From Limanda limanda (lineage: Eukaryota > Chordata > Actinopteri > Pleuronectiformes > Pleuronectidae), in assembly GCF_963576545.1 (NCBI RefSeq), contig NW_026870603.1, forward strand, positions 434,001-498,000: a stretch of 64,000 nucleotides of DNA, in the 5' to 3' direction. The position numbers and the translations under genes were made by a program. Numbering within the stretch: the stretch's first letter is position 1; each line of letters starts with the position of its first letter. The notes under the pieces are model-generated. The model was given only the letters and a program-made list of their open reading frames with translations, made no database searches and was not told the DNA's origin. Below are positions 1 through 64,000 of this stretch, one piece after another.

Positions 1-119
1 GGATCGATTGGTACCATCCCCGAGCTTGTACGACCTTCGGAAGAGGTCGACTGACGAAATTCCCCCAAATCTGAGGAGATATTCTTGAATAACTTTTTTT
101 GTGAAGGTCGGAGAGACTT
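1..119 (+). repeat. Partial B monomer at left edge (offsets 37-155)
   Basis: The window opens at offset 37 of a B unit. It carries the C88T marker (GACTGACG), as do the B units at 2372, 3986, 5755, 7687, 9456, 11388 and 61728. The following A at 120 carries G37A and G46A exactly like the A at 5910 that follows the B at 5755. The left edge therefore sits at the same phase of the HOR as position 5791. Confidence 0.95.
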
Positions 120-293
120 GCAAGTAGGCTCTACCCCCACTAAATGGGGTTGCGCACATCGATCAGTACCATCCTTGAGCTTCTCCGACTTTCGGAAGGG
201 TTAGGGTTAGGGTTAGGGATGAAAGCACATAGGAGAAAGAGATATTCTTGAATAACTTTTTTTGTGAAGGTCGGAGAGACTTGCAAGTAGGCT

Positions 294-315
294 CTACCCC
301 CACTAAATGGGGTAG
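294..315 (+). other. Representative inverted repeat in A monomer (7-bp stem, 8-nt loop)
   Basis: CTACCCC at 294-300 and GGGGTAG at 309-315 are perfect reverse complements around CACTAAAT. The stem is intact in A units with A at offset 32 and loses one pair in A32T units (GGGGTTG). B units do not have it. It could form a cruciform or an RNA hairpin; no function is shown. Confidence 0.75.
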
Positions 316-360
316 CGCGCATCGATCGGTACCATCCTTGAGCTTCTCCGACTTTCGGAA

Positions 361-381
361 GGGTTAGGGTTAGGGTTAGGG
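361..381 (+). other. Representative G-quadruplex motif, GGG(TTAGGG)3, in A monomer
   Basis: Four G3 tracts separated by TTA loops match the minimal vertebrate-telomere intramolecular quadruplex pattern. It sits at offsets 79-99 of every 163-bp A and of the three hybrids. By my count about 255 units keep all four tracts; nine lose the first tract by a point change (22445, 36231 and the seven G81A units). The 157-bp A units have three tracts and B units none. Folding is inferred from known telomere chemistry, not shown by sequence. Confidence 0.85.
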
Positions 382-401
382 ATGAAAGCACATAGGAGAA
401 A

Positions 402-445
402 GAGATATTCTTGAATAACTTTTTTTGTGAAGGTCGGAGAGACTT
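402..445 (+). other. Representative 44-bp 3' block shared by A and B
   Basis: The last 44 bases of A (offsets 120-163) and of B (offsets 112-155) are the same in the consensus, from GAGATATTC through the T7 tract to AGAGACTT. By contrast the left 79 bases are only 56 of 79 identical. The block recurs in all 398 complete monomers with few changes. It may be a protein-binding or nucleosome-phasing element, or a hot spot of exchange between the two families. Confidence 0.85.
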
Positions 446-765
446 GCAAGTAGGCTCTACCCCCACTAAATGGGGTAGCGCGCATCGATCGGTACCATCC
501 TTGAGCTTCTCCGACTTTCGGAAGGGTTAGGGTTAGGGATGAAAGCACATAGGAGAAAGAGATATTCTTGAATAACTTTTTTTGTGAAGGTCGGAGAGAC
601 TTGCAAGTAGGCTCTACCCCCACTAAATGGGGTTGCGCGCATCGATCGGTAGCATCCTTGAGCTTCTCCGACTTTCGGAAGGGTTAGGGTTAGGGTTAGG
701 GATGAAAGCACATAGGAGAAAGAGATATTCTTGAATAACTTTTTTTGTGAAGGTCGGAGAGACTT

Positions 766-920
766 GGAAAGTGGTTGCATCTGGACTAATTTGGGTCCTG
801 CGGATCGATTGGTACCATCCCCGAGCTTGTACGACCTTCGGAAGAGGTCGACCGACGAAATTCCCCCAAATCTGAGGAGATATTCTTGAATAACTTTTTT
901 TGTGAAGGTCGGAGAGACTT
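766..920 (+). repeat. Reference B monomer, 155 bp, without TTAGGG
   Basis: This is the second monomer family. Offsets 1-79 are 56 of 79 identical to A with no gap, and offsets 112-155 equal the A 3' block. In between, B has no telomere-type repeat; it carries AGGTCGACCGACG and a C5 run instead. ATCGAT and GGTACC sites are kept, while CGATCG is lost (CGATTG). GC is 74 of 155. The simplest reading is that A and B descend from one ancestral unit and that the A lineage acquired a TTAGGG block, but loss from B is equally possible from this window alone. Confidence 0.96.
846..853 (+). other. Representative GGTCGACC palindrome in B monomer
   Basis: This 8-bp perfect palindrome at B offsets 81-88 contains a GTCGAC site and lies where A has its TTAGGG block. 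The C88T B units (2372, 3986, 5755, 7687, 9456, 11388, 61728 and the left-edge fragment) lose the palindrome symmetry but keep GTCGAC. Confidence 0.8.
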
Positions 921-1564
921 GCAAGTAGGCTCTACCCCCACTAAATGGGGTTGCGCGCATCGATCGGTACCATCCTTGAGCTTCTCCGACTTTCGTAAGG
1001 GTTAGGGTTAGGGTTAGGGATGAAAGCACATAGGAGAAAGAGATATTCTTGAATAACTTTTTTTGTGAAGGTCGGAGAGACTTGCAAGTAGGCTCTACCC
1101 CCACTAAATGGGGTAGCGCGCATCGATCGGTACCATCCTTGAGCTTCTCCGACTTTCGGAAGGGTTAGGGTTAGGGTTAGGGATGAAAGCACATAGGAGA
1201 AAGAGATATTCTTGAATAACTTTTTTTGTGAAGGTCGGAGAGACTTGGAAAGTGGTTGCATCTGGACTAATTTGGGTCCTGCGGATCGATTGGTACCATC
1301 CCCGAGCTTGTACGACCTTCGGAAGAGGTCGACCGACGAAATTCCCCCAAATCTGAGGAGATATTCTTGAATAACTTTTTTTGTGAAGGTCGGAGAGACT
1401 TGCAAGTAGGCTCTACCCCCACTAAATGGGGTAGCGCGCATCGATCGGTACCATCCTTGAGCTTCTCCGACTTTCGGAAGGGTTAGGGTTAGGGTTAGGG
1501 ATGAAAGCACATAGGAGAAAGAGATATTCTTGAATAACTTTTTTTGTGAAGGTCGGAGAGACTT

Positions 1565-1727
1565 GGAAAGTGGTTGCATCTGGACTAATTTGGGTCCTGC
1601 GGATCGATTGGTACCATCCCCGAGCTTGTACGACCTTCGGAAGGGTTAGGGTTAGGGTTAGGGATGAAAGCACATAGGAGAAAGAGATATTCTTGAATAA
1701 CTTTTTTTGTGAAGGTCGGAGAGACTT
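1565..1727 (+). repeat. Hybrid monomer H1, B left half joined to A right half
   Basis: Offsets 1-79 match B (GGAAAG start, TTGGTACC and the B version of the following bases), then the unit continues as A with GGG(TTAGGG)3. The switch lies in the TTCGGAAG shared by both parents at 1636-1643. Length is 163 as expected for an in-register exchange. A normal B follows directly, so two B-like left halves lie side by side, which happens nowhere outside H1. Confidence 0.95.
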
Positions 1728-3178
1728 GGAAAGTGGTTGCATCTGGACTAATTTGGGTCCTGCGGATCGATTGGTACCATCCCCGAGCTTGTACGACCTT
1801 CGGAAGAGGTCGACCGACGAAATTCCCCCAAATCTGAGGAGATATTCTTGAATAACTTTTTTTGTGAAGGTCGGAGAGACTTGCAAGTAGGCTCTACCCC
1901 CACTAAATGGGGTTGCGCGCATCGATCAGTACCATCCTTGAGCTTCTCCGACTTTCGGAAGGGTTAGGGTTAGGGTTAGGGATGAAAGCACATAGGAGAA
2001 AGAGATATTCTTGAATAACTTTTTTTGTGAAGGTCGGAGAGACTTGCAAGTAGGCTCTACCCCCACTAAATGGGGTTGCGCGCATCGATCGGTACCATCC
2101 TTGAGCTTCTCCGACTTTCGGAAGGGTTAGGGTTAGGGTTAGGGATGAAAGCACATAGGAGAAAGAGATATTCTTGAATAACTTTTTTTGTGAAGGTCGG
2201 AGAGACTTGCAAGTAGGCTCTACCCCCACTAAATGGGGTAGCGCGCATCGATCGGTACCATCCTTGAGCTTCTCCGACTTTCGGAAGGGTTAGGGTTAGG
2301 GTTAGGGATGAAAGCACATAGGAGAAAGAGATATTCTTGAATAACGTTTTTTGTGAAGGTCGGAGAGACTTGGAAAGTGGTTGCATCTGGACTAATTTGG
2401 GTCCTGCGGATCGATTGGTACCATCCCCGAGCTTGTACGACCTTCGGAAGAGGTCGACTGACGAAATTCCCCCAAATCTGAGGAGATATTCTTGAATAAC
2501 TTTTTTTGTGAAGGTCGGAGAGACTTGCAAGTAGGCTCTACCCCCACTAAATGGGGTTGCGCGCATCGATCAGTACCATCCTTGAGCTTCTCCGACTTTC
2601 GGAAGGGTTAGGGTTAGGGTTAGGGATGAAAGCACATAGGAGAAAGAGATATTCTTGAATAACTTTTTTTGTGAAGGTCGGAGAGACTTGCAAGTAGGCT
2701 CTACCCCCACTAAATGGGGTAGCGCGCATCGATCGGTACCATCCTTGAGCTTCTCCGACTTTCGGAAGGGTTAGGGTTAGGGTTAGGGATGAAAGCACAT
2801 AGGAGAAAGAGATATTCTTGAATAACTTTTTTTGTGAAGGTCGGAGAGACTTGCAAGTAGGCTCTACCCCCACTAAATGGGGTAGCGCGCATCGATCGGT
2901 ACCATCCTTGAGCTTCTCCGACTTTCGGAAGGGTTAGGGTTAGGGTTAGGGATGAAAGCACATAGGAGAAAGAGATATTCTTGAATAACTTTTTTTGTGA
3001 AGGTCGGAGAGACTTGCAAGTAGGCTCTACCCCCACTAAATGGGGTAGCGCGCATCGATCGGTACCATCCTTGAGCTTCTCCGACTTTCGGAAGGGTTAG
3101 GGTTAGGGTTAGGGATGAAAGCACATAGGAGAAAGAGATATTCTTGAATAACTTTTTTTGTGAAGGTCGGAGAGACTT
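1565..3178 (+). repeat. 1,614-bp 10-mer HOR, copy 1 (starts with hybrid H1)
   Basis: Order: hybrid 1565, B 1728, A 1883 (G46A), A 2046, A 2209 (T138G), B 2372 (C88T), A 2527 (G46A), A 2690, A 2853, A 3016. The next hybrid starts exactly 1,614 bp later at 3179. The markers of monomers 1-9 agree between the two copies in order and position. Confidence 0.93.
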
Positions 3179-3341
3179 GGAAAGTGGTTGCATCTGGACT
3201 AATTTGGGTCCTGCGGATCGATTGGTACCATCCCCGAGCTTGTACGACCTTCGGAAGGGTTAGGGTTAGGGTTAGGGATGAAAGCACATAGGAGAAAGAG
3301 ATATTCTTGAATAACTTTTTTTGTGAAGGTCGGAGAGACTT
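3179..3341 (+). repeat. Hybrid monomer H1, second copy
   Basis: Same structure and same switch interval as the unit at 1565, 1,614 bp upstream. It is again followed by a normal B at 3342. The two are copies made by HOR duplication, not two independent exchanges, because their flanking monomers match too. Confidence 0.95.
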
Positions 3342-4792
3342 GGAAAGTGGTTGCATCTGGACTAATTTGGGTCCTGCGGATCGATTGGTACCATCCCCGA
3401 GCTTGTACGACCTTCGGAAGAGGTCGACCGACGAAATTCCCCCAAATCTGAGGAGATATTCTTGAATAACTTTTTTTGTGAAGGTCGGAGAGACTTGCAA
3501 GTAGGCTCTACCCCCACTAAATGGGGTTGCGCGCATCGATCAGTACCATCCTTGAGCTTCTCCGACTTTCGGAAGGGTTAGGGTTAGGGTTAGGGATGAA
3601 AGCACATAGGAGAAAGAGATATTCTTGAATAACTTTTTTTGTGAAGGTCGGAGAGACTTGCAAGTAGGCTCTACCCCCACTAAATGGGGTTGCGCGCATC
3701 GATCGGTACCATCCTTGAGCTTCTCCGACTTTCGGAAGGGTTAGGGTTAGGGTTAGGGATGAAAGCACATAGGAGAAAGAGATATTCTTGAATAACTTTT
3801 TTTGTGAAGGTCGGAGAGACTTGCAAGTAGGCTCTACCCCCACTAAATGGGGTAGCGCGCATCGATCGGTACCATCCTTGAGCTTCTCCGACTTTCGGAA
3901 GGGTTAGGGTTAGGGTTAGGGATGAAAGCACATAGGAGAAAGAGATATTCTTGAATAACGTTTTTTGTGAAGGTCGGAGAGACTTGGAAAGTGGTTGCAT
4001 CTGGACTAATTTGGGTCCTGCGGATCGATTGGTACCATCCCCGAGCTTGTACGACCTTCGGAAGAGGTCGACTGACGAAATTCCCCCAAATCTGAGGAGA
4101 TATTCTTGAATAACTTTTTTTGTGAAGGTCGGAGAGACTTGCAAGTAGGCTCTACCCCCACTAAATGGGGTTGCGCGCATCGATCAGTACCATCCTTGAG
4201 CTTCTCCGACTTTCGGAAGGGTTAGGGTTAGGGTTAGGGATGAAAGCACATAGGAGAAAGAGATATTCTTGAATAACTTTTTTTGTGAAGGTCGGAGAGA
4301 CTTGCAAGTAGGCTCTACCCCCACTAAATGGGGTAGCGCGCATCGATCGGTACCATCCTTGAGCTTCTCCGACTTTCGGAAGGGTTAGGGTTAGGGTTAG
4401 GGATGAAAGCACATAGGAGAAAGAGATATTCTTGAATAACTTTTTTTGTGAAGGTCGGAGAGACTTGCAAGTAGGCTCTACCCCCACTAAATGGGGTAGC
4501 GCGCATCGATCGGTACCATCCTTGAGCTTCTCCGACTTTCGGAAGGGTTAGGGTTAGGGTTAGGGATGAAAGCACATAGGAGAAAGAGATATTCTTGAAT
4601 AACTTTTTTTGTGAAGGTCGGAGAGACTTGCAAGTAGGCTCTACCCCCACTAAATGGGGTTGCGCGCATCGATCGGTAGCATCTTTGAGCTTCTCCGACT
4701 TTCGGAAGGGTTAGGGTTAGGGTTAGGGATGAAAGCACATAGGAGAAAGAGATATTCTTGAATAACTTTTTTTGTGAAGGTCGGAGAGACTT
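3179..4792 (+). repeat. 1,614-bp 10-mer HOR, copy 2
   Basis: Order: hybrid 3179, B 3342, A 3497 (G46A), A 3660, A 3823 (T138G), B 3986 (C88T), A 4141 (G46A), A 4304, A 4467, A 4630. The last A is the C50G subtype, which is the first unit of the following 3,701-bp HOR, so the two repeat domains share this monomer. Confidence 0.93.
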
Positions 4793-7700
4793 GGAAAGTG
4801 GTTGCATCTGGACTAATTTGGGTCCTGCGGATCGATTGGTACCATCCCCGAGCTTGTACGACCTTCGGAAGAGGTCGACCGACGAAATTCCCCCAAATCT
4901 GAGGAGATATTCTTGAATAACTTTTTTTGTGAAGGTCGGAGAGACTTGCAAGTAGGCTCTACCCCCACTAAATGGGGTTGCGCGCATCGATCGGTACCAT
5001 CCTTGAGCTTCTCCGACTTTCGTAAGGGTTAGGGTTAGGGTTAGGGATGAAAGCACATAGGAGAAAGAGATATTCTTGAATAACTTTTTTTGTGAAGGTC
5101 GGAGAGACTTGCAAGTAGGCTCTACCCCCACTAAATGGGGTAGCGCGCATCGATCGGTACCATCCTTGAGCTTCTCCGACTTTCGGAAGGGTTAGGGTTA
5201 GGGTTAGGGATGAAAGCACATAGGAGAAAGAGATATTCTTGAATAACTTTTTTTGTGAAGGTCGGAGAGACTTGGAAAGTGGTTGCATCTGGACTAATTT
5301 GGGTCCTGCGGATCGATTGGTACCATCCCCGAGCTTGTACGACCTTCGGAAGAGGTCGACCGACGAAATTCCCCCAAATCTGAGGAGATATTCTTGAATA
5401 ACTTTTTTTGTGAAGGTCGGAGAGACTTGCAAGTAGGCTCTACCCCCACTAAATGGGGTTGCGCGCATCGATCAGTACCATCCTTGAGCTTCTCCGACTT
5501 TCGGAAGGGTTAGGGTTAGGGTTAGGGATGAAAGCACATAGGAGAAAGAGATATTCTTGAATAACTTTTTTTGTGAAGGTCGGAGAGACTTGCAAGTAGG
5601 CTCTACCCCCACTAAATGGGGTAGCGCACATCGATCGGTACCATCCTTGAGCTTCTCCGACTTTCGGAAGGGTTAGGGTTAGGGTTAGGGATGAAAGCAC
5701 ATAGGAGAAAGAGATATTCTTGAATAACGTTTTTTGTGAAGGTCGGAGAGACTTGGAAAGTGGTTGCATCTGGACTAATTTGGGTCCTGCGGATCGATTG
5801 GTACCATCCCCGAGCTTGTACGACCTTCGGAAGAGGTCGACTGACGAAATTCCCCCAAATCTGAGGAGATATTCTTGAATAACTTTTTTTGTGAAGGTCG
5901 GAGAGACTTGCAAGTAGGCTCTACCCCCACTAAATGGGGTTGCGCACATCGATCAGTACCATCCTTGAGCTTCTCCGACTTTCGGAAGGGTTAGGGTTAG
6001 GGTTAGGGATGAAAGCACATAGGAGAAAGAGATATTCTTGAATAACTTTTTTTGTGAAGGTCGGAGAGACTTGCAAGTAGGCTCTACCCCCACTAAATGG
6101 GGTAGCGCGCATCGATCGGTACCATCCTTGAGCTTCTCCGACTTTCGGAAGGGTTAGGGTTAGGGTTAGGGATGAAAGCACATAGGAGAAAGAGATATTC
6201 TTGAATAACTTTTTTTGTGAAGGTCGGAGAGACTTGCAAGTAGGCTCTACTCCCACTAAATGGGGTAGCGCGCATCGATCGGTACCATCCTTGAGCTTCT
6301 CCGACTTTCGGAAGGGTTAGGGTTAGGGTTAGGGATGAAAGCACATAGGAGAAAGAGATATTCTTGAATAACTTTTTTTGTGAAGGTCGGAGAGACTTGC
6401 AAGTAGGCTCTACCCCCACTAAATGGGGTTGCGCGCATCGATCGGTAGCATCCTTGAGCTTCTCCGACTTTCGGAAGGGTTAGGGTTAGGGTTAGGGATG
6501 AAAGCACATAGGAGAAAGAGATATTCTTGAATAACTTTTTTTGTGAAGGTCGGAGAGACTTGGAAAGTGGTTGCATCTGGACTAATTTGGGTCCTGCGGA
6601 TCGATTGGTACCATCCCCGAGCTTGTACGACCTTCGGAAGAGGTCGACCGACGAAATTCCCCCAAATCTGAGGAGATATTCTTGAATAACTTTTTTTGTG
6701 AAGGTCGGAGAGACTTGCAAGTAGGCTCTACCCCCACTAAATGGGGTTGCGCGCATCGATCGGTACCATCCTTGAGCTTCTCCGACTTTCGTAAGGGTTA
6801 GGGTTAGGGTTAGGGATGAAAGCACATAGGAGAAAGAGATATTCTTGAATAACTTTTTTTGTGAAGGTCGGAGAGACTTGCAAGTAGGCTCTACCCCCAC
6901 TAAATGGGGTAGCGCGCATCGATCGGTACCATCCTTGAGCTTCTCCGACTTTCGGAAGGGTTAGGGTTAGGGTTAGGGATGAAAGCACATAGGAGAAAGA
7001 GATATTCTTGAATAACTTTTTTTGTGAAGGTCGGAGAGACTTGGAAAGTGGTTGCATCTGGACTAATTTGGGTCCTGCGGATCGATTGGTACCATCCCCG
7101 AGCTTGTACGACCTTCGGAAGAGGTCGACCGACGAAATTCCCCCAAATCTGAGGAGATATTCTTGAATAACTTTTTTTGTGAAGGTCGGAGAGACTTGCA
7201 AGTAGGCTCTACCCCCACTAAATGGGGTTGCGCGCATCGATCAGTACCATCCTTGAGCTTCTCCGACTTTCGGAAGGGTTAGGGTTAGGGTTAGGGATGA
7301 AAGCACATAGGAGAAAGAGATATTCTTGAATAACTTTTTTTGTGAAGGTCGGAGAGACTTGCAAGTAGGCTCTACCCCCACTAAATGGGGTTGCGCGCAT
7401 CGATCGGTACCATCCTTGAGCTTCTCCGACTTTCGGAAGGGTTAGGGTTAGGGTTAGGGATGAAAGCACATAGGAGAAAGAGATATTCTTGAATAACTTT
7501 TTTTGTGAAGGTCGGAGAGACTTGCAAGTAGGCTCTACCCCCACTAAATGGGGTAGCGCGCATCGATCGGTACCATCCTTGAGCTTCTCCGACTTTCGGA
7601 AGGGTTAGGGTTAGGGTTAGGGATGAAAGCACATAGGAGAAAGAGATATTCTTGAATAACGTTTTTTGTGAAGGTCGGAGAGACTTGGAAAGTGGTTGCA

Positions 7701-8330
7701 TCTGGACTAATTTGGGTCCTGCGGATCGATTGGTACCATCCCCGAGCTTGTACGACCTTCGGAAGAGGTCGACTGACGAAATTCCCCCAAATCTGAGGAG
7801 ATATTCTTGAATAACTTTTTTTGTGAAGGTCGGAGAGACTTGCAAGTAGGCTCTACCCCCACTAAATGGGGTTGCGCGCATCGATCAGTACCATCCTTGA
7901 GCTTCTCCGACTTTCGGAAGGGTTAGGGTTAGGGTTAGGGATGAAAGCACATAGGAGAAAGAGATATTCTTGAATAACTTTTTTTGTGAAGGTCGGAGAG
8001 ACTTGCAAGTAGGCTCTACCCCCACTAAATGGGGTAGCGCGCATCGATCGGTACCATCCTTGAGCTTCTCCGACTTTCGGAAGGGTTAGGGTTAGGGTTA
8101 GGGATGAAAGCACATAGGAGAAAGAGATATTCTTGAATAACTTTTTTTGTGAAGGTCGGAGAGACTTGCAAGTAGGCTCTACCCCCACTAAATGGGGTAG
8201 CGCGCATCGATCGGTACCATCCTTGAGCTTCTCCGACTTTCGGAAGGGTTAGGGTTAGGGTTAGGGATGAAAGCACATAGGAGAAAGAGATATTCTTGAA
8301 TAACTTTTTTTGTGAAGGTCGGAGAGACTT
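4630..8330 (+). repeat. 3,701-bp HOR copy 1 (11-mer 4630-6398 plus 12-mer 6399-8330)
   Basis: The 11-mer is A 4630 (C50G), B 4793, A 4948 (G76T), A 5111, B 5274, A 5429 (G46A), A 5592 (T138G), B 5755 (C88T), A 5910 (G46A), A 6073, A 6236. The 12-mer is A 6399 (C50G), B 6562, A 6717 (G76T), A 6880, B 7043, A 7198 (G46A), A 7361, A 7524 (T138G), B 7687 (C88T), A 7842 (G46A), A 8005, A 8168. The only structural difference is one extra A (7361) in the 12-mer. All A units here are 163 bp. Confidence 0.95.
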
Positions 8331-11300
8331 GCAAGTAGGCTCTACCCCCACTAAATGGGGTTGCGCGCATCGATCGGTAGCATCCTTGAGCTTCTCCGAC
8401 TTTCGGAAGGGTTAGGGTTAGGGTTAGGGATGAAAGCACATAGGAGAAAGAGATATTCTTGAATAACTTTTTTTGTGAAGGTCGGAGAGACTTGGAAAGT
8501 GGTTGCATCTGGACTAATTTGGGTCCTGCGGATCGATTGGTACCATCCCCGAGCTTGTACGACCTTCGGAAGAGGTCGACCGACGAAATTCCCCCAAATC
8601 TGAGGAGATATTCTTGAATAACTTTTTTTGTGAAGGTCGGAGAGACTTGCAAGTAGGCTCTACCCCCACTAAATGGGGTTGCGCGCATCGATCGGTACCA
8701 TCCTTGAGCTTCTCCGACTTTCGTAAGGGTTAGGGTTAGGGTTAGGGATGAAAGCACATAGGAGAAAGAGATATTCTTGAATAACTTTTTTTGTGAAGGT
8801 CGGAGAGACTTGCAAGTAGGCTCTACCCCCACTAAATGGGGTAGCGCGCATCGATCGGTACCATCCTTGAGCTTCTCCGACTTTCGGAAGGGTTAGGGTT
8901 AGGGTTAGGGATGAAAGCACATAGGAGAAAGAGATATTCTTGAATAACTTTTTTTGTGAAGGTCGGAGAGACTTGGAAAGTGGTTGCATCTGGACTAATT
9001 TGGGTCCTGCGGATCGATTGGTACCATCCCCGAGCTTGTACGACCTTCGGAAGAGGTCGACCGACGAAATTCCCCCAAATCTGAGGAGATATTCTTGAAT
9101 AACTTTTTTTGTGAAGGTCGGAGAGACTTGCAAGTAGGCTCTACCCCCACTAAATGGGGTTGCGCGCATCGATCAGTACCATCCTTGAGCTTCTCCGACT
9201 TTCGGAAGGGTTAGGGTTAGGGTTAGGGATGAAAGCACATAGGAGAAAGAGATATTCTTGAATAACTTTTTTTGTGAAGGTCGGAGAGACTTGCAAGTAG
9301 GCTCTATCCCCACTAAATGGGGTAGCGCGCATCGATCGGTACCATCCTTGAGCTTCTCCGACTTTCGGAAGGGTTAGGGTTAGGGTTAGGGATGAAAGCA
9401 CATAGGAGAAAGAGATATTCTTGAATAACGTTTTTTGTGAAGGTCGGAGAGACTTGGAAAGTGGTTGCATCTGGACTAATTTGGGTCCTGCGGATCGATT
9501 GGTACCATCCCCGAGCTTGTACGACCTTCGGAAGAGGTCGACTGACGAAATTCCCCCAAATCTGAGGAGATATTCTTGAATAACTTTTTTTGTGAAGGTC
9601 GGAGAGACTTGCAAGTAGGCTCTACCCCCACTAAATGGGGTTGCGCGCATCGATCAGTACCATCCTTGAGCTTCTCCGACTTTCGGAAGGGTTAGGGTTA
9701 GGGTTAGGGATGAAAGCACATAGGAGAAAGAGATATTCTTGAATAACTTTTTTTGTGAAGGTCGGAGAGACTTGCAAGTAGGCTCTACCCCCACTAAATG
9801 GGGTAGCGCGCATCGATCGGTACCATCCTTGAGCTTCTTCGACTTTCGGAAGGGTTAGGGTTAGGGTTAGGGATGAAAGCACATAGGAGAAAGAGATATT
9901 CTTGAATAACTTTTTTTGTGAAGGTCGGAGAGACTTGCAAGTAGGCTCTACCCCCACTAAATGGGGTAGCGCGCATCGATCAGTACCATCCTTGAGCTTC
10001 TCCGACTTTCGGAAGGGTTAGGGTTAGGGTTAGGGATGAAAGCACATAGGAGAAAGAGATATTCTTGAATAACTTTTTTTGTGAAGGTCGGAGAGACTTG
10101 CAAGTAGGCTCTACCCCCACTAAATGGGGTTGCGCGCATCGATCGGTAGCATCCTTGAGCTTCTCCGACTTTCGGAAGGGTTAGGGTTAGGGTTAGGGAT
10201 GAAAGCACATAGGAGAAAGAGATATTCTTGAATAACTTTTTTTGTGAAGGTCGGAGAGACTTGGAAAGTGGTTGCATCTGGACTAATTTGGGTCCTGCGG
10301 ATCGATTGGTACCATCCCCGAGCTTGTACGACCTTCGGAAGAGGTCGACCGACGAAATTCCCCCAAATCTGAGGAGATATTCTTGAATAACTTTTTTTGT
10401 GAAGGTCGGAGAGACTTGCAAGTAGGCTCTACCCCCACTAAATGGGGTTGCGCGCATCGATCGGTACCATCCTTGAGCTTCTCCGACTTTCGTAAGGGTT
10501 AGGGTTAGGGTTAGGGATGAAAGCACATAGGAGAAAGAGATATTCTTGAATAACTTTTTTTGTGAAGGTCGGAGAGACTTGCAAGTAGGCTCTACCCCCA
10601 CTAAATGGGGTAGCGCGCATCGATCGGTACCATCCTTGAGCTTCTCCGACTTTCGGAAGGGTTAGGGTTAGGGTTAGGGATGAAAGCACATAGGAGAAAG
10701 AGATATTCTTGAATAACTTTTTTTGTGAAGGTCGGAGAGACTTGGAAAGTGGTTGCATCTGGACTAATTTGGGTCCTGCGGATCGATTGGTACCATCCCC
10801 GAGCTTGTACGACCTTCGGAAGAGGTCGACCGACGAAATTCCCCCAAATCTGAGGAGATATTCTTGAATAACTTTTTTTGTGAAGGTCGGAGAGACTTGC
10901 AAGTAGGCTCTACCCCCACTAAATGGGGTTGCGCGCATCGATCAGTACCATCCTTGAGCTTCTCCGACTTTCGGAAGGGTTAGGGTTAGGGTTAGGGATG
11001 AAAGCACATAGGAGAAAGAGATATTCTTGAATAACTTTTTTTGTGAAGGTCGGAGAGACTTGCAAGTAGGCTCTACCCCCACTAAATGGGGTTGCGCGCA
11101 TCGATCGGTACCATCCTTGAGCTTCTCCGACTTTCGGAAGGGTTAGGGTTAGGGTTAGGGATGAAAGCACATAGGAGAAAGAGATATTCTTGAATAACTT
11201 TTTTTGTGAAGGTCGGAGAGACTTGCAAGTAGGCTCTACCCCCACTAAATGGGGTAGCGCGCATCGATCGGTACCATCCTTGAGCTTCTCCGACTTTCGG

Positions 11301-12031
11301 AAGGGTTAGGGTTAGGGTTAGGGATGAAAGCACATAGGAGAAAGAGATATTCTTGAATAACGTTTTTTGTGAAGGTCGGAGAGACTTGGAAAGTGGTTGC
11401 ATCTGGACTAATTTGGGTCCTGCGGATCGATTGGTACCATCCCCGAGCTTGTACGACCTTCGGAAGAGGTCGACTGACGAAATTCCCCCAAATCTGAGGA
11501 GATATTCTTGAATAACTTTTTTTGTGAAGGTCGGAGAGACTTGCAAGTAGGCTCTACCCCCACTAAATGGGGTTGCGCGCATCGATCAGTACCATCCTTG
11601 AGCTTCTCCGACTTTCGGAAGGGTTAGGGTTAGGGTTAGGGATGAAAGCACATAGGAGAAAGAGATATTCTTGAATAACTTTTTTTGTGAAGGTCGGAGA
11701 GACTTGCAAGTAGGCTCTACCCCCACTAAATGGGGTAGCGCGCATCGATCGGTACCATCCTTGAGCTTCTCCGACTTTCGGAAGGGTTAGGGTTAGGGTT
11801 AGGGATGAAAGCACATAGGAGAAAGAGATATTCTTGAATAACTTTTTTTGTGAAGGTCGGAGAGACTTGCAAGTAGGCTCTACCCCCACTAAATGGGGTA
11901 GCGCGCATCGATCGGTACCATCCTTGAGCTTCTCCGACTTTCGGAAGGGTTAGGGTTAGGGTTAGGGATGAAAGCACATAGGAGAAAGAGATATTCTTGA
12001 ATAACTTTTTTTGTGAAGGTCGGAGAGACTT
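8331..12031 (+). repeat. 3,701-bp HOR copy 2 (11-mer 8331-10099 plus 12-mer 10100-12031)
   Basis: Starts: 8331 (C50G), B 8494, 8649 (G76T), 8812, B 8975, 9130, 9293 (T138G), B 9456 (C88T), 9611, 9774, 9937; then 10100 (C50G), B 10263, 10418 (G76T), 10581, B 10744, 10899, 11062, 11225 (T138G), B 11388 (C88T), 11543, 11706, 11869. The order equals copy 1 monomer for monomer. Private point changes separate the copies, for example at 9307 (CTATCC), 9838 (CTTCTTCG) and G46A at 9982. Confidence 0.95.
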
Positions 12032-12993
12032 GCAAGTAGGCTCTACCCCCACTAAATGGGGTTGCGCGCATCGATCGGTAGCATCCTTGAGCTTCTCCGA
12101 CTTTCGGAAGGGTTAGGGTTAGGGTTAGGGATGAAAGCACATAGGAGAAAGAGATATTCTTGAATAACTTTTTTTGTGAAGGTCGGAGAGACTTGGAAAG
12201 TGGTTGCATCTGGACTAATTTGGGTCCTGCGGATCGATTGGTACCATCCCCGAGCTTGTACGACCTTCGGAAGAGGTCGACCGACGAAATTCCCCCAAAT
12301 CTGAGGAGATATTCTTGAATAACTTTTTTTGTGAAGGTCGGAGAGACTTGCAAGTAGGCTCTACCCCCACTAAATGGGGTTGCGCGCATCGATCGGTACC
12401 ATCCTTGAGCTTCTCCGACTTTCGTAAGGGTTAGGGTTAGGGTTAGGGATGAAAGCACATAGGAGAAAGAGATATTCTTGAATAACTTTTTTTGTGAAGG
12501 TCGGAGAGACTTGCAAGTAGGCTCTACCCCCACTAAATGGGGTAGCGCGCATCGATCGGTACCATCCTTGAGCTTCTCCGACTTTCGGAAGGGTTAGGGT
12601 TAGGGTTAGGGATGAAAGCACATAGGAGAAAGAGATATTCTTGAATAACTTTTTTTGTGAAGGTCGGAGAGACTTGGAAAGTGGTTGCATCTGGACTAAT
12701 TTGGGTCCTGCGGATCGATTGGTACCATCCCCGAGCTTGTACGACCTTCGGAAGAGGTCGACCGACGAAATTCCCCCAAATCTGAGGAGATATTCTTGAA
12801 TAACTTTTTTTGTGAAGGTCGGAGAGACTTGCAAGTAGGCTTTACCCCCACTAAATGGGGTTGCGCGCATCGATCAGTACCATCCTTGAGCTTCTCCGAC
12901 TTTCGGAAGGGTTAGGGTTAGGGTTAGGGATGAAAGCACATAGGAGAAAGAGATATTCTTGAATAACTTTTTTTGTGAAGGTCGGAGAGACTT
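12032..12993 (+). repeat. Truncated third start of the 3,701-bp HOR
   Basis: A 12032 (C50G), B 12195, A 12350 (G76T), A 12513, B 12676 and A 12831 (G46A, plus C12T) repeat the first six units of the 11-mer or 12-mer. The next A (12994) is plain and the T138G unit and C88T B do not follow, so the regular HOR domain ends here. Confidence 0.9.
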
Positions 12994-15400
12994 GCAAGTA
13001 GGCTCTACCCCCACTAAATGGGGTAGCGCGCATCGATCGGTACCATCCTTGAGCTTCTCCGACTTTCGGAAGGGTTAGGGTTAGGGTTAGGGATGAAAGC
13101 ACATAGGAGAAAGAGATATTCTTGAATAACTTTTTTTGTGAAGGTCGGAGAGACTTGCAAGTAGGCTCTACCCCCACTAAATGGGGTAGCGCGCATCGAT
13201 CGGTACCATCCTTGAGCTTCTCCGACTTTCGGAAGGGTTAGGGTTAGGGTTAGGGATGAAAGCACATAGGAGAAAGAGATATTCTTGAATAACTTTTTTT
13301 GTGAAGGTCGGAGAGACTTGCAAGTAGGCTCTACCCCCACTAAATGGGGTAGCGCGCATCGATCGGTACCATCCTTGAGCTTCTCCGACTTTCGGAAGGG
13401 TTAGGGTTAGGGTTAGGGATGAAAGCACATAGGAGAAAGAGATATTCTTGAATAACTTTTTTTGTGAAGGTCGGAGAGACTTGGAAAGTGGTTGCATCTG
13501 GACTAATTTGGGTCCTGCGGATCGATTGGTACCATCCCCGAGCTTGTACGACCTTCGGAAGAGGTCGACCGACGAAATTCCCCCAAATCTGAGGAGATAT
13601 TCTTGAATAACTTTTTTTGTGAAGGTCGGAGAGACTTGCAAGTAGGCTCTACCCCCACTAAATGGGGTAGCGCGCATCGATCGGTACCATTCTTGAGCTT
13701 CTCCGACTTTCGGAAGGGTTAGGGTTAGGGATGAAAGCACATAGGAGAAAGAGATATTCTTGAATAACTTTTTTTGTGAAGGTCGGAGAGACTTGGAAAG
13801 TGGTTGCATCTGGACTAATTTGGGTCCTGCGGATCGATTGGTACCATCCCCGAGCTTGTACGACCTTTGGAAGAGGTCGACCGACGAAATTCCCCCAAAT
13901 CTGAGGAGATATTCTTGAATAACTTTTTTTGTGAAGGTCGGAGAGACTTGCAAGTAGGCTCTACCCCCACTAAATGGGGTTGCGCGCATCGATCGGTACC
14001 ATCCTTGAGCTTCTCCGACTTTCGGAAGGGTTAGGGTTAGGGTTAGGGATGAAAGCACATAGGAGAAAGAGATATTCTTGAATAACTTTTTTTGTGAAGG
14101 TCGGAGAGACTTGCAAGTAGGCTCTACCCCCACTAAATGGGGTAGCGCGCATCGATCGGTACCATCCTTGAGCTTCTCCGACTTTCGGAAGGGTTAGGGT
14201 TAGGGTTAGGGATGAAAGCACATAGGAGAAAGAGATATTCTTGAATAACTTTTTTTGTGAAGGTCGGAGAGACTTGGAAAGTGGTTGCATCTGGACTAAT
14301 TTGGGTCCTGCGGATCGATTGGTACCATCCCCGAGCTTGTACGACCTTCGGAAGAGGTCGACCGACGAAATTCCCCCAAATCTGAGGAGATATTCTTGAA
14401 TAACTTTTTTTGTGAAGGTCGGAGAGACTTGCAAGTAGGCTCTACCCCCACTAAATGGGGTTGCGCGCATCGATCAGTACCATCCTTGAGCTTCTCCGAC
14501 TTTCGGAAGGGTTAGGGTTAGGGTTAGGGATGAAAGCACATAGGAGAAAGAGATATTCTTGAATAACTTTTTTTGTGAAGGTCGGAGAGACTTGCAAGTA
14601 GGCTCTACCCCCACTAAATGGGGTAGCGCGCATCGATCGGTACCATCCTTGAGCTTCTCCGACTTTCGGAAGGGTTAGGGTTAGGGTTAGGGATGAAAGC
14701 ACATAGGAGAAAGAGATATTCTTGAATAACTTTTTTTGTGAAGGTCGGAGAGACTTGCAAGTAGGCTCTACCCCCACTAAATGGGGTAGCGCGCATCGAT
14801 CGGTACCATCCTTGAGCTTCTCCGACTTTCGGAAGGGTTAGGGTTAGGGTTAGGGATGAAAGCACATAGGAGAAAGAGATATTCTTGAATAACTTTTTTT
14901 GTGAAGGTCGGAGAGACTTGCAAGTAGGCTCTACCCCCACTAAATGGGGTAGCGCGCATCGATCGGTACCATCCTTGAGCTTCTCCGACTTTCGGAAGGG
15001 TTAGGGTTAGGGTTAGGGATGAAAGCACATAGGAGAAAGAGATATTCTTGAATAACTTTTTTTGTGAAGGTCGGAGAGACTTGGAAAGTGGTTGCATCTG
15101 GACTAATTTGGGTCCTGCGGATCGATTGGTACCATCCCCGAGCTTGTACGACCTTCGGAAGAGGTCGACCGACGAAATTCCCCCAAATCTGAGGAGATAT
15201 TCTTGAATAACTTTTTTTGTGAAGGTCGGAGAGACTTGCAAGTAGGCTCTACCCCCACTAAATGGGGTAGCGCGCATCGATCGGTACCATCCTTGAGCTT
15301 CTCCGACTTTCGGAAGGGTTAGGGTTAGGGTTAGGGATGAAAGCACATAGGAGAAAGAGATATTCTTGAATAACTTTTTTTGTGAAGGTCGGAGAGACTT
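12994..15400 (+). repeat. Mosaic satellite segment with 1.6-kb repeated module
   Basis: Starts: A 12994, 13157, 13320, B 13483, A 13638 (157 bp), B 13795, A 13950, 14113, B 14276, A 14431 (G46A), 14594, 14757, 14920, B 15083, A 15238. The module B, A(G46A), A, A, A, B, A, B occurs at 12676-13949 and again at 14276-15555, about 1,600 bp apart, and a third time at 19726-21005. The single-A gap between two B units is typical of it. Confidence 0.9.
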
Positions 15401-18400
15401 GGAAAGTGGTTGCATCTGGACTAGATTGGGTCCTGCGGATCGATTGGTACCATCCCCGAGCTTGTACGACCTTCGGAAGAGGTCGACCGACGAAATTCCC
15501 CCAAATCTGAGGAGATATTCTTGAATAACTTTTTTTGTGAAGGTCGGAGAGACTTGCAAGTAGGCTCTACCCCCACTAAATAGGGTTGCGCGCATCGATC
15601 GGTACCATCCTTGAGCTTCTCCGACTTTCGTAAGGGTTAGGGTTAGGGTTAGGGATGAAAGCACATAGGAGAAAGAGATATTCTTGAATAACTTTTTTTG
15701 TGAAGGTCGGAGAGACTTGCAAGTAGGCTCTACCCCCACTAAATGGGGTTGCGCGCATCGATCGGTACCATCCTTGAGCTTCTCCGACTTTCGTAAGGGT
15801 TAGGGTTAGGGTTAGGGATGAAAGCACATAGGAGAAAGAGATATTCTTGAATAACTTTTTTTGTGAAGGTCGGAGAGACTTGCAAGTAGGCTCTACCCCC
15901 ACTAAATGGGGTAGCGCGCATCGATCGGTACCATCGTTGAGCTTCTCCGACTTTCGGAAGGGTTAGGGTTAGGGTTAGGGATGAAAGCACATAGGAGAAA
16001 GAGATATTCTTGAATAACTTTTTTTGTGAAGGTCGGAGAGACTTGGAAAGTGGTTGCATCTGGACTAATTTGGGTCCTGCGGATCGATTGGTACCATCCC
16101 CGAGCTTGTACGACCTTCGGAAGAGGTCGACCGACGAAATTCCCCCAAATCTGAGGAGATATTCTTGAATAACTTTTTTTGTGAAGGTCGGAGAGACTTG
16201 CAAGTAGGCTCTACCCCCACTAAATGGGGTAGCGCGCATCGATCGGTACCATCCTTGAGCTTCTCCGACTTTCGGAAGGGTTAGGGTTAGGGTTAGGGAT
16301 GAAAGCACATAGGAGAAAGAGATATTCTTGAATAACGTTTTTTGTGAAGGTCGGAGAGACTTGCAAGTAGGCTCTACCCCCACTAAATGGGGTAGCGCGC
16401 ATCGATCGGTACCATCCTTGAGCTTCTCCGACTTTCGGAAGGGTTAGGGTTAGGGTTAGGGATGAAAGCACATAGGAGAAAGAGATATTCTTGAATAACT
16501 TTTTTTGTGAAGGTCGGAGAGACTTGGAAAGTGGTTGCATCTGGACTAATTTGGGTCCTGCGGATCGATTGGTACCATCCCCGAGCTTGTACGACCTTCG
16601 GAAGAGGTCGACCGACGAAATTCCCCCAAATCTGAGGAGATATTCTTGAATAACTTTTTTTGTGAAGGTCGGAGAGACTTGCAAGTAGGCTCTACCCCCA
16701 CTAAATGGGGTTGCGCGCATCGATCGGTACCATCCTTGAGCTTCTCCGACTTTCGGAAGGGTTAGGGTTAGGGTTAGGGATGAAAGCACATAGGAGAAAG
16801 AGATATTCTTGAATAACTTTTTTTGTGAAGGTCGGAGAGACTTGCAAGTAGGCTCTACCCCCACTAAATGGGGTAGCGCGCATCGATCGGTACCATCCTT
16901 GAGCTTCTCCGACTTTCGGAAGGGTTAGGGTTAGGGTTAGGGATGAAAGCACATAGGAGAAAGAGATATTCTTGAATAACTTTTTTTGTGAAGGTCGGAG
17001 AGACTTGGAAAGTGGTTGCATCTGGACTAATTTGGGTCCTGCGGATCGATTGGTACCATCCCCGAGCTTGTACGACCTTCGGAAGAGGTCGACCGACGAA
17101 ATTCCCCCACATCTGAGGAGATATTCTTGAATAACTTTTTTTGTGAAGGTCGGAGAGACTTGCAAGTAGGCTCTACCCCCACTAAATAGGGTTGCGCGCA
17201 TCGATCGGTACCATCCTTGAGCTTCTCCGACTTTCGTAAGGGTTAGGGTTAGGGTTAGGGATGAAAGCACATAGGAGAAAGAGATATTCTTGAATAACTT
17301 TTTTTGTGAAGGTCGGAGAGACTTGCAAGTAGGCTCTACCCCCACTAAATGGGGTAGCGCGCATCGATCGGTACCATCCTTGAGCTTCTCCGACTTTCGG
17401 AAGGGTTAGGGTTAGGGATGAAAGCACATAGGAGAAAGAGATATTCTTGAATAACTTTTTTTGTGAAGGTCGGAGAGACTTGCAAGTAGGCTCTACCCCC
17501 ACTAAATGGGGTAGCGCTCATCGATCGGTACCATCCTTGAGCTTCTCCGACTTTCGGAAGGGTTAGGGTTAGGGTTAGGGATGAAAGCACATAGGAGAAA
17601 GAGATATTCTTGAATAACTTTTTTTGTGAAGGTCGGAGAGACTTGGAAAGTGGTTGCATCTGGACTAATTTGGGTCCTGCGGATCGATTGGTACCATCCC
17701 CGAGCTTGTACGACCTTCGGAAGAGGTCGACCGACGAAATTCCCCCAAATCTGAGGAGATATTCTTGAATAACTTTTTTTGTGAAGGTCGGAGAGACTTG
17801 CAAGTAGGCTCTACCCCCACTAAATGGGGTTGCGCGCATCGATCGGTACCATCCTTGAGCTTCTCCGACTTTCGTAAGGGTTAGGGTTAGGGTTAGGGAT
17901 GAAAGCACATAGGAGAAAGAGATATTCTTCAATAACTTTTTTTGTGATGGTCGGAGAGACTTGCAAGTAGGCTCTACCCCCACTAAATGGGGTAGCGCGC
18001 ATCGATCGGTACCATCGTTGAGCTTCTCCGACTTTCGGAAGGGTTAGGGTTAGGGTTAGGGATGAAAGCACATAGGAGAAAGAGATATTCTTGAATAACT
18101 TTTTTTGTGAAGGTCGGAGAGACTTGGAAAGTGGTTGCATCTGGACTAATTTGGGTCCTGCGGATCGATTGGTACCATCCCCGAGCTTGTACGACCTTCG
18201 GAAGAGGTCGACCGACGAAATTCCCCCAAATCTGAGGAGATATTCTTGAATAACTTTTTTTGTGAAGGTCGGAGAGACTTGCAAGTAGGCTCTACCCCCA
18301 CTAAATGGGGTAGCGCGCATCGATCGGTACCATCCTTGAGCTTCTCCGACTTTCGGAAGGGTTAGGGTTAGGGTTAGGGATGAAAGCACATAGGAGAAAG

Positions 18401-18606
18401 AGATATTCTTGAATAACGTTTTTTGTGAAGGTCGGAGAGACTTGCAAGTAGGCTCTACCCCCACTAAATGGGGTAGCGCGCATCGATCGGTACCATCCTT
18501 GAGCTTCTCCGACTTTCGGAAGGGTTAGGGTTAGGGATAGGGATGAAAGCACATAGGAGAAAGAGATATTCTTGAATAACTTTTTTTGTGAAGGTCGGAG
18601 AGACTT
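15401..18606 (+). repeat. Mosaic satellite segment with 962-bp 6-mer copied at 2,081 bp
   Basis: Starts: B 15401, A 15556 (G27A, G76T), 15719 (G76T), 15882 (C55G), B 16045, A 16200 (T138G), 16363, B 16526, A 16681, 16844, B 17007, A 17162 (G27A, G76T), 17325 (157 bp), 17482, B 17645, A 17800 (G76T), 17963 (C55G), B 18126, A 18281 (T138G), 18444. The six-unit module at 15719-16680 recurs at 17800-18761 with the same four markers. In the A at 18444 one unit reads ATAGGG instead of TTAGGG. Confidence 0.9.
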
Positions 18607-20687
18607 GGAAAGTGGTTGCATCTGGACTAATTTGGGTCCTGCGGATCGATTGGTACCATCCCCGAGCTTGTACGACCTTCGGAAGAGGTCGACCGACGAA
18701 ATTCCCCCAAATCTGAGGAGATATTCTTGAATAACTTTTTTTGTGAAGGTCGGAGAGACTTGCAAGTAGGCTCTACCCCCACTAAATGGGGTTGCGCGCA
18801 TCGATCGGTACCATCCTTGAGCTTCTCCGACTTTCGTAAGGGTTAGGGTTAGGGTTAGGGATGAAAGCACATAGGAGAAAGAGATATTCTTGAATAACTT
18901 TTTTTGTGAAGGTCGGAGAGACTTGCAAGTAGGCTCTACCCCAACTAAATGGGGTAGCGCGCATCGATCGGTACCATCCTTGAGCTTCTCCGACTTTCGG
19001 AAGGGTTAGGGTTAGGGATGAAAGCACATAGGAGAAAGAGATATTCTTGAATAACTTTTTTTGTGAAGGTCGGAGAGACTTGCAAGTAGGCTCTACCCCC
19101 ACTAAATGGGGTAGCGCGCATCGATCGGTACCATCCTTGAGCTTCTCCGACTTTCGGAAGGGTTAGGGTTAGGGTTAGGGATGAAAGCACATAGGAGAAA
19201 GAGATATTCTTGAATAACTTTTTTTGTGAAGGTCGGAGAGACTTGGAAAGTGGTTGCATCTGGACTAATTTGGGTCCTGCGGATCGATTGGTACCATCCC
19301 CGAGCTTGTACGACCTTCGGAAGAGGTCGACCGACGAAATTCCCCCAAATCTGAGGAGATATTCTTGAATAACTTTTTTTGTGAAGGTCGGAGAGACTTG
19401 CAAGTAGGCTCTACCCCCACTAAATGGGGTTGCGCGCATCGATCGGTACCATCCATGAGCTTCTCCGACTTTCGTAAGGGTTAGGGTTAGGGTTAGGGAT
19501 GAAAGCACATAGGAGAAAGAGATATTCTTGAATAACTTTTTTTGTGAAGGTCGGAGAGACTTGCAAGTAGGCTCTACCCCCACTAAATGGGGTAGCGCGC
19601 ATCGATCGGTACCATCCTTGAGCTTCTCCGACTTTCGGAAGGGTTAGGGTTAGGGTTAGGGATGAAAGCACATAGGAGAAAGAGATATTCTTGAATAACT
19701 TTTTTTGTGAAGGTCGGAGAGACTTGGAAAGTGGTTGCATCTGGACTAATTTGGGTCCTGCGGATCGATTGGTACCATCCCCGAGCTTGTACGACCTTCG
19801 GAAGAGGTCGACCGACGAAATTCCCCCAAATCTGAGGAGATATTCTTGAATAACTTTTTTTTTGAAGGTCGGAGAGACTTGCAAGTAGGCTCTACCCCCA
19901 CTAAATGGGGTTGCGCGCATCGATCAGTACCATCCTTGAGCTTCTCCGACTTTCGGAAGGGTTAGGGTTAGGGTTAGGGATGAAAGCACATAGGAGAAAG
20001 AGATATTCTTGAATAACTTTTTTTGTGAAGGTCGGAGAGACTTGCAAGTAGGCTCTACCCCCACTAAATGGGGTAGCGCGCATCGATCGGTACCATCCTT
20101 GAGCTTCTCCGACTTTCGGAAGGGTTAGGGTTAGGGTTAGGGATGAAAGCACATAGGAGAAAGAGATATTCTTGAATAACTTTTTTTGTGAAGTTCGGAG
20201 AGACTTGCAAGTAGGCTCTACCCCCACTAAATGGGGTAGCGCGCATCGATCGGTACCATCCTTGAGCTTCTCCGACTTTCGGAAGGGTTAGGGTTAGGGT
20301 TAGGGATGAAAGCACATAGGAGAAAGAGATATTCTTGAATAACTTTTTTTGTGAAGGTCGGAGAGACTTGCAAGTAGGCTCTACCCCCACTAAATGGGGT
20401 AGCGCGCATCGATCGGTACCATCCTTGAGCTTCTCCGACTTTCGGAAGGGTTAGGGTTAGGGTTAGGGATGAAAGCACATAGGAGAAAGAGATATTCTTG
20501 AATAACTTTTTTTGTGAAGGTCGGAGAGACTTGGAAAGTGGTTGCATCTGGACTAATTTGGGTCCTGCGGATCGATTGGTACCATCCCCGAGCTTGTACG
20601 ATCTTCGGAAGAGGTCGACCGACGAAATTCCCCCAAATCTGAGGAGATATTCTTGAATAACTTTTTTTGTGAAGGTCGGAGAGACTT
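18607..20687 (+). repeat. 2,081-bp 13-mer, copy 1 of a pair 5,291 bp apart
   Basis: Order: B 18607, A 18762 (G76T), A 18925 (157 bp, C19A), A 19082, B 19245, A 19400 (G76T), A 19563, B 19726 (G137T), A 19881 (G46A), A 20044 (G151T), A 20207, A 20370, B 20533. Every marker and the 157-bp unit reappear at 23898-25978 at a constant offset of 5,291 bp. Confidence 0.94.
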
Positions 20688-23408
20688 GCAAGTAGGCTCT
20701 ACCCCCACTAAATGGGGTAGCGCGCATCGATCGGTACCATCCTTGAGCTTCTCCGACTTTCGGAAGGGTTAGGGTTAGGGTTAGGGATGAAAGCACATAG
20801 GAGAAAGAGATATTCTTGAATAACTTTTTTTGTGAAGGTCGGAGAGACTTGGAAAGTGGTTGCATCTGGACTAATTTGGGTCCTGCGGATCGATTGGTAC
20901 CATCCCCGAGCTTGTACGACCTTCGGAAGAGGTCGACCGACGAAATTCCCCCAAATCTGAGGAGATATTCTTGAATAACTTTTTTTGTGAAGGTCGGAGA
21001 GACTTGCAAGTAGGCTCTACCCCCACTAAATGGGGTTGCGCGCATCGATCAGTACCATCCTTGAGCTTCTCCGACTTTCGGAAGGGTTAGGGTTAGGGTT
21101 AGGGATGAAAGCACATAGGAGAAAGAGATATTCTTGAATAACTTTTTTTGTGAAGGTCGGAGAGACTTGCAAGTAGGCTCTACCCCCACTAAATGGGGTA
21201 GCGCGCATCGATCGGTACCATCCTTGAGCTTCTCCGACTTTCGGAAGGGTTAGGGTTAGGGTTAGGGATGAAAGCACATAGGAGAAAGAGATATTCTTGA
21301 ATAACTTTTTTTGTGAAGGTCGGAGAGACTTGCAAGTAGGCTCTACCCCCACTAAATGGGGTAGCGCGCATCGATCGGTACCATCCTTGAGCTTCTCCGA
21401 CTTTCGGAAGGGTTAGGGTTAGGGTTAGGGATGAAAGCACATAGGAGAAAGAGATATTCTTGAATAACTTTTTTTGTGAAGGTCGGAGAGACTTGCAAGT
21501 AGGCTCTACCCCCACTAAATGGGGTAGCGCGCATCGATCGGTACCATCCTTGAGCTTCTCCGACTTTCGGAAGGGTTAGGGTTAGGGATGAAAGCACATA
21601 GGAGAAAGAGATATTCTTGAATAACTTTTTTTGTGAAGGTCGGAGAGACTTGCAAGTAGGCTCTACCCCCACTAAATGGGGTAGCGCGCATCGATCGGTA
21701 CCATCCTTGAGCTTCTCCGACTTTCGGAAGGGTTAGGGTTAGGGATGAAAGCACATAGGAGAAAGAGATATTCTTGAATAACTTTTTTTGTGAAGGTCGG
21801 AGAGACTTGGAAAGTGGTTGCATCTGGACTAATTTGGGTCCTGCGGATCGATTGGTACCATCCCCGAGCTTGTACGACCTTCGGAAGAGGTCGACCGACG
21901 AAATTCCCCCAAATCTGAGGAGATATTCTTGAATAACTTTTTTTGTGAAGGTCGGAGAGACTTGCAAGTAGGCTCTACTCCCACTAAATGGGGTTGCGCG
22001 CATCGATCGGTACCATCCTTGAGCTTCTCCGACTTTCGTAAGGGTTAGGGTTAGGGTTAGGGATGAAAGCACATAGGAGAAAGAGATATTCTTGAATAAC
22101 TTTTTTTGTGAAGGTCGGAGAGACTTGCAAGTAGGCTCTACCCCCACTAAATGGGGTAGCGCGCATCGATCGGTACCATCGTTGAGCTTCTCCGACTTTC
22201 GGAAGGGTTAGGGTTAGGGTTAGGGATGAAAGCACATAGGAGAAAGAGATATTCTTGAATAACTTTTTTTGTGAAGGTCGGAGAGACTTGGAAAGTGGTT
22301 GCATCTGGACTAATTTGGGTCCTGCGGATCGATTGGTACCATCCCCGAGCTTGTACGACCTTCGGAAGAGGTCGACCGACGAAATTCCCCCAAATCTGAG
22401 GAGATATTCTTGAATAACTTTTTTTGTGAAGGTCGGAGAGACTTGCAAGTAGGCTCTACCCCCACTAAATGGGGTAGCGCGCATCGATCGGTACCATCTT
22501 TGAGCTTCTCCGACTTTCGGAAGAGTTAGGGTTAGGGTTAGGGATGAAAGCACATAGGAGAAAGAGATATTCTTGAATAACTTTTTTTGTGAAGGTCGGA
22601 GAGACTTGCAAGTAGGCTCTACCCCCACTAAATGGGGTAGCGCGCATCGATCGGTACCATCCTTGAGCTTCTCCGACTTTCGGAAGGGTTAGGGTTAGGG
22701 TTAGGGATGAAAGCACATAGGAGAAAGAGATATTCTTGAATAACTTTTTTTGTGAAGGTCGGAGAGACTTGGAAAGTGGTTGCATCTGGACTAATTTGGG
22801 TCCTGCGGATCGATTGGTACCATCCCCGAGCTTGTACGACCTTCGGAAGAGGTCGACCGACGAAATTCCCCCAAATCTGAGGAGATATTCTTGAATAACT
22901 TTTTTTGTGAAGGTCGGAGAGACTTGCAAGTAGGCTCTACCCCCACTAAATGGGGTTGCGCGCATCGATCGGTACCATCCTTGAGCTTCTCCGACTTTCG
23001 TAAGGGTTAGGGTTAGGGTTAGGGATGAAAGCACATAGGAGAAAGAGATATTCTTGAATAACTTTTTTTGTGAAGGTCGGAGAGACTTGCAAGTAGGCTC
23101 TACCCCAACTAAATGGGGTAGCGCGCATCGATCGGTACCATCCTTGAGCTTCTCCGACTTTCGGAAGGGTTAGGGTTAGGGATGAAAGCACATAGGAGAA
23201 AGAGATATTCTTGAATAACTTTTTTTGTGAAGGTCGGAGAGACTTGCAAGTAGGCTCTACCCCCACTAAATGGGGTAGCGCGCATCGATCGGTACCATCC
23301 TTGAGCTTCTCCGACTTTCGGAAGGGTTAGGGTTAGGGTTAGGGATGAAAGCACATAGGAGAAGGAGATATTCTTGAATAACTTTTTTTGTGAAGGTCGG
23401 AGAGACTT
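20044..23408 (+). repeat. 21-monomer block, copy 1 of a pair about 6.1 kb apart
   Basis: From the G151T A at 20044 to the A at 23246, the order of 21 monomers matches 26142-29494. The offset falls from 6,098 to 6,092 to 6,086 because two A units (27104 and 28056) are 157 bp in the second copy and 163 bp here. Shared landmarks are the two adjacent 157-bp units (21495, 21652), the C55G unit and the C19A 157-bp unit. This block overlaps the end of the 13-mer copy at 18607-20687. Confidence 0.9.
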
Positions 23409-23897
23409 GCAAGTAGGCTCTACCCCCACTAAATGGGGTAGCGCGCATCGATCGGTACCATCCTTGAGCTTCTCCGACTTTCGGAAGGGTTAGGGTTAGG
23501 GTTAGGGATGAAAGCACATAGGAGAAAGAGATATTCTTGAATAACTTTTTTTGTGAAGGTCGGAGAGACTTGCAAGTAGGCTTTACCCCCACTAAATGGG
23601 GTAGCGCGCATCGATCGGTACCATCCTTGAGCTTCTCCGACTTTCGGAAGGGTTAGGGTTAGGGTTAGGGATGAAAGCACATAGGAGAAAGAGATATTCT
23701 TGAATAACCTTTTTTGTGAAGGTCGGAGAGACTTGCAAGTAGGCTCTACCCCCACTAAATGGGGTAGCGCGCATCGATCGGTACCATCCTTGAGCTTCTC
23801 CGACTTTCGGAAGGGTTAGGGTTAGGGTTAGGGATGAAAGCACATAGGAGAAAGAGATATTCTTGAATAACTTTTTTTGTGAAGGTCGGAGAGACTT
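20688..23897 (+). repeat. Mosaic satellite segment between the 2,081-bp copies
   Basis: Starts: A 20688, B 20851, A 21006 (G46A), 21169, 21332, 21495 (157), 21652 (157), B 21809, A 21964 (G76T), 22127 (C55G), B 22290, A 22445 (C55T), 22608, B 22771, A 22926 (G76T), 23089 (157, C19A), 23246, 23409, 23572, 23735. It includes a further copy of the 962-bp 6-mer at 21964-22925. The A at 22445 has GAGTTAGGG, so its first G-tract is broken. Confidence 0.9.
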
Positions 23898-25978
23898 GGA
23901 AAGTGGTTGCATCTGGACTAATTTGGGTCCTGCGGATCGATTGGTACCATCTCCGAGCTTGTACGACCTTCGGAAGAGGTCGACCGACGAAATTCCCCCA
24001 AATCTGAGGAGATATTCTTGAATAACTTTTTTTGTGAAGGTCGGAGAGACTTGCAAGTAGGCTCTACCCCCACTAAATGGGGTTGCGCGCATCGATCGGT
24101 ACCATCCTTGAGCTTCTCCGACTTTCGTAAGGGTTAGGGTTAGGGTTAGGGATGAAAGCACATAGGAGAAAGAGATATTCTTGAATAACTTTTTTTGTGA
24201 AGGTCGGAGAGACTTGCAAGTAGGCTCTACCCCAACTAAATGGGGTAGCGCGCATCGATCGGTACCATCCTTGAGCTTCTCCGACTTTCGGAAGGGTTAG
24301 GGTTAGGGATGAAAGCACATAGGAGAAAGAGATATTCTTGAATAACTTTTTTTGTGAAGGTCGGAGAGACTTGCAAGTAGGCTCTACCCCCACTAAATGG
24401 GGTAGCGCGCATCGATCGGTACCATCCTTGAGCTTCTCCGACTTTCGGAAGGGTTAGGGTTAGGGTTAGGGATGAAAGCACATAGGAGAAAGAGATATTC
24501 TTGAATAACTTTTTTTGTGAAGGTCGGAGAGACTTGGAAAGTGGTTGCATCTGGACTAATTTGGGTCCTGCGGATCGATTGGTACCATCCCCGAGCTTGT
24601 ACGACCTTCGGAAGAGGTCGACCGACGAAATTCCCCCAAATCTGAGGAGATATTCTTGAATAACTTTTTTTGTGAAGGTCGGAGAGACTTGCAAGTAGGC
24701 TCTACCCCCACTAAATGGGGTTGCGCGCATCGATCGGTACCATCCTTGAGCTTCTCCGACTTTCGTAAGGGTTAGGGTTAGGGTTAGGGATGAAAGCACA
24801 TAGGAGAAAGAGATATTCTTGAATAACTTTTTTTGTGAAGGTCGGAGAGACTTGCAAGTAGGCTCTACCCCCACTAAATGGGGTAGCGCGCATCGATCGG
24901 TACCATCCTTGAGCTTCTCCGACTTTCGGAAGGGTTAGGGTTAGGGTTAGGGATGAAAGCACATAGGAGAAAGAGATATTCTTGAATAACTTTTTTTGTG
25001 AAGGTCGGAGAGACTTGGAAAGTGGTTGCATCTGGACTAATTTGGGTCCTGCGGATCGATTGGTACCATCCCCGAGCTTGTACGACCTTCGGAAGAGGTC
25101 GACCGACGAAATTCCCCCAAATCTGAGGAGATATTCTTGAATAACTTTTTTTTTGAAGGTCGGAGAGACTTGCAAGTAGGCTCTACCCCCACTAAATGGG
25201 GTTGCGCGCATCGATCAGTACCATCCTTGAGCTTCTCCGACTTTCGGAAGGGTTAGGGTTAGGGTTAGGGATGAAAGCACATAGGAGAAAGAGATATTCT
25301 TGAATAACTTTTTTTGTGAAGGTCGGAGAGACTTGCAAGTAGGCTCTACCCCCACTAAATGGGGTAGCGCGCATCGATCGGTACCATCCTTGAGCTTCTC
25401 CGACTTTCGGAAGGGTTAGGGTTAGGGTTAGGGATGAAAGCACATAGGAGAAAGAGATATTCTTGAATAACTTTTTTTGTGAAGTTCGGAGAGACTTGCA
25501 AGTAGGCTCTACCCCCACTAAATGGGGTAGCGCGCATCGATCGGTACCATCCTTGAGCTTCTCCGACTTTCGGAAGGGTTAGGGTTAGGGTTAGGGATGA
25601 AAGCACATAGGAGAAAGAGATATTCTTGAATAACTTTTTTTGTGAAGGTCGGAGAGACTTGCAAGTAGGCTCTACCCCCACTAAATGGGGTAGCGCGCAT
25701 CGATCGGTACCATCCTTGAGCTTCTCCGACTTTCGGAAGGGTTAGGGTTAGGGTTAGGGATGAAAGCACATAGGAGAAAGAGATATTCTTGAATAACTTT
25801 TTTTGTGAAGGTCGGAGAGACTTGGAAAGTGGTTGCATCTGGACTAATTTGGGTCCTGCGGATCGATTGGTACCATCCCCGAGCTTGTACGACCTTCGGA
25901 AGAGGTCGACCGACGAAATTCCCCCAAATCTGAGGAGATATTCTTGAATAACTTTTTTTGTGAAGGTCGGAGAGACTT
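23898..25978 (+). repeat. 2,081-bp 13-mer, copy 2 of a pair 5,291 bp apart
   Basis: Starts: B 23898, A 24053 (G76T), 24216 (157, C19A), 24373, B 24536, A 24691 (G76T), 24854, B 25017 (G137T), A 25172 (G46A), 25335 (G151T), 25498, 25661, B 25824. It has the same length and marker order as 18607-20687. Small private changes such as CATCTCC at 23948 show that some time has passed since duplication. Confidence 0.94.
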
Positions 25979-26141
25979 GCAAGTAGGCTCTACCCCCACT
26001 AAATGGGGTTGCGCGCATCGATCGGTACCATCCTTGAGCTTCTCCGACTTTCGTAAGGGTTAGGGTTAGGGTTAGGGATGAAAGCACATAGGAGAAAGAG
26101 ATATTCTTGAATAACTTTTTTTGTGAAGGTCGGAGAGACTT
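25979..26141 (+). repeat. A monomer (G76T) linking two duplicated blocks
   Basis: This A, with A32T and G76T, sits between the 13-mer ending at 25978 and the 21-monomer block starting at 26142. The corresponding place in the other copy (before 20044) holds a G46A unit, so it marks a junction where differently ordered blocks were joined. Confidence 0.85.
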
Positions 26142-29100
26142 GCAAGTAGGCTCTACCCCCACTAAATGGGGTAGCGCGCATCGATCGGTACCATCCTTGA
26201 GCTTCTCCGACTTTCGGAAGGGTTAGGGTTAGGGTTAGGGATGAAAGCACATAGGAGAAAGAGATATTCTTGAATAACTTTTTTTGTGAAGTTCGGAGAG
26301 ACTTGCAAGTAGGCTCTACCCCCACTAAATGGGGTAGCGCGCATCGATCGGTACCATCCTTGAGCTTCTCCGACTTTCGGAAGGGTTAGGGTTAGGGTTA
26401 GGGATGAAAGCACATAAGAGAAAGAGATATTCTTGAATAACTTTTTTTGTGAAGGTCGGAGAGACTTGCAAGTAGGCTCTACCCCCACTAAATGGGGTAG
26501 CGCGCATCGATCGGTACCATCCTTGAGCTTCTCCGACTTTCGGAAGGGTTAGGGTTAGGGTTAGGGATGAAAGCACATAGGAGAAAGAGATATTCTTGAA
26601 AAACTTTTTTTGTGAAGGTCGGAGAGACTTGGAAAGTGGTTGCATCTGGACTAATTTGGGTCCTGCGGATCGATTGGTACCATCCCCGAGCTTGTACGAC
26701 CTTCGGAAGAGGTCGAACGACGAAATTCCCCCAAATCTGAGGAGATATTCTTGAATAACTTTTTTTGTGAAGGTCGGAGAGACTTGCAAGTAGGCTCTAC
26801 CCCCACTAAATGGGGTAGCGCGCATCGATCGGTACCATCCTTGAGCTTCTCCGACTTTCGGAAGGGTTAGGGTTAGGGTTAGGGATGAAAGCACATAGGA
26901 GAAAGAGATATTCTTGAATAACTTTTTTTGTGAAGGTCGGAGAGACTTGGAAAGTGGTTGCATCTGGACTAATTTGGGTCCTGCGGATCGATTGGTACCA
27001 TCCCCGAGCTTGTACGACCTTCGGAAGAGGTCGACCGACGAAATTCCCCCAAATCTGAGGAGATATTCTTGAATAACTTTTTTTGTGAAGGTCGGAGAGA
27101 CTTGCAAGTAGGCTCTACCCCCACTAAATGGGGTTGCGCGCATCGATCAGTACCATCCTTGAGCTTCTCCGACTTTCGGAAGGGTTAGGGTTAGGGATGA
27201 AAGCACATAGGAGAAAGAGATATTCTTGAATAACTTTTTTTGTGAAGGTCGGAGAGACTTGCAAGTAGGCTCTACCCCCACTAAATGGGGTAGCGCGCAT
27301 CGATCGGTACCATCTTTGAGCTTCTCCGACTTTCGGAAGGGTTAGGGTTAGGGTTAGGGATGAAAGCACATAGGAGAAAGAGATATTCTTGAATAACTTT
27401 TTTTGTGAAGGTCGGAGAGACTTGCAAGTAGGCTGTACCCCCACTAAATGGGGTAGCGCGCATCGATCGGTACCATCCTTGAGCTTCTCCGACTTTCGGA
27501 AGGGTTAGGGTTAGGGTTAGGGATGAAAGCACATAGGAGAAAGAGATATTCTTGAATAACTTTTTTTGTGAAGGTCGGAGAGACTTGCAAGTAGGCTCTA
27601 CCCCCACTAAATGGGGTAGCGCGCATCGATCGGTACCATCCTTGAGCTTCTCCGACTTTCGGAAGGGTTAGGGTTAGGGATGAAAGCACATAGGAGAAAG
27701 AGATATTCTTGAATAACTTTTTTTGTGAAGGTCGGAGAGACTTGCAAGTAGGCTCTACCCCCACTAAATGGGGTAGCGCGCATCGATCGGTACCATCCTT
27801 GAGCTTCTCCGACTTTCGGAAGGGTTAGGGTTAGGGATGAAAGCACATAGGAGAAAGAGATATTCTTGAATAACTTTTTTTGTGAAGGTCGGAGAGACTT
27901 GGAAAGTGGTTGCATCTGGACTAATTTGGGTCCTGCGGATCGATTGGTACCATCCCCGAGCTTGTACGACCTTCGGAAGAGGTCGACCGACGAAATTCCC
28001 CCAAATCTGAGGAGATATTCTTGAATAACTTTTTTTGTGAAGGTCGGAGAGACTTGCAAGTAGGCTCTACCCCCACTAAATGGGGTTGCGCGCATCGATC
28101 GGTACCATCCTTGAGCTTCTCCGACTTTCGTAAGGGTTAGGGTTAGGGATGAAAGCACATAGGAGAAAGAGATATTCTTGAATAACTTTTTTTGTGAAGG
28201 TCGGAGAGACTTGCAAGTAGGCTCTACCCCCACTAAATGGGGTAGCGCGCATCGATCGGTACCATCGTTGAGCTTCTCCGACTTTCGGAAGGGTTAGGGT
28301 TAGGGTTAGGGATGAAAGCACATAGGAGAAAGAGATATTCTTGAATAACTTTTTTTGTGAAGGTCGGAGAGACTTGGAAAGTGGTTGCATCTGGACTAAT
28401 TTGGGTCCTGCGGATCGATTGGTACCATCCCCGAGCTTGTACGACCTTCGGAAGAGGTCGACCGACGAAATTCCCCCAAATCTGAGGAGATATTCTTGAA
28501 TAACTTTTTTTGTGAAGGTCGGAGAGACTTGCAAGTAGGCTCTACCCCCACTAAATGGGGTAGCGCGCATCGATCGGTACCATCCTTGAGCTTCTCCGAC
28601 TTTCGGAAGGGTTAGGGTTAGGGTTAGGGATGAAAGCACATAGGAGAAAGAGATATTCTTGAATAACTTTTTTTGTGAAGGTCGGAGAGACTTGCAAGTA
28701 GGCTCTACCCCCACTAAATGGGGTTGCGCGCATCGATCGGTACCATCCTTGAGCTTCTCCGACTTTCGGAAGGGTTAGGGTTAGGGTTAGGGATGAAAGC
28801 ACATAGGAGAAAGAGATATTCTTGAATAACTTTTTTTGTGAAGGTCGGAGAGACTTGGAAAGTGGTTGCATCTGGACTAATTTGGGTCCTGCGGATCGAT
28901 TGGTACCATCCCCGAGCTTGTACGACCTTCGGAAGAGGTCGACCGACGAAATTCCCCCAAATCTGAGGAGATATTCTTGAATAACTTTTTTTGTGAAGGT
29001 CGGAGAGACTTGCAAGTAGGCTCTACCCCCACTAAATGGGGTTGCGCGCATCGATCGGTACCATCCTTGAGCTTCTCCGACTTTCGTAAGGGTTAGGGTT

Positions 29101-29494
29101 AGGGTTAGGGATGAAAGCACATAGGAGAAAGAGATATTCTTGAATAACTTTTTTTGTGAAGGTCGGAGAGACTTGCAAGTAGGCTCTACCCCAACTAAAT
29201 GGGGTAGCGCACATCGATCGGTACCATCCTTGAGCTTCTCCGACTTTCGGAAGGGTTAGGGTTAGGGATGAAAGCACATAGGAGAAAGAGATATTCTTGA
29301 ATAACTTTTTTTTTGAAGGTCGGAGAGACTTGCAAGTAGGCTCTACCCCCACTAAATGGGGTAGCGCGCATCGATCGGTACCATCCTTGAGCTTCTCCGA
29401 CTTTCGGAAGGGTTAGGGTTAGGGTTAGGGATGAAAGCACATAGGAGAAAGAGATATTCTTGAATAACTTTTTTTGTGAAGGTCGGAGAGACTT
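26142..29494 (+). repeat. 21-monomer block, copy 2 of a pair about 6.1 kb apart
   Basis: Starts: A 26142 (G151T), 26305, 26468, B 26631, A 26786, B 26949, A 27104 (157, G46A), 27261 (C55T), 27424, 27587 (157), 27744 (157), B 27901, A 28056 (157, G76T), 28213 (C55G), B 28376, A 28531, 28694, B 28857, A 29012 (G76T), 29175 (157, C19A, G145T), 29332. The two extra 157-bp units relative to copy 1 are single 6-bp losses in the telomere-type block. Confidence 0.9.
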
Positions 29495-31895
29495 GCAAGT
29501 AGGCTCTACCCCCACTAAATGGGGTTGCGCGCATCGATCAGTACCATCCTTGAGCTTCTCCGACTTTCGGAAGGGTTAGGGTTAGGGTTAGGGATGAAAG
29601 CACATAGGAGAAAGAGATATTCTTGAATAACTTTTTTTGTGAAGGTCGGAGAGACTTGCAAGTAGGCTCTACCCCCACTAAATGGGGTAGCGCGCATCGA
29701 TCGGTACCATCCTTGAGCTTCTCCGACTTTCGGAAGGGTTAGGGTTAGGGTTAGGGATGAAAGCACATAGGAGAAAGAGATATTCTTGAATAACTTTTTT
29801 TGTGAAGGTCGGAGAGACTTGCAAGTAGGCTCTACCCCCACTAAATGGGGTAGCGCGCATCGATCGGTACCATCCTTGAGCTTCTCCGACTTTCGGAAGG
29901 GTTAGGGTTAGGGTTAGGGATGAAAGCACATAGGAGAAAGAGATATTCTTGAATAACTTTTTTTGTGAAGGTCGGAGAGACTTGGAAAGTGGTTGCATCT
30001 GGACTAATTTGGGTCCTGCGGATCGATTGGTACCATCCCCGAGCTTGTACGACCTTCGGAAGAGGTCGACCGACGAAATTCCCCCAAATCTGAGGAGATA
30101 TTCTTGAATAACTTTTTTTGTGAAGGTCGGAGAGACTTGCAAGTAGGCTCTACCCCCACTAAATGGGGTTGTGCGCATCGATCGGTACCATCCTTGAGCT
30201 TCTCCGACTTTCGTAAGGGTTAGGGTTAGGGTTAGGGATGAAAGCACATAGGAGAAAGAGATATTCTTGAATAACTTTTTTTGTGAAGGTCGGAGAGACT
30301 TGCAAGTAGGCTCTACCCCCACTAAATGGGGTAGCGCGCATCGATCGGTACCATCGTTGAGCTTCTCCGACTTTCGGAAGGGTTAGGGTTAGGGTTAGGG
30401 ATGAAAGCACATAGGAGAAAGAGATATTCTTGAATAACTTTTTTTGTGAAGGTCGGAGAGACTTGGAAAGTGGTTGCATCTGGACTAATTTGGGTCCTGC
30501 GGATCGATTGGTACCATCCCCGAGCTTGTACGACCTTCGAAAGAGGTCGACCGACGAAATTCCCCCAAATCTGAGGAGATATTCTTGAATAACTTTTTTT
30601 GTGAAGGTCGGAGAGACTTGCAAGTAGGCTCTACCCCCACTAAATGGGGTAGCGCGCATCGATCGGTACCATCCTTGAGCTTCTCCGACTTTCGGAAGGG
30701 TTAGGGTTAGGGTTAGGGATGAAAGCACATAGGAGAAAGAGATATTCTTGAATAACTTTTTTTGTGAAGGTCGGAGAGACTTGGAAAGTGGTTGCATCTG
30801 GACTAATTTGGGTCCTGCGGATCGATTGGTACCATCCCCGAGCTTGTACGACCTTCGGAAGAGGTCGACCGACGAAATTCCCCCAAATCTGAGGAGATAT
30901 TCTTGAATAACTTTTTTTGTGAAGGTCGGAGAGACTTGCAAGTAGGCTCTACCCCCACTAAATGGGGTTGCGCGCATCGATCGGTACCATCCTTGAGCTT
31001 CTCCGACTTTCGTAAGGGTTAGGGTTAGGGTTAGGGATGAAAGCACATAGGAGAAAGAGATATTCTTGAATAACTTTTTTTGTGAAGGTCGGAGAGACTT
31101 GCAAGTAGGCTCTACCCCAACTAAATGGGGTAGCGCGCATCGATCAGTACCATCCTTGAGCTTCTCCGACTTTCGGAAGGGTTAGGGTTAGGGATGAAAG
31201 CACATAGGAGAAAGAGATATTCTTGAATAACTTTTTTTGTGAAGGTCGGAGAGACTTGCAAGTAGGCTCTACCCCCACTAAATGGGGTAGCGCGCATCGA
31301 TCGGTACCATCCTTGAGCTTCTCCGACTTTCGGAAGGGTTAGGGTTAGGGATGAAAGCACATAGGAGAAAGAGATATTCTTGAATAACTTTTTTTGTGAA
31401 GGTCGGAGAGACTTGGAAAGTGGTTGCATCTGGACTAATTTGGGTCCTGCGGATCGATTGGTACCATCCCCGAGCTTGTACGACCTTCGGAAGAGGTCGA
31501 CCGACGAAATTCCCCCAAATCTGAGGAGATATTCTTGAATAACTTTTTTTGTGAAGGTCGGAGAGACTTGCAAGTAGGCTCTACCCCCACTAAATGGGGT
31601 TGCGCGCATCGATCGGTACCATCCTTGAGCTTCTCCGACTTTCGTAAGGGTTAGGGTTAGGGTTAGGGATGAAAGCACATAGGAGAAAGAGATATTCTTG
31701 AATAACTTTTTTTGTGAAGGTCGGAGAGACTTGCAAGTAGGCTCTACCCCCACTAAATGGGGTAGCGCGCATCGATCGGTACCATCCTTGAGCTTCTCCG
31801 ACTTTCGGAAGGGTTAGGGTTAGGGTTAGGGATGAAAGCACATAGGAGAAAGAGATATTCTTGAATAACTTTTTTTGTGAAGGTCGGAGAGACTT
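28056..31895 (+). repeat. 3,840-bp HOR, copy 1
   Basis: Starts: A 28056 (157, G76T), 28213 (C55G), B 28376, A 28531, 28694, B 28857, A 29012 (G76T), 29175 (157, C19A, G145T), 29332, 29495 (G46A), 29658, 29821, B 29984, A 30139 (G76T, C34T), 30302 (C55G), B 30465 (G76A), A 30620, B 30783, A 30938 (G76T), 31101 (157, C19A), 31258 (157), B 31415, A 31570 (G76T), 31733. The first 20 monomers match 31896-35097 in order, with the total length equal despite 6-bp differences inside. Confidence 0.9.
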
Positions 31896-32058
31896 GGAAA
31901 GTAGTTGCATCTGGACTAATTTGGGTCCTGCGGATCGATCGGTACCATCCTTGAGCTTCTCCGACTTTCGTAAGGGTTAGGGTTAGGGTTAGGGATGAAA
32001 GCACATAGGAGAAAGAGATATTCTTGAATAACTTTTTTTGTGAAGGTCGGAGAGACTT
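31896..32058 (+). repeat. Hybrid monomer H2, B start joined to A body
   Basis: The first 44 or so bases are B (with one change, GTAGTTGC), then the unit becomes an A with G76T and GGG(TTAGGG)3. The switch lies in the ATCGAT shared by both parents at 31934-31939, about 30 offsets left of the H1 switch. Length is 163, so the exchange was in register. It occurs once in the window and appears to be independent of H1. Confidence 0.94.
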
Positions 32059-35000
32059 GCAAGTAGGCTCTACCCCCACTAAATGGGGTAGCGCGCATCG
32101 ATCGGTACCATCGTTGAGCTTCTCCGACTTTCGGAAGGGTTAGGGTTAGGGTTAGGGATGAAAGCACATAGGAGAAAGAGATATTCTTGAATAACTTTTT
32201 TTGTGAAGGTCGGAGAGACTTGGAAAGTGGTTGCATCTGGACTAATTTGGGTCCTGCGGATCGATTGGTACCATCCCCGAGCTTGTACGACCTTCGGAAG
32301 AGGTCGACCGACGAAATTCCCCCAAATCTGAGGAGATATTCTTGAATAACTTTTTTTGTGAAGGTCGGAGAGACTTGCAAGTAGGCTCTACCCCCACTAA
32401 ATGGGGTAGCGCGCATCGATCGGTACCATCCTTGAGCTTCTCCGACTTTCGGAAGGGTTAGGGTTAGGGTTAGGGATGAAAGCACATAGGAGAAAGAGAT
32501 ATTCTTGAATAACTTTTTTTGTGAAGGTCGGAGAGACTTGCAAGTAGGCTCTACCCCCACTAAATGGGGTAGCGCGCATCGATCGGTACCATCCTTGAGC
32601 TTCTCCGACTTTCGGAAGGGTTAGGGTTAGGGTTAGGGATGAAAGCACATAGGAGAAAGAGATATTCTTGAATAACTTTTTTTGTGAAGGTCGGAGAGAC
32701 TTGGAAAGTGGTTGCATCTGGACTAATTTGGGTCCTGCGGATCGATTGGTACCATCCCCGAGCTTGTACGACCTTCGGAAGAGGTCGACCGACGAAATTC
32801 CCCCAAATCTGAGGAGATATTCTTGAATAACTTTTTTTGTGAAGGTCGGAGAGACTTGCAAGTAGGCTCTACCCCCACTAAATGGGGTTGCGCGCATCGA
32901 TCGGTACCATCCTTGAGCTTCTCCGACTTTCGTAAGGGTTAGGGTTAGGGTTAGGGATGAAAGCACATAGGAGAAAGAGATATTCTTGAATAACTTTTTT
33001 TGTGAAGGTCGGAGAGACTTGCAAGTAGGCTCTACCCCAACTAAATGGGGTAGCGCGCATCGATCGGTACCATCCTTGAGCTTCTCCGACTTTCGGAAGG
33101 GTTAGGGTTAGGGATGAAAGCACATAGGAGAAAGAGATATTCTTGAATAACTTTTTTTTTGAAGGTCGGAGAGACTTGCAAGTAGGCTCTACCCCCACTA
33201 AATGGGGTAGCGCGCATCGATCGGTACCATCCTTGAGCTTCTCCGACTTTCGGAAGGGTTAGGGTTAGGGTTAGGGATGAAAGCACATAGGAGAAAGAGA
33301 TATTCTTGAATAACTTTTTTTGTGAAGGTCGGAGAGACTTGCAAGTAGGCTCTACCCCCACTAAATGGGGTTGCGCGCATCGATCAGTACCATCCTTGAG
33401 CTTCTCCGACTTTCGGAAGGGTTAGGGTTAGGGATGAAAGCACATAGGAGAAAGAGATATTCTTGAATAACTTTTTTTGTGAAGGTCGGAGAGACTTGCA
33501 AGTAGGCTCTACCCCCACTAAATGGGGTAGCGCACATCGATCGGTACCATCCTTGAGCTTCTCCGACTTTCGGAAGGGTTAGGGTTAGGGTTAGGGATGA
33601 AAGCACATAGGAGAAAGAGATATTCTTGAATAACTTTTTTTGTGAAGGTCGGAGAGACTTGCAAGTAGGCTCTACCCCCACTAAATGGGGTAGCGCGCAT
33701 CGATCGGTACCATCCTTGAGCTTCTCCGACTTTCGGAAGGGTTAGGGTTAGGGTTAGGGATGAAAGCACGTAGGAGAAAGAGATATTCTTGAATAACTTT
33801 TTTTGTGAAGGTCGGAGAGACTTGGAAAGTGGTTGCATCTGGACTAATTTGGGTCCTGCGGATCGATTGGTACCATCCCCGAGCTTGTACGACCTTCGGA
33901 AGAGGTCGACCGACGAAATTCCCCCAAATCTGAGGAGATATTCTTGAATAACTTTTTTTGTGAAGGTCGGAGAGACTTGCAAGTAGGCTCTACCCCCACT
34001 AAATGGGGTTGCGCGCATCGATCGGTACCATCCTTGAGCTTCTCCGACTTTCGTAAGGGTTAGGGTTAGGGTTAGGGATGAAAGCACATAGGAGAAAGAG
34101 ATATTCTTGAATAACTTTTTTTGTGAAGGTCGGAGAGACTTGCAAGTAGGCTCTACCCCAACTAAATGGGGTAGCGCACATCGATCGGTACCATCGTTGA
34201 GCTTCTCCGACTTTCGGAAGGGTTAGGGTTAGGGTTAGGGATGAAAGCACATAGGAGAAAGAGATATTCTTGAATAACTTTTTTTGTGAAGGTCGGAGAG
34301 ACTTGGAAAGTGGTTGCATCTGGACTAATTTGGGTCCTGCGGATCGATTGGTACCATCCCCGAGCTTGTACGACCTTCGGAAGAGGTCGACCGACGAAAT
34401 TCCCCCAAATCTGAGGAGATATTCTTGAATAACTTTTTTTGTGAAGGTCGGAGAGACTTGCAAGTAGGCTCTACCCCCACTAAATGGGGTAGCGCGCATC
34501 GATCGGTACCATCCTTGAGCTTCTCCGACTTTCGGAAGGGTTAGGGTTAGGGTTAGGGATGAAAGCACATAGGAGAAAGAGATATTCTTGAATAACTTTT
34601 TTTGTGAAGGTCGGAGAGACTTGGAAAGTGGTTGCATCTGGACTAATTTGGGTCCTGCGGATCGATTGGTACCATCCCCGAGCTTGTAAGACCTTCGGAA
34701 GAGGTCGACCGACGAAATTCCCCCAAATCTGAGGAGATATTCTTGAATAACTTTTTTTGTGAAGGTCGGAGAGACTTGCAAGTAGGCTCTACCCCCACTA
34801 AATGGGGTTGCGCGCATCGATCGGTACCATCCTTGAGCTTCTCCGACTTTCGTAAGGGTTAGGGTTAGGGTTAGGGATGAAAGCACATAGGAGAAAGAGA
34901 TATTCTTGAATAACTTTTTTTGTGAAGGTCGGAGAGACTTGCAAGTAGGCTCTACCCCAACTAAATGGGGTAGCGCGCATCGATCGGTACCATCCTTGAG

Positions 35001-35097
35001 CTTCTCCGACTTTCGGAAGGGTTAGGGTTAGGGATGAAAGCACATAGGAGAAAGAGATATTCTTGAATAACTTTTTTTTTGAAGGTCGGAGAGACTT
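31896..35097 (+). repeat. 3,840-bp HOR, copy 2 (starts with hybrid H2)
   Basis: Starts: hybrid 31896, A 32059 (C55G), B 32222, A 32377, 32540, B 32703, A 32858 (G76T), 33021 (157, C19A, G145T), 33178, 33341 (157, G46A), 33498 (G37A), 33661, B 33824, A 33979 (G76T), 34142 (C19A, G37A, C55G), B 34305, A 34460, B 34623, A 34778 (G76T), 34941 (157, C19A, G145T). The unit that is a plain 157-bp A in copy 1 is the hybrid here. Confidence 0.9.
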
Positions 35098-36393
35098 GCA
35101 AGTAGGCTCTACCCCCACTAAATGGGGTAGCGCGCATCGATCGGTACCATCCTTGAGCTTCTCCGACTTTCGGAAGGGTTAGGGTTAGGGTTAGGGATGA
35201 AAGCACATAGGAGAAAGAGATATTCTTGAATAACTTTTTTTGTGAAGGTCGGAGAGACTTGCAAGTAGGCTCTACCCCCACTAAATGGGGTTGCGCGCAT
35301 CGATCAGTACCATCCTTGAGCTTCTCCGACTTTCGGAAGGGTTAGGGTTAGGGTTAGGGATGAAAGCACATAGGAGAAAGAGATATTCTTGAATAACTTT
35401 TTTTGTGAAGGTCGGAGAGACTTGCAAGTAGGCTCTACCCCCACTAAATGGGGTAGCGCGCATCGATCGGTACCATCCTTGAGCTTCTCCGACTTTCGGA
35501 AGGGTTAGGGTTAGGGTTAGGGATGAAAGCACATAGGAGAAAGAGATATTCTTGAATAACTTTTTTTGTGAAGGTCGGAGAGACTTGCAAGTAGGCTCTA
35601 CCCCCACTAAATGGGGTAGCGCGCATCGATCGGTACCATCCTTGAGCTTCTCCGACTTTCGGAAGGGTTAGGGTTAGGGTTAGGGATGAAAGCACATAGG
35701 AGAAAGAGATATTCTTGAATAACTTTTTTTGTGAAGGTCGGAGAGACTTGCAAGTAGGCTCTACCCCCACTAAATGGGGTAGCGCGCATCGATCGGTACC
35801 ATCCTTGAGCTTCTCCGACTTTCGGAAGGGTTAGGGTTAGGGTTAGGGATGAAAGCACATAGGAGAAAGAGATATTCTTGAATAACTTTTTTTGTGAAGG
35901 TCGGAGAGACTTGGAAAGTGGTTGCATCTGGACTAATTTGGGTCCTGCGGATCGATTGGTACCATCCCCGAGCTTGTACGACCTTCGGAAGAGGTCGACC
36001 GACGAAATTCCCCCAAATCTGAGGAGATATTCTTGAATAACTTTTTTTGTGAAGGTCGGAGAGACTTGCAAGTAGGCTCTACCCCCACTAAATGGGGTAG
36101 CGCGCATCGATCGGTACCATCCTTGAGCTTCTCCGACTTTCGGAAGGGTTAGGGTTAGGGTTAGGGATGAAAGCACATAGGAGAAAGAGATATTCTTGAA
36201 TAACTTTTTTTGTGAAGGTCGGAGAGACTTGCAAGTAGGCTCTACCCCCACTAAATGGGGTAGCGCGCATCGATCGGTACCATCCTTGAGCTTCTCCGAC
36301 TTTCGGAAAGGTTAGGGTTAGGGTTAGGGATGAAAGCACATAGGAGAAAGAGATATTCTTGAATAACTTTTTTTGTGAAGGTCGGAGAGACTT
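35098..36393 (+). repeat. A-rich mosaic satellite segment
   Basis: Starts: A 35098, 35261 (G46A), 35424, 35587, 35750, B 35913, A 36068, 36231. The A at 36231 reads GAAAGGTTAGGG, which breaks its first G-tract. The run of A units continues from the end of the 3,840-bp HOR. Confidence 0.9.
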
Positions 36394-37987
36394 GGAAAGT
36401 GGTTGCATCTGGACTAATTTGGGTCCTGCGGATCGATTGGTACCATCCCCGAGCTTGTACGACCTTCGAAAGAGGTCGACCGACGAAATTCCCCCAAATC
36501 TGAGGAGATATTCTTGAATAACTTTTTTTGTAAAGGTCGGAGAGACTTGCAAGTAGGCTCTACCCCCACTAAATGGGGTTGCGCGCATCGATCGGTACCA
36601 TCCTTGAGCTTCTCCGACTTTCGTAAGGGTTAGGGTTAGGGTTAGGGATGAAAGCACATAGGAGAAAGAGATATTCTTGAATAACTTTTTTTGTGAAGGT
36701 CGGAGAGACTTGCAAGTAGGCTCTACCCCCACTAAATGGGGTAGCGCGCATCGATCGGTACCATCCTTGAGCTTCTCCGACTTTCGGAAGGGTTAGGGTT
36801 AGGGATGAAAGCACATAGGAGAAAGAGATATTCTTGAATAACTTTTTTTGTGAAGGTCGGAGAGACTTGCAAGTAGGCTCTACCCCCACTAAATGGGGTA
36901 GCGCGCATCGATCGGTACCATCCTTGAGCTTCTCCGACTTTCGGAAGGGTTAGGGTTAGGGTTAGGGATGAAAGCACATAGGAGAAAGAGATATTCTTGA
37001 ATAACTTTTTTTGTGAAGGTCGGAGAGACTTGCAAGTAGGCTTTACCCCCACTAAATGGGGTAGCGCGCATCGATCAGTACCATCCTTGAGCTTCTCCGA
37101 CTTTCGGAAGGGTTAGGGTTAGGGTTAGGGATGAAAGCACATAGGAGAAAGAGATATTCTTGAATAACTTTTTTTGTGAAGGTCGGAGAGACTTGGAAAG
37201 TGGTTGCATCTGGACTAATTTGAGTCCTGCGGATCGATTGGTACCATCCCCGAGCTTGTCCGACCTTCGGAAGAGGTCGACCGACGAAATTCCCCCAAAT
37301 CTGAGGAGATATTCTTGAATAACTTTTTTTGTGAAGGTCGGAGAGACTTGCAAGTAGGCTCTACCCCCACTAAATGGGGTAGCGCGCATCGATCGGTACC
37401 ATCCTTGAGCTTCTCCGACTTTCGGAAGGGTTAGGGTTAGGGTTAGGGATGAAAGCACATAGGAGAAAGAGATATTCTTGAATAACTTTTTTTGTGAAGG
37501 TCGGAGAGACTTGGAAAGTGGTTGCATCTGGACTAATTTGGGTCCTGCAAATCGATTGGTACCATCCCCGAGCTTGTACGACCTTCGGAAGAGGTCGACC
37601 GACGAAATTCCCCCAAATCTGAGGAGATATTCTTGAATAACTTTTTTTGTGAAGGTCGGAGAGACTTGCAAGTAGGCTCTACCCCCACTAAATGGGGTAG
37701 CGCGCATCGATCGGTACCATCCTTGAGCTTCTCCGACTTTCGGAAGGGTTAGGGTTAGGGTTAGGGATGAAAGCACATAGGAGAAAGAGATATTCTTGAA
37801 TAACTTTTTTTGTGAAGGTCGGAGAGACTTGCAAGTAGGCTCTACCCCCACTAAATGGGGTAGCGCGCATCGATCGGTACCATCCTTGAGCTTCTCCGAC
37901 TTTCGGAAGGGTTAGGGTTAGGGATGAAAGCACATAGGAGAAAGAGATATTCTTGAATAACTTTTTTTGTGAAGGTCGGAGAGACTT
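36394..37987 (+). repeat. 1,594-bp 10-mer HOR, copy 1
   Basis: Order: B 36394 (G76A), A 36549 (G76T), A 36712 (157), A 36869, A 37032 (G46A, C12T), B 37195 (G29A), A 37350, B 37513, A 37668, A 37831 (157). The B at 37513 reads CCTGCAAATC at the CpG of offsets 36-37. The next copy starts 1,594 bp later with the same markers. Confidence 0.93.
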
Positions 37988-39587
37988 GGAAAGTGGTTGC
38001 ATCTGGACTAATTTGGGTCCTGCGGATCGATTGGTACCATCCCCGAGCTTGTACGACCTTCGAAAGAGGTCGACCGACGAAATTCCCCCAAATCTGAGGA
38101 GATATTCTTGAATAACTTTTTTTGTGAAGGTCGGAGAGACTTGCAAGTAGGCTCTACCCCCACTAAATGGGGTTGCGCGCATCGATCGGTACCATCCTTG
38201 AGCTTCTCCGACTTTCGTAAGGGTTAGGGTTAGGGTTAGGGATGAAAGCACATAGGAGAAAGAGATATTCTTGAATAACTTTTTTTGTGAAGGTCGGAGA
38301 GACTTGCAAGTAGGCTCTACCCCCACTAAATGGGGTAGCGCGCATCGATCGGTACCATCCTTGAGCTTCTCCGACTTTCGGAAGGGTTAGGGTTAGGGAT
38401 GAAAGCACATAGGAGAAAGAGATATTCTTGAATAACTTTTTTTGTGAAGGTCGGAGAGACTTGCAAGTAGGCTCTACCCCCACTAAATGGGGTAGCGCGC
38501 ATCGATCGGTACCATCCTTGAGCTTCTCCGACTTTCGGAAGGGTTAGGGTTAGGGTTAGGGATGAAAGCACATAGGAGAAAGAGATATTCTTGAATAACT
38601 TTTTTTGTGAAGGTCGGAGAGACTTGCAAGTAGGCTCTACCCCCACTAAATGGGGTAGCGCGCATCGATCAGTACCATCCTTGAGCTTCTCCGACTTTCG
38701 GAAGGGTTAGGGTTAGGGTTAGGGATGAAAGCACATTGGAGAAAGAGATATTCTTGAATAACTTTTTTTGTGAAGGTCGGAGAGACTTGGAAAGTGGTTG
38801 CATCTGGACTAATTTGAGTCCTGCGGATCGATTGGTACCATCCCCGAGCTTGTACGACCTTCGAAAGAGGTCGACCGACGAAATTCCCCCAAATCTGAGG
38901 AGATATTCTTGAATAACTTTTTTTGTGAAGGTCGGAGAGACTTGCAAGTAGGCTCTACCCCCACTAAATGGGGTAGCGCGCATCGATCGGTACCATCCTT
39001 GAGCTTCTCCGACTTTCGGAAGGGTTAGGGTTAGGGTTAGGGATGAAAGCACATAGGAGAAAGAGATATTCTTGAATAACTTTTTTTGTGAAGGTCGGAG
39101 AGACTTGGAAAGTGGTTGCATCTGGACTAATTTGGGTCCTGCGGATCGATTGGTACCATCCCCGAGCTTGTACGACCTTCGGAAGAGGTCGACCGACGAA
39201 ATTCCCCCAAATCTAAGGAGATATTCTTGAATAACTTTTTTTGTGAAGGTCGGAGAGACTTGCAAGTAGGCTCTACCCCCACTAAATGGGGTAGCGCACA
39301 TCGATCGGTACCATCCTTGAGCTTCTCCGACTTTCGGAAGGGTTAGGGTTAGGGTTAGGGATGAAAGCACATAGGAGAAAGAGATATTCTTGAATAACTT
39401 TTTTTGTGAAGGTCGGAGAGACTTGCAAGTAGGCTCTACCCCCACTAAATGGGGTAGCGCGCATCGATCGGTACCATCCTTGAGCTTCTCCGACTTTTGG
39501 AAGGATTAGGGTTAGGGTTAGGGATGAAAGCACATAGGAGAAAGAGATATTCTTGAATAACTTTTTTTGTGAAGGTCGGAGAGACTT
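37988..39587 (+). repeat. 1,594-bp 10-mer HOR, copy 2 (1,600 bp here)
   Basis: Order: B 37988 (G76A), A 38143 (G76T), A 38306 (157), A 38463, A 38626 (G46A), B 38789 (G29A, G76A), A 38944, B 39107, A 39262 (G37A), A 39425 (C74T, G81A). The final A keeps three TTAGGG units, so this copy is 6 bp longer. The same B-A-B pattern followed by the G37A and C74T/G81A units recurs at 45841-46321 and 55149-55629. Confidence 0.92.
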
Positions 39588-40388
39588 GCAAGTAGGCTCT
39601 ACCCCCACTAAATGGGGTAGCGCGCATCGATCGGTACCATCCTTGAGCTTCTCCGACTTTCGGAAGGGTTAGGGTTAGGGATGAAAGCACATAGGAGAAA
39701 GAGATATTCTTGAATAACTTTTTTTGTGAAGGTCGGAGAGACTTGGAAAGTGGTTGCATCTGGACTAATTTGGGTCCTGCGGATCGATTGGTACCATCCC
39801 CGAGCTTGTACGACCTTCGGAAGAGGTCGACCGACGAAATTCCCCCAAATCTGAGGAGATATTCTTGAATAACTTTTTTTGTGAAGGTCGGAGAGACTTG
39901 CAAGTAGGCTCTACCCCCACTAAATGGGGTTGCGCGCATCGATCAGTACCATCCTTGAGCTTCTCCGACTTTCGGAAGGGTTAGGGTTAGGGTTAGGGAT
40001 GAAAGCACATAGGAGAAAGAGATATTCTTGAATAACTTTTTTTGTGAAGGTCGGAGAGACTTGCAAGTAGGCTCTACCCCCACTAAATGGGGTAGCGCGC
40101 ATCGATCGGTACCATCCTTGAGCTTCTCCGACTTTCGGAAGGGTTAGGGTTAGGGTCAGGGATGAAAGCACATAGGAGAAAGAGATATTCTTGAATAACT
40201 TTTTTTGTGAAGGTCGGAGAGACTTGCAAGTAGGCTCTACCCCCACTAAATGGGGTAGCGCGCATCGATCGGTACCATCCTTGAGCTTCTCCGACTTTCG
40301 GAAGGGTTAGGGTTAGGGTTAGGGATGAAAGCACATAGGAGAAAGAGATATTCTTGAATAACTTTTTTTGTGAAGGTCGGAGAGACTT
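39588..40388 (+). repeat. Short linking satellite segment
   Basis: Starts: A 39588 (157), B 39745, A 39900 (G46A), A 40063, A 40226. In the A at 40063 the third unit reads TCAGGG instead of TTAGGG. Confidence 0.9.
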
Positions 40389-42958
40389 GGAAAGTGGTTG
40401 CATCTGGACTAAATTGGGTCCTGCGGATCGATTGGTACCATCCCCGAGCTTGTACGACCTTCGGAAGAGGTCGACCGACGAAATTCCCCCAAATCTGAGG
40501 AGATATTCTTGAATAACTTTTTTTGTGAAGGTCGGACAGACTTGCAAGTAAGCTCTACCCCCACTAAATGGGGTTGCGCGCATCGATCAGTACCATCCTT
40601 GAGCTTCTCCGACTTTCGGAAGGGTTAGGGTTAGGGTTAGGGATGAAAGCACATAGGAGAAAGAGATATTCTTGAATAACTTTTTTTGTGAAGGTCGGAG
40701 AGACTTGGAAAGTGGTTGCATCTGGACTAATTTGGGTCCTGCGGATCGATTGGTACCATCCCCGAGCTTGTACGACCTTCGGAAGAGGTCGACCGACGAA
40801 ATTCCCCCAAATCTGAGGAGATATTCTTGAATAACTTTTTTTGTGAAGGTCGGAGAGACTTGCAAGTAGGCTCTACCCCCACTAAATGGGGTAGCGCACA
40901 TCGATCGGTACCATCCTTGAGCTTCTCCGACTTTCGGAAGGGTTAGGGTTAGGGTTAGGGATGAAAGCACATAGGAGAAAGAGATATTCTTGAATAACTT
41001 TTTTTGTGAAGGTCGGAGAGACTTGCAAGTAGGCTCTACCCCCACTAAATGGGGTAGCGCGCATCGATCGGTACCATCCTTGAGCTTCTCCGACTTTTGG
41101 AAGGATTAGGGTTAGGGTTAGGGATTAAAGCACATAGGAGAAAGAGATATTCTTGAATAACTTTTTTTGTGAAGGTCGGAGAGACTTGCAAGTAGGCTCT
41201 ACCCCCACTAAATGGGGTAGCGCGCATCGATCGGTACCATCCTTGAGCTTCTCCGACTTTCGGAAGGGTTAGGGTTAGGGTTAGGGATGAAAGCACATAG
41301 GAGAAAGAGATATTCTTGAATAACTTTTTTTGTGAAGGTCGGAGAGACTTGCAAGTAGGCTCTACCCCCACTAAATGGGGTAGCGCGCATCGATCGGTAC
41401 CATCCTTGAGCTTCTCCGACTTTCGGAAGGGTTAGGGTTAGGGATGAAAGCACATAGGAGAAAGAGATATTCTTGAATAACGTTTTTTGTGAAGGTCGGA
41501 GAGACTTGGAAAGTGGTTGCATCTGGACTAATTTGGGTCCTGCGGATCGATTGGTACCATCCCCGAGCTTGTACGACCTTCGGAAGAGGTCGACCGACGA
41601 AATTCCCCCAAATCTGAGGAGATATTCTTGAATAACTTTTTTTGTGAAGGTCGGAGAGACTTGCAAGTAGGCTCTACCCCCACTAAATGGGGTTGCGCGC
41701 ATCGATCAGTACCATCCTTGAGCTTCTCCGACTTTCGGAAGGGTTAGGGTTAGGGTTAGGGATGAAAGCACATAGGAGAAAGAGATATTCTTGAATAACT
41801 TTTTTTGTGAAGGTCGGAGAGACTTGCAAGTAGGCTCTACCCCCACTAAATGGGGTAGCGCGCATCGATCGGTACCATCCTTGAGCTTCTCCGACTTTCG
41901 GAAGGGTTAGGGTTAGGGTTAGGGATGAAAGCACATAGGAGAAAGAGATATTCTTGAATAACTTTTTTTGTGAAGGTCGGAGAGACTTGCAAGTAGGCTC
42001 TACCCCCACTAAATGGGGTAGCGCGCATCGATCGGTACCATCCTTGAGCTTCTCCGACTTTCGGAAGGGTTAGGGTTAGGGTTAGGGATGAAAGCACATA
42101 GGAGAAAGAGATATTCTTGAATAACTTTTTTTGTGAAGGTCGGAGAGACTTGGAAAGTGGTTGCATCTGGACTAATTTGGGTCCTGCGGATCGATTGGTA
42201 CCATCCCCGAGCTTGTACGACCTTCGGAAGAGGTCGACCGACGAAATTCCCCCAAATCTGAGGAGATATTCTTGAATAACTTTTTTTGTGAAGGTCGGAG
42301 AGACTTGCAAGTAGGCTCTACCCCCACTAAATGGGGTTGCGCGCATCGATCAGTACCATCCTTGAGCTTCTCCGACTTTCGGAAGGGTTAGGGTTAGGGT
42401 TAGGGATGAAAGCACATAGGAGAAAGAGATATTCTTGAATAACTTTTTTTGTGAAGGTCGGAGAGACTTGCAAGTAGGCTCTACCCCCACTAAATGGGGT
42501 AGCGCGCATCGATCGGTACCATCCTTGAGCTTCTCCGACTTTCGGAAGGGTTAGGGTTAGGGTTAGGGATGAAAGCACATAGGAGAAAGAGATATTCTTG
42601 AATAACTTTTTTTGTGAAGGTCGGAGAGACTTGCAAGTAGGCTCTACCCCCACTAAATGGGGTTGCGCGCATCGATCAGTACCATCCTTGAGCTTCTCCG
42701 ACTTTCGGAAGGGTTAGGGTTAGGGTTAGGGATGAAAGCACATAGGAGAAAGAGATATTCTTGAATAACTTTTTTTGTGAAGGTCGGAGAGACTTGCAAG
42801 TAGGCTCTACCCCCACTAAATGGGGTAGCGCGCATCGATCGGTACCATCCTTGAGCTTCTCCGACTTTCGGAAGGGTTAGGGTTAGGGTTAGGGATGAAA
42901 GCACATAGGAGAAAGAGATATTCTTGAATAACTTTTTTTGTGAAGGTCGGAGAGACTT
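40389..42958 (+). repeat. 2,570-bp 16-mer HOR, copy 1
   Basis: Starts: B 40389 (T25A, G149C), A 40544 (G8A, G46A), B 40707, A 40862 (G37A), 41025 (C74T, G81A, G102T), 41188, 41351 (157, T138G), B 41508, A 41663 (G46A), 41826, 41989, B 42152, A 42307 (G46A), 42470, 42633 (G46A), 42796. The very specific B with T25A and G149C reappears 2,570 bp later with the following ten units. Confidence 0.94.
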
Positions 42959-44721
42959 GGAAAGTGGTTGCATCTGGACTAAATTGGGTCCTGCGGATCG
43001 ATTGGTACCATCCCCGAGCTTGTACGACCTTCGGAAGAGGTCGACCGACGAAATTCCCCCAAATCTGAGGAGATATTCTTGAATAACTTTTTTTGTGAAG
43101 GTCGGACAGACTTGCAAGTAAGCTCTACCCCCACTAAATGGGGTTGCGCGCATCGATCAGTACCATCCTTGAGCTTCTCCGACTTTCGGAAGGGTTAGGG
43201 TTAGGGTTAGGGATGAAAGCACATAGGAGAAAGAGATATTCTTGAATAACTTTTTTTGTGAAGGTCGGAGAGACTTGGAAAGTGGTTGCATCTGGACTAA
43301 TTTGGGTCCTGCGGATCGATTGGTACCATCCCCGAGCTTGTACGACCTTCGGAAGAGGTCGACCGACGAAATTCCCCCAAATCTGAGGAGATATTCTTGA
43401 ATAACTTTTTTTGTGAAGGTCGGAGAGACTTGCAAGTAGGCTCTACCCCCACTAAATGGGGTAGCGCACATCGATCGGTACCATCCTTGAGCTTCTCCGA
43501 CTTTCGGAAGGGTTAGGGTTAGGGTTAGGGATGAAAGCACATAGGAGAAAGAGATATTCTTGAATAACTTTTTTTGTGAAGGTCGGAGAGACTTGCAAGT
43601 AGGCTCTACCCCCACTAAATGGGGTAGCGCGCATCGATCGGTACTATCCTTGAGCTTCTCCGACTTTTGGAAGGATTAGGGTTAGGGTTAGGGATTAAAG
43701 CACATAGGAGAAAGAGATATTCTTGAATAACTTTTTTTGTGAAGGTCGGAGAGACTTGCAAGTAGGCTCTACCCCCACTAAATGGGGTAGCGCGCATCGA
43801 TCGGTACCATCCTTGAGCTTCTCCGACTTTCGGAAGGGTTAGGGTTAGGGTTAGGGATGAAAGCACATAGGAGAAAGAGATATTCTTGAATAACTTTTTT
43901 TGTGAAGGTCGGAGAGACTTGCAAGTAGGCTCTACCCCCACTAAATGGGGTAGCGCGCATCGATCGGTACCATCCTTGAGCTTCTCCGACTTTCGGAAGG
44001 GTTAGGGTTAGGGATGAAAGCACATAGGAGAAAGAGATATTCTTGAATAACGTTTTTTGTGAAGGTCGGAGAGACTTGGAAAGTGGTTGCATCTGGACTA
44101 ATTTGGGTCCTGCGGATCGATTGGTACCATCCCCGAGCTTGTACGACCTTCGGAAGAGGTCGACCGACGAAATTCCCCCAAATCTGAGGAGATATTCTTG
44201 AATAACTTTTTTTGTGAAGGTCGGAGAGACTTGCAAGTAGGCTCTACCCCCACTAAATGGGGTTGCGCGCATCGATCAGTACCATCCTTGAGCTTCTCCG
44301 ACTTTCGGAAGGGTTAGGGTTAGGGTTAGGGATGAAAGCACATAGGAGAAAGAGATATTCTTGAATAACTTTTTTTGTGAAGGTCGGAGAGACTTGCAAG
44401 TAGGCTCTACCCCCACTAAATGGGGTAGCGCGCATCGATCGGTACCATCCTTGAGCTTCTCCGACTTTCGGAAGGGTTAGGGTTAGGGTTAGGGATGAAA
44501 GCACATAGGAGAAAGAGATATTCTTGAATAACTTTTTTTGTGAAGGTCGGAGAGACTTGCAAGTAGGCTCTACCCCCACTAAATGGGGTAGCGCGCATCG
44601 ATCGGTACCATCCTTGAGCTTCTCCGACTTTCGGAAGGGTTAGGGTTAGGGTTAGGGATGAAAGCACATAGGAGAAAGAGATATTCTTGAATAAATTTTT
44701 TTGTGAAGGTCGGAGAGACTT
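42959..44721 (+). repeat. 2,570-bp 16-mer HOR, copy 2, truncated
   Basis: Starts: B 42959 (T25A, G149C), A 43114 (G8A, G46A), B 43277, A 43432 (G37A), 43595 (C51T, C74T, G81A, G102T), 43758, 43921 (157, T138G), B 44078, A 44233 (G46A), 44396, 44559. These eleven monomers match copy 1. After this the order changes: the B at 44722 is followed by a G76T unit, whereas copy 1 has a G46A unit. Confidence 0.94.
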
Positions 44722-46953
44722 GGAAAGTGGTTGCATCTGGACTAATTTGGGTCCTGCGGATCGATTGGTACCATCCCCGAGCTTGTACGACCTTCGGAAG
44801 AGGTCGACCGACGAAATTCCCCCAAATCTGAGGAGATATTCTTGAATAACTTTTTTTGTGAAGGTCGGAGAGACTTGCAAGTAGGCTCTACCCCCACTAA
44901 ATGGGGTTGCGCGCATCGATCGGTACCATCCTTGAGCTTCTCCGACTTTCGTAAGGGTTAGGGTTAGGGTTAGGGATGAAAGCACATAGGAGAAAGAGAT
45001 ATTCTTGAATAACTTTTTTTGTGAAGGTCGGAGAGACTTGCAAGTAGGCTCTACCCCCACTAAATGGGGTAGCGCGCATCGATCGGTACCATCCTTGAGC
45101 TTCTCCGACTTTCGGAAGGGTTAGGGTTAGGGATGAAAGCACATAGGAGAAAGAGATATTCTTGAATAACTTTTTTTGTGAAGGTCGGAGAGACTTGCAA
45201 GTAGGCTCTACCCCCACTAAATGGGGTAGCGCGCATCGATCGGTACCATCCTTGAGCTTCTCCGACTTTCGGAAGGGTTAGGGTTAGGGTTAGGGATGAA
45301 AGCACATAGGAGAAAGAGATATTCTTGAATAACTTTTTTTGTGAAGGTCGGAGAGACTTGCAAGTAGGCTCTACCCCCACTAAATGGGGTAGCGCGCATC
45401 GATCAGTACCATCCTTGAGCTTCTCCGACTTTCGGAAGGGTTAGGGTTAGGGTTAGGGATGAAAGCACATAGGAGAAAGAGATATTCTTGAATAACTTTT
45501 TTTGTGAAGGTCGGAGAGACTTGGAAAGTGGTTGCATCTGGACTAATTTGGGTCCTGCGGATCGATTGGTACCATCCCCGAGCTTGTACGACCTTCGGAA
45601 GAGGTCGACCGACGAAATTCCCCCAAATCTGAGGAGATATTCTTGAATAACTTTTTTTGTGAAGGTCGGAGAGACTTGCAAGTAGGCTCTACCCCCACTA
45701 AATGGGGTAGCGCGCATCGATCGGTACCATCCTTGAGCTTCTCCGACTTTCGGAAGGGTTAGGGTTAGGGTTAGGGATGAAAGCACATAGGAGAAAGAGA
45801 TATTCTTGAATAACTTTTTTTGTGAAGGTCGGAGAGACTTGGAAAGTGGTTGCATCTGGACTAATTTGGGTCCTGCGGATCGATTGGTACCATCCCCGAG
45901 CTTGTACGACCTTCGGAAGAGGTCGACCGACGAAATTCCCCCAAATCTGAGGAGATATTCTTGAATAACTTTTTTTGTGAAGGTCGGAGAGACTTGCAAG
46001 TAGGCTCTACCCCCACTAAATGGGGTAGCGCACATCGATCGGTACCATCCTTGAGCTTCTCCGACTTTCGGAAGGGTTAGGGTTAGGGTTAGGGATGAAA
46101 GCACATAGGAGAAAGAGATATTCTTGAATAACTTTTTTTGTGAAGGTCGGAGAGACTTGCAAGTAGGCTCTACCCCCACTAAATGGGGTAGCGCGCATCG
46201 ATCGGTACCATCCTTGAGCTTCTCCGACTTTTGGAAGGATTAGGGTTAGGGTTAGGGATTAAAGCACATAGGAGAAAGAGATATTCTTGAATAACTTTTT
46301 TTGTGAAGGTCGGAGAGACTTGCAAGTAGGCTCTACCCCCACTAAATAGGGTAGCGCGCATCGATCGGTACCATCCTTGAGCTTCTCCGACTTTCGGAAG
46401 GGTTAGGGTTAGGGATGAAAGCACATAGGAGAAAGAGATATTCTTGAATAACTTTTTTTGTGAAGGTCGGAGAGACTTGCAAGTAGGCTCTACCCCCACT
46501 AAATGGGGTAGCGCACATCGATCGGTACCATCCTTGAGCTTCTCCGACTTTCGGAAGGGTTAGGGTTAGGGATGAAAGCACATAGGAGAAAGAGATATTC
46601 TTGAATAACTTTTTTTGTGAAGGTCGGAGAGACTTGGAAAGTGGTTGCATCTGGACTAATTTGGGTCCTGCGGATCGATTGGTACCATCCCCGAGCTTGT
46701 ACGACCTTCGGAAGAGGTCGACCGACGAAATTCCCCCAAATCTGAGGAGATATTCTTGAATAACTTTTTTTGTGAAGGTCGGAGAGACTTGCAAGTAGGC
46801 TCTACCCCCACTAAATGGGGTTGCGCGCATCGATCAGTACCATCCTTGAGCTTCTCCGACTTTCGGAAGGGTTAGGGTTAGGGTTAGGGATGAAAGCACA
46901 TAGGAGAAAGAGATATTCTTGAATAACTTTTTTTGTGAAGGTCGGAGAGACTT
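44722..46953 (+). repeat. 2.2-kb block, copy 1 of a pair 9.3 kb apart
   Basis: Starts: B 44722, A 44877 (G76T), 45040 (157), 45197, 45360 (G46A), B 45523, A 45678, B 45841, A 45996 (G37A), 46159 (C74T, G81A, G102T), 46322 (157, G27A), 46479 (157, G37A), B 46636, A 46791 (G46A). All markers recur at 54036-56261; the offset is 9,314 bp at first and 9,308 bp after the A at 45197, whose counterpart lost 6 bp. Confidence 0.93.
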
Positions 46954-47110
46954 GCAAGTAGGCTCTACCCCCACTAAATGGGGTAGCGCGCATCGATCGG
47001 TACTATCCTTGAGCTTCTCCGACTTTCGGAAGGGTTAGGGTTAGGGATGAAAGCACATAGGAGAAAGAGATATTCTTGAATAACTTTTTTTGTGAAGGTC
47101 GGAGAGACTT
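46954..47110 (+). repeat. 157-bp A monomer at a HOR junction
   Basis: This A has two TTAGGG units and C51T (GGTACT). The matching place before the second 3,703-bp copy (50651) holds a 163-bp A without C51T, so the two copies differ here. Confidence 0.88.
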
Positions 47111-50100
47111 GCAAGTAGGCTCTACCCCCACTAAATGGGGTAGCGCGCATCGATCGGTACCATCCTTGAGCTTCTCCGACTTTCGGAAGGGTTAGGGTTA
47201 GGGTTAGGGATGAAAGCACATAGGAGAAAGAGATATTCTTGAATAACTTTTTTTGTGAAGGTCGGAGAGACTTGGAAAGTGGTTGCATCTGGACTAATTT
47301 GGGTCCTGCGGATCGATTGGTACCATCCCCGAGCTTGTACGACCTTCGGAAGAGGTCGACCGACGAAATTCCCCCAAATCTGAGGAGATATTCTTGAATA
47401 ACTTTTTTTGTGAAGGTCGGAGAGACTTGCAAGTAAGCTCTACCCCCACTAAATGGGGTTGCGCGCATCGATCAGTACCATCCTTGAGCTTCTCCGACTT
47501 TCGGAAGGGTTAGGGTTAGGGTTAGGGATGAAAGCACATAGGAGAAAGAGATATTCTTGAATAACTTTTTTTGTGAAGGTCGGAGAGACTTGCAAGTAGG
47601 CTCTACCCCCACTAAATGGGGTAGCGCGCATCGATCGGTACCATCCTTGAGCTTCTCCGACTTTCGGAAGGGTTAGGGTTAGGGTTAGGGATGAAAGCAC
47701 ATAGGAGAAAGAGATATTCTTGAATAACTTTTTTTGTGAAGGTCGGAGAGACTTGCAAGTAGGCTCTACCCCCACTAAATGGGGTAGCGCGCATCGATCG
47801 GTACCATCCTTGAGCTTCTCCGACTTTTGGAAGGATTAGGGTTAGGGTTAGGGATTAAAGCACATAGGAGAAAGAGATATTCTTGAATAACTTTTTTTGT
47901 GAAGGTCGGAGAGACTTGCAAGTAGGCTCTACCCCCACTAAATGGGGTAGCGCGCATCGATCGGTACCATCCTTGAGCTTCTCCGACTTTCGGAAGGGTT
48001 AGGGTTAGGGTTAGGGATGAAAGCACATAGGAGAAAGAGATATTCTTGAATAACTTTTTTTGTGAAGGTCGGAGAGACTTGCAAGTAGGCTCTACCCCCA
48101 CTAAATGGGGTAGCGCGCATCGATCGGTACCATCCTTGAGCTTCTCCGACTTTCGGAAGGGTTAGGGTTAGGGATGAAAGCACATAGGAGAAAGAGATAT
48201 TCTTGAATAACTTTTTTTGTGAAGGTCGGAGAGACTTGGAAAGTGGTTGCATCTGGACTAATTTGGGTCCTGCGGATCGATTGGTACTATCCCCGAGCTT
48301 GTACGACCTTCGGAAGAGGTCGACCGACGAAATTCCCCCAAATCTGAGGAGATATTCTTGAATAACTTTTTTTGTGAAGGTCGGAGAGACTTGCAAGTAG
48401 GCTCTACCCCCACTAAATGGGGTTGCGCGCATCGATCAGTACCATCCTTGAGCTTCTCCGACTTTCGGAAGGGTTAGGGTTAGGGTTAGGGATGAAAGCA
48501 CATAGGAGAAAGAGATATTCTTGAATAACTTTTTTTGTGAAGGTCGGAGAGACTTGCAAGTAGGCTCTACCCCCACTAAATGGGGTAGCGCGCATCGATC
48601 GGTACCATCCTTGAGCTTCTCCGACTTTCGGAAGGGTTAGGGTTAGGGTTAGGGATGAAAGCACATAGGAGAAAGAGATATTCTTGAATAACTTTTTTTG
48701 TGAAGGTCGGAGAGACTTGCAAGTAGGCTCTACCCCCACTAAATGGGGTAGCGCGCATCGATCGGTACCATCCTTGAGCTTCTCCGACTTTCGGAAGGGT
48801 TAGGGTTAGGGTTAGGGATGAAAGCACATAGGAGAAAGAGATATTCTTGAATAACTTTTTTTGTGAAGGTCGGAGAGACTTGGAAAGTGGTTGCATCTGG
48901 ACTAATTTGGGTCCTGCGGATCGATTGGTACCATCCCCGAGCTTGTACGACCTTCGGAAGAGGTCGACCGACGAAATTCCCCAAAATCTGAGGAGATATT
49001 CTTGAATAACTTTTTTTGTGAAGGTCGGACAGACTTGCAAGTAAGCTCTACCCCCACTAAATGGGGTTGCGCGCATCGATCAGTACCATCCTTGAGCTTC
49101 TCCGACTTTCGGAAGGGTTAGGGTTAGGGTTAGGGATGAAAGCACATAGGAGAAAGAGATATTCTTGAATAACTTTTTTTGTGAAGGTCGGAGAGACTTG
49201 CAAGTAGGCTCTACCCCCACTAAATGGGGTAGCGCGCATCGATCGGTACCATCCTTGAGCTTCTCCGACTTTCGGAAGGGTTAGGGTTAGGGTTAGGGAT
49301 GAAAGCACATAGGAGAAAGAGATATTCTTGAATAACTTTTTTTGTGAAGGTCGGAGAGACTTGCAAGTAGGCTCTACCCCCACTAAATGGGGTAGCGCGC
49401 ATCGATCGGTACCATCCTTGAGCTTCTCCGACTTTCGGAAGGGTTAGGGTTAGGGTTAGGGATGAAAGCACATAGGAGAAAGACATATTCTTGAATAACT
49501 TTTTTTGTGAAGGTCGGAGAGACTTGGAAAGTGGTTGCATCTGGACTAATTTGGGTCCTGCGGATCGATTGGTACCATCCCCGAGCTTGTACGACCTTCG
49601 GAAGAGGTCGACCGACGAAATTCCCCCAAATCTGAGGAGATATTCTTGAATAACTTTTTTTGTGAAGGTCGGAGAGACTTGCAAGTAAGCTCTACCCCCA
49701 CTAAATGGGGTTGCGCGCATCGATCAGTACCATCCTTGAGCTTCTCCGACTTTCGGAAGGGTTAGGGTTAGGGTTAGGGATGAAAGCACATAGGAGAAAG
49801 AGATATTCTTGAATAACTTTTTTTGTGAAGGTCGGAGAGACTTGCAAGTAGGCTCTACCCCCACTAAATGGGGTAGCGCGCATCGATCGGTACCATCCTT
49901 GAGCTTCTCCGACTTTCGGAAGGGTTAGGGTTAGGGTTAGGGATGAAAGCACATAGGAGAAAGAGATATTCTTGAATAACTTTTTTTGTGAAGGTCGGAG
50001 AGACTTGCAAGTAGGCTCTACCCCCACTAAATGGGGTAGCGCGCATCGATCGGTACCATCCTTGAGCTTCTCCGACTTTCGGAAGGGTTAGGGTTAGGGT

Positions 50101-50813
50101 TAGGGATGAAAGCACATAGGAGAAAGAGATATTCTTGAATAACTTTTTTTGTGAAGGTCGGAGAGACTTGCAAGTAGGCTCTACCCCCACTAAATGGGGT
50201 AGCGCGCATCGATCGGTACCATCCTTGAGCTTCTCCGACTTTCGGAAGGGTTAGGGTTAGGGTTAGGGATGAAAGCACATAGGAGAAAGAGATATTCTTG
50301 AATAACTTTTTTTGTGAAGGTCGGAGAGACTTGGAAAGTGGTTGCATCTGGACTAATTTGGGTCCTGCGGATCGATTGGTACCATCCCCGAGCTTGTACG
50401 ACCTTCGGAAGAGGTCGACCGACGAAATTCCCCCAAATCTGAGGAGATATTCTTGAATAACTTTTTTTGTGAAGGTCGGAGAGACTTGCAAGTAGGCTCT
50501 ACCCCCACTAAATGGGGTTGCGCGCATCGATCAGTACCATCCTTGAGCTTCTCCGACTTTCGGAAGGGTTAGGGTTAGGGTTAGGGATGAAAGCACATAG
50601 GAGAAAGAGATATTCTTGAATAACTTTTTTTGTGAAGGTCGGAGAGACTTGCAAGTAGGCTCTACCCCCACTAAATGGGGTAGCGCGCATCGATCGGTAC
50701 CATCCTTGAGCTTCTCCGACTTTCGGAAGGGTTAGGGTTAGGGTTAGGGATGAAAGCACATAGGAGAAAGAGATATTCTTGAATAACTTTTTTTGTGAAG
50801 GTCGGAGAGACTT
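47111..50813 (+). repeat. 3,703-bp HOR, copy 1
   Basis: Starts: A 47111, B 47274, A 47429 (G8A, G46A), 47592, 47755 (C74T, G81A, G102T), 47918, 48081 (157), B 48238 (C51T), A 48393 (G46A), 48556, 48719, B 48882 (G149C), A 49037 (G8A), 49200, 49363, B 49526, A 49681 (G8A), 49844, 50007, 50170, B 50333, A 50488 (G46A), 50651. The period resembles the 3,701-bp HOR of the left domain but is made of a different monomer order, so the similar size is coincidental. Confidence 0.93.
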
Positions 50814-53800
50814 GCAAGTAGGCTCTACCCCCACTAAATGGGGTAGCGCGCATCGATCGGTACCATCCTTGAGCTTCTCCGACTTTCGGAAGGGTTAGGG
50901 TTAGGGTTAGGGATGAAAGCACATAGGAGAAAGAGATATTCTTGAATAACTTTTTTTGTGAAGGTCGGAGAGACTTGGAAAGTGGTTGCATCTGGACTAA
51001 TTTGGGTCCTGCGGATCGATTGGTACCATCCCCGAGCTTGTACGACCTTCGGAAGAGGTCGACCGACGAAATTCCCCCAAATCTGAGGAGATATTCTTGA
51101 ATAACTTTTTTTGTGAAGGTCGGAGAGACTTGCAAGTAAGCTCTACCCCCACTAAATGGGGTTGCGCGCATCGATCAGTACCATCCTTGAGCTTCTCCGA
51201 CTTTCGGAAGGGTTAGGGTTAGGGTTAGGGATGAAAGCACATAGGAGAAAGAGATATTCTTGAATAACTTTTTTTGTGAAGGTCGGAGAGACTTGCAAGT
51301 AGGCTCTACCCCCACTAAATGGGGTAGCGCACATCGATCGGTACCATCCTTGAGCTTCTCCGACTTTCGGAAGGGTTAGGGTTAGGGTTAGGGATGAAAG
51401 CACATAGGAGAAAGAGATATTCTTGAATAACTTTTTTTGTGAAGGTCGGAGAGACTTGCAAGTAGGCTCTACCCCCACTAAATGGGGTAGCGCGCATCGA
51501 TCGGTACCATCCTTGAGCTTCTCCGACTTTTGGAAGGATTAGGGTTAGGGTTAGGGATTAAAGCACATAGGAGAAAGAGATATTCTTGAATAACTTTTTT
51601 TGTGAAGGTCGGAGAGACTTGCAAGTAGGCTCTACCCCCACTAAATGGGGTAGCGCGCATCGATCGGTACCATCCTTGAGCTTCTCCGACTTTCGGAAGG
51701 GTTAGGGTTAGGGTTAGGGATGAAAGCACATAGGAGAAAGAGATATTCTTGAATAACTTTTTTTGTGAAGGTCGGAGAGACTTGCAAGTAGGCTCTACCC
51801 CCACTAAATGGGGTAGCGCGCATCGATCGGTACCATCCTTGAGCTTCTCCGACTTTCGGAAGGGTTAGGGTTAGGGATGAAAGCACATAGGAGAAAGAGA
51901 TATTCTTGAATAACTTTTTTTGTGAAGGTCGGAGAGACTTGGAAAGTGGTTGCATCTGGACTAATTTGGGTCCTGTGGATCGATTGGTACTATCCCCGAG
52001 CTTGTACGACCTTCGGAAGAGGTCGACCGACGAAATTCCCCCAAATCTGAGGAGATATTCTTGAATAACTTTTTTTGTGAAGGTCGGAGAGACTTGCAAG
52101 TAGGCTCTACCCCCACTAAATGGGGTTGCGCGCATCGATCAGTACCATCCTTGAGCTTCTCCGACTTTCGGAAGGGTTAGGGTTAGGGTTAGGGATGAAA
52201 GCACATAGGAGAAAGAGATATTCTTGAATAACTTTTTTTGTGAAGGTCGGAGAGACTTGCAAGTAGGCTCTACCCCCACTAAATGGGGTAGCGCGCATCG
52301 ATCGGTACCATCCTTGAGCTTCTCCGACTTTCGGAAGGGTTAGGGTTAGGGTTAGGGATGAAAGCACATAGGAGAAAGAGATATTCTTGAATAACTTTTT
52401 TTGTGAAGGTCGGAGAGACTTGCAAGTAGGCTCTACCCCCACTAAATGGGGTAGCGCGCATCGATCGGTACCATCCTTGAGCTTCTCCGACTTTCGGAAG
52501 GGTTAGGGTTAGGGTTAGGGATGAAAGCACATAGGAGAAAGAGATATTCTTGAATAACTTTTTTTGTGAAGGTCGGAGAGACTTGGAAAGTGGTTGCATC
52601 TGGACTAATTTGGGTCCTGCGGATCGATTGGTACCATCCCCGAGCTTGTACGACCTTCGGAAGAGGTCGACCGACGAAATTCCCCCAAATCTGAGGAGAT
52701 ATTCTTGAATAACTTTTTTTGTGAAGGTCGGACAGACTTGCAAGTAAGCTCTACCCCCACTAAATGGGGTTGCGCGCATCGATCAGTACCATCCTTGAGC
52801 TTCTCCGACTTTCGGAAGGGTTAGGGTTAGGGTTAGGGATGAAAGCACATAGGAGAAAGAGATATTCTTGAATAACTTTTTTTGTGAAGGTCGGAGAGAC
52901 TTGCAAGTAGGCTCTACCCCCACTAAATGGGGTAGCGCGCATCGATCGGTACCATCCTTGAGCTTCTCCGACTTTCGGAAGGGTTAGGGTTAGGGTTAGG
53001 GATGAAAGCACATAGGAGAAAGAGATATTCTTGAATAACTTTTTTTGTGAAGGTCGGAGAGACTTGCAAGTAGGCTCTACCCCCACTAAATGGGGTAGCG
53101 CGCATCGATCGGTACCATCCTTGAGCTTCTCCGACTTTCGGAAGGGTTAGGGTTAGGGTTAGGGATGAAAGCACATAGGAGAAAGAGATATTCTTGAATA
53201 ACTTTTTTTGTGAAGGTCGGAGAGACTTGGAAAGTGGTTGCATCTGGACTAATTTGGGTCCTGCGGATCGATTGGTACCATCCCCGAGCTTGTACGACCT
53301 TCGGAAGAGGTCGACCGACGAAATTCCCCCAAATCTGAGGAGATATTCTTGAATAACTTTTTTTGTGAAGGTCGGAGAGACTTGCAAGTAAGCTCTACCC
53401 CCACTAAATGGGGTTGCACGCATCGATCAGTACCATCCTTGAGCTTCTCCGACTTTCGGAAGGGTTAGGGTTAGGGTTAGGGATGAAAGCACATAGGAGA
53501 AAGAGATATTCTTGAATAACTTTTTTTGTGAAGGTCGGAGAGACTTGCAAGTAGGCTCTACCCCCACTAAATGGGGTAGCGCGCATCGATCGGTACCATC
53601 CTTGAGCTTCTCCGACTTTCGGAAGGGTTAGGGTTAGGGTTAGGGATGAAAGCACATAGGAGAAAGAGATATTCTTGAATAACTTTTTTTGTGAAGGTCG
53701 GAGAGACTTGCAAGTAGGCTCTACCCCCACTAAATGGGGTAGCGCGCATCGATCGGTACCATCCTTGAGCTTCTCCGACTTTCGGAAGGGTTAGGGTTAG

Positions 53801-54035
53801 GGTTAGGGATGAAAGCACATAGGAGAAAGAGATATTCTTGAATAACTTTTTTTGTGAAGGTCGGAGAGACTTGCAAGTAGGCTCTACCCCCACTAAATGG
53901 GGTAGCGCGCATCGATCGGTACCATCCTTGAGCTTCTCCGACTTTCGGAAGGGTTAGGGTTAGGGTTAGGGATGAAAGCACATAGGAGAAAGAGATATTC
54001 TTGAATAACTTTTTTTGTGAAGGTCGGAGAGACTT
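50814..54035 (+). repeat. 3,703-bp HOR, copy 2, truncated
   Basis: Starts: A 50814, B 50977, A 51132 (G8A, G46A), 51295 (G37A), 51458 (C74T, G81A, G102T), 51621, 51784 (157), B 51941 (C51T, C36T), A 52096 (G46A), 52259, 52422, B 52585 (G149C), A 52740 (G8A), 52903, 53066, B 53229, A 53384 (G8A, G35A), 53547, 53710, 53873. Twenty monomers match copy 1 at exactly 3,703 bp. It then joins the second copy of the 2.2-kb block. Confidence 0.93.
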
Positions 54036-56261
54036 GGAAAGTGGTTGCATCTGGACTAATTTGGGTCCTGCGGATCGATTGGTACCATCCCCGAGCTTGT
54101 ACGACCTTCGAAAGAGGTCGACCGACGAAATTCCCCCAAATCTGAGGAGATATTCTTGAATAACTTTTTTTGTGAAGGTCGGAGAGACTTGCAAGTAGGC
54201 TCTACCCCCACTAAATGGGGTTGCGCGCATCGATCGGTACCATCCTTGAGCTTCTCCGACTTTCGTAAGGGTTAGGGTTAGGGTTAGGGATGAAAGCACA
54301 TAGGAGAAAGAGATATTCTTGAATAACTTTTTTTGTGAAGGTCGGAGAGACTTGCAAGTAGGCTCTACCCCCACTAAATGGGGTAGCGCGCATCGATCGG
54401 TACCATCCTTGAGCTTCTCCGACTTTCGGAAGGGTTAGGGTTAGGGATGAAAGCACATAGGAGAAAGAGATATTCTTGAATAACTTTTTTTGTGAAGGTC
54501 GGAGAGACTTGCAAGTAGGCTCTACCCCCACTAAATGGGGTAGCGCGCATCGATCGGTACCATCCTTGAGCTTCTCCGACTTTCGGAAGGGTTAGGGTTA
54601 GGGATGAAAGCACATAGGAGAAAGAGATATTCTTGAATAACTTTTTTTGTGAAGGTCGGAGAGACTTGCAAGTAGGCTCTACCCCCACTAAATGGGGTAG
54701 CGCGCATCGATCAGTACCATCCTTGAGCTTCTCCGACTTTCGGAAGGGTTAGGGTTAGGGTTAGGGATGAAAGCACATAGGAGAAAGAGATATTCTTGAA
54801 TAACTTTTTTTGTGAAGGTCGGAGAGACTTGGAAAGTGGTTGCATCTGGACTAATTTGGGTCCTGCGGATCGATTGGTACCATCCCCGAGCTTGTACGAC
54901 CTTCGGAAGAGGTCGACCGACGAAATTCCCCCAAATCTGAGGAGATATTCTTGAATAACTTTTTTTGTGAAGGTCGGAGAGACTTGCAAGTAGGCTCTAC
55001 CCCCACTAAATGGGGTAGCGCGCATCGATCGGTACCATCCTTGAGCTTCTCCGACTTTCGGAAGGGTTAGGGTTAGGGTTAGGGATGAAAGCACATAGGA
55101 GAAAGAGATATTCTTGAATAACTTTTTTTGTGAAGGTCGGAGAGACTTGGAAAGTGGTTGCATCTGGACTAATTTGGGTCCTGCGGATCGATTGGTACCA
55201 TCCCCGAGCTTGTACGACCTTCGGAAGAGGTCGACCGACGAAATTCCCCCAAATCTGAGGAGATATTCTTGAATAACTTTTTTTGTGAAGGTCGGAGAGA
55301 CTTGCAAGTAGGCTCTACCCCCACTAAATGGGGTAGCGCACATCGATCGGTACCATCCTTGAGCTTCTCCGACTTTCGGAAGGGTTAGGGTTAGGGTTAG
55401 GGATGAAAGCACATAGGAGAAAGAGATATTCTTGAATAACTTTTTTTGTGAAGGTCGGAGAGACTTGCAAGTAGGCTCTACCCCCACTAAATGGGGTAGC
55501 GCGCATCGATCGGTACCATCCTTGAGCTTCTCCGACTTTTGGAAGGATTAGGGTTAGGGTTAGGGATTAAAGCACATAGGAGAAAGAGATATTCTTGAAT
55601 AACTTTTTTTGTGAAGGTCGGAGAGACTTGCAAGTAGGCTCTACCCCCACTAAATAGGGTAGCGCGCATCGATCGGTACCATCCTTGAGCTTCTCCGACT
55701 TTCGGAAGGGTTAGGGTTAGGGATGAAAGCACATAGGAGAAAGAGATATTCTTGAATAACTTTTTTTGTGAAGGTCGGAGAGACTTGCAAGTAGGCTCTA
55801 CCCCCACTAAATGGGGTAGCGCACATCGATCGGTACCATCCTTGAGCTTCTCCGACTTTCGGAAGGGTTAGGGTTAGGGATGAAAGCACATAGGAGAAAG
55901 AGATATTCTTGAATAACTTTTTTTGTGAAGGTCGGAGAGACTTGGAAAGTGGTTGCATCTGGACTAATTTGGGTCCTGCGGATCGATTGGTACCATCCCC
56001 GAGCTTGTACGACCTTCGGAAGAGGTCGACCGACGAAATTCCCCCAAATCTGAGGAGATATTCTTGAATAACTTTTTTTGTGAAGGTCGGAGAGACTTGC
56101 AAGTAGGCTCTACCCCCACTAAATGGGGTTGCGCGCATCGATCAGTACCATCCTTGAGCTTTTCCGACTTTCGGAAGGGTTAGGGTTAGGGTTAGGGATG
56201 AAAGCACATAGGAGAAAGAGATATTCTTGAATAACTTTTTTTGTGAAGGTCGGAGAGACTT
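54036..56261 (+). repeat. 2.2-kb block, copy 2 of a pair 9.3 kb apart
   Basis: Starts: B 54036 (G76A), A 54191 (G76T), 54354 (157), 54511 (157), 54668 (G46A), B 54831, A 54986, B 55149, A 55304 (G37A), 55467 (C74T, G81A, G102T), 55630 (157, G27A), 55787 (157, G37A), B 55944, A 56099 (G46A). The 157-bp unit at 54511 is 163 bp in copy 1 (45197). The G76A of the first B also marks 36394 and 37988, which begin the same B, A(G76T), A(157) string. Confidence 0.93.
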
Positions 56262-58670
56262 GCAAGTAGGCTCTACCCCCACTAAATGGGGTAGCGCGCA
56301 TCGATCGGTACCATCCTTGAGCTTCTCCGACTTTCGGAAGGGTTAGGGTTAGGGTTAGGGATGAAAGCACATAGGAGAAAGAGATATTCTTGAATAACTT
56401 TTTTTGTGAAGGTCGGAGAGACTTGCAAGTAGGCTCTACCCCCACTAAATGGGGTAGCGCGCATCGATCGGTACCATCCTTGAGCTTCTCCGACTTTCGG
56501 AAGGGTTAGGGTTAGGGTTAGGGATGAAAGCACATAGGAGAAAGAGATATTCTTGAATAACTTTTTTTGTGAAGGTCGGAGAGACTTGGAAAGTGGTTGC
56601 ATCTGGACTAATTTGGGTCCTGCAGATCGATTGGTACCATCCCCGAGCTTGTACGACCTTCGGAAGAGGTCGACCGACGAAATTCCCCCAAATCTGAGGA
56701 GATATTCTTGAATAACTTTTTTTGTGAAGGTCGGAGAGACTTGCAAGTAAGCTCTACCCCCACTAAATGGGGTTGCGCGCATCGATCAGTACCATCCTTG
56801 AGCTTCTCCGACTTTCGGAAGGGTTAGGGTTAGGGTTAGGGATGAAAGCACATAGGAGAAAGAGATATTCTTGAATAACTTTTTTTGTGAAGGTCGGAGA
56901 GACTTGCAAGTAGGCTCTACCCCCACTAAATGGGGTAGCGCGCATCGATCGGTACCATCCTTGAGCTTCTCCGACTTTCGGAAGGGTTAGGGTTAGGGTT
57001 AGGGATGAAAGCACATAGGAGAAAGAGATATTCTTGAATAACTTTTTTTGTGAAGGTCGGAGAGACTTGCAAGTAGGCTCTACCCCCACTAAATGGGGTA
57101 GCGCGCATCGATCGGTACCATCCTTGAGCTTCTCCGACTTTCGGAAGGGTTAGGGTTAGGGTTAGGGATGAAAGCACATAGGAGAAAGAGATATTCTTGA
57201 ATAACTTTTTTTGTGAAGGTCGGAGAGACTTGCAAGTAGGCTCTACCCCCACTAAATGGGGTAGCGCGCATCGATCGGTACCATCGTTGAGCTTCTCCGA
57301 CTTTCGGAAGGGTTAGGGTTAGGGATGAAAGCACATAGGAGAAAGAGATATTCTTGAATAACTTTTTTTGTGAAGGTCGGAGAGACTTGGAAAGTGGTTG
57401 CATCTGGACTAATTTGGGTCCTGCGGATCGATTGGTACCATCCCCGAGCTTGTACGACCTTTGGAAGAGGTCGACCGACGAAATTCCCCCAAATCTGAGG
57501 AGATATTCTTGAATAACTTTTTTTGTGAAGGTCGGAGAGACTTGCAAGTAGGCTCTACCCCCACTAAATGGGGTAGCGCGCATCGATCGGTACCATCCTT
57601 GAGCTTCTCCGACTTTCGGAAGGGTTAGGGTTAGGGTTAGGGATGAAAGCACATAGGAGAAAGAGATATTCTTGAATAACTTTTTTTGTGAAGGTCGGAG
57701 AGACTTGCAAGTAGGCTCTACCCCCACTAAATGGGGTAGCGCGCATCGATCGGTACCATCCTTGAGCTTCTCCGACTTTCGGAAGGGTTAGGGTTAGGGT
57801 TAGGGATGAAAGCACATAGGAGAAAGAGATATTCTTGAATAACTTTTTTTGTGAAGGTCGGAGAGACTTGGAAAGTGGTTGCATCTGGACTAATTTGGGT
57901 CCTGCGGATCGATTGGTACCATCCCCGAGCTTGTACGACCTTCGGAAGAGGTCGACCGACGAAATTCCCCCAAATCTGAGGAGATATTCTTGAATAACTT
58001 TTTTTGTGAAGGTCGGAGAGACTTGCAAGTAGGCTCTACCCCCACTAAATGGGGTTGCGCGCATCGATCAGTACCATCCTTGAGCTTCTCCGACTTTCGG
58101 AAGGGTTAGGGTTAGGGTTAGGGATGAAAGCACATAGGAGAAAGAGATATTCTTGAATAACTTTTTTTGTGAAGGTCGGAGAGACTTGCAAGTAGGCTCT
58201 ACCCCCACTAAATGGGGTAGCGCGCATCGATCAGTACCATCCTTGAGCTTCTCCGACTTTCGGAAGGGTTAGGGTTAGGGTTAGGGATGAAAGCACATAG
58301 GAGAAAGAGATATTCTTGAATAACTTTTTTTGTGAAGGTCGGAGAGACTTGCAAGTAGGCTCTACCCCCACTAAATGGGGTAGCGCGCATCGATCGGTAC
58401 CATCCTTGAGCTTCTCCGACTTTCGGAAGGGTTAGGGTTAGGGTTAGGGATGAAAGCACATAGGAGAAAGAGATATTCTTGAATAACTTTTTTTGTGAAG
58501 GTCGGAGAGACTTGCAAGTAGGCTCTACCCCCACTAAATGGGGTAGCGCGCATCGATCGGTACCATCCTTGAGCTTCTCCGACTTTCGGAAGGGTTAGGG
58601 TTAGGGATGAAAGCACATAGGAGAAAGAGATATTCTTGAATAACTTTTTTTGTGAAGGTCGGAGAGACTT
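56262..58670 (+). repeat. Mosaic satellite segment before the trimer domain
   Basis: Starts: A 56262, 56425, B 56588 (G37A), A 56743 (G8A, G46A), 56906, 57069, 57232 (157, C55G), B 57389, A 57544, 57707, B 57870, A 58025 (G46A), 58188 (G46A without A32T), 58351, 58514 (157). No long marker-matched copy of this stretch was found elsewhere in the window. Confidence 0.9.
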
Positions 58671-60594
58671 GGAAAGTGGTTGCATCTGGACTAATTTGGG
58701 TCCTGCGGATCGATTGGTACCATCCCCGAGCTTGTACGACCTTCGAAAGAGGTCGACCGACGAAATTCCCCCAAATCTGAGGAGATATTCTTGAATAACT
58801 TTTTTTGTGAAGGTCGGAGAGACTTGCAAGTAGGCTCTACCCCCACTAAATGGGGTAGCGCGCATCGATCGGTACCATCCTTGAGCTTCTCCGACTTTCG
58901 GAAGGGTTAGGGTTAGGGTTAGGGATGAAAGCACATAGGAGAAAGAGATATTCTTGAATAACTTTTTTTGTGAAGGTCGGAGAGACTTGCAAGTAGGCTC
59001 TACCCCCACTAAATGGGGTAGCGCGCATCGATCGGTACCATCCTTGAGCTTCTCCGACTTTCGGAAGGGTTAGGGTTAGGGTTAGGGATGAAAGCACATA
59101 GGAGAAAGAGATATTCTTGAATAACTTTTTTTGTGAAGGTCGGAGAGACTTGGAAAGTGGTTGCATCTGGACTAATTTGGGTCCTGCGGATCGATTGGTA
59201 CCATCCCCGAGCTTGTACGACCTTCGGAAGAGGTCGACCGACGAAATTCCCCCAAATCTGAGGAGATATTCTTGAATAACTTTTTTTGTGAAGGTCGGAG
59301 AGACTTGCAAGTAGGCTCTACCCCCACTAAATGGGGTTGCGCGCATCGATCAGTACCATCCTTGAGCTTCTCCGACTTTCGGAAGGGTTAGGGTTAGGGT
59401 TAGGGATGAAAGCACATAGGAGAAAGAGATATTCTTGAATAACTTTTTTTGTGAAGGTCGGAGAGACTTGCAAGTAGGCTCTACCCCCACTAAATGGGGT
59501 AGCGCGCATCGATCGGTACCATCCTTGAGCTTCTCCGACTTTCGGAAGGGTTAGGGTTAGGGTTAGGGATGAAAGCACATAGGAGAAAGAGATATTCTTG
59601 AATAACTTTTTTTGTGAAGGTCGGAGAGACTTGGAAAGTGGTTGCATCTGGACTAATTTGGGTCCTGCGGATCGATTGGTACCATCCCCGAGCTTGTACG
59701 ACCTTCGGAAGAGGTCGACCGACGAAATTCCCCCAAATCTGAGGAGATATTCTTGAATAACTTTTTTTGTGAAGGTCGGAGAGACTTGCAAGTAGGCTCT
59801 ACCCCCACTAAATGGGGTTGCGCGCATCGATCAGTACCATCCTTGAGCTTCTCCGACTTTCGGAAGGGTTAGGGTTAGGGTTAGGGATGAAAGCACATAG
59901 GAGAAAGAGATATTCTTGAATAACTTTTTTTGTGAAGGTCGGAGAGACTTGCAAGTAGGCTCTACCCCCACTAAATGGGGTAGCGCGCATCGATCGGTAC
60001 CATCCTTGAGCTTCTCCGACTTTCGGAAGGGTTAGGGTTAGGGTTAGGGATGAAAGCACATAGGAGAAAGAGATATTCTTGAATAACTTTTTTTGTGAAG
60101 GTCGGAGAGACTTGGAAAGTGGTTGCATCTGGACTAATTTGGGTCCTGCGGATCGATTGGTACCATCCCCGAGCTTGTACGACCTTCGGAAGAGGTCGAC
60201 CGACGAAATTCCCCCAAATCTGAGGAGATATTCTTGAATAACTTTTTTTGTGAAGGTCGGAGAGACTTGCAAGTAGGCTCTACCCCCACTAAATGGGGTT
60301 GCGCGCATCGATCAGTACCATCCTTGAGCTTCTCCGACTTTCGGAAGGGTTAGGGTTAGGGTTAGGGATGAAAGCACATAGGAGAAAGAGATATTCTTGA
60401 ATAACTTTTTTTGTGAAGGTCGGAGAGACTTGCAAGTAGGCTCTACCCCCACTAAATGGGGTAGCGCGCATCGATCGGTACCATCCTTGAGCTTCTCCGA
60501 CTTTCGGAAGGGTTAGGGTTAGGGTTAGGGATGAAAGCACATAGGAGAAAGAGATATTCTTGAATAACTTTTTTTGTGAAGGTCGGAGAGACTT
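58671..60594 (+). repeat. Four B-A-A trimers, 481 bp each
   Basis: B units at 58671, 59152, 59633 and 60114 are each followed by two 163-bp A units (58826, 58989; 59307, 59470; 59788, 59951; 60269, 60432). In the last three trimers the first A is the G46A subtype. This is the simplest repeated order in the window and has a strict 481-bp period over 1,924 bp. Confidence 0.95.
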
Positions 60595-61727
60595 GCAAGT
60601 AGGCTTTACCCCCACTAAATGGGGTAGCGCGCATCGATCGGTACCATCCTTGAGCTTCTCCGACTTTCGGAAGGGTTAGGGTTAGGGTTAGGGATGAAAG
60701 CACATAGGAGAAAGAGATATTCTTGAATAACTTTTTTTGTGAAGGTCGGAAAGACTTGCAAGTAGGCTCTACCCCCACTAAATGGGGTAGCGCGCATCGA
60801 TCGGTACCATCCTTGAGCTTCTCCGACTTTCGGAAGGGTTAGGGTTAGGGTTAGGGATGAAAGCACATAGGAGAAAGAGATATTCTTGAATAACTTTTTT
60901 TGTGAAGGTCGGAGAGACTTGCAAGTAGGCTCTACCCCCACTAAATGGGGTAGCGCGCATCGATCGGTACCATCCTTGAGCTTCTCCGACTTTCGGAAGG
61001 GTTAGGGTTAGGGTTAGGGATGAAAGCACATAGGAGAAAGAGATATTCTTGAATAACTTTTTTTGTGAAGGTCGGAGAGACTTGCAAGTAGGCTCTACCC
61101 CCACTAAATGGGGTAGCGCGCATCGATCGGTACCATCTTTGAGCTTCTCCGACTTTCGGAAGGGTTAGGGTTAGGGTTAGGGATGAAAGCACATAGGAGA
61201 AAGAGATATTCTTGAATAACTTTTTTTGTGAAGGTCGGAGAGACTTGGAAAGTGGTTGCATCTGGACTAATTTGGGTCCTGCGGATCGATTGGTACCATC
61301 CCCGAGCTTGTACGACCTTCGGAAGAGGTCGACCGACGAAATTCCCCCAAATCTGAGGAGATATTCTTGAATAACTTTTTTTGTGAAGGTCGGAGAGACT
61401 TGCAAGTAGGCTCTACCCCCACTAAATGGGGTAGCGCGCATCGATCGGTACCATCCTTGAGCTTCTCCGACTTTTGGAAGGGTTAGGGTTAGGGTTAGGG
61501 ATGAAAGCACATAGGAGAAAGAGATATTCTTGAATAACTTTTTTTGTGAAGGTCGGAGAGACTTGCAAGTAGGCTCTACCCCCACTAAATGGGGTAGCGC
61601 GCATCGATCGGTACCATCCTTGAGCTTCTCCGACTTTCGGAAGGGTTAGGGTTAGGGTTAGGGATGAAAGCACATAGGAGAAAGAGATATTCTTGAATAA
61701 CTTTTTTTGTGAAGGTCGGAGAGACTT
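60595..61727 (+). repeat. Source-like A-A-A trimer and flank
   Basis: A 60595 carries C12T and G157A together, then A 60758, 60921, 61084 (C55T), B 61247, A 61402 (C74T) and 61565. The C12T plus G157A unit occurs only here and at 62535 and 63024. The string from 60595 to the C74T unit is repeated at 63024-63993, 2,429 bp downstream. Confidence 0.94.
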
Positions 61728-64000
61728 GGAAAGTGGTTGCATCTGGCCTAATTTGGGTCCTGCGGATCGATTGGTACCATCCCCGAGCTTGTACGACCTT
61801 CGGAAGAGGTCGACTGACGAAATTCCCCCAAATCTGAGGAGATATTCTTGAATAACTTTTTTTGTGAAGGTCGGAGAGACTTGCAAGTAGGCTCTACCCC
61901 CACTAAATGGGGTTGCGCGCATCGATCAGTACCATCCTTGAGCTTCTCCGACTTTCGGAAGGGTTAGGGTTAGGGTTAGGGATGAAAGCACATAGGAGAA
62001 AGAGATATTCTTGAATAACTTTTTTTGTGAAGGTCGGAGAGACTTGCAAGTAGGCTCTACCCCCACTAAATGGGGTAGCGCGCATCGATCGGTACCATCC
62101 TTGAGCTTCTCCGACTTTCGGAAGGGTTAGGGTTAGGGTTAGGGATGAAAGCACATAGGAGAAAGAGATATTCTTGAATAACTTTTTTTGTGAAGGTCGG
62201 AGAGACTTGCAAGTAGGCTCTACCCCCACTAAATGGGGTAGCGCGCATCGATCGGTACCATCCTTGAGCTTCTCCGACTTTCGGAAGGGTTAGGGTTAGG
62301 GTTAGGGATGAAAGCACATAGGAGAAAGAGATATTCTTGAATAACTTTTTTTGTGAAGGTCGGAGAGACTTGCAAGTAGGCTCTACCCCCACTAAATGGG
62401 GTAGCGCGCATCGATCGGTACCATCCTTGAGCTTCTCCGACTTTCGGAAGGGTTAGGGTTAGGGTTAGGGATGAAAGCACATAGGAGAAAGAGATATTCT
62501 TGAATAACTTTTTTTGTGAAGGTCGGAGAGACTTGCAAGTAGGCTTTACCCCCACTAAATGGGGTAGCGCGCATCGATCGGTACCATCCTTGAGCTTCTC
62601 CGACTTTCGGAAGGGTTAGGGTTAGGGTTAGGGATGAAAGCACATAGGAGAAAGAGATATTCTTGAATAACTTTTTTTGTGAAGGTCGGAAAGACTTGCA
62701 AGTAGGCTCTACCCCCACTAAATGGGGTAGCGCGCATCGATCGGTACCATCCTTGAGCTTCTCCGACTTTCGGAAGGGTTAGGGTTAGGGTTAGGGATGA
62801 AAGCACATAGGAGAAAGAGATATTCTTGAATAACTTTTTTTGTGAAGGTCGGAGAGACTTGCAAGTAGGCTCTACCCCCACTAAATGGGGTAGCGCGCAT
62901 CGATCGGTACCATCCTTGAGCTTCTCCGACTTTCGGAAGGGTTAGGGTTAGGGTTAGGGATGAAAGCACATAGGAGAAAGAGATATTCTTGAATAACTTT
63001 TTTTGTGAAGGTCGGAGAGACTTGCAAGTAGGCTTTACCCCCACTAAATGGGGTAGCGCGCATCGATCGGTACCATCCTTGAGCTTCTCCGACTTTCGGA
63101 AGGGTTAGGGTTAGGGTTAGGGATGAAAGCACATAGGAGAAAGAGATATTCTTGAATAACTTTTTTTGTGAAGGTCGGAAAGACTTGCAAGTAGGCTCTA
63201 CCCCCACTAAATGGGGTAGCGCGCATCGATCGGTACCATCCTTGAGCTTCTCCGACTTTCGGAAGGGTTAGGGTTAGGGTTAGGGATGAAAGCACATAGG
63301 AGAAAGAGATATTCTTGAATAACTTTTTTTGTGAAGGTCGGAGAGACTTGCAAGTAGGCTCTACCCCCACTAAATGGGGTAGCGCGCATCGATCGGTACC
63401 ATCCTTGAGCTTCTCCGACTTTCGGAAGGGTTAGGGTTAGGGTTAGGGATGAAAGCACATAGGAGAAAGAGATATTCTTGAATAACTTTTTTTGTGAAGG
63501 TCGGAGAGACTTGCAAGTAGGCTCTACCCCCACTAAATGGGGTAGCGCGCATCGATCGGTACCATCTTTGAGCTTCTCCGACTTTCGGAAGGGTTAGGGT
63601 TAGGGTTAGGGATGAAAGCACATAGGAGAAAGAGATATTCTTGAATAACTTTTTTTGTGAAGGTCGGAGAGACTTGGAAAGTGGTTGCATCTGGACTAAT
63701 TTGGGTCCTGCGGATCGATTGGTACCATCCCCGAGCTTGTACGACCTTCGGAAGAGGTCGACCGACGAAATTCCCCCAAATCTGAGGAGATATTCTTGAA
63801 TAACTTTTTTTGTGAAGGTCGGAGAGACTTGCAAGTAGGCTCTACCCCCACTAAATGGGGTAGCGCGCATCGATCGGTACCATCCTTGAGCTTCTCCGAC
63901 TTTTGGAAGGGTTAGGGTTAGGGTTAGGGATGAAAGCACATAGGAGAAAGAGATATTCTTGAATAACTTTTTTTGTGAAGGTCGGAGAGACTTGCAAGTA
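61728..64000 (+). repeat. Right segment with expanded 489-bp A-A-A trimer
   Basis: B 61728 (C88T, plus TGGCCTAA), A 61883 (G46A), 62046, 62209, 62372, 62535 (C12T, G157A), 62698, 62861, 63024 (C12T, G157A), 63187, 63350, 63513 (C55T), B 63676, A 63831 (C74T), then seven bases of a further A from 63994. The trimer at 62535-63023 and the one at 63024-63512 follow each other directly. 61883-63675 is the longest B-free run, eleven A units. Confidence 0.94.

Follow-up and report, generated by a model that had tools for sequence, protein, structure and literature searches.

In a 64,000-nt stretch of Limanda limanda DNA (contig NW_026870603.1, positions 434,001 to 498,000), hereafter referred to as the window, TTAGGG units are built into the monomers of a satellite, within one of two interleaved classes only. 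The question raised by this locus is how a telomere motif came to sit in one class of monomers, and whether it is a working element or is carried along by the processes which shape the array.

Structure of the array

A single tandem array, reported by TRF in three rows with differing periods, spans positions 76 to 64,000. Bases 1 to 75 of the window belong to an incomplete B monomer and the final 51 bases to another incomplete monomer; satellite fills the whole window, and no array edge is found within its 64,000 nt. Monomers were delimited by cutting the window at the start of a core common to the two classes, A and B, which yielded 398 complete, near-identical monomers, arranged head to tail as in satellite DNA: 264 of 163 bp, 36 of 157 bp and 98 of 155 bp, corresponding to 84 distinct sequences. 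The class was set by the head sequence, and monomers joining a B head to an A tail were kept apart as chimeras. In this way 297 monomers (261 of 163 bp and 36 of 157 bp) were assigned to A, 98, of 155 bp, to B, and 3 were chimeras; an initial annotation of this DNA had given exactly the same figures of 297 A and 98 B. The basic elements are the following:

1..64000, plus strand: satellite array, complete monomers starting from base 76
76..238, plus strand: example of an A monomer of 163 bp, with three TTAGGG
402..558, plus strand: example of an A monomer of 157 bp, with two TTAGGG (36 such in the window)
722..876, plus strand: example of a B monomer of 155 bp, with zero TTAGGG (98 such in the window)
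76..120, plus strand: example copy of the 45-bp core (0/45 differences between the commonest A and B)
158..197, plus strand: second block common to A and B (6 of 40 positions differ)
198..218, plus strand: telomere block GGG(TTAGGG)3 of the first A monomer

When the commonest A and B monomers are compared, the first 45 bp show no differences, 17 out of 37 bases differ at monomer positions 45-81, and 6 out of 40 at positions 82-121, upstream of the block. The tail is 41 bp long in A and 32 bp in B, the former being made of GGG(TTAGGG)3 or GGG(TTAGGG)2 followed by 20 bp.

An Rfam search of the first 3 kb produced one sub-threshold match (E 0.77), which was put down to chance and not retained as an RNA family. 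The minus strand contains 190 ORFs of at least 100 aa, up to 320 aa in length, which were regarded as arising from the repeat itself and not as genes. ORFs derived from repeats in this way enter protein databases as unnamed products, and can be used as satellite bait.

The telomere motif

TTAGGG is found 862 times in the window, where about 860 had been estimated, and CCCTAA is never found, so that all units lie on one strand. The units form 300 tracts, 262 of three units and 38 of two, with no other lengths, and perfect 18-nt (TTAGGG)3 sites number 262 in 64 kb. TTAGGG is thus contained within 300 of the 398 monomers, a PaB6-like arrangement. The tract is present in all 297 A monomers, in the same place and orientation, as the initial annotation had claimed for its two or three TTAGGG, and in none of the 98 B monomers of 155 bp; such an exclusive placement in A cannot be chance. 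Just two intact units are retained in 2 of the 261 A-headed monomers of 163 bp. The general description of a satellite with a telomere motif built into one of two monomer classes is therefore borne out. The accompanying statement that B is free of TTAGGG holds for the 155-bp monomers, but not for three out of 101 B-headed monomers, the chimeras at 1521, 3135 and 31852, which bear three units by way of their A tail.

The sequences flanking the motif had been described as homologous between A and B. This is true upstream, where the 6 differences in 40 bp are found, and again over the opening 45 bp of the following monomer, which show no differences. It is not so for the intervening 20 bp downstream of the block, which do not align to the B tail above the level of shuffled sequences. 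With five versions of the A tail, alignments to the B tail were equalled by shuffles in fractions from 0.058 to 0.48 (5.8% when one unit is kept, and 13%, 21%, 28% and 48% for the others), and homology of the downstream flank accordingly lacks demonstration. The contrast between the classes is one between a 41-bp and a 32-bp tail, a clean TTAGGG insertion or deletion being not demonstrable.

Seven monomers of 163 bp, located within 39497-55553, constitute a sub-lineage having GGATTAGGG in place of GGGTTAGGG, with loss of the first G-run of the block.

Higher-order organization

Among the 397 junctions between monomers, 197 are of the A-A, 98 of the B-A and 96 of the A-B type, none is B-B, and 6 involve chimeras (two of them chimera-B). 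Under random order, the log10 P of observing no B-B junction is -13.97. The runs of A monomers found between B monomers or chimeras mostly contain 1 to 4 elements, the longest 11. A position-specific variant is also found: T at position 75 is present in 71 of the 98 A monomers directly following a B, versus 16 of 198 other A monomers, a count covering 296 of the 297 A, since the first one in the window, preceded by the partial B, was excluded. When first A monomers are split according to their next neighbour (97 of 98, the last one being excluded), T75 is found in 69 of the 84 followed by another A, and in 2 of the 13 with no further A behind them, which have a B on either side or precede a chimera. 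Given this enrichment, a B monomer, an A monomer with T75 and further A monomers form a higher-order unit, the length of which is variable.

The lack of B-B junctions and the position-specific A variants indicate that the 3:1 ratio is a matter of array architecture, and not the outcome of a race between free families: the proportion of A to B is set by higher-order units made of one B and 1 to 11 A. The proposal, made in the initial annotation, that the block was gained by A or lost by B and that A then became three times as common is left unsupported on this account, and also in view of a diverged relative, described below, which already has both tail types and a telomere-like block.

Exchange and homogenization

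Identical blocks recur along the array, 10 monomers at a distance of 1614 bp and 17 monomers at 3701 bp, and the chimeras mark exchanges between classes:

1358..4585, plus strand: 1614-bp tandem duplication of 10 monomers, the copies at 1358 and 2972 being identical
6355..12786, plus strand: 17 successive identical monomers (2731 bp), repeated, with copies at 6355 and 10056 (offset 3701 bp)
1521..1683, plus strand: chimera, B head and A tail with three TTAGGG, switch inside TTCGGAA
3135..3297, plus strand: chimera, copy identical to that at 1521, within the 1614-bp tandem duplicate
31852..32014, plus strand: separate chimera, B head and A tail with three TTAGGG, switch inside ATCGAT

Each copy of the duplication contains one of the two identical chimeras (1521 and 3135), which were therefore counted as one event; the switches from B to A are best counted as two, each falling inside 6-7 bp of common sequence. 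Monomers of this type would be the expected product of recombination between a B and the A following it, with deletion of one monomer length, and show that the telomere block can come to sit behind a B head. An A head was found in none of the 98 B-tailed monomers.

The frequency of non-consensus bases in A monomers of 163 bp is 0.20% in the tail, block included, 0.18% in the core and 1.14% in the middle, the last figure being inflated by a few common variants. In B monomers the core has 0.25%, the middle 0.33% and the tail 0.34%; in A monomers of 157 bp the values are, in this order, 0, 0.79 and 0%. Segregating sites, listed from core to tail, are 7/45, 10/37, 9/40 and 10/41 in the 163-bp A monomers and 4/45, 7/37, 7/40 and 5/33 in B. 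The A tail being about as variable as the core, the block is not marked as specially guarded.

The 45-bp core, which is the same in A and B, features the fewest segregating sites in both classes and is the part best kept in the diverged relative P0002. It holds TATTCTTGAATA, with inverted arms TATTC and GAATA, and a T run. The core is a better candidate for constraint than the block, although exchange across classes would equally keep it alike.

In the three monomer types taken together, which have sites in common, transitions affect 11/46 CpG, 4/19 CHG, 21/160 CHH and 5/250 A/T positions. This excess of C-to-T changes fits methylation, but a general bias equally well, and was not taken as proof of the former.

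Diverged relatives

An ORF antisense to the array, P0001, itself considered a noncoding by-product, was used as bait in a protein search, and found P0002 alone among the 7985 best-word candidates scored. P0002 is a product of 204 aa, translated from one 1087-bp contig labelled 'lgn', a label presumably referring to the Logan assemblies; it possibly comes from another species, or from an old copy within that of the window. A search with P0002 found the sequence itself and three unnamed Pleuronectes platessa products, P0003 to P0005, while a profile search with alignment A1 retrieved just two sequences, P0002 and P0003, which were already among its rows.

Two of the three P. platessa products match the monomers of the window, as expected of a pleuronectid repeat family: P0003 scores 82 with B and 74 with A, P0004 91 and 76, respectively, each exceeding 300 out of 300 shuffles. 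The third, P0005, was rejected as a relative of the satellite: its score with B is 40, 11 of 300 shuffles being as good, and the residues of P0002 to which it is similar (4-41) lie beyond the satellite portion. The similarity of P0003 and P0004 to the window covers the middle of the monomer and, in P0003, the core as well; a recognisable A or B tail is present in neither, and both are therefore uninformative on the telomere block.

P0002, read along the minus strand of the satellite, contains the head of a first segment, not clearly of either class, then a B-type tail and head (segment 2), and finally an A-type tail (segment 3); its first 60 residues have no match to the satellite. With the core excluded, the head of segment 1 scores 74 with A and 59 with B; its middle has 12/24 identities to each class, and its own tail is at the shuffle level. 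The head of segment 2, again without the core, scores 93 with B versus 52 with A, and its B-type tail 36, values which are reached by none of 300 shuffles. Segment 3 matches the A tail only (score 68, 0/300 shuffles). When residues 67-164 are aligned end to end, two B monomers in tandem score 319 and two A monomers 168 at most; from this large difference, B may occur beside B in relatives. Conserved residues amount to 13/15 and 12/14 in the core, 18/24 in the B middle (segment 2), 12/16 in the A tail and 7/14 in the B tail. The telomere part reads IPNPYLNP, against IPNPNPNP in the window, equal in length and at least two base changes away.

The occurrence in P0002 of both tail types and of a telomere-like block suggests that these predate the homogenised array; they would be older than the array seen here, as far as can be told from one diverged relative known as a translation. 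TTAGGG-bearing relatives of B, which the initial annotation had named as evidence against its view, were not found in these searches, and the readable B-type monomer of P0002 has a B-type tail.

In residues 1-45 of P0002, and in P0003 to P0005, the translation adjoins a differing repeat, with peptides of the ELFWGPNH / LLGAQ type and no match to the satellite. This neighbour is possibly an array edge, or part of a composite repeat.

Exact-pattern scans for relatives gave no matches in collections of viral contigs and genome contigs, nor did blastn of positions 76-560 of the window against plasmids. A search of viral contigs based on P0002 gave 5 pattern matches, none of which was confirmed, and sequence words of the array do not occur in the full-text papers searched.

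Origin and role of the telomere block

The window contains a tandem array built of higher-order units, with recent duplications and products of cross-class exchange. Taken together, it is probably a recently homogenised vertebrate higher-order satellite, in which an old telomere block is a passenger of unequal exchange. A single B monomer and the one to several A behind it would make up the repeating unit, the block being a long-standing, built-in component of the A tail. Expansion and contraction of the array through local duplication and unequal exchange would homogenise it and carry the block along, and the block would have no job of its own.

Two proposals on where the block came from are compatible with its being a passenger. 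Short interstitial telomeric sequences are known to arise at double-strand breaks. Insertion of telomere repeats during repair has been described in primates and rodents (PMC7215372, as far as its available text goes), and it is possible, although not the likelier course, that the block entered the A tail by telomerase- or repair-mediated insertion, A being subsequently amplified. The exact (TTAGGG)2-3 sequence, its single orientation and the lack of demonstrable homology between A and B tails speak for such an origin; however, the 20 bp after the block are likewise unalignable to B, so that insertion of pure hexamers fails to explain the tail, and P0002 has block and neighbour together, which places any insertion before that relative. 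Somewhat less plausible is a start as one GGTTAGGG, present by chance in a tail ancestral to both A and B and then extended by slippage. Two- and three-unit alleles do coexist, the former as 11 haplotypes among 36 monomers, and a hypothetical A tail with one unit aligns best to the B tail (shuffle fraction 0.058, compared to 0.13 with two units and 0.21 with three). This fraction is, however, non-significant and the best of five versions tried, no four-unit allele is found in 300 tracts, and at its closest 15-nt match the B tail resembles (TTAGGG)n no more than shuffles do (fraction 0.57). That the whole array is a degraded telomere or subtelomere, and hence an ordinary interstitial telomeric sequence, is very improbable: the motif and its restriction to one strand would agree with this, but the extended repeat run of such sequences is missing from the window, where the longest perfect tract has three units, there is one tract per repeat unit, and 98 of 398 units have none.

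A different role for the block would follow if the 163-bp A monomers acted as a spaced docking or replication-stalling platform, combining a minimal G-quadruplex with TRF-type sites, with B monomers as spacers. The shortest telomeric intramolecular G-quadruplex requires four G-runs in such spacing, and YTAGGGTTR is a TRF-type site. Counting the chimeras, 255 of the 264 163-bp monomers show the four-run pattern, which never occurs on the other strand. The figure of 255 may be read as a sign of selection and would then count against a passenger block; YTAGGGTTR sites number 562 in the window. In one run with RNA parameters and G-quadruplexes allowed, the tail with three units folds at -20.1 kcal/mol, compared to -2.6 with two units and -9.3 for the B tail, and the fact that 155-bp B monomers never lie side by side fits a spacer role; in alpha satellite, box-bearing and box-less monomers do alternate. 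Nevertheless, within the array the variability of the block-bearing tail is not below that of the core, the 36 monomers of 157 bp persist without a fourth G-run (pattern in 0/36), and the block of the diverged P0002 has at least two substitutions. A search for the CENP-B box (NTTCGNNNNANNCGGGN) in the window gave 8 hits, all with two mismatches, fewer than the 200 expected by shuffling, and a CENP-B-box satellite was rejected. We thus consider a functional platform unlikely, and more doubtful still that the telomere-type G-quadruplex or TRF-type site is a working element of higher-order units in which B monomers are motif-free spacers. Such an element, if real, would recruit telomere proteins at an internal site and steer replication or exchange there; the functional reading would be striking if binding were shown, the sites being predicted here from sequence. 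The block-less sister monomer of the same array offers an internal control for the effects of the block on binding and stability.

Comparison with known systems

Interstitial telomere signals are often taken as remnants of chromosome fusions. With 262 full-length matches to an 18-nt probe in 64 kb, an array of this kind could give a signal without any fusion or long telomere tract, and would be missed by assembly searches for long (TTAGGG)n runs. The telomere probe named in the study of PaB6, a satellite of the plant Prospero autumnale, is a (CCCTAA)3 PNA, and telomere PNA signals co-localise with PaB6 loci (PMC4273535, in its available text). The 262 sites and the PaB6 precedent lend support to the earlier suggestion that the present array is a plausible non-telomere source of interstitial telomere signal. 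In mussel, interstitial FISH signals without matching arrays in the assembly have been described, and the authors, in the part of the text available, point to assembly limits and to short or fragmented repeats (PMC12818792); a common cause with the present array is not claimed here.

According to its published description, on which the comparison is based, PaB6 shares with the present satellite the presence of TTAGGG units built into the monomer, so that this kind of satellite is already known. The 249-bp PaB6 monomer contains seven TTAGGG, single or paired and dispersed, and a 256-bp variant derives from a TTAGGG insertion (PMC4273535); in L. limanda, by contrast, the motif belongs to one of the two interleaved classes, as a single tract of two or three units at a fixed position, and no motif-free sister class is mentioned in the available description of PaB6. 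The array resembles heterochromatic interstitial telomeric sequences (het-ITS) in placing bulk telomere hexamers away from the telomere, if the present locus is internal, but het-ITS are described as large blocks of telomere repeats (PMC6410037, available text), whereas here at most three units lie in a row. Similarly, chicken centromere cores combine telomere repeats with higher-order satellite, although, in the accessible part of the report, a (TTAGGG)n stretch is embedded within CNM arrays on seven chromosomes, not in each monomer (PMC9974502).

As far as the accessible parts of the sources go, a paper on the marbled flounder T2T assembly gives no satellite sequence and one on a skink no built-in telomere motif. 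Within the accessible open-licence literature, neither a flatfish satellite with built-in TTAGGG nor a two-class higher-order design with one fixed TTAGGG tract was found.

Alpha satellite is organized in higher-order units with two monomer classes, one of which has the CENP-B box at a fixed place. The array described here differs in having no CENP-B box, and in that no binding protein is known for its motif; it shares with alpha satellite the design of two classes arranged in higher-order units, one of them carrying a short motif at a fixed place.
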